50,308 nt of DNA, taken from positions 1 to 50,308 of the forward strand of contig PNKL01000019.1 in the NCBI GenBank assembly GCA_013822425.1, given 5' to 3'. How positions within the stretch are numbered: position 1 is the stretch's first letter; every line of letters begins with the position of its first letter. Below the pieces are notes generated by a model. It had not been told where the DNA came from. It searched no databases and was given only the letters and a program-made list of their open reading frames with translations. Of this stretch, positions 1-50,308 are shown piece by piece. Origin of the DNA: Gemmatimonas sp. (GTDB taxonomy: Bacteria; Gemmatimonadota; Gemmatimonadetes; Gemmatimonadales; Gemmatimonadaceae). Made by a program: the position numbers and the translations under genes.

Positions 1-278
1 GCCACCCGAATCGTCACGAGCCCCGCACCGGCGCGCCAAGTACCGTTCTGATCTCAGCACCTTCACGGATACTTCTGAGCGGCGTGAATCGACCGACGCG
101 GGCGGACATTTCTCATGGCGCGACCACAACGCTGTGCTTCTGGCCGATGGATGTAGCGAGAGTAGATCGGATTTTGCGCTCTATGAGAGGTCCGAACACG
201 CGTCCATTTCGTGCCCGCTTTCTCGACCGCACGAGTGCTTGGAACTTTCTGGCGTTCCGGCATATCACGACTGAACGC

Positions 279-327
279 GCTGCACGCCACGTCGGATCGC
301 GTTGCGAGCCAGGACGTGGCGTGCAGC
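279..327. repeat. Perfect 15-bp inverted repeat, 19-nt loop
   Basis: The arm GCTGCACGCCACGTC at 279-293 is matched exactly by its reverse complement at 313-327. The loop itself holds a small TCGC/GCGA stem. No T-run follows on either strand, so it is not an ordinary intrinsic terminator. It could be a protein-binding palindrome, a structured RNA or a mobile-element remnant. Confidence 0.7.
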
Positions 328-483
328 ATTGCAAGCGACTCCGAAGCGGCGGACATTCCTGAGAGGCGTGAAGAACAAGACCCTCAGGGCGATTTGGATA
401 CAACACGTAGCGCCCGGCCGCTCACGAACTGCGATCAAAGGCGAAGAATACATCTGCCACCTCGGCGGATGCCCCCTAGGCCG

Positions 484-541
484 AATTGCAGGTACGATTA
501 GCGAGAAATTGCAACTACGGCTCGTGAAAATTGCAACTACG
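484..541. repeat. Three direct repeats, 22-23 bp apart, resembling an IS21-family end
   Basis: AAATTGCAACTACG occurs identically at 506-519 and 528-541, and a degenerate copy, AATTGCAGGTACG, lies at 484-496. On the minus strand the set reads TGT-CG-TAGTTGCAATTTT from position 544. Members of the IS21 (istA/istB) family carry several short repeats of this kind near TG...CA termini. No istA or istB coding sequence adjoins it, so this would be an isolated end. Iterons of a replication origin or operator are the alternative, given the A+T-rich DNA that follows. Confidence 0.4.
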
Positions 542-593
542 ACAAGCGTTCACGTATTACTTGATCTGACGCCAACTAACCTATTGATATACA

Positions 594-1799
594 TCATCTT
601 AGCGAAAAACTGGACCACATGGGAAGATACAGGCTGATGACCGTACCGCCCAAGACGACACCTAGGACGACGATGAACAGCGGCTGCATCGCGTTTGGGA
701 GATTCACGGTCACGATGTCGACTTCGTTCTCGTAGAACACGGCGGCTTTGCGCAGGAGCTTTGGAGGACTGCCGGTCGCGGCACCGTGCGTCAGCATGCT
801 CTGCGCGATCGGCTCAAGCGCGCGACCCTCCTTGAACGCACGACCGAGTGGCGCGCCGTTCATCACCTTGTCGCGAATCTGGCGCAGGCGGAAGGCGTAC
901 ACCGCGTTGTTCGCTGCGATCGCGACGAGATCCAGCGCTTCCAAGATGGACATCCCGGCGTCGAGCAACACGGCGAGTGTGCGACAGATACGCGCCGTGA
1001 TCGTCGCGCGAGCCAGTTTGCCAAGCACCGGAAGCCGCAAGATCGTCTTGTCGAACCAGAAACGGCCCGCTGGGGTCGCCAGCACACGGCGGACGCCATA
1101 GACCGCGCCGCCGGCGAGCAACAGCACCGCCCACCACTGGTGCGTGACGAAGCGCGAGATGCCGAGGACGATCTGTGTGGGGAGCGGAAGCGGCATCTTC
1201 GCCTCCAGGAAGATCTTCTCGAACGTCGGGACGACGAAGATCATGATCACGCCGAGCGATATCCCCGCGGCGATCAGGACCATCGTGGGATACATCATCG
1301 CACCGCGAAGCTTCTTGGCCGTGGTGTCCGTCTTTTCCATCATCACGGCGAGATCAGCGAGCGCGACATCAAGCGCACCGGAACGTTCGCCCACTTCGAG
1401 AAACGCGCAGTACAGCGAGTCGAAAATGCGCGGGTGCGCGCGGAAGCTCTCGGAGAGCGGACGGCCGCTCTGCAGACGCTGCACGATGTCGAACAGGGCG
1501 GTTTGCAGGACTGGGTTCGTGGCTTCGCGCGCGAGACTGTCGAGGGATTCCACGATGGGGATGCCGGCCTCCAAGAGTGCGCTCAGCTGGTTGGTGAAGA
1601 CATTGCGTTCCGCCATCGACACGCGTGGGGCGCCAAAACTGATCTGGATCGACCGAGACGAACTCGCTGGCTTCGCGCTGATGAAACGCAAGCCCTGTTC
1701 GCGGACGCGCATCGGGATATAGCGCGCTTCCGGCACGTCGATCGTGATTTCATGCTGCACGCCCAGCGGGGTGGCCGTCTTCACCTTGTACAGTGGCAT
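594..1799 (-). CDS. Type IV pilus / type II secretion inner-membrane platform protein (PilC/GspF family)
   Basis: A polytopic inner-membrane protein that forms the platform on which the PilB/PilT-type ATPases act to assemble or retract a pilus or pseudopilus. At 401 residues it has the usual family length. Two T2SSF domains can be seen, roughly residues 70-190 and 270-390. Each begins with the family pattern: NQLSALLEAGIPIVESL in the first, RTLAVLLDAGMSILEAL in the second. Each is followed by long hydrophobic helices (VLIAAGISLGVIMIFVVPTF; PLFIVVLGVVLGGTVISLYL). It is the last gene of a minus-strand operon, 3 nt after pilT. The family identification is secure; whether the machine is a pilus, a type II secretion system or a competence system cannot be decided from this gene. 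Confidence 0.93.
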   Translation of the reverse strand: MPLYKVKTATPLGVQHEITIDVPEARYIPMRVREQGLRFISAKPASSSRSIQISFGAPRVSMAERNVFTNQLSALLEAGIPIVESLDSLAREATNPVLQTALFDIVQRLQSGRPLSESFRAHPRIFDSLYCAFLEVGERSGALDVALADLAVMMEKTDTTAKKLRGAMMYPTMVLIAAGISLGVIMIFVVPTFEKIFLEAKMPLPLPTQIVLGISRFVTHQWWAVLLLAGGAVYGVRRVLATPAGRFWFDKTILRLPVLGKLARATITARICRTLAVLLDAGMSILEALDLVAIAANNAVYAFRLRQIRDKVMNGAPLGRAFKEGRALEPIAQSMLTHGAATGSPPKLLRKAAVFYENEVDIVTVNLPNAMQPLFIVVLGVVLGGTVISLYLPMWSSFSLR

Positions 1800-1802
1800 G
1801 GC

Positions 1803-2981
1803 CTACCTCGTGCTCGAGGGGGCACGCGGCATGCCGCCGCCGCGTGCTGGCATCCCGCCCACGGGGCGGCTGATGCCGATGGTCGCGCGCGGGGACTCAA
1901 TGAGCGAACGCAGCTCGCCGGGGTTCGGCGAGATGCGATACGCATCGTCGGGCGTGATATGGCCCGTGGTGATGAACGCGTAGAGGGATTCGTTGAAGGT
2001 CCGCATGCCATGCTCGCGGCCGAGCTGGATCTGCGAATAGATCTGGTCCGTCTTGCCGTCGCGAATGTTGGGCCGGATGCTCGGCGTGGCGATCATGACT
2101 TCGGTGGCCAACAGGCGCTTGCTGACGGACGAGCCGCGCACGAGCGCTTGCGCCACGACGCATTCCAGCACGCCGGCGAGTTGCGTGCGCACCTGGGGCT
2201 GCTGCTCGCCGGGGAAGGCGTTGATGATACGCTGGATCGTGTCCGCCGCCGTGTGCGTATGCAGCGTGGCGAGCACGAGATGCCCCGTTTCGGCCAGTGT
2301 GAGAGTGGCCCGGATCGTCTCGAGATCGCGCATTTCGCCGACGAGCAGGACGTCGGGATCCTCGCGCAGCGCGAAGCGGAGCGCGGTCTCGAAGGACTTC
2401 GTGTGCGAGCGCACTTCGCGCTGTGAAATGGTGCAGTTCTTCGGGTGGTGCACGAACTCGATGGGATCCTCGATGGTGATGATGTGGCCATGCCGGTTCT
2501 GGTTCACGAAGTCCAGGATCGAGGCGAGCGTTGTGGACTTTCCAGCACCGGTGGGCCCGACAACGAGGATGAGGCCGCGGGGCCGCGTCGCCATCGTGCG
2601 GACGATCTCGGGCAAGCCCAGCGTCGACAGTTCGGGGATGCGTTGCGGGATGAGGCGGATGACGGCGGCGCGGCCGGCCAACGTCCAGTAGGCGTTGACG
2701 CGGAACCGGGCTTTGCCGGGCATCTCGAACGCGAAGTCGACTTCCTGGCGGCCGTCCTCGAACTCGACCCGACGCTCGTCGTTCGGAATGAGGTCGGTGA
2801 TGAGGGCCTGCGCGTCGAGGTCCCCAAGGGGCGTCTGCCATTGGGCGGCCGTCGTCATTTCCCCATGCAGGCGGAGCTTCGGCGGCTCGCCCGTCCGCAG
2901 GTGCAGGTCTGAGCCGTTCGCCTGATAGAGCTCATCCAGCAACGGCTGGATCGCCTGGGGAATCATGGCTTGATGGGTCAT
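1803..2981 (-). CDS. pilT: PilT-type twitching/retraction ATPase
   Basis: A hexameric cytoplasmic ATPase that powers pilus retraction. The 392-residue product has Walker A GPTGAGKS at about 142-149, the aspartate box ITIEDPIEF at 168-176 and Walker B LVGEMRDLET near 213-222, with a His-containing segment LAETGHLVLATLHTH. The length and the GEMRD Walker B fit PilT/PilU rather than PilB, and no zinc-binding cysteines are present. The frame is open further upstream, but I chose ATG 2981 because the alternative N-terminus would overlap the pilB gene and is low-complexity; TGA-C-ATG links it directly to pilB, so translation is probably coupled. Its presence argues for a retractile pilus rather than a pure secretion system. 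Confidence 0.92.
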   Translation of the reverse strand: MTHQAMIPQAIQPLLDELYQANGSDLHLRTGEPPKLRLHGEMTTAAQWQTPLGDLDAQALITDLIPNDERRVEFEDGRQEVDFAFEMPGKARFRVNAYWTLAGRAAVIRLIPQRIPELSTLGLPEIVRTMATRPRGLILVVGPTGAGKSTTLASILDFVNQNRHGHIITIEDPIEFVHHPKNCTISQREVRSHTKSFETALRFALREDPDVLLVGEMRDLETIRATLTLAETGHLVLATLHTHTAADTIQRIINAFPGEQQPQVRTQLAGVLECVVAQALVRGSSVSKRLLATEVMIATPSIRPNIRDGKTDQIYSQIQLGREHGMRTFNESLYAFITTGHITPDDAYRISPNPGELRSLIESPRATIGISRPVGGMPARGGGMPRAPSSTR

Positions 2982-2982
2982 G

Positions 2983-4935
2983 TCAGTCGATGGCGTCGGC
3001 GATGGTAACCCGGCGCACTTCCTCGAGGTCGGTGACGCCGCCGGCGGCCAGCGCGATGCCGCGGTCGCGGAGCGTCTCGAGGTTGCCTTCGCGTATCGCG
3101 AGGGCACGCACCTCGTCCACCGAGGTGTCTGGCAGGCGCAGGATCTCCTTCATCTTGTGGCTGATCGCGAGTACTTCATGAATCGCGTGTCGTCCCGCGT
3201 AGCGCCGGCCGCCACAGGATGGGCAGGGAATGCCGGGTCCGAGAAGCCCGGTCCCGCGACGGAAGCCGGAACCATACGACTCGGGGTTGGGCACGCCCAT
3301 GGCAACGAGTTGGGCAAGCGCTGTTTGGTCCGGTTCGGCGCACGCGTCACAGACTCGGCGTGCGAGGCGCTGGGCCACAATGAGCGTCACAATGTCGGCG
3401 ACCTGATACCGTTGCACGCCGAGGTCGAGCATGCGCATGACGGTCGATGGGGCGTCGTTCGCGTGGACCGTCGAGAGCACGAGGTGGCCGGTCATCGACG
3501 CCTGGGCCGCGATGCGCGCGGTCTCCTCGTCGCGCAGCTCGCCGACCAGCATCACGTCAGGATCGCAGCGCAGGAAGCTGCGCAGGCCCCGCGCGAACGT
3601 CAGGTCGGTCGCGGGATTCACTTGCACCTGATTCAGGCCGGTGACCTCGTATTCGATTGGATCCTCGATGGTCATGATGTTGCGGTCGCCGCGATTCAGT
3701 TCGTGGAGCATCGTGTAGAGCGACGTGGTCTTGCCGGACCCGGTCGGTCCGCTGATGACGATGAGGCCGTACGGCAACGCCAAGGCGCGCTGGATCTGCT
3801 CGAGGCCTCGCTCCGAGGCGCCCAGGAGCCGGAGGTCCTTGCGCATGTTGGCGGGATCCAGCAGACGCATGACGGCTTTCTCGCCGAAGGTCGTCGGCGT
3901 GGTCGCGAGCCGCACGTCGAGCGTCGTCTTGCCGACCTTGATCCGGATGCGTCCGTCCTGCGGGAGCCGTGTCTCGTTGATGTTCAGGTGCGCCATGACC
4001 TTGAGGCGGCTGATGAGCGGCGCCTGCAGGTTGCGCTCCATGGTCTTGAGCGTGCCGAGCTGGCCGTCCACGCGAAGGCGGATGCGCAGGCGATTGCGCA
4101 CGCCCTCGATATGAATGTCCGACGCGCGACGGTTACGCGCTTCGAGGATGAGGCGGTTCACCATCTTCGACACCGGCGTCGATTCGCCCATGTCCTGGAC
4201 GGCGTTCGCCCCCGGTTCGTCCACGCCGATCACGACGAGATCGGCGGCGACCTCCTCGCTGATGTCATCGAGCGAGCCGAGATCGGCGTGCGCGTCCTCG
4301 TCGTCGGTTTCGTCCTCAAGTTCGGCGGTGACGTCTCCCTCGAATCCTAGGTCCCACGCCGTCGAGGCTTCGCGCACCGACGCGCCATAGAGCTCGTCGA
4401 TCGCTGCCCGGATGGCGGACACCGGGGCTACCACGGGGATGATCTCGAATCCGTTCGACGCGAACTGGACCTTGGCGATGACCTCCAGGTTGGCCGGGTC
4501 CGTGACGGCGACGACCAGCGTGCGGATTTGGCGCGCCATCGGACAGCAGAAGTGTTCGCGGGCGATGCGGGCCTGCACCTTCCGGGTAAGGTCGCTACGC
4601 GCGGCCGCGTCGAGTTCGGCCAGCGCGGCCGCGCAGTCAACAAGATCGGCCGGCATCGTCTCGGCGATCCAGTTCGCGAGGTCGTCCTCGCCAATGAGCT
4701 CCATCGAGACGATCAGTTCGGCAGCGGTCACGGGCTGTCCCCGTTTCTTCGCCTCGGCCACGCGGGCGGCGATCAGCTTCGCCTGGTCGCGACTGAGTTT
4801 GCCCGCGCTCGCGAGTCGCTCTTCCAGCGGAGGTGACGACAGCCGCAACGGCTGCACCGGCTTGGTGCCCCGTGTCATTCGCGGGGCACGGGACGTTGCG
4901 CTGACGCTGCTGCTTGGCGTGATCGGAGCGGCCAC
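2983..4935 (-). CDS. PilB/GspE-type pilus assembly ATPase
   Basis: The assembly (extension) ATPase of a type IV pilus or type II secretion system, acting as a hexamer on the cytoplasmic face of PilC. The 650-residue product has an N-terminal MshEN-like region (about 40-220), an acidic linker, Walker A GPTGSGKTTS near 392, the aspartate box MTIEDPIEYEV, Walker B LVGELRDEETA, and two zinc-ligand pairs, CDAC near 526 and CPSC near 571, as is typical of PilB/GspE. The start is GTG; a TAGCCT box lies upstream at 4960-4965. First gene of the operon pilB-pilT-pilC, divergent from the ATPase-TPR gene. Secretin, PilMNO and prepilin peptidase genes are not nearby. Confidence 0.93.
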   Translation of the reverse strand: MAAPITPSSSVSATSRAPRMTRGTKPVQPLRLSSPPLEERLASAGKLSRDQAKLIAARVAEAKKRGQPVTAAELIVSMELIGEDDLANWIAETMPADLVDCAAALAELDAAARSDLTRKVQARIAREHFCCPMARQIRTLVVAVTDPANLEVIAKVQFASNGFEIIPVVAPVSAIRAAIDELYGASVREASTAWDLGFEGDVTAELEDETDDEDAHADLGSLDDISEEVAADLVVIGVDEPGANAVQDMGESTPVSKMVNRLILEARNRRASDIHIEGVRNRLRIRLRVDGQLGTLKTMERNLQAPLISRLKVMAHLNINETRLPQDGRIRIKVGKTTLDVRLATTPTTFGEKAVMRLLDPANMRKDLRLLGASERGLEQIQRALALPYGLIVISGPTGSGKTTSLYTMLHELNRGDRNIMTIEDPIEYEVTGLNQVQVNPATDLTFARGLRSFLRCDPDVMLVGELRDEETARIAAQASMTGHLVLSTVHANDAPSTVMRMLDLGVQRYQVADIVTLIVAQRLARRVCDACAEPDQTALAQLVAMGVPNPESYGSGFRRGTGLLGPGIPCPSCGGRRYAGRHAIHEVLAISHKMKEILRLPDTSVDEVRALAIREGNLETLRDRGIALAAGGVTDLEEVRRVTIADAID

Positions 4936-4959
4936 GTGATCTCTGCGAAGGATGGTCTT

Positions 4960-4965
4960 AGGCTA
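4960..4965 (-). promoter_or_regulatory. -10 box of the pilus operon
   Basis: TAGCCT on the minus strand matches the TANNNT box seen before many genes here. With a 6-nt spacing, transcription would begin at 4953, giving a leader of about 17 nt before GTG 4935. Confidence 0.4.
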
Positions 4966-5026
4966 GTGTGCGGACCGGCACACGGTTGCTGTTCGCGACG
5001 TGCCACCACGAGTGCGTCCGGCGCAC

Positions 5027-5032
5027 TACTCT
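5027..5032 (+). promoter_or_regulatory. -10 box for a near-leaderless start at 5040
   Basis: TACTCT ends 7 nt before ATG 5040. No Shine-Dalgarno sequence precedes that ATG, so the transcript would start at or next to the start codon. The box faces the pilB promoter across 60 bp. Confidence 0.5.
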
Positions 5033-5039
5033 AGCGGGC

Positions 5040-7529
5040 ATGCGACGGAATCCGGTGTCCGTGCCCGCGTCGGACCTTGTGCTGCACGACGGGGTGCTGA
5101 ACGCATTGCAGGTTGCGGAGGCGGTGCTCGAGGCGGCACGTCCGCCCTTTCAATTGGTTGTCCTGTGCGGCGCCGATGGCGTAGGCCGGACGGCGATCTC
5201 GTCGCATTTGCGCGGGCATCGGGTCGGGCGCGATGCGGCCTACTACGACGGACGGGTGGTGCCGGCGCCACCGGCACCGATTCTGCGGCCGACCATGCTG
5301 CTGGTCGACAACGCGCATATGCTGGGACCAACGCCGATCGCGGCGTGGGAGAGTCTGGAGAGCAGCGGGTGGTTGGTCGGCGGCGGGTCGCCGACACGCG
5401 TCGTGCTCATCGGCGACTTTCCGCGCACGAGTCCGGGTCCGTTCGCCTGCCACGAACTGCGCGGATTGGCCGCGGCACTCAAACCGCCGAGCATCAATCA
5501 GTGGCCGAGCGTGGTGCGGACGCTGGCGGAGCGGTTCGAACTCCAGCCGGTTCATCCCGGCGTCGTGTCGCTCGCCCAGCGGCCGCCAGTCGGCATCAAG
5601 AACCTGATTGCCGAACTGGCGTCGCTTCGCGACATGGCCCGCGATGGCGTCGGGGCGTGGGGCGTGCACGGCGCGCCGCTGGACGAGGGGACGTCCCCGT
5701 TGCCAGCGCGACGTCCGAATACCCTGACCGGCGCCCCGCGGAGCGTGATGAACCCGCTCGATCCCGAGCGGGCGCTCTGGCGCTGGCCGAGTCTGGCGGA
5801 CGTGCTCATTTCTCCACTCGGGGAACTGCGGAACGACCTCGACGGCATCGCCACCGCATCGCGCATTGCGCAGGGAACCATCCGCTCGCCGCAGGACCTC
5901 TCGTACGCGTTAAGCGTGGCGAAGCAGCGTCCCTGTGTGCTGGCCGTCTACACCGATCGGAGCTGGGGCAGCCTGCACCTCGCGGACGGCAAGATCGTGG
6001 CGGGCGCGCTGGGGCCGGGTGACGAGGGCCTTGGCGCGTTCGCGGTCCAGCGCAGTCTGGCGTCGGAAGCGGAGATCGCCGCGGCGGTGGAGCGCGCCCG
6101 TGTCGATGGCATTTCGACCGGGGCCGCGCTCCGCGCGCTCGGCATTGACGATGCGCTCGTGTCAGAGACGATGATCGACTACGTGCTCTATGTGGTCGAG
6201 TCGATCATGCGGTGGCCGCAGGCGCAGTACGCGGTGGTCACCCACGTGGACCATCCCGCGCCGGATGGTGTGCCCATCGCGGTCGGGGTCGAGGCGGCGC
6301 TGATGGCGGCCTTCAAGGTGCACGACGAAGAATCGCGGATGCTGGCTGCCGCCGGCGGGCCGTGCCGATGCTGGCGGCGTACGTCGTCCGTCGTGCCGTC
6401 GCGCGTGGTGGATGCGTTCGACTTCGACATTTCGCCTGTGCTGGAGCTGCTGACGGGGGAACTATCCATCGAGGCGGTCGCCCTCCATACGCGCTACCCC
6501 CTGAGCCTCGTCGCGCAGATCTGTGTGAAGCTCGCGGAGGCAGGGCTCGCCACGGAGGATGCCGAGAACGCGCCACCATTGCAGCCGAGCGTTGAAGCTC
6601 AGGTGGCGGTTGGGCTCTTTCTCTTGCGTCTGGACCTCACGCCGTCTGCGTTGGAGCGCTTCGTGTCGGTCCTGGCCGAGGCGCCGAAACACGTGCTGTC
6701 ATCGTTCGCCGTCGCGTACATCAAGGCGTGCGAGGGAGACCTCACCGATGCCTTGCAGCGGTTCTCCGGTCTCACGACCCACGCGAAGTATGGGGTGGGC
6801 GCGTATCTGAATGCGGCGGTGCTGGAAAGCCGGATCGGTCGTCCCGCGCGCACGCGCGAAGTCCTGGCGACATTGCCCGCCGTCGAACAGATGCAGCCGC
6901 CGGAGCTTCTTGCACGTGCCACAGCGGCGCTCGAGGTCGGAGCGTACCCGGAGGCCGATGGGGCGCTGGATGCGTTCATGCAGGCGGTGCCGTCCGCCGA
7001 GCGACCCCCGCTTGCCTATTTCCTGCTGGGCAACCTGATGCTCGCTGGCGCGCGGCTCGTGTCGGCATCGGACGATAGCCGCCGGCTGGCGTTGCAGGCG
7101 AACGCCGTGTTCGCCGAGGGGGTCGCTGCGCATCCGCACGCCTGGCCGCTGCTTGGCATGCACGCCTTTCTGTGGTGGGAGGCAGGCGATCCGTCCCGCG
7201 CCGACGTGATGATCCGCCGAGCGCTCGCGCTGCAGGGCGGGGAGCCGTGGCTGCACGCGCTTGCCGGGTCGATCGCATTCGACGCAGGGCGCTTCGACGA
7301 GGCCACGCGCGCGTTGCAGCAGGTCCGGGCGTTGGCGCCGAACCACGGACCGGAGACCTATCTGATGCTGTCGCGCATGGCGCTTGCCCGTGGCGACATC
7401 GAATCCGCGACGCTCCATCTGGCGAGTGCGCGGGGCTGTGCGACGGAGGACGAGCGGTTTCCCGAACGCGTACGCGCGCTCGGGTTGATGCAGTTGGAGC
7501 TACCGTCGGTGGCCGGACTGGGGACGTAG
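5040..7529 (+). CDS. P-loop ATPase with PATAN/DUF4388-like and TPR regions
   Basis: An 829-residue soluble protein of unknown function. N-terminal region (about 1-200): ExeA-like AAA fold with a degenerate Walker A, GADGVGRT near 44-51, in which Arg replaces the usual Lys, and a Walker B MLLVDNAHML near 86-95. Middle (about 290-420): WGSLHLADGKIVAGALG resembles the PATAN/DUF4388 family, which occurs in regulators of motility and pilus function. About 460-520 may form a winged helix. From about 520 to the end it is helical, with TPR-like repeats. I chose ATG 5040 because of the box just upstream. It is divergent from pilB and heads the long plus-strand operon, which suggests a regulator or assembly factor for the pilus-like machine. 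Family assignments are by eye. Confidence 0.7.
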   Translation: MRRNPVSVPASDLVLHDGVLNALQVAEAVLEAARPPFQLVVLCGADGVGRTAISSHLRGHRVGRDAAYYDGRVVPAPPAPILRPTMLLVDNAHMLGPTPIAAWESLESSGWLVGGGSPTRVVLIGDFPRTSPGPFACHELRGLAAALKPPSINQWPSVVRTLAERFELQPVHPGVVSLAQRPPVGIKNLIAELASLRDMARDGVGAWGVHGAPLDEGTSPLPARRPNTLTGAPRSVMNPLDPERALWRWPSLADVLISPLGELRNDLDGIATASRIAQGTIRSPQDLSYALSVAKQRPCVLAVYTDRSWGSLHLADGKIVAGALGPGDEGLGAFAVQRSLASEAEIAAAVERARVDGISTGAALRALGIDDALVSETMIDYVLYVVESIMRWPQAQYAVVTHVDHPAPDGVPIAVGVEAALMAAFKVHDEESRMLAAAGGPCRCWRRTSSVVPSRVVDAFDFDISPVLELLTGELSIEAVALHTRYPLSLVAQICVKLAEAGLATEDAENAPPLQPSVEAQVAVGLFLLRLDLTPSALERFVSVLAEAPKHVLSSFAVAYIKACEGDLTDALQRFSGLTTHAKYGVGAYLNAAVLESRIGRPARTREVLATLPAVEQMQPPELLARATAALEVGAYPEADGALDAFMQAVPSAERPPLAYFLLGNLMLAGARLVSASDDSRRLALQANAVFAEGVAAHPHAWPLLGMHAFLWWEAGDPSRADVMIRRALALQGGEPWLHALAGSIAFDAGRFDEATRALQQVRALAPNHGPETYLMLSRMALARGDIESATLHLASARGCATEDERFPERVRALGLMQLELPSVAGLGT

Positions 7530-8767
7530 TGCGGTATCCGGCCGTCGTTCTCGGGATCGTGCTGTTCGGTGCCGCCCGAACGGACGGTGTCGCGCAAGGG
7601 ACGCCGCGTCGTGCGCCCATGCCGGCGCCCGTGCCGGCGCCTGCGCTGGCGCCGGCCCCACACGCGGGCGCCGGGCAGCGCGGGCATCTGCCGGGGTGCG
7701 ACTCTGCGGTGCCACGACGCGGGGGACCTCGGGCTGAGGTGTCGGATCCTGCGGCGGCCGTGCCCGATGGCCGCTGCACGCGGCTCGCCATGATCGTGAG
7801 TCCGCAGTCGATCCCACCCGGCATGACCCCGCAGACGGGTGTGCTGCTGCAAGTGCCCGCGATCAATCCGGGCACGGGGACGGTGCTGGTGCACGTAGAC
7901 ATCGAGGGGAAGCCCGGCCGCAACGTCACGGTGCAGCTGACGGTGCGGTCGGTGCCCGGGTCGGGGGGCCATCGCCATCTGACGGGGTGGTCGTATCCGA
8001 CGGCGTGGCTGGAGAACGCCTCGGTGCGTACGGACTCGAGTGGCGATGCGGAGACGGTGTTGCATGTGGGCTATCGGGGCGGGGTCGAACTGGTGGAGGC
8101 CCAAACCACGGCCGGAGCGCCGAAGATGACCGCGACCTTCCAGGTGGAGGTGCGACAGCCAGGGCTCGTGGACTTCTTCGGACCGGATGGCTTTCCGACC
8201 ACGCAGCCACGCGCACCATACTTCCCGGTCGGGGCCACGGCGGCACATCCGCAGAACCATTTCGTGGCGCGCGATGCGCTCAACGTCGTGCATGACATTC
8301 TGCTCACGTTCTGGCAGCGCCAAGCGATGCGTCACCCGGAATTGCAGGTGCCACGCCTGCGGCCCCTGCAGCTCAACGACATGTCGCTGTCGGCGGGCGG
8401 GCGCTTCCGCGCGGAGCCATCGTCGGCCTTTGCGAACGAGCAATGCGCGTATGCAGCGCCGGGCCGACCCGTGACGCAGGACTACGACCTGGTCAGCGGT
8501 CACAAGTCGCACGATCGCGGCTATGACGTGGACATCGCCACGTGTTTCGCGCTGCCCACGGCGAACGGGGGATGGCGACGCGTGACGGACGCGGAGTGCC
8601 AGACCCTCGCGCGCGGAAGCAACGGCTACATGCGCGTGATGGCGTTGGACGAGCAGGGATTGTCCGACGTCGCCGCGAAGTACGGTGCCGTGGTGTTTGC
8701 CGAAGGGGATCACTGGCATCTGCGGGTACCGGTCGCGCCCTACCTCAATGCGCTGCGGGCCCGATGA
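7529..8767 (+). CDS. Secreted LAS-type zinc metallopeptidase with N-terminal Ig-like domain
   Basis: Probably a peptidoglycan peptidase of the LAS group (M15 / MepA-like), acting in the periplasm. The 412-residue product starts with a hydrophobic signal sequence (PAVVLGIVLFGA), followed by a Pro/Ala-rich linker, a beta-rich Ig-like region (about 110-220) and a C-terminal catalytic domain. The LAS signature is clear: SHDRGYDVD with His328 and Asp335, then E392-x2-HWH with His395 and His397. The GTG start shares its G with the TAG stop of the previous gene, so the two are translationally coupled. The signature supports zinc binding; the exact bond cleaved is not predictable. A wall-opening role for an envelope machine fits the neighbours. 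Confidence 0.72.
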   Translation: MRYPAVVLGIVLFGAARTDGVAQGTPRRAPMPAPVPAPALAPAPHAGAGQRGHLPGCDSAVPRRGGPRAEVSDPAAAVPDGRCTRLAMIVSPQSIPPGMTPQTGVLLQVPAINPGTGTVLVHVDIEGKPGRNVTVQLTVRSVPGSGGHRHLTGWSYPTAWLENASVRTDSSGDAETVLHVGYRGGVELVEAQTTAGAPKMTATFQVEVRQPGLVDFFGPDGFPTTQPRAPYFPVGATAAHPQNHFVARDALNVVHDILLTFWQRQAMRHPELQVPRLRPLQLNDMSLSAGGRFRAEPSSAFANEQCAYAAPGRPVTQDYDLVSGHKSHDRGYDVDIATCFALPTANGGWRRVTDAECQTLARGSNGYMRVMALDEQGLSDVAAKYGAVVFAEGDHWHLRVPVAPYLNALRAR

Positions 8768-9534
8768 GAGCGACGCGGTGCTGGCTCGCGGTGGCCGCGC
8801 TCGCGCCGTGCCTGCTGCCGGGGCAGGGCGTGGTGTTGCGTCAATGGACGACGCGCGGCGACACCGTGACCTACACGTACGTCGTGCAGCCGTCGGCCGA
8901 CGGCTCGCTCGCCACGCGCATCGTGATTGATGTGCGCGCACCGACCAGTGTCCGGGGCGCGGTGCTGCCCGATGCGCGCGGGATCCTTCCGTTCGATGCG
9001 TCGGGTCGTCTCGTGGGTCATCCGACCCTGCGGATTCAGTGTCCCACGCGCGGTGCGTGGGATCCAGGTATCGATCCCGCCGGCGGCGCGTACTGCCGGG
9101 GCGAACGGACCGCGATCGATGCCGTCACGGGACTGCAAGCGGGCGCGGGCGCGGCGACGGTCACGCTCTCGAGCGTCGGCCTACCGTTCGTCCGCGAAGC
9201 GCAGCTCCAGCCGTGGCGTCCGCTGCCGGTCTACGACGAGCGCGCCGATGTGATGCGGGAGGGCGCGTACCCGGTGAACCGGCCACGCGGTCAGGTCGTC
9301 ACGACGCTGGTGGCGGGACCGGGCGTGCCGCGCGAAGCGCTGACTGGCGCGCAGGTGGAGGCCCAACTCGCGTTGGTCTGTCGTGCGCGCGTGTGGCCGG
9401 AGGACGTGTGCCAGGCGGTGCTGACGTCCGCGAGGTCGGGCGCGTGGAACGACGTCGCCGTGGTGCTCCGCACGCGCACGCCGAATACCTGGGTGCGACA
9501 GGTGCTGGAGCAGCAAATCCCGCTGCTGCGGTAG
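8764..9534 (+). CDS. Exported protein of unknown function
   Basis: A 256-residue product with a probable signal peptide (WLAVAALAPCLLPGQG), then a beta-rich mature part with a few Cys (IQCPTRG, AYCRGER, LVCRARVWPEDVC) that could form disulfides. I recognise no family. ATG 8764 overlaps the stop of the peptidase gene in an ATGA, so it is probably co-translated with it and may be a partner in the envelope. The region near the C-terminus (VCRARVWPEDVCQAVLTSARSG) is helical and has two Cys. Confidence 0.7.
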   Translation: MRATRCWLAVAALAPCLLPGQGVVLRQWTTRGDTVTYTYVVQPSADGSLATRIVIDVRAPTSVRGAVLPDARGILPFDASGRLVGHPTLRIQCPTRGAWDPGIDPAGGAYCRGERTAIDAVTGLQAGAGAATVTLSSVGLPFVREAQLQPWRPLPVYDERADVMREGAYPVNRPRGQVVTTLVAGPGVPREALTGAQVEAQLALVCRARVWPEDVCQAVLTSARSGAWNDVAVVLRTRTPNTWVRQVLEQQIPLLR

Positions 9535-9622
9535 GCCGGCATTAGTGCCCGTTGGCGCGACAGCGGCGTGGTCGGCGCCCTACGCTCGAATGAACGTTTC
9601 CATCCTTCTCGTTGGGAGTCTC

Positions 9623-10000
9623 GTGGCCGAAACCTACGAAGCCCGCATCGCCCGTTCGCGCGGCGTGCCGATCACTGCGGCGTTCGTGAAGCTCGTGGTC
9701 AAGACGCAGGGCAGTCGGCGGCGGCTGGCGCAGTGTCCCTACTGTGATGCCCAGCACAGCCTCGTGGCGACGGTGGAGGTGCGGCGGCGCTCGGTGGTGC
9801 GAAACGTGAAACTGCTCGTGACTGGGCCCGACGTCGACGTCGAGCGGGGGCACGGCCGCATCCTCATCCTGGATTGCACGGCGTGCAAGCGTCCGGTGGA
9901 CCCGCAGGCGCACCACTCGCCGGTGGCGTTTGTGGCGGATCACGGCACCATGGACCAGCACGCGCAATTGCAGATCGTGGACAGTGAACTTTACGCTTGA
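9623..10000 (+). CDS. Small zinc-ribbon protein
   Basis: A 125-residue cytoplasmic protein with two CxxC pairs, CPYC and CTAC, about 45 residues apart, as in a zinc ribbon. No enzyme motif is visible. I chose GTG 9623, preceded by TTGGGAGTCTC, which holds a Shine-Dalgarno-like GGAG. A TACGCT box at about 9582-9587 would supply a promoter. ATG 9590 in the same frame is an alternative that adds a hydrophobic start (MNVSILLVGSLV). The last 17 nt overlap the next gene. Confidence 0.65.
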   Translation: MAETYEARIARSRGVPITAAFVKLVVKTQGSRRRLAQCPYCDAQHSLVATVEVRRRSVVRNVKLLVTGPDVDVERGHGRILILDCTACKRPVDPQAHHSPVAFVADHGTMDQHAQLQIVDSELYA

Positions 10001-11867
10001 GCTCTGGGACGTCACCCGTCCCGGCCTGAACGGGGCGCAGGCGCCCACGTCGCTCGCCACGGCCGTGCAGGTGCGCGGCCTCGTGCAGCGGGATCTTGAA
10101 GCGATGTGCGCGGCGGTCGGTACCCCGCTGCCGACGTCTGGCCCGGTGTCGGACGAGTTGCCGGAAGCGTGCGTGTTCTCGCAGCGCCTCACGGCCCCCG
10201 ACCTGCTGGATGGCGCACTCGGTTCCCTCGGCGGGTGCTTCGCGTGGCGCGTGCCGCTGTTCGGGTTGTTGCGGTGGGTGCAGGCGTCCCACGTGCGGCC
10301 CTTGCGCGCCGCGCTCAGCGCGGACGCGGCCGCAGCCTTGGAGTACGCGCAAGCGATGCTTGACGTGGATGACTTGGATGAAGTACTGCGTGCGCTCGAG
10401 CGCGCCAATGCGCTGGCGCCGACCGCGTGGGACGTGTGGGCCCTGTTGGCGGTGGTGCAGCTCACCGTGGGTTCAACGGTGGAGGATGCGGCGAGCGCCG
10501 CGTCCGCGGCGACGCGCGCCCTGGATATGCTGCCCGCTGCGCTGCGACCTGAGAGCGAAGGCTTCCTGCTGGCATGCGCGGCGGAAGCGGACGCTGCGCG
10601 CGGCGCCTGGCCCGCCGCGTTGGCGCGGGCCGATCGGTGGCGGGCCTGTGGCGACACGAATCCGTGGCTGTGGTACGCGATGCTCCGGTGGCGCCTGCTT
10701 CGGACGCCGTGGCGCGAGCTGTTGCCGGAGATCGTGACGGCCGTGGGGAGCACGCCCGCGCTGGCGTGGCGCCTGTGGAGCGACCCCCTGCTGGCAAACT
10801 GGTGGGTGGACGGTGACGCGTTCCGGGCCGCGCTGACGGAGGCGCTGGCTCGGGCCGTCCAGCATGCGACGCAGGGCTGGCCGCGTGACGCCACGGCCTG
10901 GCGGCTGTGGCGGGAGGTGGAGCACGCAGCGGTGGGGCCGCTCACGCTGGCCGAGGATCTGGCCAGGCTGCGGGCGGCCGCGGTGGTCGCGCACGCGTGC
11001 GGTGGGGATCGCGGTGGTGACGGGACCACGCCGATGCCGCAGGAACTCCACGTCGCCATCCAGCGCATCCAGCAGGTGCCGGTGCCCGTGCCGTGCCGGA
11101 TTCCACGCGCGCTCGCGGGCGGGTTCGGGACCGTGCTGCGTGGTGGTCCCGCGAGCGACCTGGCACGCATTGAGCGGTGGTTGCAGTTGGGCATTGTCAC
11201 CGAAGCGTGGCGCGAGGCGCGTGCGGTCCAACGCGTCCTCACGCCGACCACGGCGAGTGCCATGCAGGAATACGCGGCACTCCTCGCGCATTCACAGTTC
11301 GCGCTCCTCCAGTATCTCCTGGGTGGCGAGCGGAGCGGACGCGGCGCAGCCCCCGTCGGCCTCGAACGCGCGGCCCGGATGGCCGCCGACGTCTCCGATG
11401 CGTTGCTGGCGATGGGCCAGGTGCGCGATGGCACGCGCGCGGGGCCGGCCATCGAGAAGGCCGTCCGCATCCTACACTCTCTGCAGGGAGCGTGGGAAAC
11501 GGCGCGCGCGGGGGTGACCGACTGTTCCTTGGTCGTCCCGGTTCCGGAACTGTTCGTTGGCGCCGGCGACTGGATGGCGGTGGAACTCTACGTGGCCGAC
11601 GCGCACGGCGTGCCGGTGGGCGGCATTCCCGTGCACTGGAGTGTGCATGGGGAAGGCCTGCGGCCGCGATGGCCATATTCGGCGCTCGCGCCAGGGTTCT
11701 CGGTGTCGTTCATCACGGGCAAGGTGCTGGTGGCGGTCGAGGCCGATCCGTCACGCCGGTCGACGGATACGTCTGTTGGATGGATCTCAGTTGGCCTCGC
11801 GCCCGGACGCGAGGACGTTCGGATTCCCGTTTCGATTCTGGCAGCGCCACTCGACGCAGTGGCCTAA
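9984..11867 (+). CDS. Large helical-repeat protein with C-terminal Ig-like domain, unknown function
   Basis: A 627-residue product. Residues about 90-450 are alanine-rich helices resembling TPR repeats (LERANALAPTAWDVWALLA). The last 110 residues change to a beta-rich, Ig-like domain (WMAVELYVADAHGVPVGGIP...SVSFITGKVLVAVEAD) similar in style to the one in the metallopeptidase at 7529. No signal peptide is evident. I chose the GTG at 9984, which lies inside the end of the zinc-ribbon gene; the frame is open a little further upstream. It is in the middle of the plus-strand envelope operon. Function not recognised. Confidence 0.65.
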   Translation: MNFTLELWDVTRPGLNGAQAPTSLATAVQVRGLVQRDLEAMCAAVGTPLPTSGPVSDELPEACVFSQRLTAPDLLDGALGSLGGCFAWRVPLFGLLRWVQASHVRPLRAALSADAAAALEYAQAMLDVDDLDEVLRALERANALAPTAWDVWALLAVVQLTVGSTVEDAASAASAATRALDMLPAALRPESEGFLLACAAEADAARGAWPAALARADRWRACGDTNPWLWYAMLRWRLLRTPWRELLPEIVTAVGSTPALAWRLWSDPLLANWWVDGDAFRAALTEALARAVQHATQGWPRDATAWRLWREVEHAAVGPLTLAEDLARLRAAAVVAHACGGDRGGDGTTPMPQELHVAIQRIQQVPVPVPCRIPRALAGGFGTVLRGGPASDLARIERWLQLGIVTEAWREARAVQRVLTPTTASAMQEYAALLAHSQFALLQYLLGGERSGRGAAPVGLERAARMAADVSDALLAMGQVRDGTRAGPAIEKAVRILHSLQGAWETARAGVTDCSLVVPVPELFVGAGDWMAVELYVADAHGVPVGGIPVHWSVHGEGLRPRWPYSALAPGFSVSFITGKVLVAVEADPSRRSTDTSVGWISVGLAPGREDVRIPVSILAAPLDAVA

Positions 11868-11879
11868 CCGCGGAGGCAG

Positions 11880-12641
11880 ATGATGCGACGGATGCAGTGG
11901 GGCCTAATGGCTGCGATGCTCGTGGCCGTAGTGACGAATGCGACGGCAGCGCAGGCGCAGGTCCTCCGGTTTGACGCGCAGACCTCCGCGGCCGTGCGCG
12001 CCCGCCTGACGGCGGCGCGTCTGGCGGCGGACTCCGCGCTTCGGCGTGCGCCCGGACCGGTCCCGGTCGTCGGCCAGCCGGACGCGCCCGTCACGGTCGA
12101 AGAGTTTGTGGATCTGCAGTGCCCCGCCTGCGCGGCGCACCAGAAGGTCACGGAACCGGTGCTCGCCGACCTGGTGAACAAGGGCGTGGTACGGATCGTG
12201 TACTGGGACCTCCCCCTGCCGTTTCACCAGAACGCGATGGACGCCGCGATGGTGGCGCATTGCACCGGGAGCCAAGGATACCTCGGGGCGCGCGACGTGC
12301 TCTTGTCGTCGCAACAGGAATGGGGCGAGTCCTCGGACATGCCGAACGTCCTCTTGCGCCAGGTGAGCCGCGTCGTCGGCGTAGACACCGCCCGCGTGCG
12401 CGCCTGCTATGACAAAGGCCTGTACCTCGCGGTCATCCGGTTCGGACTTGAAGAAGCCACACGACGAAAGGTGACCGCGACGCCGACGATCTTCGTGGCC
12501 GGCCGGCCGTTGGTTGGTGTCGTGGCGCCGGACCAGCTCCGTCGAACGGTCGACGAGTTGCTCACCGGTGCGGTGGTCGTCGCGCCGAACGTCCCGGCGT
12601 GGAAACGGGATCTCCTGCGCGGACAGAAGCCGCCGCGCTGA
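11880..12641 (+). CDS. Periplasmic DsbA-like thiol-disulfide oxidoreductase
   Basis: A 253-residue exported thioredoxin-fold protein of the Thioredoxin_4/DsbA group, expected to form or rearrange disulfide bonds in the periplasm. It has a signal peptide (LMAAMLVAVVTNATAAQAQ), the active site CPAC at 81-84 in the context FVDLQCPACAAH, a long helical insertion, and the cis-proline loop TATPTIFVAG. A strong Shine-Dalgarno (GGAGG at about 11872) precedes ATGATG. Its position in an operon of exported proteins, and the 1900-residue Cys-rich exported protein at 40646, suggest it may serve dedicated clients; that link is inference. Confidence 0.85.
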   Translation: MMRRMQWGLMAAMLVAVVTNATAAQAQVLRFDAQTSAAVRARLTAARLAADSALRRAPGPVPVVGQPDAPVTVEEFVDLQCPACAAHQKVTEPVLADLVNKGVVRIVYWDLPLPFHQNAMDAAMVAHCTGSQGYLGARDVLLSSQQEWGESSDMPNVLLRQVSRVVGVDTARVRACYDKGLYLAVIRFGLEEATRRKVTATPTIFVAGRPLVGVVAPDQLRRTVDELLTGAVVVAPNVPAWKRDLLRGQKPPR

Positions 12642-12688
12642 GGGCGGTCGCCGTTGCGCCCGTCGCGTACGGTATGCTGAGGAGGCGC

Positions 12689-13384
12689 ATGGGTACTTTC
12701 GTCTCTTCTCACGCCACCGTGGTGGCCGCCGCGCTCTCGCTGGTAACTCCCGTTGCCGCGCGTGGCGCGTGGGCACGCCCCTGTCGGCTGGCCCTGCTCG
12801 GACTCCCCCTGAGCACGATGGACTACGCAGCATTGTTCGACGCGGCGCAGGCGCGGGAATCCGAACTCGCGGAGGTGGCCCAGTGGGAGTTCGCGCACGC
12901 GGGTCAGGTCGATCGGTGTATCTCGCGCTGGACGCCTGCCGGGGCGGCGGTGCTCCGACTCGGCGTGCGCGTGGTACCGGTCGAACTCGACGGCGCCGAA
13001 CAGGCGCGACTCGACCGCCATGTCGCGCGGGCTGCGGTGGCGCATGCGCAGGGGCTGGTCGTACCACGGTTCCGCTCCCGCACGCCGGTCGTCGCGGAGC
13101 CGCCGCTGGCAACCGCTGCGCCGCGGTCCGTGCCGGCGCGGGCGGCCGTCCATGCGGAGGTGAGCTCGCCGATTGCCGCACGAATGCCGGCGGCCGCACC
13201 GGTTGAGGATCGCGACCTCGCGTTTCTCAACGTGGGACCGGGACTCATGATCGAAGAGGTCCCCATCGGCGTGCCGCCGGAATGGGATGACGCCCCGCTT
13301 GGCGACGTGATGGAGGTGCCGAGCGCGCCCACGGCGCACGCGCCGTCCATGGAGATCTTCGAACGCGGCAGGGGACGACGCTGA
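12689..13384 (+). CDS. Protein of unknown function
   Basis: A 231-residue product. The N-terminal 30 residues are moderately hydrophobic (VVAAALSLVTPVAARG) and could be a signal sequence or a soluble strand. There follows a compact region ending near residue 120, a Pro/Ala-rich linker, and an acidic tail with short hydrophobic motifs (LMIEEVPIGVPPEWDD). I chose ATG 12689: it has GAGGAGG a few bases upstream and a TATGCT box at 12673-12678. It ends in a TGATG overlap with the next gene. No family recognised. Confidence 0.6.
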   Translation: MGTFVSSHATVVAAALSLVTPVAARGAWARPCRLALLGLPLSTMDYAALFDAAQARESELAEVAQWEFAHAGQVDRCISRWTPAGAAVLRLGVRVVPVELDGAEQARLDRHVARAAVAHAQGLVVPRFRSRTPVVAEPPLATAAPRSVPARAAVHAEVSSPIAARMPAAAPVEDRDLAFLNVGPGLMIEEVPIGVPPEWDDAPLGDVMEVPSAPTAHAPSMEIFERGRGRR

Positions 13385-13839
13385 TGTTCATGCGTCTGCT
13401 CGCCGGGCGAGCGGCGGCGCTCGCGGCGGATGCGGAGCGCCTGGTGCGACCCGAGGACGCGCGACCCGGTCTCTGCGGCCAGGTCGCTGCCGCACTCGCG
13501 CTGCGTCAGCCGGTGGCCGACGTGATCGCGCGCACCGGGGACGAGCCGATGACCGCTCGCGAGGTGGTTGCGTTGCTCCAGCGTGCCGGCGTCACGGTAC
13601 GGACCATCTGGGGCACCGCATTCCAGCAGTACGCGGATCTCCATCGCGCGCGATATGGGGGTGACGCGTTCCGCGCGGTGGGGTTCGACACGCAGGCCAC
13701 CGCCGGAGGTGGGTTGGGGCACGCCGTGTATCTCGAGGGGCGGTTGTACTTCGAGCCGAGTGCACGCACGTGGCACCGTGCAACCCGCGCGGATGATGCG
13801 CGATGGGAGGTCGTCGCGGTGCTGGTGCCGCGGACCTGA
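13384..13839 (+). CDS. Protein of unknown function
   Basis: A 151-residue protein starting in a TGATG overlap with the preceding gene, so probably coupled to it. The sequence between about 55 and 100 (MTAREVVALLQRAGVTVRTIWGTAFQQYADL) looks like a small helical, possibly winged-helix, fold. The rest contains a glycine-rich turn and two strands. No transmembrane or catalytic motif seen. Confidence 0.6.
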   Translation: MFMRLLAGRAAALAADAERLVRPEDARPGLCGQVAAALALRQPVADVIARTGDEPMTAREVVALLQRAGVTVRTIWGTAFQQYADLHRARYGGDAFRAVGFDTQATAGGGLGHAVYLEGRLYFEPSARTWHRATRADDARWEVVAVLVPRT

Positions 13840-13860
13840 CCATCGGGACGGCGCGCGTCC

Positions 13861-13866
13861 TACCCT
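13861..13866 (+). promoter_or_regulatory. -10 box, leaderless start of the TPR gene at 13873
   Basis: TACCCT is followed by exactly 6 nt and then ATG 13873. No Shine-Dalgarno sequence is present, so the A of ATG is probably the first transcribed base. Confidence 0.6.
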
Positions 13867-13872
13867 ATCGCC

Positions 13873-15060
13873 ATGGCCGAGGACGTGCGCGTGGCGAGAG
13901 CGGAACCCGGTGGCGACGACGGTGCGGTGACGTTGTACGACGCCGTGTGGACGGACTCCCTGGTGACGCTGCCAGCCGGTGATCCGCAGCGCGCGGTGAC
14001 GCTCGCACGGGCAGCGTGGACGGAACATCGTTGGGCCGACGCGATGGGCTGGGTGGAGCGGGCGATGCGGGGGCATTTGCACGTGCATGCCGAGGACTCG
14101 GCGCTGGCCTTCGCGGACGAGTTTCTGATGGCGGCGACGACCGCGCCACCCATTCCGGTATCGGTGTACGGAACGATCGCAGAGGTTGCCTGTCGCGTGG
14201 CGGTGCCCGCGATCGCGGTCGCACGCGTGCATGCGTATCTCGGTTTGCTGGTGGGGCAGGGGCAGGTCCCGTTGCGGCGCGCGCTGGGCGTGCTCGCGGA
14301 GGCTCTCGGGTCACGTCGCGTTCCGGATGCGGGCCTGACGCTCTGGTGGTGGCGGTGGGCGCGCGAAATTGATCCTGACCACGCCGTTGCGGCCCGCTTA
14401 GTCCAGTCGGCCGGTGTGTTCGCCGCGCGCGGGGACCGGTCCGTCGCGGACCTGCTGCTGCGCAGTGCGCAGCAACTCGCGCCGGGCACGGTGTGGACGC
14501 TGCCGAACCTGCCTGCTGTGTGTGCGGTGCCGGACGTCGAAGCGTCGGTTGGACCGACGCCAGGGAATGTCGTTGATCCGATGGACGCGGCGCCGACGCT
14601 GGTTCCCAGCACCGAGGTCCTCGCGTCCGGGCGGCCGTCGCCCGTGTCAACCTCGCGCGCGGTTCCGCTGGACCCGGTCATTCCCGAGGCCGCGGTGAGC
14701 GACGATGGGTATGCGCCGGGCCTGCACGCCGCGGCGGCCATGCAACTGCGCATGAACGACCCGCGCGAGCATCTCGATCTTGGCCGAACGTATCAGGACA
14801 TGGGCGAGTGGGACCGCGCGCTGGAGGCGTACCGACGGGCGGGCGAGATCGCCAAGACGCGCGAGCCCCTCTTGCAACTGGCCGCGCTCGAGATGGCGGT
14901 TGGATGTGCGCTGCAGGCGCGGCGTCTCGAGACCGTCGCTGCGCTCCTCCGCGACGCGCAGCCATGGCTCAGCGACGAGGTGGCGCGATCCGGCGCGGAC
15001 GCGGTACGGTCGCCCATTCCGGAACTGCTTGAGCTCGCGCAGCGCCTGGCGGTCGCGTGA
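13873..15060 (+). CDS. TPR-repeat protein
   Basis: A 395-residue soluble protein. Residues 40-200 are helical repeats, about 200-300 a Pro/Val-rich linker, and 300-350 contain a clear TPR (HLDLGRTYQDMGEWDRALEAYRRAGEIAK). TPR proteins are scaffolds; in pilus and secretion systems they often support assembly, but the partner here is unknown. The start is fixed by the leaderless box 6 nt upstream. The stop is overlapped by the GTGA start of the transglycosylase gene. One of at least four TPR-like proteins in this window (also 5040, 9984, 28241). Confidence 0.75.
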   Translation: MAEDVRVARAEPGGDDGAVTLYDAVWTDSLVTLPAGDPQRAVTLARAAWTEHRWADAMGWVERAMRGHLHVHAEDSALAFADEFLMAATTAPPIPVSVYGTIAEVACRVAVPAIAVARVHAYLGLLVGQGQVPLRRALGVLAEALGSRRVPDAGLTLWWWRWAREIDPDHAVAARLVQSAGVFAARGDRSVADLLLRSAQQLAPGTVWTLPNLPAVCAVPDVEASVGPTPGNVVDPMDAAPTLVPSTEVLASGRPSPVSTSRAVPLDPVIPEAAVSDDGYAPGLHAAAAMQLRMNDPREHLDLGRTYQDMGEWDRALEAYRRAGEIAKTREPLLQLAALEMAVGCALQARRLETVAALLRDAQPWLSDEVARSGADAVRSPIPELLELAQRLAVA

Positions 15061-15653
15061 CCCGGCTCGGCCGCTGGCGGTTCCTGGCCATGTTTGCCGC
15101 GGTGTGCATGGTCGGCCGGCCGGCGGACGCCGCGATGCCGCGAGCGGACGCGGCGATGCTTTTCCGCGAGCAGGTGCAGCAATTCGCCGACGACCTGATC
15201 GGCGCGGGCGCCGACGTGTTCCTGGCGCAGCGGACCGCGTACCCGGCGGTAGCGGAAGCATGGCGCTGGCGTCTGCCTCCGGCGCTGCTGTTCGGCATGA
15301 TGGTGACGGAGTCGGGGCTCGATCCGCACGCACGGTCGCGGATCGGAGCCCTCGGACTACTGCAGATCCGCCCAGAGGTGTGGGTGCCGTCTCTCGGACG
15401 TCTCTACGGTACCGATCTGCGCGACCCGGAAACGAATGTGCGATATGGCGCGCACGTGGTGGCGGTGTTCGCGCGCCGGTCCGGGGGACGGTGGGACCTG
15501 ACGTTGCAGGGCTATTCGGGCAACGCGCGCGGGTATGCCCTCAAGGTGATGCGCGCGATCAAGCGATACGGTCGCCGGCAGTGTCCGAGCGGCGACCTCG
15601 ACGCCTGTGTTGGTCTCCCGCTGTACTGGGCCTATTCTGGAGGAACACCATGA
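15057..15653 (+). CDS. Lytic transglycosylase (SLT domain)
   Basis: Cleaves the glycan strands of peptidoglycan in the periplasm, as done by the local wall-opening enzymes of pilus, secretion and conjugation machines. The 198-residue product has an N-terminal signal sequence (FLAMFAAVCMVGRPADA) and an SLT fold with catalytic Glu85 in MMVTESGLDPHARS, followed by GALGLLQIRPEVW, the family's second motif, and the NVRYGAHVVAVF and LQGYSGN segments. The GTG start overlaps the upstream stop (GTGA). Its size is normal for a dedicated, single-domain transglycosylase. With the LAS peptidase at 7529 it gives this operon two different wall hydrolases. Confidence 0.9.
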   Translation: MTRLGRWRFLAMFAAVCMVGRPADAAMPRADAAMLFREQVQQFADDLIGAGADVFLAQRTAYPAVAEAWRWRLPPALLFGMMVTESGLDPHARSRIGALGLLQIRPEVWVPSLGRLYGTDLRDPETNVRYGAHVVAVFARRSGGRWDLTLQGYSGNARGYALKVMRAIKRYGRRQCPSGDLDACVGLPLYWAYSGGTP

Positions 15654-16105
15654 TGCTGTGGCCGACGCTCCTGGCGGCCGTGATCGCGCTGCCAGTACAC
15701 CCCGATTCCGTGCGCGCGTCCGTTATCGCCGCGCCGTACGAGGTGGTGGTTCGCGCGGTCCGCGCGATGGATGACGAGCGGGTGTCGGTGGAAGCCGCGG
15801 TGCAGGATGGCCAGCGCGTCTTCCGCACGGCCGCGCGTGCCGTGGTGGCGAGCGGTGTGCGCTGTCACGGGACTCGCGTGCCGGCGATCGCCTTTCACGT
15901 CGTCGTGACCAGCCGGTCGCGCGGGATGACGAGCGTGACGGTGCGCGCCGATCCCGAGCCACCGTGCGCGGACGTGCTGCGGGCGGTCCAGGATCGCCGC
16001 GAGGCCCTCGTCGGACTGCTGCTCCTGCGAATCAACCGCGAGATGGCGGCGGGCGCGTGGGACAGTCTTGGCCGTGGGCGCGGCATGCCGCGTCCGGCGC
16101 CATAG
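15650..16105 (+). CDS. Small exported protein of unknown function
   Basis: A 151-residue product with a probable signal peptide (LWPTLLAAVIALPVHPDSVRA). The mature part alternates strands and helices: a conserved-looking start (YEVVVRAVRAMDDERVSVE), a strand pair (IAFHVVVTSRSRGMTSVTVRAD) and a C-terminal helix (REALVGLLLLRINREM). GGAGGA precedes ATGATG, and the first ATG overlaps the transglycosylase stop. It ends the plus-strand envelope operon. Function not recognised. Confidence 0.65.
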   Translation: MMLWPTLLAAVIALPVHPDSVRASVIAAPYEVVVRAVRAMDDERVSVEAAVQDGQRVFRTAARAVVASGVRCHGTRVPAIAFHVVVTSRSRGMTSVTVRADPEPPCADVLRAVQDRREALVGLLLLRINREMAAGAWDSLGRGRGMPRPAP

Positions 16106-16122
16106 TTGGCCCGCCGATCCCC

Positions 16123-16128
16123 TATCCT
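16123..16128 (+). promoter_or_regulatory. -10 box, leaderless start of the helicase at 16135
   Basis: TATCCT followed by 6 nt and ATG 16135. It starts a new transcription unit after the envelope operon and lies only 17 nt past the stop of the previous gene. Confidence 0.6.
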
Positions 16129-16134
16129 CGCACC

Positions 16135-18573
16135 ATGAGCGCACCGGATCGTTCGCGCCGCACGGAGTTCTCGCACCGGATGCCAGGCGTCATCCGGGCG
16201 GTGCACCGCGAGCGGGGGTCGTGGGTACGGGGGTCGTTCTATCGCACGGATGGCCACGGGACGCTCGAGTTCAGCGGCGACACGGGGTGGTCTGGGGCGC
16301 AGGTACGCGAACTCCAGGCACACGGCGAGCCGGTGGTCTTGCTCACCAATACCGACAGCGTGCATCCCTCGCGGGTGTTTGCGAACGGATTGCACGTGCC
16401 GGCGCCAACGACCCCTGAGGCGATGGCGGGATTTCTCGCGGAACAGCGCGTGCTCGGGGAACGCCTTGGTCAGCGGCGGGCGGAAGCGTTGATTGCGCGC
16501 CACGGGGTCGAGGCGCTCACCACGATGCTCGTGCTGACACCGCGCGATCAGGTGAATCCCGCACAGTTCGCGGGCCTCGAGGCCGACGCCGTGCTGGCGC
16601 TCCGCCAGACGCTGCTGCGCGACTATCGGGCGAGCCCGACCCTGTATGCGACCGTGCATGGTGTGGGCCTGTCGCTGCCGATTGTCCGGCGCGTCGTCGA
16701 GAGTCTCGGGCCGCTGCGGGCGCTGGATGTGGTGGAAGACCCCTACCTGGCGACGGCGGCGTCTGGCGTGGAGTTCGCCGACATCGATCGCGCGATGGCC
16801 GCCGTCGGGTGGAGCCAAGTGGCGATGGATGACCCGCGTCGGCTGCGTGCGGCCGTCGCCGCGGCGCTCGTGCGGCTCCAGCGCTCCGGCCACGCCTACT
16901 CGGCGGAAGAGGATGTGGCACGGACCGCGCGCCGGCTCCTCGAGAACGTCACCATTTCGGATGACGCAATGCGCCTGGCCTTCGCGCATGCCGCCACCTC
17001 GGGTCTTGTCATCCGTGAGGAGGACCGGTGGTACCATCCCTCCGCGTACGCGGCGGAGGCCGAGATCGCGGCCGCGCTGCGGGCACGTGCGGGCCGGGAG
17101 CCGCCGTGGCGTGCGCACGTGCAGACGGTGCTCGATGCACCCGGATCGCTGTCCACACTCACGGACGAACAGCGGGCCGCGGTGGAGACGGCGCTGACGC
17201 ACACTACGACGCTGATCGCTGGCGGCCCAGGCACCGGAAAGACGCACTGTATTGCGACGATGGTGGCCACGGCGCGAGCTGCGAATGTCCCAGTCACTCT
17301 CACGGCGGCATCGGGCAACGCGGCGCGCCGCCTTAGCGAGGCGGCGGCACAGCGAGCGACGACGATCCACCACTGGCTAACCAAGGGTGAGCTGCCCGAA
17401 GGGCTGGTCGTGGTGGACGAGGCCGGCATGCTCACCGATGACGTAGTGGCGGAGACGCTGCGTCTGGCGGCGGAGCACGGCGCACGCACCGCACTCTGTT
17501 TCGTTGGCGACGCCGACCAAATCCGACCGGTGGGCCGCGGTCAGCCGTTCCTTGACCTCTTAGCGGCCGCGGAGTCAGCGCCCGAGACGGTCTTGGTGCA
17601 CCGGCGCCTGCGCACCCCGCACCGGGCCGCCCTCACTTCGCTCGTTGGCATCAACGGACGGCGCATCAACCAAGGACTCGCGCCGATCCAGGGAAGCGTC
17701 TACGGCCTGCTGTGGAACGACGACCTGCGACGGGACCTCCGCATGGATGCGGCGTTGGCGGACACCACGCTCGATGAGGATTCCTTCGTTGCCAACAGTC
17801 ACTTCGTGTCGATCGCAAGCCGGCCGGCGGGGAAGCCCTTGCCGCCATCCCTGCTGGTGCCTGGTGCGCCGGAGCTGTCGTCGGAGGCCCTCCGAGTCTA
17901 CGAGGTGGCGGAGGGGCTGACGACACGCTACGGCACGCATGACGTCCGGGTGATGACGGCAGTCCATGAGGGACCGCTGGGGACGAAGTCGCTCAACACC
18001 GCGCTGCAATGGCTGCACAACCGCGACGGCGAGCCCACGGGCGAGACGGACCAGCGGGGCTTGCCCCTGCGCGTGGGCGACCCGGTGGTGCAGAAGGAAC
18101 CGGATAAGGAGCGCGACCTCGTGAACGGCGATGGGGGGATGATCGTCGGCGTACGCGACGTGAAAGGGCGCGAACGTGTGCTGCTCGTGGACTTCGCGGG
18201 GCGCGAGGTTGACGTCAGTTCGCGACAGGCGCGCGACCTCGTGATGGGGTACGCCGACACGATGCACGCGCAGCAGGGCCAGGAGATGCCCGTCGCGGTG
18301 ATCGTCGTGGACCCGAAGGCGGCGGAGTACATGATCGGACGGAGTCTCCTCTACACGGCGGCCACGCGCGCGAAGACGGAAACGGTCTATGTCGCGGCAC
18401 CCGGCGACATCGACCGGATCGTCGCGTCCGCCGACAGGGATCATCGCCGGACCACGCTCGCCGAGCGCGTGATCGGTCGTGCCCCCGCTCAGTCCGCCGC
18501 GGCGGTCACGGGGGACATAGTGCCCGCGTTCCGGCTGGACGATCCAAGCCCCGTTACCCACGGACGTCGATAA
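16135..18573 (+). CDS. RecD-like SF1B DNA helicase (divergent)
   Basis: An ATP-driven 5'-to-3' DNA helicase of the RecD/Dda group, 812 residues. Walker A GGPGTGKT near 362-369, Walker B VVVDEAGML near 425, motif III VGDADQIRPVGRG near 457, motif V HAQQGQEMPVAV near 711 and motif VI LLYTAATRAK near 737 are all present. The N-terminal part corresponds to the HhH-bearing region of RecD2 but is divergent. Motif V has MHAQQGQE where RecD2 usually has HKSQGSE. The start is set by the leaderless box. A second and more typical RecD2 lies at 29330, so the two are probably not redundant. It precedes the Sak4-like gene, fitting a replication or recombination module. Confidence 0.85.
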   Translation: MSAPDRSRRTEFSHRMPGVIRAVHRERGSWVRGSFYRTDGHGTLEFSGDTGWSGAQVRELQAHGEPVVLLTNTDSVHPSRVFANGLHVPAPTTPEAMAGFLAEQRVLGERLGQRRAEALIARHGVEALTTMLVLTPRDQVNPAQFAGLEADAVLALRQTLLRDYRASPTLYATVHGVGLSLPIVRRVVESLGPLRALDVVEDPYLATAASGVEFADIDRAMAAVGWSQVAMDDPRRLRAAVAAALVRLQRSGHAYSAEEDVARTARRLLENVTISDDAMRLAFAHAATSGLVIREEDRWYHPSAYAAEAEIAAALRARAGREPPWRAHVQTVLDAPGSLSTLTDEQRAAVETALTHTTTLIAGGPGTGKTHCIATMVATARAANVPVTLTAASGNAARRLSEAAAQRATTIHHWLTKGELPEGLVVVDEAGMLTDDVVAETLRLAAEHGARTALCFVGDADQIRPVGRGQPFLDLLAAAESAPETVLVHRRLRTPHRAALTSLVGINGRRINQGLAPIQGSVYGLLWNDDLRRDLRMDAALADTTLDEDSFVANSHFVSIASRPAGKPLPPSLLVPGAPELSSEALRVYEVAEGLTTRYGTHDVRVMTAVHEGPLGTKSLNTALQWLHNRDGEPTGETDQRGLPLRVGDPVVQKEPDKERDLVNGDGGMIVGVRDVKGRERVLLVDFAGREVDVSSRQARDLVMGYADTMHAQQGQEMPVAVIVVDPKAAEYMIGRSLLYTAATRAKTETVYVAAPGDIDRIVASADRDHRRTTLAERVIGRAPAQSAAAVTGDIVPAFRLDDPSPVTHGRR

Positions 18574-18607
18574 CCGCGGTGACCGAACATGAACCGAAGC
18601 TTCGCCC

Positions 18608-18694
18608 TACCCTATGTGGTATGAGGGCCACCGTTGTCGTCTTGGCAGGCCCACCCGTGCGCTCGAACCTAACTGTAGCCTCTCGTCCTATCCC
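18608..18694 (+). promoter_or_regulatory. Two candidate -10 boxes before the Sak4-like gene
   Basis: TACCCT at 18608-18613 is followed 7 nt later by an ATG that opens a 25-codon frame ending at 18698. TATCCC at 18689-18694 would start a transcript near 18701, just before ATG 18709 and within the GGAG that serves it. Either or both could be used. Confidence 0.35.
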
Positions 18695-18698
18695 GTGA
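18621..18698 (+). CDS. Possible 25-residue leader peptide
   Basis: An ATG 7 nt after a TACCCT box opens a 25-codon frame (MRATVVVLAGPP...) ending at TGA 18696-18698, 10 nt before the Sak4-like gene. The first half is hydrophobic. There is no Shine-Dalgarno sequence, which is normal for this element's leaderless genes. A second short frame (start 18614) ends in an ATGA overlap with the Sak4-like start. Either could act in translational coupling, or both may be chance. Confidence 0.2.
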   Translation: MRATVVVLAGPPVRSNLTVASRPIP

Positions 18699-18708
18699 TG
18701 GAGATGTC

Positions 18709-19638
18709 ATGAGTCTGAAAGAAAAGATCAAGCCGGTCAGCCAACTCAAGCAGGTTCCGAAGTTGCTCTCCTACGGAGCGACCCAGACCGGCAAGACGCA
18801 CGATGCCGGCTTCATGCCGGGACCCGCCTTGGTGCTGGACGCCGACAAGGGCGTAGCGGCGTTCCACGACCGCTTCCCTGCGAACTTCGATCAGGCGCCG
18901 GTGAACTCGTTCGACGAACTCGTGGCGGCGCTCAAGGATTTCGTCACGGACCCCTGGTTCCGAAGGTACAAGTCGCTCATCATCGACGGCTTCACGATCC
19001 TGTGGGACCGCGAGGTGCACGACCTGGGCCTCGATCAGTCGTCGGAAGGGCAATCCTCGTCAAGCCGGGAAGGGAAGATTGCGACGCAGAAGGCGCACGC
19101 CGACCTGGCGCGCCGGTCCAAGGAGGTTGGCTTGGCGCTTCGGCTCCTGACGGACGTCGACACCGTCGTGCTGGCAACGGCCGAAGAGCGTCGGAAGTTC
19201 AGGGGGATGGATCTCTCGGATGAGAACTCCGAAGCGCGGGCCGGCGTGTCGATGCGGAAGTTCGGCCATCTGTTCGACTTCGTCTATCGCAAGGTGAGCC
19301 AGACGGAGATCGAGGTGGAGAAGTCGCGCTACGAGTCGCTCAAGCGGGGCCAGAAGGTCACGGAGTTCACGTTCAAGGACCATGTGCTCCCCATCGCGAA
19401 TGGCCAGGTCGCGCGTTCGGCCGCGTACCGGGGCTTTGAGGCCGCGACGGCCGCTCACGAGGAGCTGTGGGATCTGCTGGTCGCCATCGGGACGGTCGAG
19501 CGCGGCGGGAAGATCCCACGGGAGCAGGCGCAGGTGTACCGTAACACGGCGTTCGACAAGTCCCTCGACGAGCCAGCCGTGCGGAAGGTCATCAACGAGG
19601 TGAAGGAGAGGTACAGCGCCGCCGTCGTCGCTGCCTAA
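18709..19638 (+). CDS. Sak4-like / AAA_24 RecA-fold ATPase
   Basis: A 309-residue P-loop ATPase of the kind found in phages and plasmids, where it acts with single-strand DNA-binding proteins in recombination or replication. Walker A GATQTGKT lies at about 23-30, a LVLDADKG strand follows, and Walker B is KSLIIDGFTILWD near 85-97. The segment TVVLATAEERRKF is the sensor strand expected in this fold. The C-terminal 80 residues are helical. GGAG precedes ATG 18709 by 5 nt. The gene sits between a RecD-type helicase and a sigma factor and is followed by a strong hairpin. AAA_24 membership is by eye; a plain phage nucleotide-binding protein is the fallback description. Confidence 0.75.
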   Translation: MSLKEKIKPVSQLKQVPKLLSYGATQTGKTHDAGFMPGPALVLDADKGVAAFHDRFPANFDQAPVNSFDELVAALKDFVTDPWFRRYKSLIIDGFTILWDREVHDLGLDQSSEGQSSSSREGKIATQKAHADLARRSKEVGLALRLLTDVDTVVLATAEERRKFRGMDLSDENSEARAGVSMRKFGHLFDFVYRKVSQTEIEVEKSRYESLKRGQKVTEFTFKDHVLPIANGQVARSAAYRGFEAATAAHEELWDLLVAIGTVERGGKIPREQAQVYRNTAFDKSLDEPAVRKVINEVKERYSAAVVAA

Positions 19639-19654
19639 GGCACCACGGGAAGGG

Positions 19655-19685
19655 CCGGCCCGACGTCGCGTCGGGCCGGTTGGCG
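19655..19685 (+). terminator. Strong hairpin after the Sak4-like gene
   Basis: A perfect 10-bp stem (CCGGCCCGAC at 19655-19664 with its complement at 19670-19679) and a 5-nt loop start 16 nt past the stop codon. Only a short, broken T tract follows, so it may be a weak or bidirectional terminator. Confidence 0.6.
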
Positions 19686-19729
19686 TTTCGGGAGGTCGGA
19701 CAGACGCGACCAATTCACGACCGGCACAC

Positions 19730-19735
19730 TACGCT
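19730..19735 (+). promoter_or_regulatory. -10 box of the sigma gene at 19753
   Basis: TACGCT, just after the terminator hairpin. A 6-nt spacing puts the transcript start at 19742, giving an 11-nt leader before TTG 19753. Confidence 0.4.
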
Positions 19736-19752
19736 ATCAGCAGACCCTCACG

Positions 19753-20619
19753 TTGAGAGTGCGCGTGGCGAGTACGAGCCCGACCGTCCCGACCGGAACC
19801 GACAGCGAAGCGGCGTATCGCCGTGACATTGCCGCGCTGCCGCGTCTCTCGGCGGCCGAGGAACAGGCCTTGGGACGACGGGCGCAGGCCGGCGATATCG
19901 CAGCGCGCAACCGCTTGGTGGAGTCGAATCTCGGCCTCGCCTTCAAGCTGGCGAGGCGCTATCACCGGCCCCCGCTGGCCATCCTCGATCTGGTACAGGC
20001 TGGCAACGAGGGGCTGATTGCTGCCGCAGATCGTTTCGACCCGTCGCGGAACGTGCCGTTCGGCGCCTACGCGGCGTACTGGATTGAGCGCCAGCTCCGC
20101 GAATTCACGTTGCAGCACTCCACCACCGTGCGAGCGCCGGTCTATCGGGCGACGGCGATCCAGAAGATCATGGCGACCGAGGAAAGGCTGCGACACCTGA
20201 TGGGCCGTGCCCCGCGGCTGGACGAAGTTGCGGAGTACGCGCGTTGCACGCTCGCAGAAGTCGAGGAAGCGCGGTGGCTGACGACGGACAGCGTGTCGCT
20301 GGATGCGACGCACGAGGAGGACGATCACGCATTGGAGTCGTCGATCGCGCAGGGTACCTACCTTGCGCCGGACCTCCTCCCGGAGCGCGCTGAGTTGCGG
20401 CGTATCGTTGACGATCTCCTGGCGGAACTGCCCGAAGTGGAAGCGCTGGTGCTTACGCTGAGTTGCGGCCTGCGGGGTCAAGTGCAGCGCACGTACGAGC
20501 AGATCGCCACCGAACTGAAGACCAGTCGCGACCGGGTGCGCCGCCTGGAGTTGCAGGCGAAGAAACGGATTTCACAGAGTCCGCGTGCGCGACAGCTCTT
20601 CGCCGAGCTGCGCGCATAG
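19753..20619 (+). CDS. Sigma-70 family RNA polymerase sigma factor (sigma A)
   Basis: Directs RNA polymerase to promoters. The 288-residue product has sigma region 1.2 (YRRDIAALPRLSAAEEQALGRRAQAGD), region 2 with the core-binding and -10 melting helices (DLVQAGNEGLIAAADRFDP and FGAYAAYWIERQLREF), region 3 (RAPVYRATAIQKI...LDEVAEYARCTLAEVEEA) and region 4 helix-turn-helix (QRTYEQIATELKTSRDRVRRLE). It is the most canonical of four sigma-like genes here, similar in length and layout to RpoH/RpoS-like group 2-3 factors. The TTG start has GTG alternatives 2 and 4 codons on. No anti-sigma gene adjoins. Confidence 0.9.
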   Translation: MRVRVASTSPTVPTGTDSEAAYRRDIAALPRLSAAEEQALGRRAQAGDIAARNRLVESNLGLAFKLARRYHRPPLAILDLVQAGNEGLIAAADRFDPSRNVPFGAYAAYWIERQLREFTLQHSTTVRAPVYRATAIQKIMATEERLRHLMGRAPRLDEVAEYARCTLAEVEEARWLTTDSVSLDATHEEDDHALESSIAQGTYLAPDLLPERAELRRIVDDLLAELPEVEALVLTLSCGLRGQVQRTYEQIATELKTSRDRVRRLELQAKKRISQSPRARQLFAELRA

Positions 20620-20661
20620 GCTGTGCTCGGTGTCTGCGCGTTTGAAGCAACGGAATCTGGA

Positions 20662-20699
20662 GTCGCACGCCTCGCACGCCTCGCTCGCCGAGGTGCGAC
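20662..20699. repeat. Inverted repeat between two sigma genes
   Basis: GTCGCAC at 20662-20668 pairs with GTGCGAC at 20693-20699, with further CTCG/CGAG pairing inside. The loop holds two tandem copies of CGCACGCCT. It may end the upstream transcript, but no T-run follows. Confidence 0.35.
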
Positions 20700-20773
20700 G
20701 TGAGATCGGCCCCGCGGCCGCTGGTTTCGAAAGCCGCCACGCTGCAGCAAGCCAGACAGCCCGTCAGGCCCCG

Positions 20774-20779
20774 TATTCT
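20774..20779 (+). promoter_or_regulatory. -10 box of the divergent sigma gene at 20807
   Basis: TATTCT, with the predicted transcript start near 20786 and a leader of about 20 nt before GTG 20807. Confidence 0.4.
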
Positions 20780-20806
20780 CTGGGAGTCTGTTCTCACGAG
20801 TGACGG

Positions 20807-21931
20807 GTGACCCGAAAGAAGACGGCAAAGACGCCGCGTCGGCTGGGGGAGGAGGACGTCTCGCGCGTCCGCTCCGGCTTTGAGGCGTACCAGGTGAGTC
20901 TGCGCAAGATGCCGCGGCTGAGTCCTGACCAGACGCTGGCGCTGTGCCGGCAGTACCGCGTGCTGGACGCCGAGGGGCGTGCCGGTCCCGAGGGCACGGT
21001 CCTGCGCGACCAGATCATCCTCGGGAACCAGGGCTTCGTGGTGCACAAGACGAACCGCTTCCTCTCGAGTCGCGGACTGCGGCCTGGCCAGGGCCGGTAC
21101 GACAGCAACAGCTTCGGGGAGATCTTCATGGACTGTGTCGCGCTGGCGAATGAGGGCATGCTCTCGTCGCTGGAGCGGTACGATCCGAATCTCCTGGTCT
21201 CGGGGGACGAGCCGGTGAAGTTCGTGACCTTCGCAGGCAACGAGGTCGACAAGAAGCTCGACGAGTTTCTCTTTCAGCACAGCGCACCCGTCGCCGTCGG
21301 CGCGGACGCACGGATCTCCATGCGGCACCTGCGGCTCGCCGAGGAGCGGTTGCGCGCGCGTGGCGAGACGGTGACCGACGCATTGCTGGCGGCGGAAATG
21401 ACGCAGATCGTGGTGGAACGGCGACAGGCGGACGGCAATCGCGTCGCGACCACCGATCGCTACCTCTACGAGGCGCGTGACGTGCCACGCATTCGCGAGC
21501 AGGAACGCGCGATGTTTGGAGACTCCCTGGACTCCCCGGTGGCCGAAGATGAGGATGGCCGCTCGCTCGGGGACCTGATCGAAGACGAACGTGCGTCGCT
21601 CGACATGCAGCCGTTCGACCTCGATCCGCGCATGCCATTGGGGGTCTTGGCGCTCGAGCGATTGCCGCGCCACCACGCGCTGGCGGTGAGTTTGCTTTCG
21701 CGGCAGTCGGTGGACGACGTGGTGATGCCGGTCGGCGAGGTGAGTCGCGTCGTGGGCGAGCCCCTGGACACCGTCGTCGCATGGGCCAACTCCGCACCGG
21801 AGGCCCTGTTTGGCGTGCGCGCGGATGCAGAGGGATCGGTCGCCGTCGTGGACGAGGAACTGGCCGACCGGATGCGGGCGGCGCGCGACGACGCGACGCA
21901 TGTTCGGCCGATTCATGGCCGTGGGCGCTAG
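20807..21931 (+). CDS. Highly divergent sigma-70-like factor (sigma B)
   Basis: A 374-residue protein whose first half follows the sigma region 1.2-2 pattern: RKMPRLSPDQTLALCRQYR, then RDQIILGNQGFVVHKTNRF, EIFMDCVALANEGMLSSLERYDP and KFVTFAGNEVDKKLDEFLFQHSAPV. These align by eye with the NL.LV, DL...GN.GL..A...FDP and F.TYA...I...L segments of true sigma factors. Region 4 is hard to see; the C-terminus (LSRQSVDDVVMPVGEVSRVVGEPLDTVVAWA) might be a reduced helix-turn-helix. Key acidic and aromatic positions differ (FMDCVALANEG for DLIQEGNIG), so promoter specificity would be unusual, or the protein may bind core polymerase without promoter recognition. It directly precedes the CHC2 protein gene (stop and ATG 1 nt apart). 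Confidence 0.65.
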   Translation: MTRKKTAKTPRRLGEEDVSRVRSGFEAYQVSLRKMPRLSPDQTLALCRQYRVLDAEGRAGPEGTVLRDQIILGNQGFVVHKTNRFLSSRGLRPGQGRYDSNSFGEIFMDCVALANEGMLSSLERYDPNLLVSGDEPVKFVTFAGNEVDKKLDEFLFQHSAPVAVGADARISMRHLRLAEERLRARGETVTDALLAAEMTQIVVERRQADGNRVATTDRYLYEARDVPRIREQERAMFGDSLDSPVAEDEDGRSLGDLIEDERASLDMQPFDLDPRMPLGVLALERLPRHHALAVSLLSRQSVDDVVMPVGEVSRVVGEPLDTVVAWANSAPEALFGVRADAEGSVAVVDEELADRMRAARDDATHVRPIHGRGR

Positions 21932-21932
21932 C

Positions 21933-23282
21933 ATGGCGTCGGCGGGGACGCGCGTGGAGCGGTCACCGCCACGGGGGCGCTTCGCCGAGAGCGCACTGCA
22001 GCAGCTACGCGAGCCGCACCGGCTCCGGCAGATGCTGGCGGAGGAGCTCACGCTGGATCGGAGCGGTCGCGCGGTATGTCCCTTCCACGGCGAGGGGAAG
22101 TCGAAGGACCGCGACTTCGCGTTTCTGACGTCGATCGGCAAGTACACCTGCTACAATACGTCGTGTCCCGCCCATGGGCGCTACGGCGACATTGTGGACT
22201 ACACGATACTGCGCCGGAACGTCGATTTTCCGACGGCGGTGCGCGACCTCGCGGCCACCTTTGGCGTGGATCTGGGGGCCGTGGAATCGACCACCCCGCA
22301 GGCGCGCTCGCGTGTGTCCCTGCTGCGCGAGGGGTTGACGGCGCTCTACGACCAGGCGCGAACGGCGCTCTGGGAGCGTGCGGGCGGAGACGCTTCGTTG
22401 CAGGCCGCGCTGCGGGCTGCTGGGTGCGGACCGGACACGGCGCACGGCCTCATTCCTGGCGTGGTTCGCGTGGCGCAGCTGACGCCGCTGGTCCAGGCGT
22501 GGCCCCGCGCGTTGCACGAGGCCTTTCGGTCGCACGGCAGCGAGGACGTGGCGACCGCGCTCGCGACCTTCGATGGCGCCCTGATCTGGCCGCATCACCA
22601 CTCCGCCGAGGATCGACGGCTGCTGGGGCTCACGGTCGAGCCATGGACGGCGACGCCCTGGTCGCGACCGCAAGCGACGTATCTGGGTCAGGTCGAGCTG
22701 CTCGAACCCATGCCGCTCCTGCTACCGCTGGCGACGGCCGAGGAACGGCGCGCGCCGGCGCCCTGGATTGCGGCACCCAGCGTGCAGGCGGCGCTCCGGC
22801 TGCGTGCGGACGGTCTGCCGCGCGTGGTGGTCGCCTCGACAGTCCGGGGGATGGGACGGCCCGCGCACTGGATGGGGACATCGCGAGAATTGATCTTCGT
22901 CACCGGGTCTCAGGAAGCGGATGAACGATCGACGTTCCACGCCATCCGCCATTGGCAACGTGCGGGCGGGACTGCTGGTGTGCTGCCGGTCGCTGATCCG
23001 GACGGCGTCACGCAGTGGAAGGACGCGGTCCTGCCGATCGATGCGTACGCGCGCGAGCCGCTCGAGTGGCAGTTGCTTCGACTGCACGAAATCGGACCAC
23101 ATGCGCGGGAACTGTGGGTGCAGCAGCGGATCCAGCCACTGCTGTCGGCCGAGACGCGGCCAGCGGTGCGCCTCCATTATGAGATGTTGCTCAGTGAGAT
23201 GACGGGATTTCCGCGTTCGGCCTTCCACACCGACGTCGCCGCGCCGGAGCGCGCGGCAACCAACCCGCGGCGCGCGCGCTAA
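21933..23282 (+). CDS. CHC2 zinc-finger primase-like protein with degenerate TOPRIM region
   Basis: A 449-residue relative of DnaG. Residues 45-110 form a CHC2 zinc-binding domain: Cys49-x2-His52 and Cys73-x4-Cys78 followed by HGRYGDIVDYTILRRNVDFPTAVRDLAATFG, the typical continuation. DnaG usually has C-x2-C in the second pair. The later region (about 290-380) has the length and strand pattern of the primase core, but the TOPRIM acidic residues are absent: the EG motif and DxD are replaced by ASTVRG and TGS. It can therefore bind single-stranded DNA or templates but probably not synthesise primers alone. An intact TOPRIM core without a zinc finger is encoded at 37130. Start ATG 21933 follows the sigma B stop by 1 nt. 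Confidence 0.75.
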   Translation: MASAGTRVERSPPRGRFAESALQQLREPHRLRQMLAEELTLDRSGRAVCPFHGEGKSKDRDFAFLTSIGKYTCYNTSCPAHGRYGDIVDYTILRRNVDFPTAVRDLAATFGVDLGAVESTTPQARSRVSLLREGLTALYDQARTALWERAGGDASLQAALRAAGCGPDTAHGLIPGVVRVAQLTPLVQAWPRALHEAFRSHGSEDVATALATFDGALIWPHHHSAEDRRLLGLTVEPWTATPWSRPQATYLGQVELLEPMPLLLPLATAEERRAPAPWIAAPSVQAALRLRADGLPRVVVASTVRGMGRPAHWMGTSRELIFVTGSQEADERSTFHAIRHWQRAGGTAGVLPVADPDGVTQWKDAVLPIDAYAREPLEWQLLRLHEIGPHARELWVQQRIQPLLSAETRPAVRLHYEMLLSEMTGFPRSAFHTDVAAPERAATNPRRAR

Positions 23283-23285
23283 CCT
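23280..23285 (+). promoter_or_regulatory. -10 box, leaderless start at 23292
   Basis: TAACCT whose first three bases are the TAA stop of the preceding gene, followed by 6 nt and ATG 23292. Confidence 0.55.
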
Positions 23286-23291
23286 CTCGGC

Positions 23292-23909
23292 ATGGCTGCC
23301 CGACCGCGTTCGCGGCGTCCGGAGTCCCGGACGACCCTGTCACCGTCAGCGCTGACCGTGAGCCTGCTGGTGATGGGGGCCGCGATCGCGGCGGATCTCT
23401 TTCGCGCGCAATGGACGGCGCTCGTTGGCGTGCGCGTGCCGCCGTGGGCACTCTGGTCGACGGCGCTCGTCGTCGTCCTGGTGATCTTGTGGCGGGGGCG
23501 CGATGTGTCGGTCATTGTCGACGACGCGCCGTGGATCGACCTCGTGGGACAGCGCCGGTGGCAGGATGCGCTGGACGCGCTCGTTGGGCGAATCAAGGAG
23601 GATCCGGATCGGCACGTTGCCCTGTTCTTGGAAGTCGCCGAGATCTACGCCCTTGATGAGGTGGCGCTGCCCGAGAGTGCGCTGGTGTGGCTCGACGCCC
23701 TGATCGAACGCGAGGATGAGCCCGAACTGGCGGCCCGGGCGCTCTTGCGGCGCGCGCAGCTCTTTGTATGGTCGTTCGCAGATCCGCGTCGCGCGGCGAT
23801 CGACCTGCTCACGATCCGGAAGCGGCATCCCGGCGCGAGTGCGTTCGCTGAAGCGGTGGAACTGCATCAGCGAGTGCGCGGCGAACTGGCCACCCGGGTG
23901 GTGACATGA
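23292..23909 (+). CDS. Membrane-anchored helical-repeat protein
   Basis: A 205-residue protein with two transmembrane helices near the N-terminus (ALTVSLLVMGAAIAADLF; WALWSTALVVVLVILW) and a cytoplasmic C-terminal region of TPR-like helices (WIDLVGQRRWQDALDALVGRIKEDPDRH). The start is set by a leaderless box. It overlaps the next gene in ATGA, so the small membrane proteins at 23292, 23906 and 24301 form an operon. Function unknown. Confidence 0.65.
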   Translation: MAARPRSRRPESRTTLSPSALTVSLLVMGAAIAADLFRAQWTALVGVRVPPWALWSTALVVVLVILWRGRDVSVIVDDAPWIDLVGQRRWQDALDALVGRIKEDPDRHVALFLEVAEIYALDEVALPESALVWLDALIEREDEPELAARALLRRAQLFVWSFADPRRAAIDLLTIRKRHPGASAFAEAVELHQRVRGELATRVVT

Positions 23910-24301
23910 CCGCGGTGGACGTGTGGGGTCGCGTGCACGCCGGGACGCTCGCGGGATCGCTCGGGGTGTGCGGGGCGATCCTCGTCAACGGGTGGCAGGC
24001 AGCCCATGGTCCGCTGGTGTGGCTCGCCGGCCAGGCCGTGCTGCTCACGCACCTGCAGTGGATGCGGCACGCTCACGACGCACGCGATGCGTCGCGGTGG
24101 TGGCGCTTCCATCCGGGGTACGGGCGTCCACGTCGCGTCCGTTTCCTGGCGGTGATGGGCGTACTGTGCGGCCTGCTCGGACTGTCCGGGCTCGTCTTCG
24201 TGGTGCACGGGTGGATGCGTGTTGCCGTGACCGGCATCGCGGTGCTCTTGTATGTCGATGTCCTCGTGGCCTCCTGCTGGCCGCGTGTGGAGCGCGCCTG
24301 A
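23906..24301 (+). CDS. Small membrane protein of unknown function
   Basis: A 131-residue protein with about four transmembrane helices (GTLAGSLGVCGAILVNGW; PLVWLAGQAVLLTHLQW; FLAVMGVLCGLLGLSGLVFVVHG; VAVTGIAVLLYVDVLVASCW). The loop between the second and third is rich in His, Arg and Trp. ATG overlaps the previous stop; its own stop overlaps the next ATG (TGATG). Confidence 0.65.
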   Translation: MTAVDVWGRVHAGTLAGSLGVCGAILVNGWQAAHGPLVWLAGQAVLLTHLQWMRHAHDARDASRWWRFHPGYGRPRRVRFLAVMGVLCGLLGLSGLVFVVHGWMRVAVTGIAVLLYVDVLVASCWPRVERA

Positions 24302-25203
24302 TGCGCGCCAGGGGCATACTTGTCGCCCTCGTCCTTGCCGCGTGCGCGCAGTCGGGAATGCGCCCCGTCGTGCGTCCGGAGCCGGTGGCCGTGCGCCGTG
24401 CGGTGGTGTCCCCGCAGGCGGCGGAGCACTCGGTCCCGAGGTTCGGAACGGAGTTCGTGCCGGATCGCATTGTGGCGGATCGGGCCGGGCGAGCACCGAC
24501 GGATCCGGACTTCGATCCAAGTCGCTCGGTGACCGTCACCCTGCGCTACGTGGTCACCATCCCCGCCGGCGGAACGGGCGTGCTCCAGGTGCAGGGATGT
24601 CCGATGGTGCGCGATTCTGTGCGGGCCACGTGGCGTCTGCACCATCTTGGCGCGGTACCGCGAGCGCTTCCTGTGTACGCCGTGTCGGATCAGCCCGACT
24701 CGACAGGCCGCCGCGTGCGCGGGTCGATCTCGCCGATCGCGATGCCTGAGCTCGATGACTGGCTTCCCAATCCGTGGGCGGACACCGCGGCAACCGCTCC
24801 GCGCGCCTCGGACCTGCTCGTTTTCGACGCGCGGCAACCCGGCGCGTACGTTCTCGACCGCTACTTTCCCCGTATCTCCGCCACGTCCGTACGCGGGACG
24901 GCGCAGTGCACCGTGTCGCTTCGCCTGCTGGGCGTGCAGTACGCCGGACGCCTTGCGAGCATGGCAGCGGGTGGCGCACGGGAAACCGGTCGCCTGTGGG
25001 ACCAGACGCCGGCGCTGCGTGCAGACGTCGACACGCCGCGAGACGTCGCGCGGGACGACGCGGCGGGTGGGGCGGATTCTGTCGTGGTGCCTTCCGTCCC
25101 TGCTGCGCTGCCGTCACGCGCAGCACCCGCTTCCACAACGCCGCGCATCATTGGCGTGGACGTCCTGGGGAGCCTGCCGGTCCCGCGGCTGACGAAACCG
25201 TAG
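24301..25203 (+). CDS. Predicted lipoprotein of unknown function
   Basis: A 300-residue product with a lipoprotein signal: RGILVALVLAACAQS, where LAAC is the lipobox, so the mature protein would be anchored at the N-terminal Cys. The middle is beta-rich (SVTVTLRYVVTIPAGG) with Cys in LQVQGCPM and GTAQCTVS. The C-terminal 80 residues are low-complexity, rich in Ala, Pro and Asp. It is the third gene of the membrane-protein operon. No family recognised. Confidence 0.7.
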   Translation: MRARGILVALVLAACAQSGMRPVVRPEPVAVRRAVVSPQAAEHSVPRFGTEFVPDRIVADRAGRAPTDPDFDPSRSVTVTLRYVVTIPAGGTGVLQVQGCPMVRDSVRATWRLHHLGAVPRALPVYAVSDQPDSTGRRVRGSISPIAMPELDDWLPNPWADTAATAPRASDLLVFDARQPGAYVLDRYFPRISATSVRGTAQCTVSLRLLGVQYAGRLASMAAGGARETGRLWDQTPALRADVDTPRDVARDDAAGGADSVVVPSVPAALPSRAAPASTTPRIIGVDVLGSLPVPRLTKP

Positions 25204-25485
25204 CGCCGGTCGTTCGAGCGAGTCACCAGAGGCGCGGCCGCTGAAACGTTGCGAGACGTGCACGAGGCTGCTTGGCGATCGCACTCGGCTGCGTCGAATG
25301 GCACGAGGGCTGGAGATGTTTCCCAAGCCGGACGTCGGAGGCTGACCCTTCGAAGCCCGGGACTCCGGCTGCGCGACTGACCATCCACAGCGATTGACGC
25401 GCCGACGTTGAACGCGCACTGTATGTCAGGGTGTGCAAGGGTTGGTGTCCTGCGCGCGCACGTGCTGATACTGACTGGAGGCGCG

Positions 25486-25716
25486 ATGAGTGACGACAAG
25501 TGGGGCCCATCGGACTCGGGCGATCAAGAAGTGCCCGATGAGAAGAGTGGCGGCTCCGGGAGCAACGATGAGTCAGGATCGACGCATTATACCGACTGGA
25601 ATGAGTCGGGACGGGCGTCGTGGGACGAAGCGGATGGCGAAGTCAGCGGCGAACACACGACGGACATCGACGACGACGATTGGTCATCGATCCGTTTCGA
25701 GAACCTGACCCGCTGA
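25486..25716 (+). CDS. Small, very acidic protein
   Basis: A 76-residue protein with 22 Asp/Glu and only 5 Lys/Arg, rich in Ser and Gly and without a hydrophobic core; it is likely disordered. TGGAGG lies 4 nt before ATG 25486. Upstream 25204-25485 and downstream 25717-25939 I see no gene. Strongly acidic small proteins on mobile elements are sometimes DNA mimics, but the low complexity makes that only a possibility. Confidence 0.55.
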   Translation: MSDDKWGPSDSGDQEVPDEKSGGSGSNDESGSTHYTDWNESGRASWDEADGEVSGEHTTDIDDDDWSSIRFENLTR

Positions 25717-25939
25717 GACGGCGTTGATGCGAGGGTAGCACACAGGCATGTCGCCTCCGGTGCGGCCAGCGTGTGTTCCGCGCGCCAGACGGCGATCGGT
25801 TCCGTCAGGGGTGTCGTTGGCGCGTGTGACCGCTTGCATCGAGGCGTTGCGGGCGGCGTCTTGGCGCTGGGGCGAACAGCTGGGCTGTATGAGCGCGGGC
25901 TAATCTGGTTAGCGTCTCGCGAAGTCGCGGAGGTCCACG

Positions 25940-26425
25940 ATGCCGGATGGTAAGACACGGGACGACAGGATCTACACGGCGGGCGTGCACGACGGTCAGC
26001 GAGCGGACTTCGGTGACGAGGTGCTCCACTCGTTGACGAAGGGCGTCTCGCTCAATCTCCGTGAGAACGAGATCTACAACACGGGGTTTTCGTATGGTGT
26101 TTCGCACCGACCGGCGGCGAATGAGGAGAGTGCAAATGAGAGCGCTGGCGGTGCGAGCGGTGCGAGTTCGGGCCTCAGTGAGTGGGCGGCAGTAGGCGAC
26201 GGGAATCCTATTGCGGGCTTGGGTGCGATCATCGGCGCCGTTGGGGGGCTGGTGATGGGATTCCAGGCTGGCGGGTTTCTGGGCGCGTTCTTTGGGCTCG
26301 GCCTCGGTGTGATGCTTGGGTACGTCCTTGGGATACTCGTCACACTCCTGATCGGGTTCTACATCCTCTACGGCATCGGTTGGGTCATCTGGCATGTGCT
26401 CAAGTTCGTTTTCGGCGGCGCTTAG
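25940..26425 (+). CDS. Glycine-rich small membrane protein
   Basis: A 161-residue product. Residues 1-55 are polar (TAGVHDGQRADFGDEVLHSL, ENEIYNTGFSYGVSHRP), 56-80 a Ser/Gly/Ala linker, and 85-160 a set of Gly-rich transmembrane helices with GxxxG spacing (GLGAIIGAVGGLVMGFQAGGFLG; GLGLGVMLGYVLGILVTLLIGF; YILYGIGWVIWHVLKFVF). GCGGAGG precedes the ATG. It ends 4 nt inside the convergent gene at 26422. Family not recognised; a small pore or adaptor is possible. Confidence 0.65.
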   Translation: MPDGKTRDDRIYTAGVHDGQRADFGDEVLHSLTKGVSLNLRENEIYNTGFSYGVSHRPAANEESANESAGGASGASSGLSEWAAVGDGNPIAGLGAIIGAVGGLVMGFQAGGFLGAFFGLGLGVMLGYVLGILVTLLIGFYILYGIGWVIWHVLKFVFGGA

Positions 26426-26775
26426 CACCGACGGGCGCGACGATCCAACAGAGGCGGCGGGACGGGCGGGGTCGGCGGCTCCTTCGCCGCGTCCTGCAGG
26501 ATGCGCGGCAGCGTCGCCAGGGTGGCACGAGTGAGCGTGCGCGCCGGCATGAACGGGATGCGTGCGAGCCAGGTATCGATGGCGACCATGATGGCGACGA
26601 ACGCCGCGCCAACCGCGGGCCATCCAACGAACGGCGTGCCGACGACCAGCGCCAGGAGCGCCACTCCCACCCAACGACGTGCGCGACGCGCGGCCACCGC
26701 CTCGCTGCGGCGTGCGCGGCGGAGGGGGACCGTGGCGTAGACCCACGGACGAGTGCGGATGAACGGGAGCGCCAT
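26422..26775 (-). CDS. Small basic membrane protein
   Basis: A 117-residue protein: a short basic N-terminus (RRARRSEAVAARRARRW), two transmembrane helices (VGVALLALVVGTPFVGW; AVGAAFVAIMVAIDTWLA), then a Pro-rich basic tail. A TATCGC box precedes the ATG by 7 nt on the minus strand. The third gene of a minus-strand set (28158 to 26422). Function unknown. Confidence 0.55.
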   Translation of the reverse strand: MALPFIRTRPWVYATVPLRRARRSEAVAARRARRWVGVALLALVVGTPFVGWPAVGAAFVAIMVAIDTWLARIPFMPARTLTRATLATLPRILQDAAKEPPTPPVPPPLLDRRARRC

Positions 26776-26818
26776 GCCTTCTGCGATAGGGGAAGGCGCG
26801 GTCGTTCGCTCAGGCGAC

Positions 26819-27886
26819 CTAGCGCCGAGTCGCTCCGGTGCCTGCCAACGGGGGCCGATTGACGGCGAGTCGTTGCCGGTCCTGCACTAGCTGGTCGTGC
26901 GCCGCCTGAGCGGTGAGCGCGACGGGCGCATACGTCGCACGGCCGAGCGCGCCAGCCGAGAGTTGCAGCGTTTCGAGGTATGCGTCCTGCGCTTCCGGCG
27001 AAAGATGAAACAGCGCCATGGTCCCGCGTGCGGCCCCGATCGTCCGGAGGATCGCGGCTTCGTCCGTGACCGTCAGGGGCGTGGTGGCTGAGGTGCCGGT
27101 CATCGACAAGGAGGCCACGTCGCTGCGGATCTGCACCTGGGCGCCGAAGTCGTTTGTCCGCTTGGCGTAGGCGAGGAGACTCTGGGCGCGCAGCATGCTG
27201 CGGTAGTCGTCCGTGTCTTTGGCGAGCAGTTCGATGGTTGAGCGCTCCGCGTGTGAATCCCCGACGAGCCGCGCCCGTTCCACCTCGAGCACCCGCAACT
27301 GCGTGACGGCGCCGACGGAAATGCCAGGCTGATCCGCGACCGCGTAGAGCAGCGTTTGCAGGGCTTGGTTGATGCCGGTTGCCCGATCGTCCTGACGTGC
27401 GTGGACGGCCGCCTGCAGGGCGTCCAGGGCTGGCGCCACCGTGGTAAACAGCGAAGGCGTCACGCCATCGGCGGTGGCGCCGAGCGCGGCCGCCGATGTG
27501 GGACGCGGGGTCTGAACGGCGTGTCGAACGAGTGCGATACTTCCGCCCACGGCGGCGACCGCTCCGAGGGTGGCCGTCAGGCGCGCGAGAAAGCGGCGGC
27601 GGCCGGCGACGGTATGGTCGGCCACGCCATCCGCGAACGGATCGGTGACGGCGTGACTCGGCTCGGTGGTGCGCGGAACAGGCTCGTCTGACGGCGCGGG
27701 TTCGTCCGTCGGGAGGCCGGACGCGCCAAAGAGGCCGGTGCGCCAAGAGGTTGCCTGCCCGTCTTCGGCCGGCGTGAAGAGCGACGCGCGACGCAGGGCG
27801 TCGGCCGGCGTCGAGTGCGGCAGCGGGTCTGGTCCCGCGAAGTCGCTGACCGGGTGCAGGCCGGAGACACGATTGGCCGGGTTCAT
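26819..27886 (-). CDS. Single-pass membrane protein of unknown function
   Basis: A 355-residue product. Residues 1-95 are Pro/Asp-rich and probably cytoplasmic, a basic stretch (GRRRFLARL) precedes one transmembrane helix (TATLGAVAAVGGSIALV, about 100-117), and the rest is a helical extracytoplasmic domain. The topology resembles anti-sigma or FecR-like proteins, and a window with four sigma factors makes that worth noting, but no anti-sigma domain is recognisable. It starts within the stop of the gene at 27883 (ATGA). Confidence 0.6.
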   Translation of the reverse strand: MNPANRVSGLHPVSDFAGPDPLPHSTPADALRRASLFTPAEDGQATSWRTGLFGASGLPTDEPAPSDEPVPRTTEPSHAVTDPFADGVADHTVAGRRRFLARLTATLGAVAAVGGSIALVRHAVQTPRPTSAAALGATADGVTPSLFTTVAPALDALQAAVHARQDDRATGINQALQTLLYAVADQPGISVGAVTQLRVLEVERARLVGDSHAERSTIELLAKDTDDYRSMLRAQSLLAYAKRTNDFGAQVQIRSDVASLSMTGTSATTPLTVTDEAAILRTIGAARGTMALFHLSPEAQDAYLETLQLSAGALGRATYAPVALTAQAAHDQLVQDRQRLAVNRPPLAGTGATRR

Positions 27887-28158
27887 GCGGCCTCGCCCGT
27901 GGTGCAGTACTGGAGGAGCCGTTCAGCGAGGAGCATGGACTCGAGCTCATCGATCGACGCCTCGTCGTGGATGTACGCCAGCAGCGGGTCGGAGTCGTGG
28001 AGGGTCGGGTCGCCGGCGCGCACGGTGCGCTCGACTTGTTCGGCCACCGTCCGACGCCACGCCGGCGTGCCGTTCGTCGCGCACACGAAGTTGCGCTCCT
28101 CAAGGAAGGCGTGCTGGACGGCGTTCTGACGGTCGGGGGTCAGCAGGGCGATCGGCAT
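27883..28158 (-). CDS. Small soluble protein of unknown function
   Basis: A 91-residue helical protein (ALLTPDRQNAVQHAFLEERNF; HDEASIDELESMLLAERLLQY) with two Cys. The TATCCT box at 28182-28187 gives a leader of about 17-22 nt without a clear Shine-Dalgarno. It overlaps the membrane-protein gene by 4 nt and so is probably its partner. Confidence 0.6.
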   Translation of the reverse strand: MPIALLTPDRQNAVQHAFLEERNFVCATNGTPAWRRTVAEQVERTVRAGDPTLHDSDPLLAYIHDEASIDELESMLLAERLLQYCTTGEAA

Positions 28159-28181
28159 AGGAGCGGGACGGAGGTACCCAG

Positions 28182-28187
28182 AGGATA
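28182..28187 (-). promoter_or_regulatory. -10 box of the minus-strand trio
   Basis: TATCCT on the minus strand, divergent from the TACCCT box at 28229-28234; the two promoters share an 82-bp intergenic region. Confidence 0.45.
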
Positions 28188-28228
28188 GGTCTCCGACGGG
28201 CCGGCCGACGCTTCCGACCGCCGTGCGC

Positions 28229-28234
28229 TACCCT
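28229..28234 (+). promoter_or_regulatory. -10 box, leaderless start at 28241
   Basis: TACCCT, 6 nt, then ATG 28241. No Shine-Dalgarno sequence. Confidence 0.6.
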
Positions 28235-28240
28235 ACGGCT

Positions 28241-29278
28241 ATGAGCGTACCGATGGAAGCGCACGACGCCGCGTTGTTCGACGGGATCATGTCGGAAGTG
28301 GAGAGCTTCGTGCTTGCCGGCGATCTGGAGTGTGCGCTCGAGACGCTGCGGATGGCGGAGCGCATCAACCCGAAGGACGGGGTGCTGCGTCGGAAGATCG
28401 CTGAAGTGAATCAGCTCGCCGGACTGGCACCGGTGCCGACGGTCGAGGCGGCGGCTGCCGCGACGAAGGCGGCGCAGCATCGCTTCGCGCACCTCGTCGC
28501 GGTGGGGAAGTACGCGCCCCCGCGCACCACACTGAGTGCGGCCGAGCGGCGCACGCGTGCCCGCGCGGTGCAGCAGTATCGCGAACGCCGGCGGCGAACG
28601 CTGACAGGCGGTGCCGTAGCGATGGTTGTGCTCGTTGGGATCGTCGGTGCGCTCGGCGTGGGGACCCACGTCTGGCGGGCGCACGGTGAGGCTGCGGCGT
28701 TCGCGGCGCTGAACGCGGCGGGGACCGCGGGGCAGTGGGCGGCGGTTGAGACCGCCGTGGCGCGGCTCGGGGACCAGAAGACGCGGCCGCAATTCGTGGG
28801 AACGCTTCGGTACTGGCAGGGACGGCTCGCAGAACGAGCGGGCAAGTTGTCGGACGCGGAAACGTGGTTCACCATCGCGTGGCAAGCGGACACGACCGTG
28901 TGGGAGGCGCTGGCGCGTCGGGCGCGTGTGCGGCGCGTTCAGGGGAAGGCGGCCGCCGCGCTCGCGGATTACGGTGAGGCCTTCCGGCGGTTCGGTGCGG
29001 CGCGCGCGGTGTGGCTGGAGTACGCGGACTTGTTGCTCCGCGAGCGGCAGCGGGATCAGGCCGCGGCGGTCTACAGTGTGATCTCCAGCGACGCGCGCCA
29101 TCCCGACCGGCTCATCGCGCGTGCGCGCCTTGGGGCGATGGCAGCCGAGGCGGGGCGCTCGCGCGAGGCCCTTGAGTGGTTCCGCGAGGCTGGGCAGCCC
29201 GCCAGTGCCGGTGTGGCGCCCCTCGACGACGCGGCGCGCGCGGCCTACGACAAGTTCCGGCGCCGTCCATTGCCGTAG
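28241..29278 (+). CDS. Membrane-anchored TPR protein
   Basis: A 345-residue product. An N-terminal helical repeat (SFVLAGDLECALETLRMAERINPKDGVLRRKI) is followed by a basic segment (RERRRRTL), one transmembrane helix (GGAVAMVVLVGIVGALGVG, about 125-143) and a C-terminal array of TPRs (RYWQGRLAERAGKLSDAETWFTIAW; AAVYSVISSDARHPDRLI). The start is set by the leaderless box. It is followed after 51 nt by the RecD2 gene and may be co-transcribed. Function unknown; the layout suggests a scaffold at the inner membrane. Confidence 0.7.
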   Translation: MSVPMEAHDAALFDGIMSEVESFVLAGDLECALETLRMAERINPKDGVLRRKIAEVNQLAGLAPVPTVEAAAAATKAAQHRFAHLVAVGKYAPPRTTLSAAERRTRARAVQQYRERRRRTLTGGAVAMVVLVGIVGALGVGTHVWRAHGEAAAFAALNAAGTAGQWAAVETAVARLGDQKTRPQFVGTLRYWQGRLAERAGKLSDAETWFTIAWQADTTVWEALARRARVRRVQGKAAAALADYGEAFRRFGAARAVWLEYADLLLRERQRDQAAAVYSVISSDARHPDRLIARARLGAMAAEAGRSREALEWFREAGQPASAGVAPLDDAARAAYDKFRRRPLP

Positions 29279-29329
29279 CGGTCCGCCACGGATGGCCGGT
29301 GCGCGCCTCGCGGGTCGCAGACTCCCCCG

Positions 29330-31585
29330 ATGCCCAGCGCACCCCATGAAGCCCTGAGTGGCGTCATTGAGCGCATCACGTTCGTCGACCCGGCGACGCA
29401 GTACGCCGTCTTGCGGGTCTCGCGTGCGGAAGATCCGACGCTCATGTCCACCGTCGTCGGCACCCTGCCGGGTGCAGCGGTGGGGCTCGCGGCGCGCTTT
29501 CTCGGATCCTGGGAGACGCATCGCACACATGGACTGCGGTTTCAGGCGACGCAGATCGAACCGACCCTGCCGGTCACGGCGGAAGGGTGTGTGCGCTACC
29601 TCGCGGCCAATCCCATCTTCAAGGGCATCGGTCCGAAGACGGCCGAGCGCCTCGTGTCGAAGTTCGGTCCTGAGGTATTCCGCCTCCTTGTGGACCAACC
29701 GCAGCTCGTCGAAGCGGTCGAGCGTTCGCACAAGCGGCAGGACAAGATCCTGGCCGCGTTTGTCGCGCACGCCGACGAACAGAAGGCGCTCCAACCGCTG
29801 CTCCGGTTGCAGAGTCACGGCTTCACCCTGCGGCTGGCGAAGGCGGTGGTGAGTAAGTTCGGCATGGGCTTGGTCGAATCGGTCGTTCGGCTGACTCCGT
29901 ATCGTCTGATGGAAGTCGACGGCGTAGGCTTCCTGACCGCCGACCGGATTGCGCGCCATCTTGGCGTAGCACCGAGCGATCCGAGTCGCGTGATGGCGGG
30001 GGCGACGGCCGCCCTGCAAGCGTTGCAGGAGTCCGGGCACACCGGCGTGCCACGCCTCGCGCTCCGCAAAGGCATGCGGGCGTTGCTAGGTCTCGATGAT
30101 GACACCGTCGTCGATGCGGCGATCGACGGGGCGGTCGCGCGCGGGGCGCTGCGAGAAGATCACGCCTTGCTCTACACGCCGGACGCGCTTGCCTTCGAAT
30201 GTTCCGTGGCGGCGGCGATTGAGCGGCTTGCGTCACGCACCTTCTCGGTCTCGCCACGGTTGGCGGCGGCGGTCGAACGGGTGTGCGCCGACGAGCGGCT
30301 GACTGACGAACAGCGCGCGGCGGTGCGGCGCGCGTTCGAGGCCGGACTGTCCGTGGTCACGGGTGGCCCGGGCACGGGCAAGAGCACGACGGTTCGCAGC
30401 ATCGTGCGCGCGGCCGTGTCGGAACATCTGATCGTCGAGCTTGCCGCGCCGTCGGGCAAAGCGGCGCAGCGATTGGCCTTCCTCACGGGGCGCACGGCCA
30501 CGACCGTCCACGACTTGCTGGGCGGCTGGCGTGCGGCACGGGTGGCGACGGTGGCGGCGGACTTGGTGATCGTTGACGAATGGTCGATGGCGGGCCTCAG
30601 CCTGACCGACTGGTTGCTGGCGGCGATTGACCCTGCGCGCACGCGCGTGCTGTTCGTCGGCGATGCGAACCAGTTGCCGTCCGTGGAGTACGGACAGGTC
30701 TTCGCGGACATGCTCGCGGCCGACTGCGTGCCGGTGACACGCCTCACGGAGCCGCATCGGCAGGCGAAGGGCAGCGCGATCGTGCAGGTGGCGCATGGCA
30801 TGCTCGCTGGGACGGTGCCGGTTATCACCGGGCGCGATGCGGCGCGTGATCTCAACTTCATCGACCTCTCCTTGCCGCCCGTGGCCGACGATGGCGAGTG
30901 GCGGCCGCCGGTGTCTGACGAGGAGCGGCGGACGGCCGAATGTGCCCGGGGACAGCAGTATGTGCGGCGTGCGCTCAACGTCTGGATGACGCACGGCGCC
31001 GATCCACTGCTCGACGTCCAGGTCCTCGCGCCGATGAAGAGCGGGGCACTCGGGACCCAGCAGTTGAACCGGCTGGTGCAGGCGCACATCAACCCGCAGG
31101 GCACGCCCGGCCCGATCTTGGCCGATGGCTACGAGGTGCGCGTTGGCGACCGGGTGATCGTGACGCGGAACAACCGCTTCCTCGGGACGTTCAACGGCGA
31201 AATGGCCGTCGTGCGGGAGGTGGGCGAGCAGCGTGTCGCGCTCGACTTCAGTCCGTTCGGCCGCGCGCGGAGTGTGATCTACGAGGGTGCGATGCTGCGG
31301 CAGCTCAACCCGGGGTGGGCCATCACGATCCACAAGAGCCAGGGCTCCGAGTTCCCGCAGTGCTTCGTTGTGCTGCATACGTCGCACTACGTCATGCTCA
31401 AGCGCTGCCTGCTCTATACGGCCATCACGCGCGGCAAGCGAGAGGTGGTGGTGGCCACGACGCCGCGTGCGCTGGCGATCGCGATCAAGGCAGGCGAGCG
31501 AGACGTGCGGTGGGGGGCCCTGCAGGCGCGCCTCGAGCTGGCGGCGGCGACAGGATTGGCGTCCGGCACGCGCGCATCCGCGTGA
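29330..31585 (+). CDS. recD2: RecD2-type ATP-dependent DNA helicase
   Basis: A 5'-to-3' SF1B DNA helicase, 751 residues, the normal length for RecD2 (RecD without RecBC). The N-terminus has the OB-like start (GVIERITFVDPATQYAVLRV) and helix-hairpin-helix motifs (FKGIGPKTAERLVSKFG near 97-113; EVDGVGFLTADRIARHLG near 195). The motor has Walker A GGPGTGKSTT near 344, Walker B IVDEWSM near 413, motif III VGDANQLPSVEYG near 442, the SH3-like strand region, motif V TIHKSQGSEFP near 665 and motif VI LLYTAITRGK near 693. All catalytic motifs look intact. It is more canonical than the helicase at 16135. Confidence 0.93.
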   Translation: MPSAPHEALSGVIERITFVDPATQYAVLRVSRAEDPTLMSTVVGTLPGAAVGLAARFLGSWETHRTHGLRFQATQIEPTLPVTAEGCVRYLAANPIFKGIGPKTAERLVSKFGPEVFRLLVDQPQLVEAVERSHKRQDKILAAFVAHADEQKALQPLLRLQSHGFTLRLAKAVVSKFGMGLVESVVRLTPYRLMEVDGVGFLTADRIARHLGVAPSDPSRVMAGATAALQALQESGHTGVPRLALRKGMRALLGLDDDTVVDAAIDGAVARGALREDHALLYTPDALAFECSVAAAIERLASRTFSVSPRLAAAVERVCADERLTDEQRAAVRRAFEAGLSVVTGGPGTGKSTTVRSIVRAAVSEHLIVELAAPSGKAAQRLAFLTGRTATTVHDLLGGWRAARVATVAADLVIVDEWSMAGLSLTDWLLAAIDPARTRVLFVGDANQLPSVEYGQVFADMLAADCVPVTRLTEPHRQAKGSAIVQVAHGMLAGTVPVITGRDAARDLNFIDLSLPPVADDGEWRPPVSDEERRTAECARGQQYVRRALNVWMTHGADPLLDVQVLAPMKSGALGTQQLNRLVQAHINPQGTPGPILADGYEVRVGDRVIVTRNNRFLGTFNGEMAVVREVGEQRVALDFSPFGRARSVIYEGAMLRQLNPGWAITIHKSQGSEFPQCFVVLHTSHYVMLKRCLLYTAITRGKREVVVATTPRALAIAIKAGERDVRWGALQARLELAAATGLASGTRASA

Positions 31586-31679
31586 CGGCTGCCACGCGGC
31601 GACGTCGCGGGCATGATGGACCTTACTCCCCCGATGCAACGTCCATGCGAGCGCATGTGCGAGCAGCCCGTCTGGGCCC

Positions 31680-31713
31680 TATGCTCTCGTCAGGAGCCAT
31701 TGAGACCCTGACG
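31680..31713 (+). promoter_or_regulatory. -10 box and leader hairpin before 31722
   Basis: TATGCT at 31680-31685 places the transcript start near 31692. A 7-bp inverted repeat (CGTCAGG 31688-31694, CCTGACG 31707-31713) spans the start site and touches the GGAG at 31713-31716 that serves ATG 31722. Confidence 0.4.
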
Positions 31714-31721
31714 GAGATGCC

Positions 31722-32183
31722 ATGCCGACGCTGCCGTTCGATCCCGTTGCACTCAAGCGCGTAACCGCTGTTGATCGGCCGGGTTCTGCGTGTGTCGTGA
31801 CCCTCGGACACCCGGGTTCGATCGACTGTCTCCAGGCGAGCGTCGTGGGCGCGACCGCAGATCGGCTGACGCCGGGCGAGGCAGGCTATCTGCTGGCGCA
31901 CGTCGTCGAGGCGGGCCTCGCGGACACGGGCGCGTTGCAGCGGCCGTTTGTTCCCGTGCTCCTCGAGGATCCGCGCAACGGACGCCAAGTCGGCGCCGTG
32001 ATGCGCGGTCGCGCGTTCAGCTTCGACTCGAGCCTGCCCGGTTCCATGGGTGGTCACTGGCTGATCACGCTGATCACGCCGACGCTGGCGACGGCCATGG
32101 GCGAGCGCGATCCGGACCTCCTGCCCTGGCGCTCCTTCGCCAAGACCGTCTTCACGGCCGAAGCTGGCCCGTTCGATGCCTGA
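31722..32183 (+). CDS. Protein of unknown function
   Basis: A 153-residue soluble protein with a mixed alpha/beta pattern (SACVVTLGHPGSIDCLQASVVG; FVPVLLEDPRNGRQVGAVMRG; HWLITLITPTLATAMGERD). GGAG lies upstream of ATG. Its last 8 nt overlap the following large gene, so the two are probably made together. No family recognised. Confidence 0.6.
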   Translation: MPTLPFDPVALKRVTAVDRPGSACVVTLGHPGSIDCLQASVVGATADRLTPGEAGYLLAHVVEAGLADTGALQRPFVPVLLEDPRNGRQVGAVMRGRAFSFDSSLPGSMGGHWLITLITPTLATAMGERDPDLLPWRSFAKTVFTAEAGPFDA

Positions 32184-34629
32184 GTTGATGACGCTGCACG
32201 TGTCGGCCGACCGGCTCGCGGATGCTGCGGGCCGGTTTGCGGCGTTGGAGAAGCTGCTCGTTCGAGAGACCGATGCGCGACGCTACCACGTGACTCTTGG
32301 CGTCGACCCGTCTGGCCAGCACCTGATCATGGCTGGTCAGTTCGCGGGGCAGACGCGTGAGGAACCGGCCATGCGCGTGCGCATGCTGGTCGCCGAGGGA
32401 CCGTTCCCGCCGGCGCTGCACGGGCATGCGGTCGTGACGTCGAGCATGGACATCCTCCTGCGTCTGCAGAAGCTGCAGGGGAAGGTGGACCGTTCGTCCC
32501 GCGTGCCGGGCGACGTGGGCATCACCGTGGAATCGCGCTGCCTGCGGCTCGACACGGCGCGTGGCGCTCGTGATGTGCCGACGTTTCCTCACGAGACGCC
32601 ATTGCCGGGCTGGAATCGGCCGACCGGGGAGTTTGTGCAGGCGCCACAGGAGGGTGGAACACTCGATCATGCCTTCGGCGTGCCGCAGATCGTTGACGAC
32701 TGGACGGCCCTTGAGGCGTACGGTGCGGATGCACATCGACCGTTCGGGCCAGCAAACCAGGGCGTCGTGCTCACCCACGATGGATGGGCGGTCGGCGTCG
32801 TGGGCAGCAGTTGGGTGGTCTCAAAGGGAGGCGAACGCGCGCCAGGCCAGCGGAGCAACCTGGCTAGCGATGTGGTCGTGCTTCCGAAGCGCCAGCTGCT
32901 CGCCGCCAGCCTGCTTGCCGCGAGCGCCGGCCGCGATACGCAGCTGCGGGCGCTCGCTTCCGTGAAGGGCATGGAGACAGACGCGTTCGTCGAACTTGTG
33001 GATGGCGTGATGGTCCACGCGTCGCTGGCAGTGCGGGCGAAGGTAGTGGAGGCGCTTGCGTCGCTCGTGGGACAGGCGGAGTTGTGGGCGTCCTTCGACG
33101 TGACCGAGGTGAAGGACGCGCAGGACCCGCATCAGGAACGCTGGAATCGAATCGCCGCGGCGGGGAGCGAGGTTGAGCGCGAGATCGACGCAGCGGTACG
33201 CAGGACGCTGGTGGACATCGATCCCTCGCTTCTCGCTACGCTCGAGCAGTCGCGAGCAGAACCGGCAGCGATGCGCTGGCGCGCCATCAACCAACTGGCG
33301 CAGCGAGCGCTGAAGATGGCCATGGCGTCAAGCACTCCGGTCTTTCGCGCGGCGATGGCTATCGCAGGCCGCGAACAAGGCCGCATGGCGGTCGAGCAGA
33401 TGGTCGGCGACGTTTCGCTGATCCACACGCCGGCCGGTCGCGCAGCGGTCCGTGACTTGCTGCGTGCGCATGCCCACAACGAAGCGGCGCGTGGCCGGCT
33501 GATCGATGACATCCTCCTGCCGCTCGCGCAGGCCCACGGCGGCACGCGGACGTTGCACGAATGGCGTGCCGAGACGCGCGCGGGTCGCGATGAGTCCCCT
33601 CTGCTTGCACAGATCGGACGGGCCGTCCGTGGCGATTTGGTGGTCCCGTCCTCGGTGAAAGTGCAGATGGATCTCTTCGCGGAGCGGCCGGATCGGGCGG
33701 TTGTCACGCGCGAAGCGGTGTCGCGCCTCTACGCGATCGAGGGCTTCCAGGCGCGGTACTGCGACCAGGCGCGTGCGGAGGCCCTGATGCCGATGGTCCA
33801 ACGGGCCTCGGTGCAGGACGATACCGTGATCCACTTTCCGGGCGTGGAGATTGCCGACCGATCGCCAGCCATGCAAGACTTGCCACGCGTGGTGACGATG
33901 CTCGATGCGGTGGCGCAGCGAGGGGCGACCATTGGTGCCGCGACGGAGTGGGTGGCGGGGGTGCGTGGCGCCGACATCAAGGCGCTGGCGGAGTCGATGC
34001 AGCGACTCGCCGCCTGGCGGCCGGGGTTACTGCGCTCGCAGGCGGGCGTCTACGCCGCAGTCTTTCTCGATCGACCGGACACGGAGCGACCGGCGGTTGC
34101 GGTGCAGGGCGTTGGCGACGTGATGGACCAGCGGGCCACGTTGCGCGTGCTCGGATTTGGCTTCAACGGCGAACGAGAGTTCACGCTGAGCGCCGTAACG
34201 CACCAGGGCGCGTTCGATGCGATGCCCGCGATGATTCCGGCGGATTCGTTGCTGCGCGCTACGGAGTCCCTGCAGGATGACGAGATCGTCACTGTCTCCT
34301 CAGTGCGATCGGGAACTGCTCCGGCATCGCTTGCGATCGGTGCGCAGAAGGCTTTCGTGGTGGCGCCCGGGACCGACGTCGCGATGATGCCGGAGCACCT
34401 GCGCTCGGACATGATCGCGGTCGTCCAGATGGCCGCCCAGCGGTGGCAGTCCCACGATCAGGTGACCGGCCGACTGGCCGAGGTGCTGGCGACGCGCGCG
34501 CGGGTGGAACGGGCGCAGGCACTCGCGGAGGCCGTCACGACGATGCCGGTAACGGGGCACCGTGTCCCCCGCGAGGTGCTTGAGGTGGCCGAGGAAATGA
34601 AGGCGGCCAGCGGCCCCCGCCGGAGGTAG
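32176..34629 (+). CDS. Large protein with a possible sliding-clamp-like N-terminus
   Basis: An 817-residue product. Residues 1-260 are reminiscent of the DNA polymerase III beta clamp: a first domain starting LHVSADRLADAAGRFAAL, with VTSSMDILLRLQKLQG and VGITVESRCLRLDTARGA in the places of the 'vpa..l..i...lp' and 'l.i..g' strands. Next comes GVVLTHDGWAVGVVGS, which recalls the ATDGHRLA motif, then DVVVLPKRQLLAASLL, recalling IVPRKALKEL. Residues 300-600 are helical and unlike anything I recognise. From about 600 it turns beta-rich again. No transmembrane segment. Identity is very low and done by eye, so 'clamp-like' is a hypothesis; the replication-gene neighbours make it reasonable. Confidence 0.45.
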   Translation: MPELMTLHVSADRLADAAGRFAALEKLLVRETDARRYHVTLGVDPSGQHLIMAGQFAGQTREEPAMRVRMLVAEGPFPPALHGHAVVTSSMDILLRLQKLQGKVDRSSRVPGDVGITVESRCLRLDTARGARDVPTFPHETPLPGWNRPTGEFVQAPQEGGTLDHAFGVPQIVDDWTALEAYGADAHRPFGPANQGVVLTHDGWAVGVVGSSWVVSKGGERAPGQRSNLASDVVVLPKRQLLAASLLAASAGRDTQLRALASVKGMETDAFVELVDGVMVHASLAVRAKVVEALASLVGQAELWASFDVTEVKDAQDPHQERWNRIAAAGSEVEREIDAAVRRTLVDIDPSLLATLEQSRAEPAAMRWRAINQLAQRALKMAMASSTPVFRAAMAIAGREQGRMAVEQMVGDVSLIHTPAGRAAVRDLLRAHAHNEAARGRLIDDILLPLAQAHGGTRTLHEWRAETRAGRDESPLLAQIGRAVRGDLVVPSSVKVQMDLFAERPDRAVVTREAVSRLYAIEGFQARYCDQARAEALMPMVQRASVQDDTVIHFPGVEIADRSPAMQDLPRVVTMLDAVAQRGATIGAATEWVAGVRGADIKALAESMQRLAAWRPGLLRSQAGVYAAVFLDRPDTERPAVAVQGVGDVMDQRATLRVLGFGFNGEREFTLSAVTHQGAFDAMPAMIPADSLLRATESLQDDEIVTVSSVRSGTAPASLAIGAQKAFVVAPGTDVAMMPEHLRSDMIAVVQMAAQRWQSHDQVTGRLAEVLATRARVERAQALAEAVTTMPVTGHRVPREVLEVAEEMKAASGPRRR

Positions 34630-34807
34630 GCCACTCCTTCCACCGGCGCGGCATCCCACGACCTGCCGTGGCGCGTTCCGCGAGAAGAACGCCCTCCGTG
34701 CGGTGCAGGGGCATCGTGGGCCTCGGTCGGTCGTCCATGCGGCGTGTCAGTCCTTTCCAAGCGGGGCGGTGGATCGCCGGTGCGCGGAATCCGGTCGGTA
34801 CACCTCT

Positions 34808-34843
34808 CCCTCCAGACGGGATTTCCCCGTTCTGGAGGGTTTT
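34808..34843 (+). terminator. Intrinsic terminator between 32176 and the third sigma gene
   Basis: CCCTCCAGA at 34808-34816 pairs exactly with TCTGGAGGG at 34831-34839, the stem continues inward with CGGG/CCCG, and TTTT follows at 34840-34843. It ends only 5 nt before ATG 34848. A TACACC sequence lies just upstream, so it could also act as an attenuator in the sigma gene leader. Confidence 0.8.
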
Positions 34844-34847
34844 GCAC

Positions 34848-35789
34848 ATGCGTGTGGAGAAGTCACGTGCGATGGGCGGCCGTGTGGCGGACCTGTCGGC
34901 CATGACCCAGTTCCAGTCGTCGCTCGATCGTGCGCCGGCGATGTCGGTGCACGAGGAGCGTGCCCTCTTCACGCGCTGGACGTCCGCGGGCGATGAGACG
35001 GCGCGCGAGGAGATTCTGCGACGCAGTCTGCGCTTCGTCTGGCCGCTCGCGGAGAAAGCGTGGCGGCAGACGCCGGGCGTGGCGTTCGAGGATTTCGTCG
35101 CGGAGGGCAACATGGCGCTGATCGAGGCGTTCGAGCGTTTCGATGTGGCCGTCGGCGCGCGCTTCTTGACCTTCGCGGAATCGTGGGTGCGTCGCCGCCT
35201 GGGCGAACTGGCTGGCGATCTCGGCGGCGCCGTGCGCGTCCCGGTGGACCGCCTGAAGCAATGCCACCAGTTGCGCCGGGCCGAGAACATCTTCCAGCAA
35301 CGCAGCGGACGTCTGCCGACTTCCGCTGAGGTCGCGCGGTTGCTCGGGTGGAGTGCGGAGGTGGTGGAGTCCACCCGGTCAACGCGCCAGCAGCACGGCG
35401 TTCTCGCGGTGTCGCTCTCGGATGACGGGGTGGACGAGCGGCTCTCGCCGGACGACCTCGGGGTTGACGCGCCGGAGATGACACCGGATTCGGTAGGCGT
35501 GGCCGACCAGCCGGTGCTTGACCTGCTCGCCGATGTCCTGACGCCCGAGCAATATCTGGTGCTCGTGCGCTATTTCGGGCTGGACGGTGCACCGGAAGAG
35601 TCGTTCGAGACCATCGCGGAGTGGATGCCGCCCGTCCGTGGTGGTCAGGTCACGAGCGGACTGGTGTTGCGCCCGGCCCGGGTCAGCCGCGAGCACGTGC
35701 GGAGGACGTACCTGGCGACGGTCACGCGGCTGAAGGCCTCGCCGGCCGGTCAGCGGCTCGAAGCCATGCTGCGCGAACGGGCGCGCTGA
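34848..35789 (+). CDS. Divergent sigma-70-like factor (sigma C)
   Basis: A 313-residue protein. Region 1.2/2.1 is MSVHEERALFTRWTSAGDETAREEILRRSLRFVWPLAEKAW, region 2.2 FEDFVAEGNMALIEAFERFD, region 2.3-2.4 ARFLTFAESWVRRRLGELAG, region 3 VRVPVDRLKQCHQLRRAENIFQQRSGRLPTSAEVARLLGWSAE, and region 4 begins LTPEQYLVLVRYFGL with helices FETIAEW and SREHVRRTYLATVTRL separated by an insertion (PPVRGGQVTSGLVL). The fold is clearly sigma-like but the region 4 helix-turn-helix is stretched. ATG 34848 lies just after a terminator hairpin; the frame is open upstream, but those codons are crossed by the hairpin. Downstream ATG codons at residues 9 and 19 are alternatives. Confidence 0.75.
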   Translation: MRVEKSRAMGGRVADLSAMTQFQSSLDRAPAMSVHEERALFTRWTSAGDETAREEILRRSLRFVWPLAEKAWRQTPGVAFEDFVAEGNMALIEAFERFDVAVGARFLTFAESWVRRRLGELAGDLGGAVRVPVDRLKQCHQLRRAENIFQQRSGRLPTSAEVARLLGWSAEVVESTRSTRQQHGVLAVSLSDDGVDERLSPDDLGVDAPEMTPDSVGVADQPVLDLLADVLTPEQYLVLVRYFGLDGAPEESFETIAEWMPPVRGGQVTSGLVLRPARVSREHVRRTYLATVTRLKASPAGQRLEAMLRERAR

Positions 35790-35872
35790 CCTCTCGCGTT
35801 GGCGGGCTGGTATCTTCCGGTTGGCATGCGGACGTCGTGACGCATGGTTCGGCGGCCGCGCCCAGCGTGCAC

Positions 35873-35878
35873 TATCCT
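35873..35878 (+). promoter_or_regulatory. -10 box of the LytTR regulator gene
   Basis: TATCCT; the transcript would start near 35885 with a leader of about 90 nt. That leader contains a run of nine G (35896-35904). Confidence 0.4.
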
Positions 35879-35974
35879 AGTGGAAGGCTGCAGGAGGGGG
35901 GGGGACACCTGCGGCTGCAAGAGAGATGACCATCGCCGCCGGTTCCTGCGGCCACGAGGGTGAACGAGGACTCT

Positions 35975-36760
35975 ATGACACAAGCGCGTCGGGTGGTGGT
36001 GGTCGATGATGACCCAACAGCACGCATGCGCCTCATCGATCTGGTGGCGGCGGAGCGCGACTTCCAACTGGTAGGAACCTGCCAGGACGGTGTCGAGGCC
36101 ATCGCACGACTGCGGTTGGGGGACGTCGACCTCGTGTTTCTCGATGTCGACATGCCGCGGAAGACGGGGCTGGAGGTGATCGCTGAAATGGGCGATGAGA
36201 TGCCCCCCGTGGTGTTCGTGACTGGCTTCATGGAGTATGCGGTCCGTGCGTTCGAGGCGTGCGCGATTGACTTCCTGCTCAAGCCATACGACGATGTTCG
36301 TTTCCACGCGGCGCTCGAGAAACTGCGCGAGCATCTCGGGTTGCGGGACGCGAATAACGGGACCGATCCGCGCATCGTGGAGCTCCAGCAGCATCTAGCG
36401 GCGCAGGGGCCAAAGCGAGACTTCCCGCGCCGAGTGCTCGTCCGGCAAGGCAACGTCTTCGAGCCGGTCGTGCTGGGGGACGTGGAGTGGATTTCAGCGG
36501 ACGGGAATTACTCCGTGTTTCACGTCGGCATGAAGATCACGATCGTTGCGAAGTCGCTCGCGAAGCTGAGCGACGACGTACTGGATCCGGACGTCTTCGT
36601 CCGTGTGCACAAGTCCGCAGTCGTGAACGTGCAGAAGATCGAGCAGCTGAAGCCGAACGACCACGGGGACCTCACGATCTGCCTGCGGAGCAAACTCACC
36701 GTGGACTGCAGTCGACGGTACCGCGATAGCTTGATGCGTCGTATCGAGGCCACCGCCTAG
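35975..36760 (+). CDS. LytTR-family response regulator
   Basis: A 261-residue two-component response regulator of the AlgR/LytR type. The receiver domain (1-120) has the acidic pocket VVVVDDDP (Asp11-13), the phosphoacceptor Asp57 in VFLDVDMP, Thr/Ser position in FVTGFME, and Lys103 in FLLKPYD. The C-terminal LytTR DNA-binding domain (about 155-255) has VEWISADGNYSVFHV and FVRVHKSAVVNVQKIEQL. All signalling residues are present. I chose ATG 35975, with GAGG 8 nt upstream; GTG 35960 is an alternative. No histidine kinase gene is in the window. LytTR proteins bind short direct repeats about 21 bp apart; such repeats lie 180 nt downstream (36940-37002). Confidence 0.92.
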   Translation: MTQARRVVVVDDDPTARMRLIDLVAAERDFQLVGTCQDGVEAIARLRLGDVDLVFLDVDMPRKTGLEVIAEMGDEMPPVVFVTGFMEYAVRAFEACAIDFLLKPYDDVRFHAALEKLREHLGLRDANNGTDPRIVELQQHLAAQGPKRDFPRRVLVRQGNVFEPVVLGDVEWISADGNYSVFHVGMKITIVAKSLAKLSDDVLDPDVFVRVHKSAVVNVQKIEQLKPNDHGDLTICLRSKLTVDCSRRYRDSLMRRIEATA

Positions 36761-36939
36761 GGACGTCGCGCGGGTTCCGTCCACGCCGTCGTAAGGACGT
36801 GCGCACGAGCGACGATGGAGCGGGTCTTCGGGTGGGTACGCGCGCGGAGCGAACCGCCGCCAGCCGGCCAGAGCGTCAGAAGAGCGTCAAAGCGGGAGCG
36901 CGGTTCCGCGGCACCGCCCGCCTGGCTCCCCGCCTGGCA

Positions 36940-37002
36940 TCCCGCTCATCATCGAAATAGTCCCGGTCATCATAGCCGGAATCCCGCTCGTCCTTTTCCG
37001 TC
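36940..37002 (+). promoter_or_regulatory. Three 21-bp-phased direct repeats (likely activator sites)
   Basis: TCCCGSTCRTC occurs at 36940, 36961 and 36982: three copies exactly 21 bp apart (TCCCGCTCATC, TCCCGGTCATC, TCCCGCTCGTC). The next 21-bp step, 37003, is the start of a TAACCT -10 box, so the third copy overlaps the -35 position. Direct repeats in this phase are the usual target of LytTR regulators, one of which is encoded just upstream. Confidence 0.65.
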
Positions 37003-37031
37003 TAACCTATTGGAAATACACGGGCTACCCT
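37003..37031 (+). promoter_or_regulatory. -10 boxes downstream of the 21-bp repeats
   Basis: TAACCT at 37003-37008, in register with the repeats, and TACCCT at 37026-37031. Transcripts from here would carry a leader of about 90-115 nt into the primase gene; no good small ORF was found in it. Confidence 0.45.
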
Positions 37032-37117
37032 CCTGCCAGTAACCCGGAGGATGGGATGGCGCCGAGAGGGTTGCAGGAGCGGGGCACGAACGGACGTCGC
37101 GAGCCTGTCACGGCAGG

Positions 37118-37123
37118 TATGCT
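37118..37123 (+). promoter_or_regulatory. -10 box, leaderless start of the primase gene
   Basis: TATGCT, 6 nt, then ATG 37130. The gene therefore seems to have both a leaderless promoter and an upstream one. Confidence 0.6.
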
Positions 37124-37129
37124 CGCGCT

Positions 37130-38572
37130 ATGACCTCACTTCCTTCGCTCGTCACCAGCTTCGCGGCGGTGGAAGCGCCGGCGGCCTCCATCGAGCGTCA
37201 GATCGCCGCTCTCGAGCTCTGCCAGCACTTCTACCGGACGTGGCTGGACAAGTCGCCATCGGCCGGGTCAGCCAGGTCCTTCGTGGAAGGCGAACGTCAT
37301 GTGGCCCCTGCGGCCTGGCGCGATCTCGCGCAGTGCGGCGTGCTCTCGATCGCGGAACGTGGACGGGACCATGCGCGCGTGCTCACGTCGGCATTGGCCG
37401 CCGCCGCGGAGACGCCACGCGGCGCGCTTCGCGCGCTGGAATCGGCGGTGCAGGCGGGTGTACTCACCCGTCGCGTCGACGACATTGCGACAGCGTTCGA
37501 GCAGCAGCACGGTGCGGGGGCGTGGAATGCGATGGCGCCCCGCACGCGTTCACGGGCCTATTGGTCGTTCCTCGTCGCGGAGACCAACCGCCGAGGGGCG
37601 GTGCCGACCGAGTTCTTCTGCGACTACCCGACGGCCCCCTGCGAAGTCAGGGGTCGCGTGCAACACCGCTATGGCGCCTGGCTCACGATCCCGGTCTTCG
37701 TGGCGCATCCGCGTACCGGAAAGCCCGTGATCGGAGGCTTCTCGTACCGTTCGCTCCGGCGGGACGTGACCAAGGATGGGCGTCACCGCAAGAGCCGCCG
37801 GAACGCCTTCTGCAACGTCGCGGGAGCCATGCTCGGCTGGGAGGAACAGGCGGCCGAGATCCAGGCGCGGGGCGCCGTCACGGTGGTCGAGGGGGTGATG
37901 GACTATCTCACCATGCGCGGCGTGCGCGCGGCCGCTCCGGTGGTCGTGCCACCGGTGGTCGCGGTGCAGGGGATCAGCCTCACGAGCGAGCAACGCGTGC
38001 AGGTGCAGCAGCGCGTCCGGCGTGCCGTGCTGTTCCTCGATGCAGACAAGGGCGGGGAACTCGGCGTGCACCAACTCGGTGCTGACCTCAGCGATGCCGG
38101 AATTCGCGTATACGTCGCGACGGTGCCAGCGGATGCTGGCAAGGACCCGTGCGACTTCAATGCGAAGCGGGGGCCTGCGGCCGTCGCGGACGCCATCCGT
38201 GGCGCTGCCGTCCGGCCGCTACCGCTCCACGAACTCGAGGTGGCGCGCACGGAACTCGATCGCCTGGCCGCGGCCGTGAAGCGGAACACACCGCCCAGTG
38301 GGCTGAGCGCACCGGCACCTCACGATCACCTAACGCTGGCCACCCATCCTCCTCTTCGGGTAGGGCATGCTGTGCTCGCGCGCGTCGGTGACGCGGTGGC
38401 CCGATGGCCGGGCAATCCCGACGACTTCGCGGCACGGAGCGCGGCGCTGCTGGGCTTGCCCCGCGAGGTCGTTGATCAGGAGATCGGACGGCGACTGCCG
38501 CTGTCCTCCAGCCAGCCCGACGTCGAGGTACAAGGCAAAGCACCGACGGCGCGAGTTGCGAGAGGACGCTGA
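37130..38572 (+). CDS. DnaG-like primase core (TOPRIM) without zinc finger
   Basis: A 480-residue protein with the catalytic part of a bacterial/phage primase. About residues 180-250 match the RNA polymerase-like core of DnaG (YGAWLTIPVFVAHPRTGKPVIGGFSY and NAFCNVAGAMLGWEE in place of 'iPi.d..G.viGFggR' and 'kYlN...t.lf'). TOPRIM follows: VVEGVMDYL with Glu254, AVLFLDADKGG with Asp304 and Asp306, and a last motif DAGKDPCDF. Thus the metal-binding acidic residues are intact. The N-terminal 170 residues are helical and contain no CHC2 zinc site; that module is on the separate protein at 21933. The start is set by the leaderless box. Followed closely by a sigma gene. Confidence 0.8.
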   Translation: MTSLPSLVTSFAAVEAPAASIERQIAALELCQHFYRTWLDKSPSAGSARSFVEGERHVAPAAWRDLAQCGVLSIAERGRDHARVLTSALAAAAETPRGALRALESAVQAGVLTRRVDDIATAFEQQHGAGAWNAMAPRTRSRAYWSFLVAETNRRGAVPTEFFCDYPTAPCEVRGRVQHRYGAWLTIPVFVAHPRTGKPVIGGFSYRSLRRDVTKDGRHRKSRRNAFCNVAGAMLGWEEQAAEIQARGAVTVVEGVMDYLTMRGVRAAAPVVVPPVVAVQGISLTSEQRVQVQQRVRRAVLFLDADKGGELGVHQLGADLSDAGIRVYVATVPADAGKDPCDFNAKRGPAAVADAIRGAAVRPLPLHELEVARTELDRLAAAVKRNTPPSGLSAPAPHDHLTLATHPPLRVGHAVLARVGDAVARWPGNPDDFAARSAALLGLPREVVDQEIGRRLPLSSSQPDVEVQGKAPTARVARGR

Positions 38573-38612
38573 GGTGAGCACGGCGCGGTGTGCGGGATCG
38601 ACAGGACAACCC

Positions 38613-38618
38613 TATCTA
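38613..38618 (+). promoter_or_regulatory. -10 box, leaderless GTG start of the fourth sigma gene
   Basis: TATCTA, then exactly 6 nt, then GTG 38625. This is the reason for choosing GTG 38625 over GTG 38574 or ATG 38661. Confidence 0.5.
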
Positions 38619-38624
38619 CGGACT

Positions 38625-39746
38625 GTGAACAGGACATTCACCACGACCGGAGCGACGGCAATGCAGCAGATGTTCGGATCAGCCCAAGGCGAGGACAGCG
38701 GCCGCGGACGTACACGGAGAGGGACAGGACTGAGTTCGGCCCGCTCGATCTTCGCGACCACGTTTCAGAAGTATCCGCCGCTGCCGCCCGGCGAGATGGC
38801 CGCCCTGAACCGCGCGCTCGGTCGCCGTGTGCAAGACGGCCGAACGGGCGTCAGCGAGGAGGCGATCGTGCTCACCGACGATGCCCGCGCGGCCCGCGAT
38901 GAGCTCGTCTTGCGCAACCTGCGTTTTCTCTCGACCCTGGCGAAGCGGTGGGACGGGGCGATGCAGGATGTTGTCGCCGCTGTGACGTCCGATGATGTGT
39001 TCGGGATCGTCCTGCAGGGTGCCCTCCGGGCTGCCGAGCGCTGGGATCCGTCACTGGCCGGCGCGGCCACCTTTCCGACGTACGCCGAGTGGTGGGTACG
39101 GGAAGCCATCGGCAAGGCGCGCGCATCCAACGCGCACGTGCTCACGACCGCCCAGGCTGTCCCGCAATTCCTGCGTAATATCAAGAAGTTCCGCGTCGCG
39201 TTTGTTGCCACGCACCGGCGCGAGCCGACGACGACGGAGATCGCCGCTGGCGTGGGGCTCCGCATCGATCGCGTCAAGGAACTCCTCGCGGTCGCGGGGA
39301 AGTCGCGCAGCCTGCACGAACCGACCGACCACGACGAACACGGGCCGACCGAGTTCGGCGAACTGTTGGGGCACGACGACCTCAGCAGCGAAGTGAGCCA
39401 CGCGAACCTCGGGACGTCACCGGAGTCGGATTACGCGTTGCGTCGTCGCGGCGAGGTGCTCGAGCAGATCTGTCGGCGCCTCGTGCCGCGCGACCGGCTG
39501 TTACTGACGTACTACTTCGGACTGGCGAACCAGAATAGCCGGAGCTTCTCGGAGATCGCCATCATGCTGAACTCGAGCCGCCAGACGATGGCCGCCGCGT
39601 TCCGGCGCCTGCTCCTCGCGCTGCGCGAGGATCCAGCCACGCGCTCGTTGCTGCTCGAGCTGAAGGAACTCTGCGAGTTTGCCGTCGCGGAGTCGGTCGC
39701 CGCCGATGACTGGCAGCAGGGCGACCTGCAGGTGGCGATGGGCTGA
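38625..39746 (+). CDS. Sigma-70 family factor (sigma D)
   Basis: A 373-residue protein. Region 2: ARDELVLRNLRFLSTLAKRWDG, VFGIVLQGALRAAERWDPS and ATFPTYAEWWVREAIGKA (the TYA..W melting helix is well kept). Region 3: AVPQFLRNIKKFRVAFVATHRREPTTTEIAAGVGLRIDRVKELLA. Region 4: LVPRDRLLLTYYFGLANQNSRSFSEIAIMLNSSRQTMAAAFRRLLLAL, a clear helix-turn-helix. An insert between regions 2.1 and 2.2 (GAMQDVVAAVTSDD) and an N-terminal extension make it longer than sigma A. It lies 52 nt after the primase gene and could be transcribed with it from the regulated upstream promoter. Confidence 0.85.
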   Translation: MNRTFTTTGATAMQQMFGSAQGEDSGRGRTRRGTGLSSARSIFATTFQKYPPLPPGEMAALNRALGRRVQDGRTGVSEEAIVLTDDARAARDELVLRNLRFLSTLAKRWDGAMQDVVAAVTSDDVFGIVLQGALRAAERWDPSLAGAATFPTYAEWWVREAIGKARASNAHVLTTAQAVPQFLRNIKKFRVAFVATHRREPTTTEIAAGVGLRIDRVKELLAVAGKSRSLHEPTDHDEHGPTEFGELLGHDDLSSEVSHANLGTSPESDYALRRRGEVLEQICRRLVPRDRLLLTYYFGLANQNSRSFSEIAIMLNSSRQTMAAAFRRLLLALREDPATRSLLLELKELCEFAVAESVAADDWQQGDLQVAMG

Positions 39747-39777
39747 GCCTGCGTGCCCGCGTGCGATCCACGGCGAC

Positions 39778-39800
39778 CGACGAGGTTGCCGTCGTCGTTT
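39778..39800. terminator. Weak hairpin between converging genes
   Basis: CGACGA at 39778-39783 and TCGTCG at 39792-39797, followed by TTT, between the ends of the sigma D gene and the prepilin gene. Confidence 0.35.
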
Positions 39801-39809
39801 GTGGGCGGT

Positions 39810-40148
39810 TCAGTTCTTGGACATCAGCACGCGAATGCGCTTCGCGCCGCCTGCCGGTTGATCGACGATGACCGTGCGCGTGTACGCGCCGCCGGTCGTG
39901 GCGATGCCTCGGGCATCGACGCTCTGCGAGTAGGTGCCGACCGCCAGGGAGTCGAACGCCGTGATGTCGTTGTTATCGAGCCCCGAGCGGCTACCCTGGA
40001 CCTGGGCGAGCTGGTCCGACGCCTCGCGTGACATCTTCGCGAGGAGCGTCGAACTCGAGAGCACGGCGACGGCCATGACGCCCAGGACGAGGGCAGAGAC
40101 CATGACCTCGACGAGCGTCATGCCGCGGCGATCACGGGTGGCGGGCAT
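39810..40148 (-). CDS. Type IV prepilin-like protein
   Basis: A 112-residue protein with a class III signal: DRRG-MTLVEVMVSALVLGVMAVAVL, with Gly9 before the cleavage site, a methylated Met10, and Glu14 (the +5 Glu), followed by the hydrophobic N-terminal helix. The mature protein is short (about 103 residues), as in minor pilins or pseudopilins. It is far from the pilB-pilT-pilC operon. The start is fixed by a TACCGT box 6 nt upstream (40155-40160, minus strand). The frame is open upstream, but that extension has no signal and the box fits ATG 40148. Confidence 0.85.
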   Translation of the reverse strand: MPATRDRRGMTLVEVMVSALVLGVMAVAVLSSSTLLAKMSREASDQLAQVQGSRSGLDNNDITAFDSLAVGTYSQSVDARGIATTGGAYTRTVIVDQPAGGAKRIRVLMSKN

Positions 40149-40154
40149 GACAAT

Positions 40155-40160
40155 ACGGTA
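40155..40160 (-). promoter_or_regulatory. -10 box, leaderless start of the prepilin gene
   Basis: TACCGT on the minus strand, followed by exactly 6 nt (ATTGTC) and ATG 40148. Confidence 0.6.
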
Positions 40161-40196
40161 GCGCGGTGACCCGCTGGCTGTCCGGATGGAGCCTTT

Positions 40197-40220
40197 AGCC
40201 GAGAACCGGGGTTCTCGGCT
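40197..40220. repeat. Perfect 11-bp inverted repeat upstream of the prepilin promoter
   Basis: AGCCGAGAACC at 40197-40207 and its exact complement at 40210-40220 with a 2-nt centre. It lies about 37 bp upstream of the prepilin -10 box, a fitting place for a regulator. The T-run is on the wrong side for a terminator of either gene. Confidence 0.65.
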
Positions 40221-40608
40221 CCCGGGGAAGAGGGGACGGGTGCATGCGCGCGTGCTGAGCCGCGCACGACCGGTGGCCGCCAACCCGTACGTGCGGGCAA
40301 TCTCGCTCGGCGCCATCGCTGCCAGCCGCGTCGAATCATGGGTTTGCTGGCTGAGACCGGATGGGGGATATGGAAGAGCCAGCCGCGCTGCCACCTGATC
40401 CTCGGCGGCCTGGAACAACTGCGGGCGAAGTCGCGGGAGCAGGTCGTGGAACCTTGAGGGGAGTGGCATCGAGACCGCGCCTAAGCAAACCACGGGTGGC
40501 AGGGCACGAGAACTATGTCGCCTGACCGTCGAATGCCGCGTCCGCGAGGACAGCAGTGTCGGAGGGGCCTCGTGCCGGCCCCCTCCTCCGCCCGGCCCGC
40601 CAGCCCCC

Positions 40609-40638
40609 TACCCTGCTGGCTAGGATCCTTCTAGCCAG
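40609..40638 (+). promoter_or_regulatory. -10 box and leader hairpin of the giant PKD gene
   Basis: TACCCT at 40609-40614 is followed at once by a perfect 8-bp hairpin (CTGGCTAG 40616-40623, CTAGCCAG 40631-40638) around GGATCC. ATG 40646 is 8 nt further on without a Shine-Dalgarno sequence. Confidence 0.45.
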
Positions 40639-40645
40639 GCACTCC

Positions 40646-43600
40646 ATGGTGAACTTCGCCGGTTGGCGCGTGCGGCCTATCGTCGCGCTCGCCCTTCTTT
40701 CGCTGGGGCTGACCGCCCCCACGTTCGCGCGCGCGCAGAGTTCGTCGTCGGCGCCGCTCGATACCGTGAAGGTCACGACCTACAAGTTCAAGACGAAGGT
40801 CGGGCAGGTGCGCGGCGACACGCTCGTGTCCGCCGGCGGATCGGGCGTGAGTCTTCCGCCCGCTCCGTGCACCTACACGGGCGCGCCCGTCGGCCTGGCG
40901 GCCGCGAATGCCGCGTGTCAGCCGTGCTCGGCGTACCTCTTCGAGGGAGGGGCCGGCAACTGGGCGGGATCGCCGGCGCCAAGCGGAGCCTCGTGCATGC
41001 CTTGCGCGCGCCCGGGGCTAGGGTCGTACGTCTCGACCGGAGCGACGTGCAACACACCGCGTCCGTTGGTCGCGGTGCTGTCGGCACCGGGAAGTGGCAA
41101 CACCGGAACGGCTGTCAGCGGAGTGACAGCCTGCTCGAGCTACTCGGGCACGTACGCGTATGCCATCGAAACGTGGGCGATCGACTGGGGGGATGGCAGT
41201 GGCTCGTGGTCCACCACCGGATCGTGCTCGGCCGCGCCGGCACACCTCTACAGCACCGTCGGCACCTACACGATCACGGCGACGGTGACGAACACGAAGG
41301 GCGACCTTGCGGGGACGACGACGGGAACGATCACGATCACCCCCCCGCCCTGTCCGTACACCGGGGCCGGTGCGATCTACATCACCGACCCGGCCTGCAC
41401 CCCGTGCAGCAGCCTGTACACCGAGGGCAGCGCGACGCTCTGGAGTCAGCACGCCTCCTGCACGGCGTGCGCGCGCCCTGGCTTGGGCAGCTACTGGAGT
41501 GGTGGTGCGACGTGCACGCTCAAGCGGAACCTGTATGCGGCGATTGCCGCGCCGGACTCGCTCATCACGGGCACGACGCTCTCGGGGCTGTCGGGTGCCG
41601 GCTCGACCAAGGACGCGAGCGCGTACGCGATTGCGGAATGGGCGTGGGCGTTCCCCAGCGGCAACCCCGCGACGCTGACGCGGACGGATGGCACCGTGCC
41701 ATCGCCGCCGGCATGGACGGTGGCCGGGACCTACAGTATCTCGCTCACCGTCTCCAACGGCGCCCTCGACAATCCGGGCACGGCCAGCAAGTCCGTCAAG
41801 GTCGTGGCACCGTGCAGCTACACCGGAGCGCCGGGCACGTTGTTCAGCACGGCAGCCACGTGTCTGCCATGCTCCACTGCCTACACCGAAGGAAGTGCGA
41901 CACTCTGGCGGAGCGATGCGAGCTGCTCGGCCTGCACCCGACCGGGGCTCGGCGCCTACTGGTCTGGCGGCGCGAATTGTGCGACGACGCGCGCGTTGAC
42001 GGCCGTGATCACCATGCCGGATTCGATCGTGGTGGGCACGTCGCCCACCGGGCTGTCCGGTACGTCGTCGAGCGGCGCGGCGGGCGCGTTCCCGATCAGT
42101 CAGTGGGCGTGGACCTTCCCGTCGGGCTCGCCGGCGTCACTCACGCGCGCAGACGGCACGGTGCCATCGCTCCCGACGTGGAGTGCGGCGGGGACGTACT
42201 CCGTCAGCCTCACCGTCTCGAACGGCGGGTTGGACAATCCGGGCACGGCGGCGAAAAACCTGAAGGTGGTGGCCGCGTGCGCACTGACGGAGTCACCGGC
42301 GGGCACGTTCAGTACCGCTGCCGCCTGCGTGCCCTGCCCGCGCAGTGGGCTTGGCGGGTACATCGCGAGCGGCGCGACATGCACCACGAAGCGCACGCTG
42401 AATGCCGTGATCTCCGGCGCTGATTCTGTGGTGGTAGCCCAACCGCTCACCATCAGTGGGACCAGTTCGAGTGCGGGTACCTACGCGTATCCGATCACGC
42501 AGTGGGCCTGGACGTTCCCCAGCGGCACCCCGGGGACGCTGAGCAATGCCACCGGGACGCCGTCGATCTCACCTGCCTGGGGGACGGCGGGTACGTACGC
42601 GGTGAACCTCACGGTGTCGAACGGCGGTCTCGACAACAACGGTACCGCCTCGAAGTCGATCAAGGTCGTGACGGCGTGTTCGTATACGGAAGCGCCGGGG
42701 ACACTGTTCTCGTCGGCGTCGAACTGCACGCCGTGCGGCCGCCCGGGGCTCGGTGCGTACTGGAGCGGCGGCGGCACCTGCGCCATGCCGCGGACGCTGA
42801 ACGCCGTGATCATTGCGCCAGACTCCTCGCTGACCGGCACCGCGTTGTCGCCGTTGAGTGGCGCTACGTCGACGTCGGGTACCTACGCGTATCCGATCAG
42901 CACATGGACGTGGACCTTCCCGAGTGGCAGTCCGGGTGCTGGCACATACCCCTCAGGTACGGTGAGTGCGCCGCCGATGTGGGTAACGCCGGGGACGTAC
43001 ACCGTGACGCTCGTCGTGTCGAATGGCGCGGACAACGCCGGCACTGCGACGAAAGCCGTGAAGTTCGTCGTGCCCTGCACGCTCACGGAGGTTCCTGCGG
43101 GCACGTTCAGCTCGAGCAGTAGTTGCAGCGCGTGCACGCGGCCCGGGCTCGGTGCCTACTGGTCAGGGGGAACGACCTGCACGACGAAGCGGACCTTGAA
43201 CGCCGTCGCGACGATGCCGGACTCGATCGTCGTGGGTACGGCGCTCGGCGCGAGCGGGACCGGCTCCTCCTCCGGCACGTACGCGTATCCGATCACGCAG
43301 TGGGCATGGACCTTCCCGAGCGGAAGCCCGGCGTCGCTCACGAACCCGACTGGGACGCCGAGCGCACAGCCGACCTGGGTGACGCCTGGCACGTACCTGG
43401 TGTCCGTCACGGTCTCGAACGGCGGCCTCGACAACGCCGGCACGACCACGAAGAATGTGAAGGTGGTCGCTGCGTGTGCCCTCCTTGAGGCACCGGCGGC
43501 GACGTTCAGCACGGCGACGCTGTGCACGCCCTGCACGCGACCGGGCCTCGGGGGCTACGTCGCCTCAGGCGCGACGTGCACCACGAAGCGCACGCTGAAC

Positions 43601-46348
43601 GCGGTCATCACCGCACCGGACTCGGTGCTGACGGCCAGCGCGCTCGGCGTGACCGGAACGAGTTCATCCGCTGGCACGTACGCCTACGCGATCGCGAACT
43701 GGGCGTGGTCATTCCCAAGCGGTACGCCGGCCTCCTTGAGCAATGCGACCGGTTCACCCTCGAGCCAACCGACGTGGACCGCTCCCGGCACCTACACGAT
43801 CAGTCTCACCGTGTCCAACGGCGGGCTCGACAACAACGGGACCGCGTCGAAATCAATCAACGTTGTCACGCCGTGCTCGCTTGCCGAGTCTCCCGCCGGG
43901 ACGTTCAGTACCTCGAGCGCGTGCGTGCCGTGCACCCGACCCGGGCTCGGCGCGTATATCGCGTCGGGCACGACGTGCACGACGAAACGCACGCTCAACG
44001 CGGTGATCACCGCGCCGGATTCGGTCTTGACGGGCTCGGCATTGGGAGCGAGTGGAGTGAGTTCCTCGTCGGGTACCTACGCGTACCCGATCTCGACGTG
44101 GACGTGGACTTTCCCAAGTGGCACGCCTGGCTCGCTCGGCAATGCAAGCGGCACGCCCACCAGTCAGCCCACCTGGGCGACCGCGGGGACGTACGCCGTG
44201 TCGCTTGCCGTGTCGAACGGTGGCCTCGACAACGCGGGAACGGCCAGCCAGTCCATCAAGGTGGTGGCGCCGTGCGCACTCACCGAGGCGCCTGTCGGAA
44301 CGTTCAGCACCGCGGCGACGTGCACCCCGTGCACACGGCCGGGCTTGGGTGCGTACATCGCGTCGGGTACGACCTGCAGCACCACGCGCACGCTGAACGC
44401 GGTGATTACCGCGCCAGATTCGGTGCTGACGAACACGGCGTTGGGCGTAAGTGGAACGAGTTCGTCATCGGGCACCTACGCCTATGCCATCTCGACGTGG
44501 GCGTGGACCTTTCCGAGCGGCACGCCTGGCTCGCTCAGCAATCCGAGCGGGACGCCCACGACGCAGCCCACCTGGGCGACCGCCGGAACGTACGCCGTGT
44601 CGCTCACGGTGTCGAACGGCGGGCTCGACAACAACGGCCTGGCGACGAAGAACGTGAAAGTGGTGGGGCCGTGCAGCCTTGCCGAAGCTCCGGCGGGGAC
44701 GTTTTCGACGGCAGCGACGTGTGTGGCGTGTGCGCGCCCGGGCCTCGGCGGCTATATCGCAAGCGGGGCGACGTGCTCGGCCGGACGCAACCTCTACGCG
44801 GCGATCACGGCGTCCGATTCGGTGGTGGCGGGGCAGCCGCTGGCGATCGACGGGTCGTCGTCATACGCGGGCACGTATGCCTATCCGATCACGAACTGGG
44901 CGTGGACCTTTCCAAGTGGGTCACCCAGTTCGGGTTCGTACGGCTCGAGTGCCGTCTCGAGTCCACCGACTTGGACATCGGCCGGCTTCTACACGACAAC
45001 GCTCACGGTGTCGAACGGCGTGGACGTGTCGGGCTCGACGTCGAAGAGCATCAAGGTGGTCGCGAAGTGCGCCTTGGCTGAGGCGCCCGCCACCATGTTC
45101 AGTACCAGCAGCAGTTGCACGCCGTGTTCACGTCCGGGCCTTGCCGGCTATCTCGCGTCGGGCGCGACGTGCGCTGCCAAGCGCAACCTTAATGCGGTGC
45201 TGGCGGTTGCGGACTCCGTGCTGGTGGGCACCTCGACGCCGGTGAGCGGCTCCTCGTCCTATCCTGCCACGTACGGGTATGCGATTACATCGTACGCGTT
45301 CAGCGTGTCGGGCGCGGTGAACACAACGGGCCAGACGGGCGCGGCCTCTTCGATGAGTGTGTCTCCATACTGGGCCAGTGCGGGCACCTACGCGGTCTCG
45401 CTGACGGTGTCGAATGGCGGTCTCGACAATCCGGGCGCAACGTCGCGCAACGTGAAGGTCGTAAACCCGTGCGGCTATGACTATGCGCCCGCAGGACTGT
45501 TCTCGACGAACAGCGCGTGCACGCCATGCGGGTACACGTATTCCGGAAACCTGTGGGACGGATCGGTCTACTGTTCGCCCTGCTCCTATTCTGGCGCTCC
45601 TGGCGGGATGGGGTCTAACGATCCGTCGTGCTCGGCATGTCCGTACAACGGATCACTGTGGTCTGGTTCGGCGTCCTGCGTGCCCCCTCCGCCGTGTACG
45701 CTCTCTGGCGCGCCCGGTGGCATGCTTGCCAGCGATCCGGGGTGCACCGGATGCCCGTACAACCCGCCCGGGGGCAGCGTTTGGTCCGGGGCAGGTTCGT
45801 GCGTGCCGCCTGCGCCATGCACCCTGAGTGGTGCGCCGGCTGGGATGCTGGCGTCCGATCCCGGTTGCACGGGTTGCCCGTACTCACCGCCTGGCGGTGG
45901 CGTGTGGTCGGGCTCGGGTTCCTGCACGCCGCCACCGGTATGCGGGTTGGCTGATGCTCCGGGCGGCATGCTCGCGAGTGATCCGAGCTGCACTGCCTGT
46001 CCCTACTCGCCGCCTGGCGCGGGCACGTGGACCGGCTCCGGGGCGTGTGTTCCTCCACCGCCGCCACCACCACCGTGCCCGTACAATGCGAGCGTACCAA
46101 TCGACGACCCGACGTGCATCACGGCGTCCGTCGAATACACCATTACGGCTGAGGTCCTGACGTGGCAAAACTCGATCTGGTCACCCGGCGGCACCTTTCA
46201 GACGTGGAATATTTCTTTCCACAGCAAGACCACCAGATATGACGGATACGGAAACGTCATAGAGGTGTATGAGGGTGATGCCGCGTGCGGGAAGACGGTG
46301 ATGTGGAGTGGCGCGATTTGGGGGAGCTGTCCCTTTCCGGTCTCGTGA
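40646..46348 (+). CDS. Giant exported PKD-repeat, Cys-rich protein (about 1900 residues)
   Basis: A very large surface or secreted protein. A signal peptide (VALALLSLGLTAPTFARAQS) is followed by 11 PKD-like beta-sandwich repeats, each around a WAWTFPSG-type core and GTY.VSLTVSNGG strand, alternating with a three-Cys linker of the form C.PC.RPGLG.Y...G..C. There are roughly 75 Cys in all, nearly all in the linkers and the tail. From about 45590 on, four to five short C-x2-C/GGMLASDP repeats lead to a Pro run. The last 90 residues (YTITAEVLTWQNSIW...GKTVMWSGAIWG) are a separate, Cys-poor domain with visibly lower GC. The repeats are about 400 bp each and very alike, so slippage is possible. Likely an adhesin or filament needing disulfide formation; function inferred. 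Confidence 0.8.
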   Translation: MVNFAGWRVRPIVALALLSLGLTAPTFARAQSSSSAPLDTVKVTTYKFKTKVGQVRGDTLVSAGGSGVSLPPAPCTYTGAPVGLAAANAACQPCSAYLFEGGAGNWAGSPAPSGASCMPCARPGLGSYVSTGATCNTPRPLVAVLSAPGSGNTGTAVSGVTACSSYSGTYAYAIETWAIDWGDGSGSWSTTGSCSAAPAHLYSTVGTYTITATVTNTKGDLAGTTTGTITITPPPCPYTGAGAIYITDPACTPCSSLYTEGSATLWSQHASCTACARPGLGSYWSGGATCTLKRNLYAAIAAPDSLITGTTLSGLSGAGSTKDASAYAIAEWAWAFPSGNPATLTRTDGTVPSPPAWTVAGTYSISLTVSNGALDNPGTASKSVKVVAPCSYTGAPGTLFSTAATCLPCSTAYTEGSATLWRSDASCSACTRPGLGAYWSGGANCATTRALTAVITMPDSIVVGTSPTGLSGTSSSGAAGAFPISQWAWTFPSGSPASLTRADGTVPSLPTWSAAGTYSVSLTVSNGGLDNPGTAAKNLKVVAACALTESPAGTFSTAAACVPCPRSGLGGYIASGATCTTKRTLNAVISGADSVVVAQPLTISGTSSSAGTYAYPITQWAWTFPSGTPGTLSNATGTPSISPAWGTAGTYAVNLTVSNGGLDNNGTASKSIKVVTACSYTEAPGTLFSSASNCTPCGRPGLGAYWSGGGTCAMPRTLNAVIIAPDSSLTGTALSPLSGATSTSGTYAYPISTWTWTFPSGSPGAGTYPSGTVSAPPMWVTPGTYTVTLVVSNGADNAGTATKAVKFVVPCTLTEVPAGTFSSSSSCSACTRPGLGAYWSGGTTCTTKRTLNAVATMPDSIVVGTALGASGTGSSSGTYAYPITQWAWTFPSGSPASLTNPTGTPSAQPTWVTPGTYLVSVTVSNGGLDNAGTTTKNVKVVAACALLEAPAATFSTATLCTPCTRPGLGGYVASGATCTTKRTLNAVITAPDSVLTASALGVTGTSSSAGTYAYAIANWAWSFPSGTPASLSNATGSPSSQPTWTAPGTYTISLTVSNGGLDNNGTASKSINVVTPCSLAESPAGTFSTSSACVPCTRPGLGAYIASGTTCTTKRTLNAVITAPDSVLTGSALGASGVSSSSGTYAYPISTWTWTFPSGTPGSLGNASGTPTSQPTWATAGTYAVSLAVSNGGLDNAGTASQSIKVVAPCALTEAPVGTFSTAATCTPCTRPGLGAYIASGTTCSTTRTLNAVITAPDSVLTNTALGVSGTSSSSGTYAYAISTWAWTFPSGTPGSLSNPSGTPTTQPTWATAGTYAVSLTVSNGGLDNNGLATKNVKVVGPCSLAEAPAGTFSTAATCVACARPGLGGYIASGATCSAGRNLYAAITASDSVVAGQPLAIDGSSSYAGTYAYPITNWAWTFPSGSPSSGSYGSSAVSSPPTWTSAGFYTTTLTVSNGVDVSGSTSKSIKVVAKCALAEAPATMFSTSSSCTPCSRPGLAGYLASGATCAAKRNLNAVLAVADSVLVGTSTPVSGSSSYPATYGYAITSYAFSVSGAVNTTGQTGAASSMSVSPYWASAGTYAVSLTVSNGGLDNPGATSRNVKVVNPCGYDYAPAGLFSTNSACTPCGYTYSGNLWDGSVYCSPCSYSGAPGGMGSNDPSCSACPYNGSLWSGSASCVPPPPCTLSGAPGGMLASDPGCTGCPYNPPGGSVWSGAGSCVPPAPCTLSGAPAGMLASDPGCTGCPYSPPGGGVWSGSGSCTPPPVCGLADAPGGMLASDPSCTACPYSPPGAGTWTGSGACVPPPPPPPPCPYNASVPIDDPTCITASVEYTITAEVLTWQNSIWSPGGTFQTWNISFHSKTTRYDGYGNVIEVYEGDAACGKTVMWSGAIWGSCPFPVS

Positions 46349-46355
46349 GCGCCGT

Positions 46356-46928
46356 CTAACCCTCGCCGCCCACGCACGTACCAGGCCCGGCGTTCAATGG
46401 CGGAGCCACCGTCACGACACGGCCCACGCTCATCCCATCCCGGTAGAGTGCGGTCACCCGCGTCTCACCGGCACGCTTGTAGTGCGCCGTATACACGTCA
46501 CCGCCCGAGACGATGCGCGTGAAGCTGATGACGGTCGTATCCGAGGACGTCCACTCGAGGTTGCCATTCGGGATCGCCACCGTATCCCCCGCGACCAACA
46601 CACCGGCGACCTGGAACGGGAGAAAGACCTTCGTTACGCACGGGAGGTACGACTTCACCAGGGTGTAGGTACCAGTCAGCGGCGTCACGACCCACTTGAG
46701 CGTGCTGCTGCCGGCCGCATAGCCCTTGGCGCCGAGGAACAGCGTGGTCACCACGGGGCGGAAGTCGACCGGCGGAGCGGGCACGCAGGCCGGATCGCTG
46801 GCCAGCAACGCAGGGTTCGAGGCGCACTTCTCGGGCGGTGTGATGCCCGTCGGTGACGAACCCTGCGCTCCGCACGCCACGGTCAGCACTACCAGCGCGC
46901 CCAACATCATCAGTCGCATCGGTTGCAC
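46356..46928 (-). CDS. Predicted lipoprotein
   Basis: A 190-residue product with a lipoprotein signal (MLGALVVLTVACGAQ, lipobox TVAC). The mature domain is beta-rich and Ig-like in style (SSTLKWVVTPLTGTYTLVKSYLPCV; GNLEWTSSDTTVISFTRIVSGG; ETRVTALYRDGMSVGRVVTV), resembling the Big_2 type. I chose GTG 46928 with AGGAG 5 nt upstream; ATG 46919 also works. A TATAGA/TAGATT box lies at 46970-46977. It converges on the giant gene, with 7 nt between the stops, and may be its partner. Confidence 0.7.
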   Translation of the reverse strand: MQPMRLMMLGALVVLTVACGAQGSSPTGITPPEKCASNPALLASDPACVPAPPVDFRPVVTTLFLGAKGYAAGSSTLKWVVTPLTGTYTLVKSYLPCVTKVFLPFQVAGVLVAGDTVAIPNGNLEWTSSDTTVISFTRIVSGGDVYTAHYKRAGETRVTALYRDGMSVGRVVTVAPPLNAGPGTCVGGEG

Positions 46929-47150
46929 ATGGTCTCCTGGTCTCGGGCACTCTGCGCGAGCGCCACTGGAATCTATATTGGCAGCGGTCGCCCCCAGAAG
47001 GACAACGGACTGCCCTGAACGCCGGACTTTGAGAGACTCCGGGCGTCTTCACGCGCACCAGCGATGGTTGCACTCGCGTCCTGCGTGAAGTCACCGCAGG
47101 CCAATGAGGCCGATCGCACCTCTCGCCCACGGCCGAGGTGGCGGAGTGTG
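46929..47150. other. Intergenic region between two lipoprotein genes
   Basis: 222 bp holding the promoter of the lipoprotein gene at 46928. I see no gene or clear repeat. Confidence 0.5.
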
Positions 47151-47675
47151 TCAGGGAACGCTCGACGCCGGGGTGCGGAACCGAGCCGGGATCGAGTCGG
47201 TCGCGACGCTGAGCACACTGCGCAGCGCGGAGCGGGCACTGTCGGCTAGTGCTCGCATCTCGGCGGTGTACGCGGTGGTGATGAGGGTGCGACATGGAGG
47301 AGTAGATGCCAGGAGCCCAGCCTCCACCATCGTTCCCCGACCGGTCATCGGAACGGTGATGCGGAATCCCGTACGGTACCAGATGGGCGTCTTGGGGTCG
47401 CAGCCCCACGTCGCGGGCGCGAGTCGCTGTGTGGTCTCCGCGACATAAAGCCACTGCGACTTGTTCGGAAAGCGACGGAATCGAATCCCGGTGATCTCAA
47501 CCGAGATCGGAGGCGTCGGGGCCGAATCGCGTTGAACGGGTCCCGAGACGCGGACTGCCATTGGCCACCAAGCCACTAGCGCCGGCGTCGTTGCGCGCGT
47601 GGCCACGGATGATCCCGTCGACGCACAGCCAGCCAGCAGTACCGCAAATACAGTCGCTCGCCGCATGGTCTCCAT
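47151..47675 (-). CDS. Predicted lipoprotein, paralogue of 48198
   Basis: A 174-residue product with a lipoprotein signal (VFAVLLAGCAS, lipobox LAGC). The middle reads VEITGIRFRRFPNKSQWLYVAETTQRLAPATWGC and later EAGLLASTPPCRTLITTAYTAEMRALADSA. The same order of motifs (RR...WLYLADTTRWL...GDC...S.PLC...AY..AMR...DSA) is found in the gene at 48198, so the two are paralogues. A TATCCT box lies at 47697-47702 on the minus strand. Confidence 0.7.
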   Translation of the reverse strand: METMRRATVFAVLLAGCASTGSSVATRATTPALVAWWPMAVRVSGPVQRDSAPTPPISVEITGIRFRRFPNKSQWLYVAETTQRLAPATWGCDPKTPIWYRTGFRITVPMTGRGTMVEAGLLASTPPCRTLITTAYTAEMRALADSARSALRSVLSVATDSIPARFRTPASSVP

Positions 47676-47696
47676 CTCAGGTTAGCGTTATGTGTT

Positions 47697-47702
47697 AGGA
47701 TA
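47697..47702 (-). promoter_or_regulatory. -10 box of the lipoprotein gene at 47675
   Basis: TATCCT on the minus strand; transcript start near 47690 and a 15-nt leader. A second box, TAACCT, lies 3 nt before the ATG. Confidence 0.4.
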
Positions 47703-47814
47703 GGGTGGCTGCAATCCGGATGACGTTCTGTAGACCCCGCCGAGACTGTCCGAAGAATGAGACACGCCCTTGTTGATCACGCCGCTTTCGGGGCCGTCTG
47801 GGGCAAGTTCCGGC

Positions 47815-47833
47815 AAACCCCTACAGGGGTTTT
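47815..47833. terminator. Bidirectional intrinsic terminator
   Basis: AAACCCC at 47815-47821 and GGGGTTT at 47826-47832 form a stem flanked by A and T runs on both sides. It separates two divergent promoters, so what it terminates is not clear. Confidence 0.6.
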
Positions 47834-47878
47834 AGTCCGTCGTTACATGGCGTCATAGCTCTTGGCTGTTTTGCGCGC

Positions 47879-47884
47879 TATACT
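47879..47884 (+). promoter_or_regulatory. -10 box upstream of 47911
   Basis: TATACT, the closest match to the general bacterial -10 consensus in the window, in a locally A+T-richer stretch. Confidence 0.4.
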
Positions 47885-47910
47885 CGGATCAGACCTCACG
47901 GGGTGATCGT

Positions 47911-48123
47911 ATGGCGACCGATGTGCGTTGGGTGGCTGAATCGGAGAGACGGCGAAGGGACGGAGGATCGGATCTGGCAGAATCTCCGCCGACTGATCTC
48001 TCGCCATCATTCCGTGAGGTGGCGGCCATTGAAGGCACCAATCGGCAGGTCGCGTTCGCGCGTTTCAGACGCCTGCAAATCGCCCTGCGCGTCTTGGCCG
48101 CCCAGCCGAAGTCGGGCAAGTAG
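47911..48123 (+). CDS. Small basic protein of unknown function
   Basis: A 70-residue frame with ATG 27 nt after a TATACT box. The first half is charged and polar, the second (EVAAIEGTNRQVAFARFRRLQIALRVLAAQP) could fold as two helices. No Shine-Dalgarno and no family recognised; real or not is uncertain. Confidence 0.4.
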   Translation: MATDVRWVAESERRRRDGGSDLAESPPTDLSPSFREVAAIEGTNRQVAFARFRRLQIALRVLAAQPKSGK

Positions 48124-48197
48124 CCTCCAGTCGCGACGATCGGCCACCGGCGCGTCTCGCATGCTATGCTGTCCATGGACCCTCTGAGGTGGACTTC

Positions 48198-48806
48198 ATG
48201 GACAAGCGGAAAATGGTACTGATCGGCACGCTGATGGTGGCGCTCGGTGTGGCGCTGATCGCATGGGCCGAGACGGTGGACGCGCAGGAGTCGAGGGCCG
48301 CGGTCCCCGCGAGTCCGGTGACTGCCACGAGCGGCCCGATGCTGACCAGCTGGTACAGCCTCGTCTCCCGGGAGTTTGCGACCGGGGTGCTTACGGATTC
48401 CGGAACCTCGCCGCCGGAGACGGTCATCGTCAACGGCACGACGCTGCGTCGACACGCCGGGCTCACAGCCACCGAGTGGCTCTATCTCGCCGACACGACG
48501 CGCTGGCTGAGTACCACGGCATTTGGGGATTGCCGCAATGCGGAGGCCACCGGACTTCGGCAGGCCGTCTTCCTCGAGTTGCCGACGTCCACACGCCCGG
48601 CGACGTTGCGGGCGGCCGTGATCGGTTCGGCTCCGCTCTGCGCACGCCAGCAGCGGGCGTATGAGATGGCCATGCGAACGGTGCTGGACAGCGCAGCCGT
48701 GTCGCTCGCGGCGTTCGTGCCGCTGACGCCGCTCCGATCGGTCGCCCTGCCGGCCGTTCGCGATGGACGGGCCGATCTTCCTCCGGTTGGTATGGCAAAG
48801 CCGTGA
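48198..48806 (+). CDS. Exported protein, paralogue of 47151
   Basis: A 202-residue product with an N-terminal hydrophobic segment (MVLIGTLMVALGVALIAWAETVDAQ) that acts as a signal peptide or anchor; there is no lipobox. The motif order RRHAGLTATEWLYLADTTRWL, FGDCRN, IGSAPLCARQQRAYEMAMRTVLDSA parallels the lipoprotein at 47151. GAGGTGG precedes ATG 48198. The stop overlaps the next gene (GTGA). Function unknown. Confidence 0.65.
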   Translation: MDKRKMVLIGTLMVALGVALIAWAETVDAQESRAAVPASPVTATSGPMLTSWYSLVSREFATGVLTDSGTSPPETVIVNGTTLRRHAGLTATEWLYLADTTRWLSTTAFGDCRNAEATGLRQAVFLELPTSTRPATLRAAVIGSAPLCARQQRAYEMAMRTVLDSAAVSLAAFVPLTPLRSVALPAVRDGRADLPPVGMAKP

Positions 48807-49285
48807 GTATGCGCATCCCGGTAGTGTTGGGCGTTCTGGTGCTCGCGGCTTGTCGTGCCGCGCCGGCGCCGGAGCTTTCGCCGGCCGTTGATGGTACGCT
48901 CGCCGTCGCCTTGCCGGCGGTGGCGCGCCTGGTGTCTCGAGCCCCGCACGCTGTCGTGTGGCCAGAAGAGATCGGACTCCGAGGCCGTCGGTTCGCACGG
49001 CAGGTACACGGTGCAGAGGTGACGCAGTTCAGCTCGGGCGTCTTCGATGCGCGCGCGCTCGGGTGGTACCAGTGCGAGCGTGCGGTAGCGGCAGTGCACT
49101 ACACGCTCACGATTCGCTGGCCAGCCGACGGCATCAGTGCCGGGACCGTGACGGTGTATGCCCGCATGCGTGAGGCTCCCTGCCCAGCGGCGCTCGCGGG
49201 GTACGAAGAAGACGCGACGCGCATGATCGGCGAGGTGGTGCGCCTGGCGCACTGGCGGGAGGTCTCTGACTCGTCATTTCATTAG
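48803..49285 (+). CDS. Predicted lipoprotein, possibly a third relative
   Basis: A 160-residue product with a lipoprotein signal (VVLGVLVLAACRA, lipobox LAAC). The mature part (VTQFSSGVFDARALGWYQCERAVAAVHYTLTIRWPADG; MREAPCPAALAGYEEDATRMIGEVVRL) loosely follows the pattern of 47151 and 48198: a Cys, a strand pair, a P-C motif and a terminal helix. GTG 48803 overlaps the stop of 48198; ATG 48809 is an alternative. Probably made with 48198. Confidence 0.65.
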   Translation: MSMRIPVVLGVLVLAACRAAPAPELSPAVDGTLAVALPAVARLVSRAPHAVVWPEEIGLRGRRFARQVHGAEVTQFSSGVFDARALGWYQCERAVAAVHYTLTIRWPADGISAGTVTVYARMREAPCPAALAGYEEDATRMIGEVVRLAHWREVSDSSFH

Positions 49286-49603
49286 TGAGCGGTGGTTGCA
49301 CCGATCCGTGCATTCAGGACGGGAACTGCCGTGAGAGTAGCGGGAGGCGAGGGCGCGCGCGCCAGGCGGATATGCGTATTGCGCCGATCGCATCCGGCGG
49401 CATGCGTGACGAACGCCGCAAGGGAACCGACGGTGACTCACTAACGCGGACGGCGCAGCGTTCGGCTTGCCACTGCGATATACGAAGAGCATGCGCCATG
49501 CACCGTTGAACTCTCTTGCGCCAGCGAGCTTGGACGGCGATAAGAAGCTGCGGGGCGCGACGAGCATCTTCCAAGGACTGTCGCGCCACAATACCTCCGC
49601 GTC
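49286..49603. other. Intergenic stretch, no gene seen
   Basis: 318 bp. A 74-codon frame starting at GTG 49285 is open but is Arg-rich, lacks a Shine-Dalgarno and looks like chance. The end holds an ATACCT box before the next gene. Confidence 0.5.
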
Positions 49604-50110
49604 TTGATCATCATGGCCATCTATGTCGCCGCGACCTCGAACCCAGTCCTTGGTGCGTTTCGACGCCTCTGCTGGGTGCTAGTCACGACCCTCGTCGGAC
49701 ATTTCGTGGTAACCCGTGCTGGTGTCACACACGCCTATCTCGCCACCTTCCTTCCCGCATCATTACCCACGACCTGGCGCGGGTTGCCAGTCTCGCATGT
49801 TATTGCGATGGTTGCGGGCGCGGTTGCCCTCTTCGAGGCCGCCGACAGTTGGGCTGAGGCGCGCATGCTCGACCGTCGTAGAGGTCCAGATTTCGTACGG
49901 GAGGTAGCCGAGAAACAGGGCGAGGCCGTCGCCGGCCTTGCGATCACGATGCTCTTTTGGGTTTGCTCGTCGAGCTGGACAACCATACTCTTTCTCTCCT
50001 TGGCGCTGGTCGCCGTGCTCCCCGCAGCGCTCGAGAGTCGCGGGATATCTGATCGAATACGGCGAGTGTATTCGTGGCTGCGAGAGCGTACGACGGCTCT
50101 CCTGCCCTGA
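49604..50110 (+). CDS. Membrane protein of unknown function
   Basis: A 168-residue protein with about four transmembrane helices (CWVLVTTLVGHFVVTRAGV; HVIAMVAGAVALFEAA; GLAITMLFWVCSSSWTTILFLSLALVAVLP). TTG 49604 follows TACCTC (49592-49597) by 6 nt; ATG 49613, three codons on, is an equally good start. GC is lower than in most of the window. It overlaps the start of the next, incomplete gene. No family recognised. Confidence 0.6.
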   Translation: MIIMAIYVAATSNPVLGAFRRLCWVLVTTLVGHFVVTRAGVTHAYLATFLPASLPTTWRGLPVSHVIAMVAGAVALFEAADSWAEARMLDRRRGPDFVREVAEKQGEAVAGLAITMLFWVCSSSWTTILFLSLALVAVLPAALESRGISDRIRRVYSWLRERTTALLP

Positions 50111-50308
50111 AGCGGGCACTCATCGCGCATGTCAGCGGTGCGCAGCCTCCTTCCCGTCGCCAATTGGTCGCGATCGCATTCCTCGGGGTTATTTGCATGG
50201 CCCTCGCTATCAGTCCGTTCCTCTGGGCGTGGTTTCGCGCCGCCGCCACTTTCGGCGTGACCGTCGGCGTCATCCTGTTCCGCGTGGATCACGCTCGTCT
50301 CGCCTTTT
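50074..50308 (+). CDS. Incomplete membrane protein, cut by the window end
   Basis: A frame open from GTG 50074 to the last base, overlapping the end of the gene at 49604. It encodes a basic N-terminus (SPALKRALIAHVSG...SRRQ) and two hydrophobic segments (LVAIAFLGVICMALAISPFLW; TFGVTVGVILFRV). The start is not certain. Probably coupled to the upstream membrane-protein gene; the 3' part is outside the window. Confidence 0.45.
   Translation, partial: MAARAYDGSPALKRALIAHVSGAQPPSRRQLVAIAFLGVICMALAISPFLWAWFRAAATFGVTVGVILFRVDHARLAF

Follow-up and report, generated by a model that had tools for sequence, protein, structure and literature searches.

The locus raised the question of whether four sigma-70-like genes lying close together form a transcription system that belongs to a genetic element rather than to the host that carries it. 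The window analyzed was the whole of one contig (C19, 50,308 bp) within a 3.57-Mb Gemmatimonadaceae draft genome of 206 contigs, for which the contamination estimate was 0.71%. The original prediction, that four sigma-70-like genes of graded divergence (sigma A to sigma D) are found within 20 kb, held for all four: A, C, and D were identified with Pfam models, and B by comparison with A against shuffled sequences.

Sigma A (19753..20619, plus strand; start at TTG 19753 or GTG 19759) was correctly described as canonical. It is a complete sigma-70 of the RpoS/RpoD-like type with Pfam regions 1.2, 2 (4.8e-14), 3, and 4, every one of which exceeded its cut-off, and none of the other three has regions 2 to 4 intact. 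Sigma C (34848..35789, plus strand) lies in an open reading frame spanning 34668-35789, of which the coding part starts at about 34848-34872. Regions 2 (2.1e-7) and 3 (2e-4) of sigma C were found by Pfam and region 4 was not; the stretched region 4 that had been predicted was borne out, as extra residues are inserted within the helix-turn-helix (HTH) of that region. Sigma D (38661..39746, plus strand) occupies an open reading frame at 38367-39746 with a likely start at 38661. For this protein the expectation of clear regions 2 to 4 with an insert was upheld for region 3 (5.9e-8), for region 2 (7.5e-5, slightly under the Pfam cut-off in one scan and above it in another), and for the inserts, which lie both before and inside region 2, but region 4 was weak. 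Sigma C resembles SigA/RpoS across regions 2 to 4, and both C and D matched SigA/HrdB/RpoS chains in the PDB. The best curated model was rpoS_proteo for A and C and cyanobacterial RpoD for D, in each case with a score far under the equivalog cut-off. All three proteins carry region 3, so none is an ECF sigma, a type with only regions 2 and 4.

The residues of regions 2.4 and 4.2 considered here are those that matter in the E. coli sigma factor, in which promoter melting relies on the WW pair of region 2.4. This pair is retained as WW in sigma D, and is YW in sigma A, SW in sigma C, and NE in sigma B. In region 4.2, the recognition helix can be made out in sigma A (SRDRVRRLELQAKKRI) and, after the insert, in sigma C (SREHVRRTYLATVTRL); in sigma D the typical residues are changed (SRQTMAAAFRRLLLAL).

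Sigma B (20807..21931, plus strand) was the most divergent case, with a degenerate region 4, and it had no match in the Pfam sigma, PHROG, NCBIfam, or PDB-sequence libraries. A host-only sigma HMM run over 490 open reading frames of the window placed it fourth, behind A, C, and D, at an E-value of only 0.03. Despite the silence of the profile libraries, direct comparison with sigma A confirmed sigma B as a sigma-70 homolog, because the similarity exceeded that of shuffled sequences: the BLASTP E-value was 3e-10 in a four-sequence comparison, and the local score was 121, about 14 standard deviations above 500 shuffled versions of B, which averaged 38.5 (sd 5.7) and peaked at 65. The remaining proteins of the window scored 52 or less against sigma A. 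The alignment of B with A begins in region 1.2 (AYQVSLRKMPRLS / AYRRDIAALPRLS), crosses region 2 (CVALANEGMLSSLERYDP...VKFVTFAGNEVDKKLDEFLFQHSAPV) and then region 3, and ends in region 4, with regions 3 and 4 detectable by alignment only. The earlier view that sigma B keeps region 2 alone was therefore too narrow, as the protein is recognizable from region 1.2 through region 3 and into region 4. The absence of a region 2 match in sigma B and sigma C had been named as evidence that would count against the prediction; C has such a match, and B has none by profile but is homologous to A. A structure predicted for sigma B from its single sequence (pLDDT 37) was discarded. When A, C, and D were supplied as the alignment, regions 1.2 to 3 reached pLDDT 70-90 over most of their length, and nearly all of the top Foldseek matches were sigma factors, though this result was given little weight because the input alignment of A, C, and D biases the outcome. 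With the melting pair replaced, sigma B may be inactive or may not be a promoter-reading factor.

Relatives of sigma B were scarce in every collection searched. None was found in viral contigs, in 98 near genomes, or in a short-pattern search of GTDB genome contigs; the best match in plasmids or phages was not significant (E 0.2), and among 395 genomes of the phylum there were just three matches in other genomes, all at E 4e-4 or worse. Among everything compared, its best match was the adjacent sigma A (121, next 100). It is therefore plausible that sigma B is a local tandem duplicate of sigma A.

The genome as a whole contains 22 region 2 matches and 6 region 3 matches, and A, C, and D account for three of each. 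With so few such matches in 3.57 Mb, the occurrence of four of these genes within 20 kb is not chance. Whether they diverged from a common ancestor within the element is a separate matter. A tree was inferred that combined A, C, and D with sigma factors from the host, phages, plasmids, and E. coli; the branches of the three were 6 to 10 changes per column long and their placement was unsupported. Constraining A, C, and D together cost 5.6 log units (AU p 0.31), and constraining C and D together gave an AU p of 0.34. The phylogeny that had been proposed as a check thus gave the three genes no supported place, and a single origin was neither demonstrated nor rejected. The local scores of A, C, and D against outside sigma factors (362, 300, and 237, respectively) were higher than those against each other (221 or less), so that only the derivation of B from A is suggested as divergence within the element.

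The claim that the sigma genes sit beside replication genes was supported. Sigma A is preceded by a gene for a Sak4-like ssDNA-annealing ATPase (18709..19638, plus strand). Sigma B is followed by a gene for the CHC2 zinc-finger half of a split DnaG-type primase (21900..23282, plus strand), and sigma D is preceded by one for the TOPRIM half (37130..38572, plus strand). The two halves were recognized with Pfam and PHROG models and match successive parts of phrog_6444 and TIGR01391, as expected for a split DnaG-type primase. They are encoded 14 kb apart, each adjoining a sigma gene. Two RecD2-like helicases are also encoded on the plus strand (16180..18573 and 29330..31585). Just upstream of sigma C is a gene for an 817-aa protein with no detected family or relative (32176..34629, plus strand), which had no match in the PDB sequence search. 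This protein appeared clamp-like by eye, and was rejected as a sliding clamp after about 20 DnaN proteins, compared with it by HMM and profile methods, yielded no match. The host genome contains a second, divergent DnaN gene on another contig (G000:C8:37746-38078).

Other genes in the window encode PilC-, PilT-, and PilB-like proteins (594..4878, minus strand), a prepilin-like reading frame (39810-40121), a LytTR response regulator (35960..36760, plus strand), and a transglycosylase domain. The PilB of the element is only 41-44% identical to the PilB of the genus, and the genome has another, genus-like copy on contig C35. The PKD protein encoded at 40646-46348 is 1,900 aa long and contains at least eight PKD repeats at a spacing of about 399 bp. 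Together with the pilus genes, the prepilin-like frame, and the transglycosylase domain, it accounts for much of the remaining sequence.

Several observations bear on the origin of the contig. No clear ortholog in the genus was found for any window protein searched, no relative better than E 5e-4 was found for the 817-aa protein or for a 627-aa protein, and a search of viral contigs with four window proteins gave no relatives. The only relatives found for the Sak4-like protein were in two other Gemmatimonadaceae genomes (G049:C109:23086-24018 and NZ_CP007129.1:764721-765635, the latter a 1.1-Mb Gemmatirosa plasmid). Their neighbors differ: an HMM search detected no sigma gene nearby, and there was little else in common besides one LytTR-domain match. 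GC content and the tetranucleotide pattern of the first 40 kb correlated with those of the genome at r 0.89-0.93, as compared with 0.96 between the halves of the host genome. The two ends of the contig do not overlap and thus give no sign of circularity or completeness. Relaxase and type IV secretion genes, which would mark a conjugative plasmid, were absent from Pfam scans of the main genes of what may be a partial element. The contig is probably a foreign replicon, an integrated element, or part of one, and the failure to find the tested genes in relatives supports the idea that the transcription system is owned by the element.

The chief new finding on such a system came from the intergenic regions, in which a recurring CTAYNCTA-like string was first spotted by eye. 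A pattern-free search was then made of all 7-mers with five fixed bases, with 300 dinucleotide-shuffled sets as a control. CTANNCT exceeded all other patterns, occurring in 13 of 27 upstream regions where 1.1 were expected (z 9.3), whereas no pattern in the shuffled sets rose above z 5.5. To compare window and host on the same footing, one host-trained gene caller was applied to both, with 33 stretches (about 655 kb) representing the host. With starts predicted in this way from codon usage, CTANNCT was present in 12 of 29 upstream regions in the window and 16 of 320 in the host, where 19.3 were expected (Fisher 1.3e-7). No sister contigs carrying the motif were found in the host sequence sampled, and there was no enrichment in the Gemmatirosa plasmid or in the G049 contig bearing the other Sak4 relative. 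Several of the host's own top patterns were of the form GTANNNT, which was found in 68 of 320 upstream regions (45 expected) and is possibly the housekeeping -10 form of the genus.

When CTANNCT was numbered -13 to -7, the two strongest other columns were C at -32 (14 of 16 sites, 1.15 bits) and A at +1 (11 of 16 sites, 1.07 bits), both above the 95% limit for the best column in shuffled flanks (0.78). Because these bases stand at a fixed spacing, the motif was read as a promoter, and the predicted class has the form C(-32), 18 nt, CTANNCT, 6 nt, A(+1), in which the -35 element is weak and A is the initiating base. Nine of the 16 sites lie 10-58 nt upstream of a predicted gene start.

The sites are distributed over most of the contig. 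On the plus strand, they precede the operon at 5055 (5026..5032), the RecD2-like helicase gene at 16180 (16122..16128), the Sak4-like gene (18607..18613), sigma A (CTACGCT at 19729..19735, predicted +1 at 19742), the gene at 28253 (28228..28234), the pair at 31797 and 32176 that includes the 817-aa protein (31679..31685), the LytTR response regulator (35872..35878), the TOPRIM gene (37025..37031, with another site at 37002), the PKD protein (40608..40614), and the gene at 48189 (48164..48170). On the minus strand, they precede the PilB/PilT/PilC operon (4960..4966) and the genes at 28158-26422 (28182..28188). Sigma B is preceded by a GTANNCT variant (GTATTCT at 20773..20779, plus strand), and no CTANNCT is found before sigma C or sigma D. 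This pattern is compatible with more than one promoter class and speaks neither for nor against the suggested time order. A search for distinct motifs before the blocks of genes had been proposed as a check; it yielded a contig-specific class, but no second motif, such as might serve sigma C or D, was detected in the upstream regions of the window. Two sub-classes suspected by eye (before sigma B, 31797, and 28158) were discarded when pairwise upstream similarity was not above that of shuffles, and a scan for canonical sigma-70 promoters gave nothing exceeding shuffles.

Sigma C has an unusual upstream region. A strong terminator-like hairpin (34808..34840, plus strand) lies directly 5' of the gene, within the extension of the reading frame to 34668; it is followed by UUUU, and a 66-nt stretch folds at -30 kcal/mol (z -3.6). 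The hairpin looks like the terminator of the preceding gene, and its position leaves almost no space for a promoter. Possible routes of expression are read-through or a later start at ATG 34872, which has GGAG upstream. A second possible hairpin covers this GGAG, and the arrangement as a whole (34808-34872) may represent attenuation or a masked ribosome-binding site.

Because CTANNCT precedes about half of the tested starts of the element and is not characteristic of the host, the element probably runs its own gene-expression program on the host polymerase. This agrees with the original prediction of a transcription system belonging to the element, as do the genes missing from relatives. In the model that is modestly favored, the element supplies its own system of promoter recognition and uses the core RNA polymerase of the host, which, when loaded with sigma A, would transcribe the CTANNCT genes. 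Sigma A is the likeliest reader on account of its intact domains and its own promoter, although this is the least certain step, as the host primary sigma is the competing candidate; the housekeeping sigma might read CTANNCT because the motif fits the general TANNNT core. If sigma A does read the motif, it would be among its own targets and thus autoregulated, since its gene bears a CTANNCT site. Sigma B, the probable tandem duplicate, and the more distant C and D would then direct smaller or later sets of genes or act as modified specificity factors, having lost or altered parts that contact -10 or -35 DNA. A bolder form of this model, in which a non-viral, pilus-encoding Gemmatimonadaceae replicon uses four sigma factors of its own in sequence with private promoters and thereby frees most of its transcription from host promoters, is doubtful.

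Other explanations must be weighed against this model. CTANNCT could be an ordinary housekeeping promoter that belongs to a different organism, the true host of the contig, and is recognized by that organism's primary sigma; the contig would then be either recently imported or mis-binned, and the four sigma factors would be accessory. The TANNNT core retained in the motif, the lack of clear orthologs in the genus among the proteins searched, and the fragmented draft state of the genome with its small estimated contamination all fit this explanation. The composition of the first 40 kb fits the resident genome, however, and the coexistence of many sigma genes with a private promoter would have to be coincidence, making a foreign housekeeping promoter rather unlikely. 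Another possibility is that the four sigma genes are unrelated cargo gained singly from hosts, with no joint program. This would account for A, C, and D being nearer to outside sigma factors than to one another and for the failure of the tree to unite them, but independent cargo would not be expected to sit among the replication genes of one contig that has one private promoter class, and the explanation is considered unlikely.

A similarly small probability was assigned to the element being a phage (lytic or temperate), or what is left of one, that carries an early-middle-late sigma cascade like that of SPO1. The Sak4-like protein, the split primase, the RecD-like helicases, and sigma A, C, and D all match PHROG families, which is in keeping with a phage, as is the presence of three sigma factors in each of the phages SPO1 and SP10 (PMC9429907). 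Against it, in a PHROG scan of 30 window protein entries from this possibly incomplete element, no match to a terminase, portal, capsid, or tail family scored convincingly, the sole lysis- or tail-type match being the lytic transglycosylase domain. The element instead encodes pilus ATPases and a prepilin-like frame, the four proteins searched had no relatives in viral contigs, and a single promoter class was found. Finally, CTANNCT could be the operator of one regulator, such as the LytTR protein at 35960, rather than a -10 element, since one regulator could likewise yield a motif spread over the whole element, and the LytTR gene itself carries a site. Binding sites of LytTR proteins usually come as paired direct repeats, and no such arrangement was seen. 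The TA---T core, with its A at exactly +1 and C at -32 in a constant register, has the geometry of a promoter, nine of the 16 sites lie shortly before a predicted start, and an operator was judged very unlikely.

Under the favored model of an element-owned system, a close functional parallel is found in SPO1 and SP10, whose cascade involves gp28, gp34, and gp2.21 (PMC9429907). As in those phages, where the factors redirect the host RNA polymerase to promoters of the element, several sigma-70-family factors are encoded on one element. The locus differs in having four factors, one of them complete and RpoS/RpoD-like, in its pilus genes and single detected promoter class, and in the lack of virion genes among the protein entries scanned. 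The late sigma factor gp55 of T4 is a diverged sigma with a region 2 homology domain (PMC7892883), and the element described here, which likewise encodes replication genes of its own, has a strongly diverged sigma factor as well. However, gp55 has region 2 only and works with a clamp partner, whereas sigma B aligns into region 4 and no clamp homolog was demonstrated on the contig. In domain order and sequence, A, C, and D resemble the group 1 and 2 sigma factors (RpoD, RpoS, and cyanobacterial SigA/SigD), but they fall far below the equivalog cut-offs, are borne on an element, and are very divergent. Plasmid-borne sigma factors of the RpoD/SigA family, found in cyanobacteria and others and including a gene on Gemmatirosa plasmid 1 that is 35-38% identical to sigma A, are likewise full-length genes on extrachromosomal DNA. 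Most of the records listed contain one or two sites that match D or C (20-30% identity), and none of them has been shown to possess a promoter class of its own.

Sigma cascades encoded by an element have so far been described from a few lytic phages, and the principle here is the same. What differs is the number of factors, the gene content, which so far looks non-viral, and a promoter class that extends over the whole contig. If the element is as non-viral as it appears, with four sigma factors and a promoter class for which the sampled host regions show no enrichment, it would be a plasmid-like counterpart of the phage cascades. If true, this would show how a replicon that uses a borrowed polymerase can remain in charge of its own expression, and would provide pairs of sigma factors and promoters for testing.
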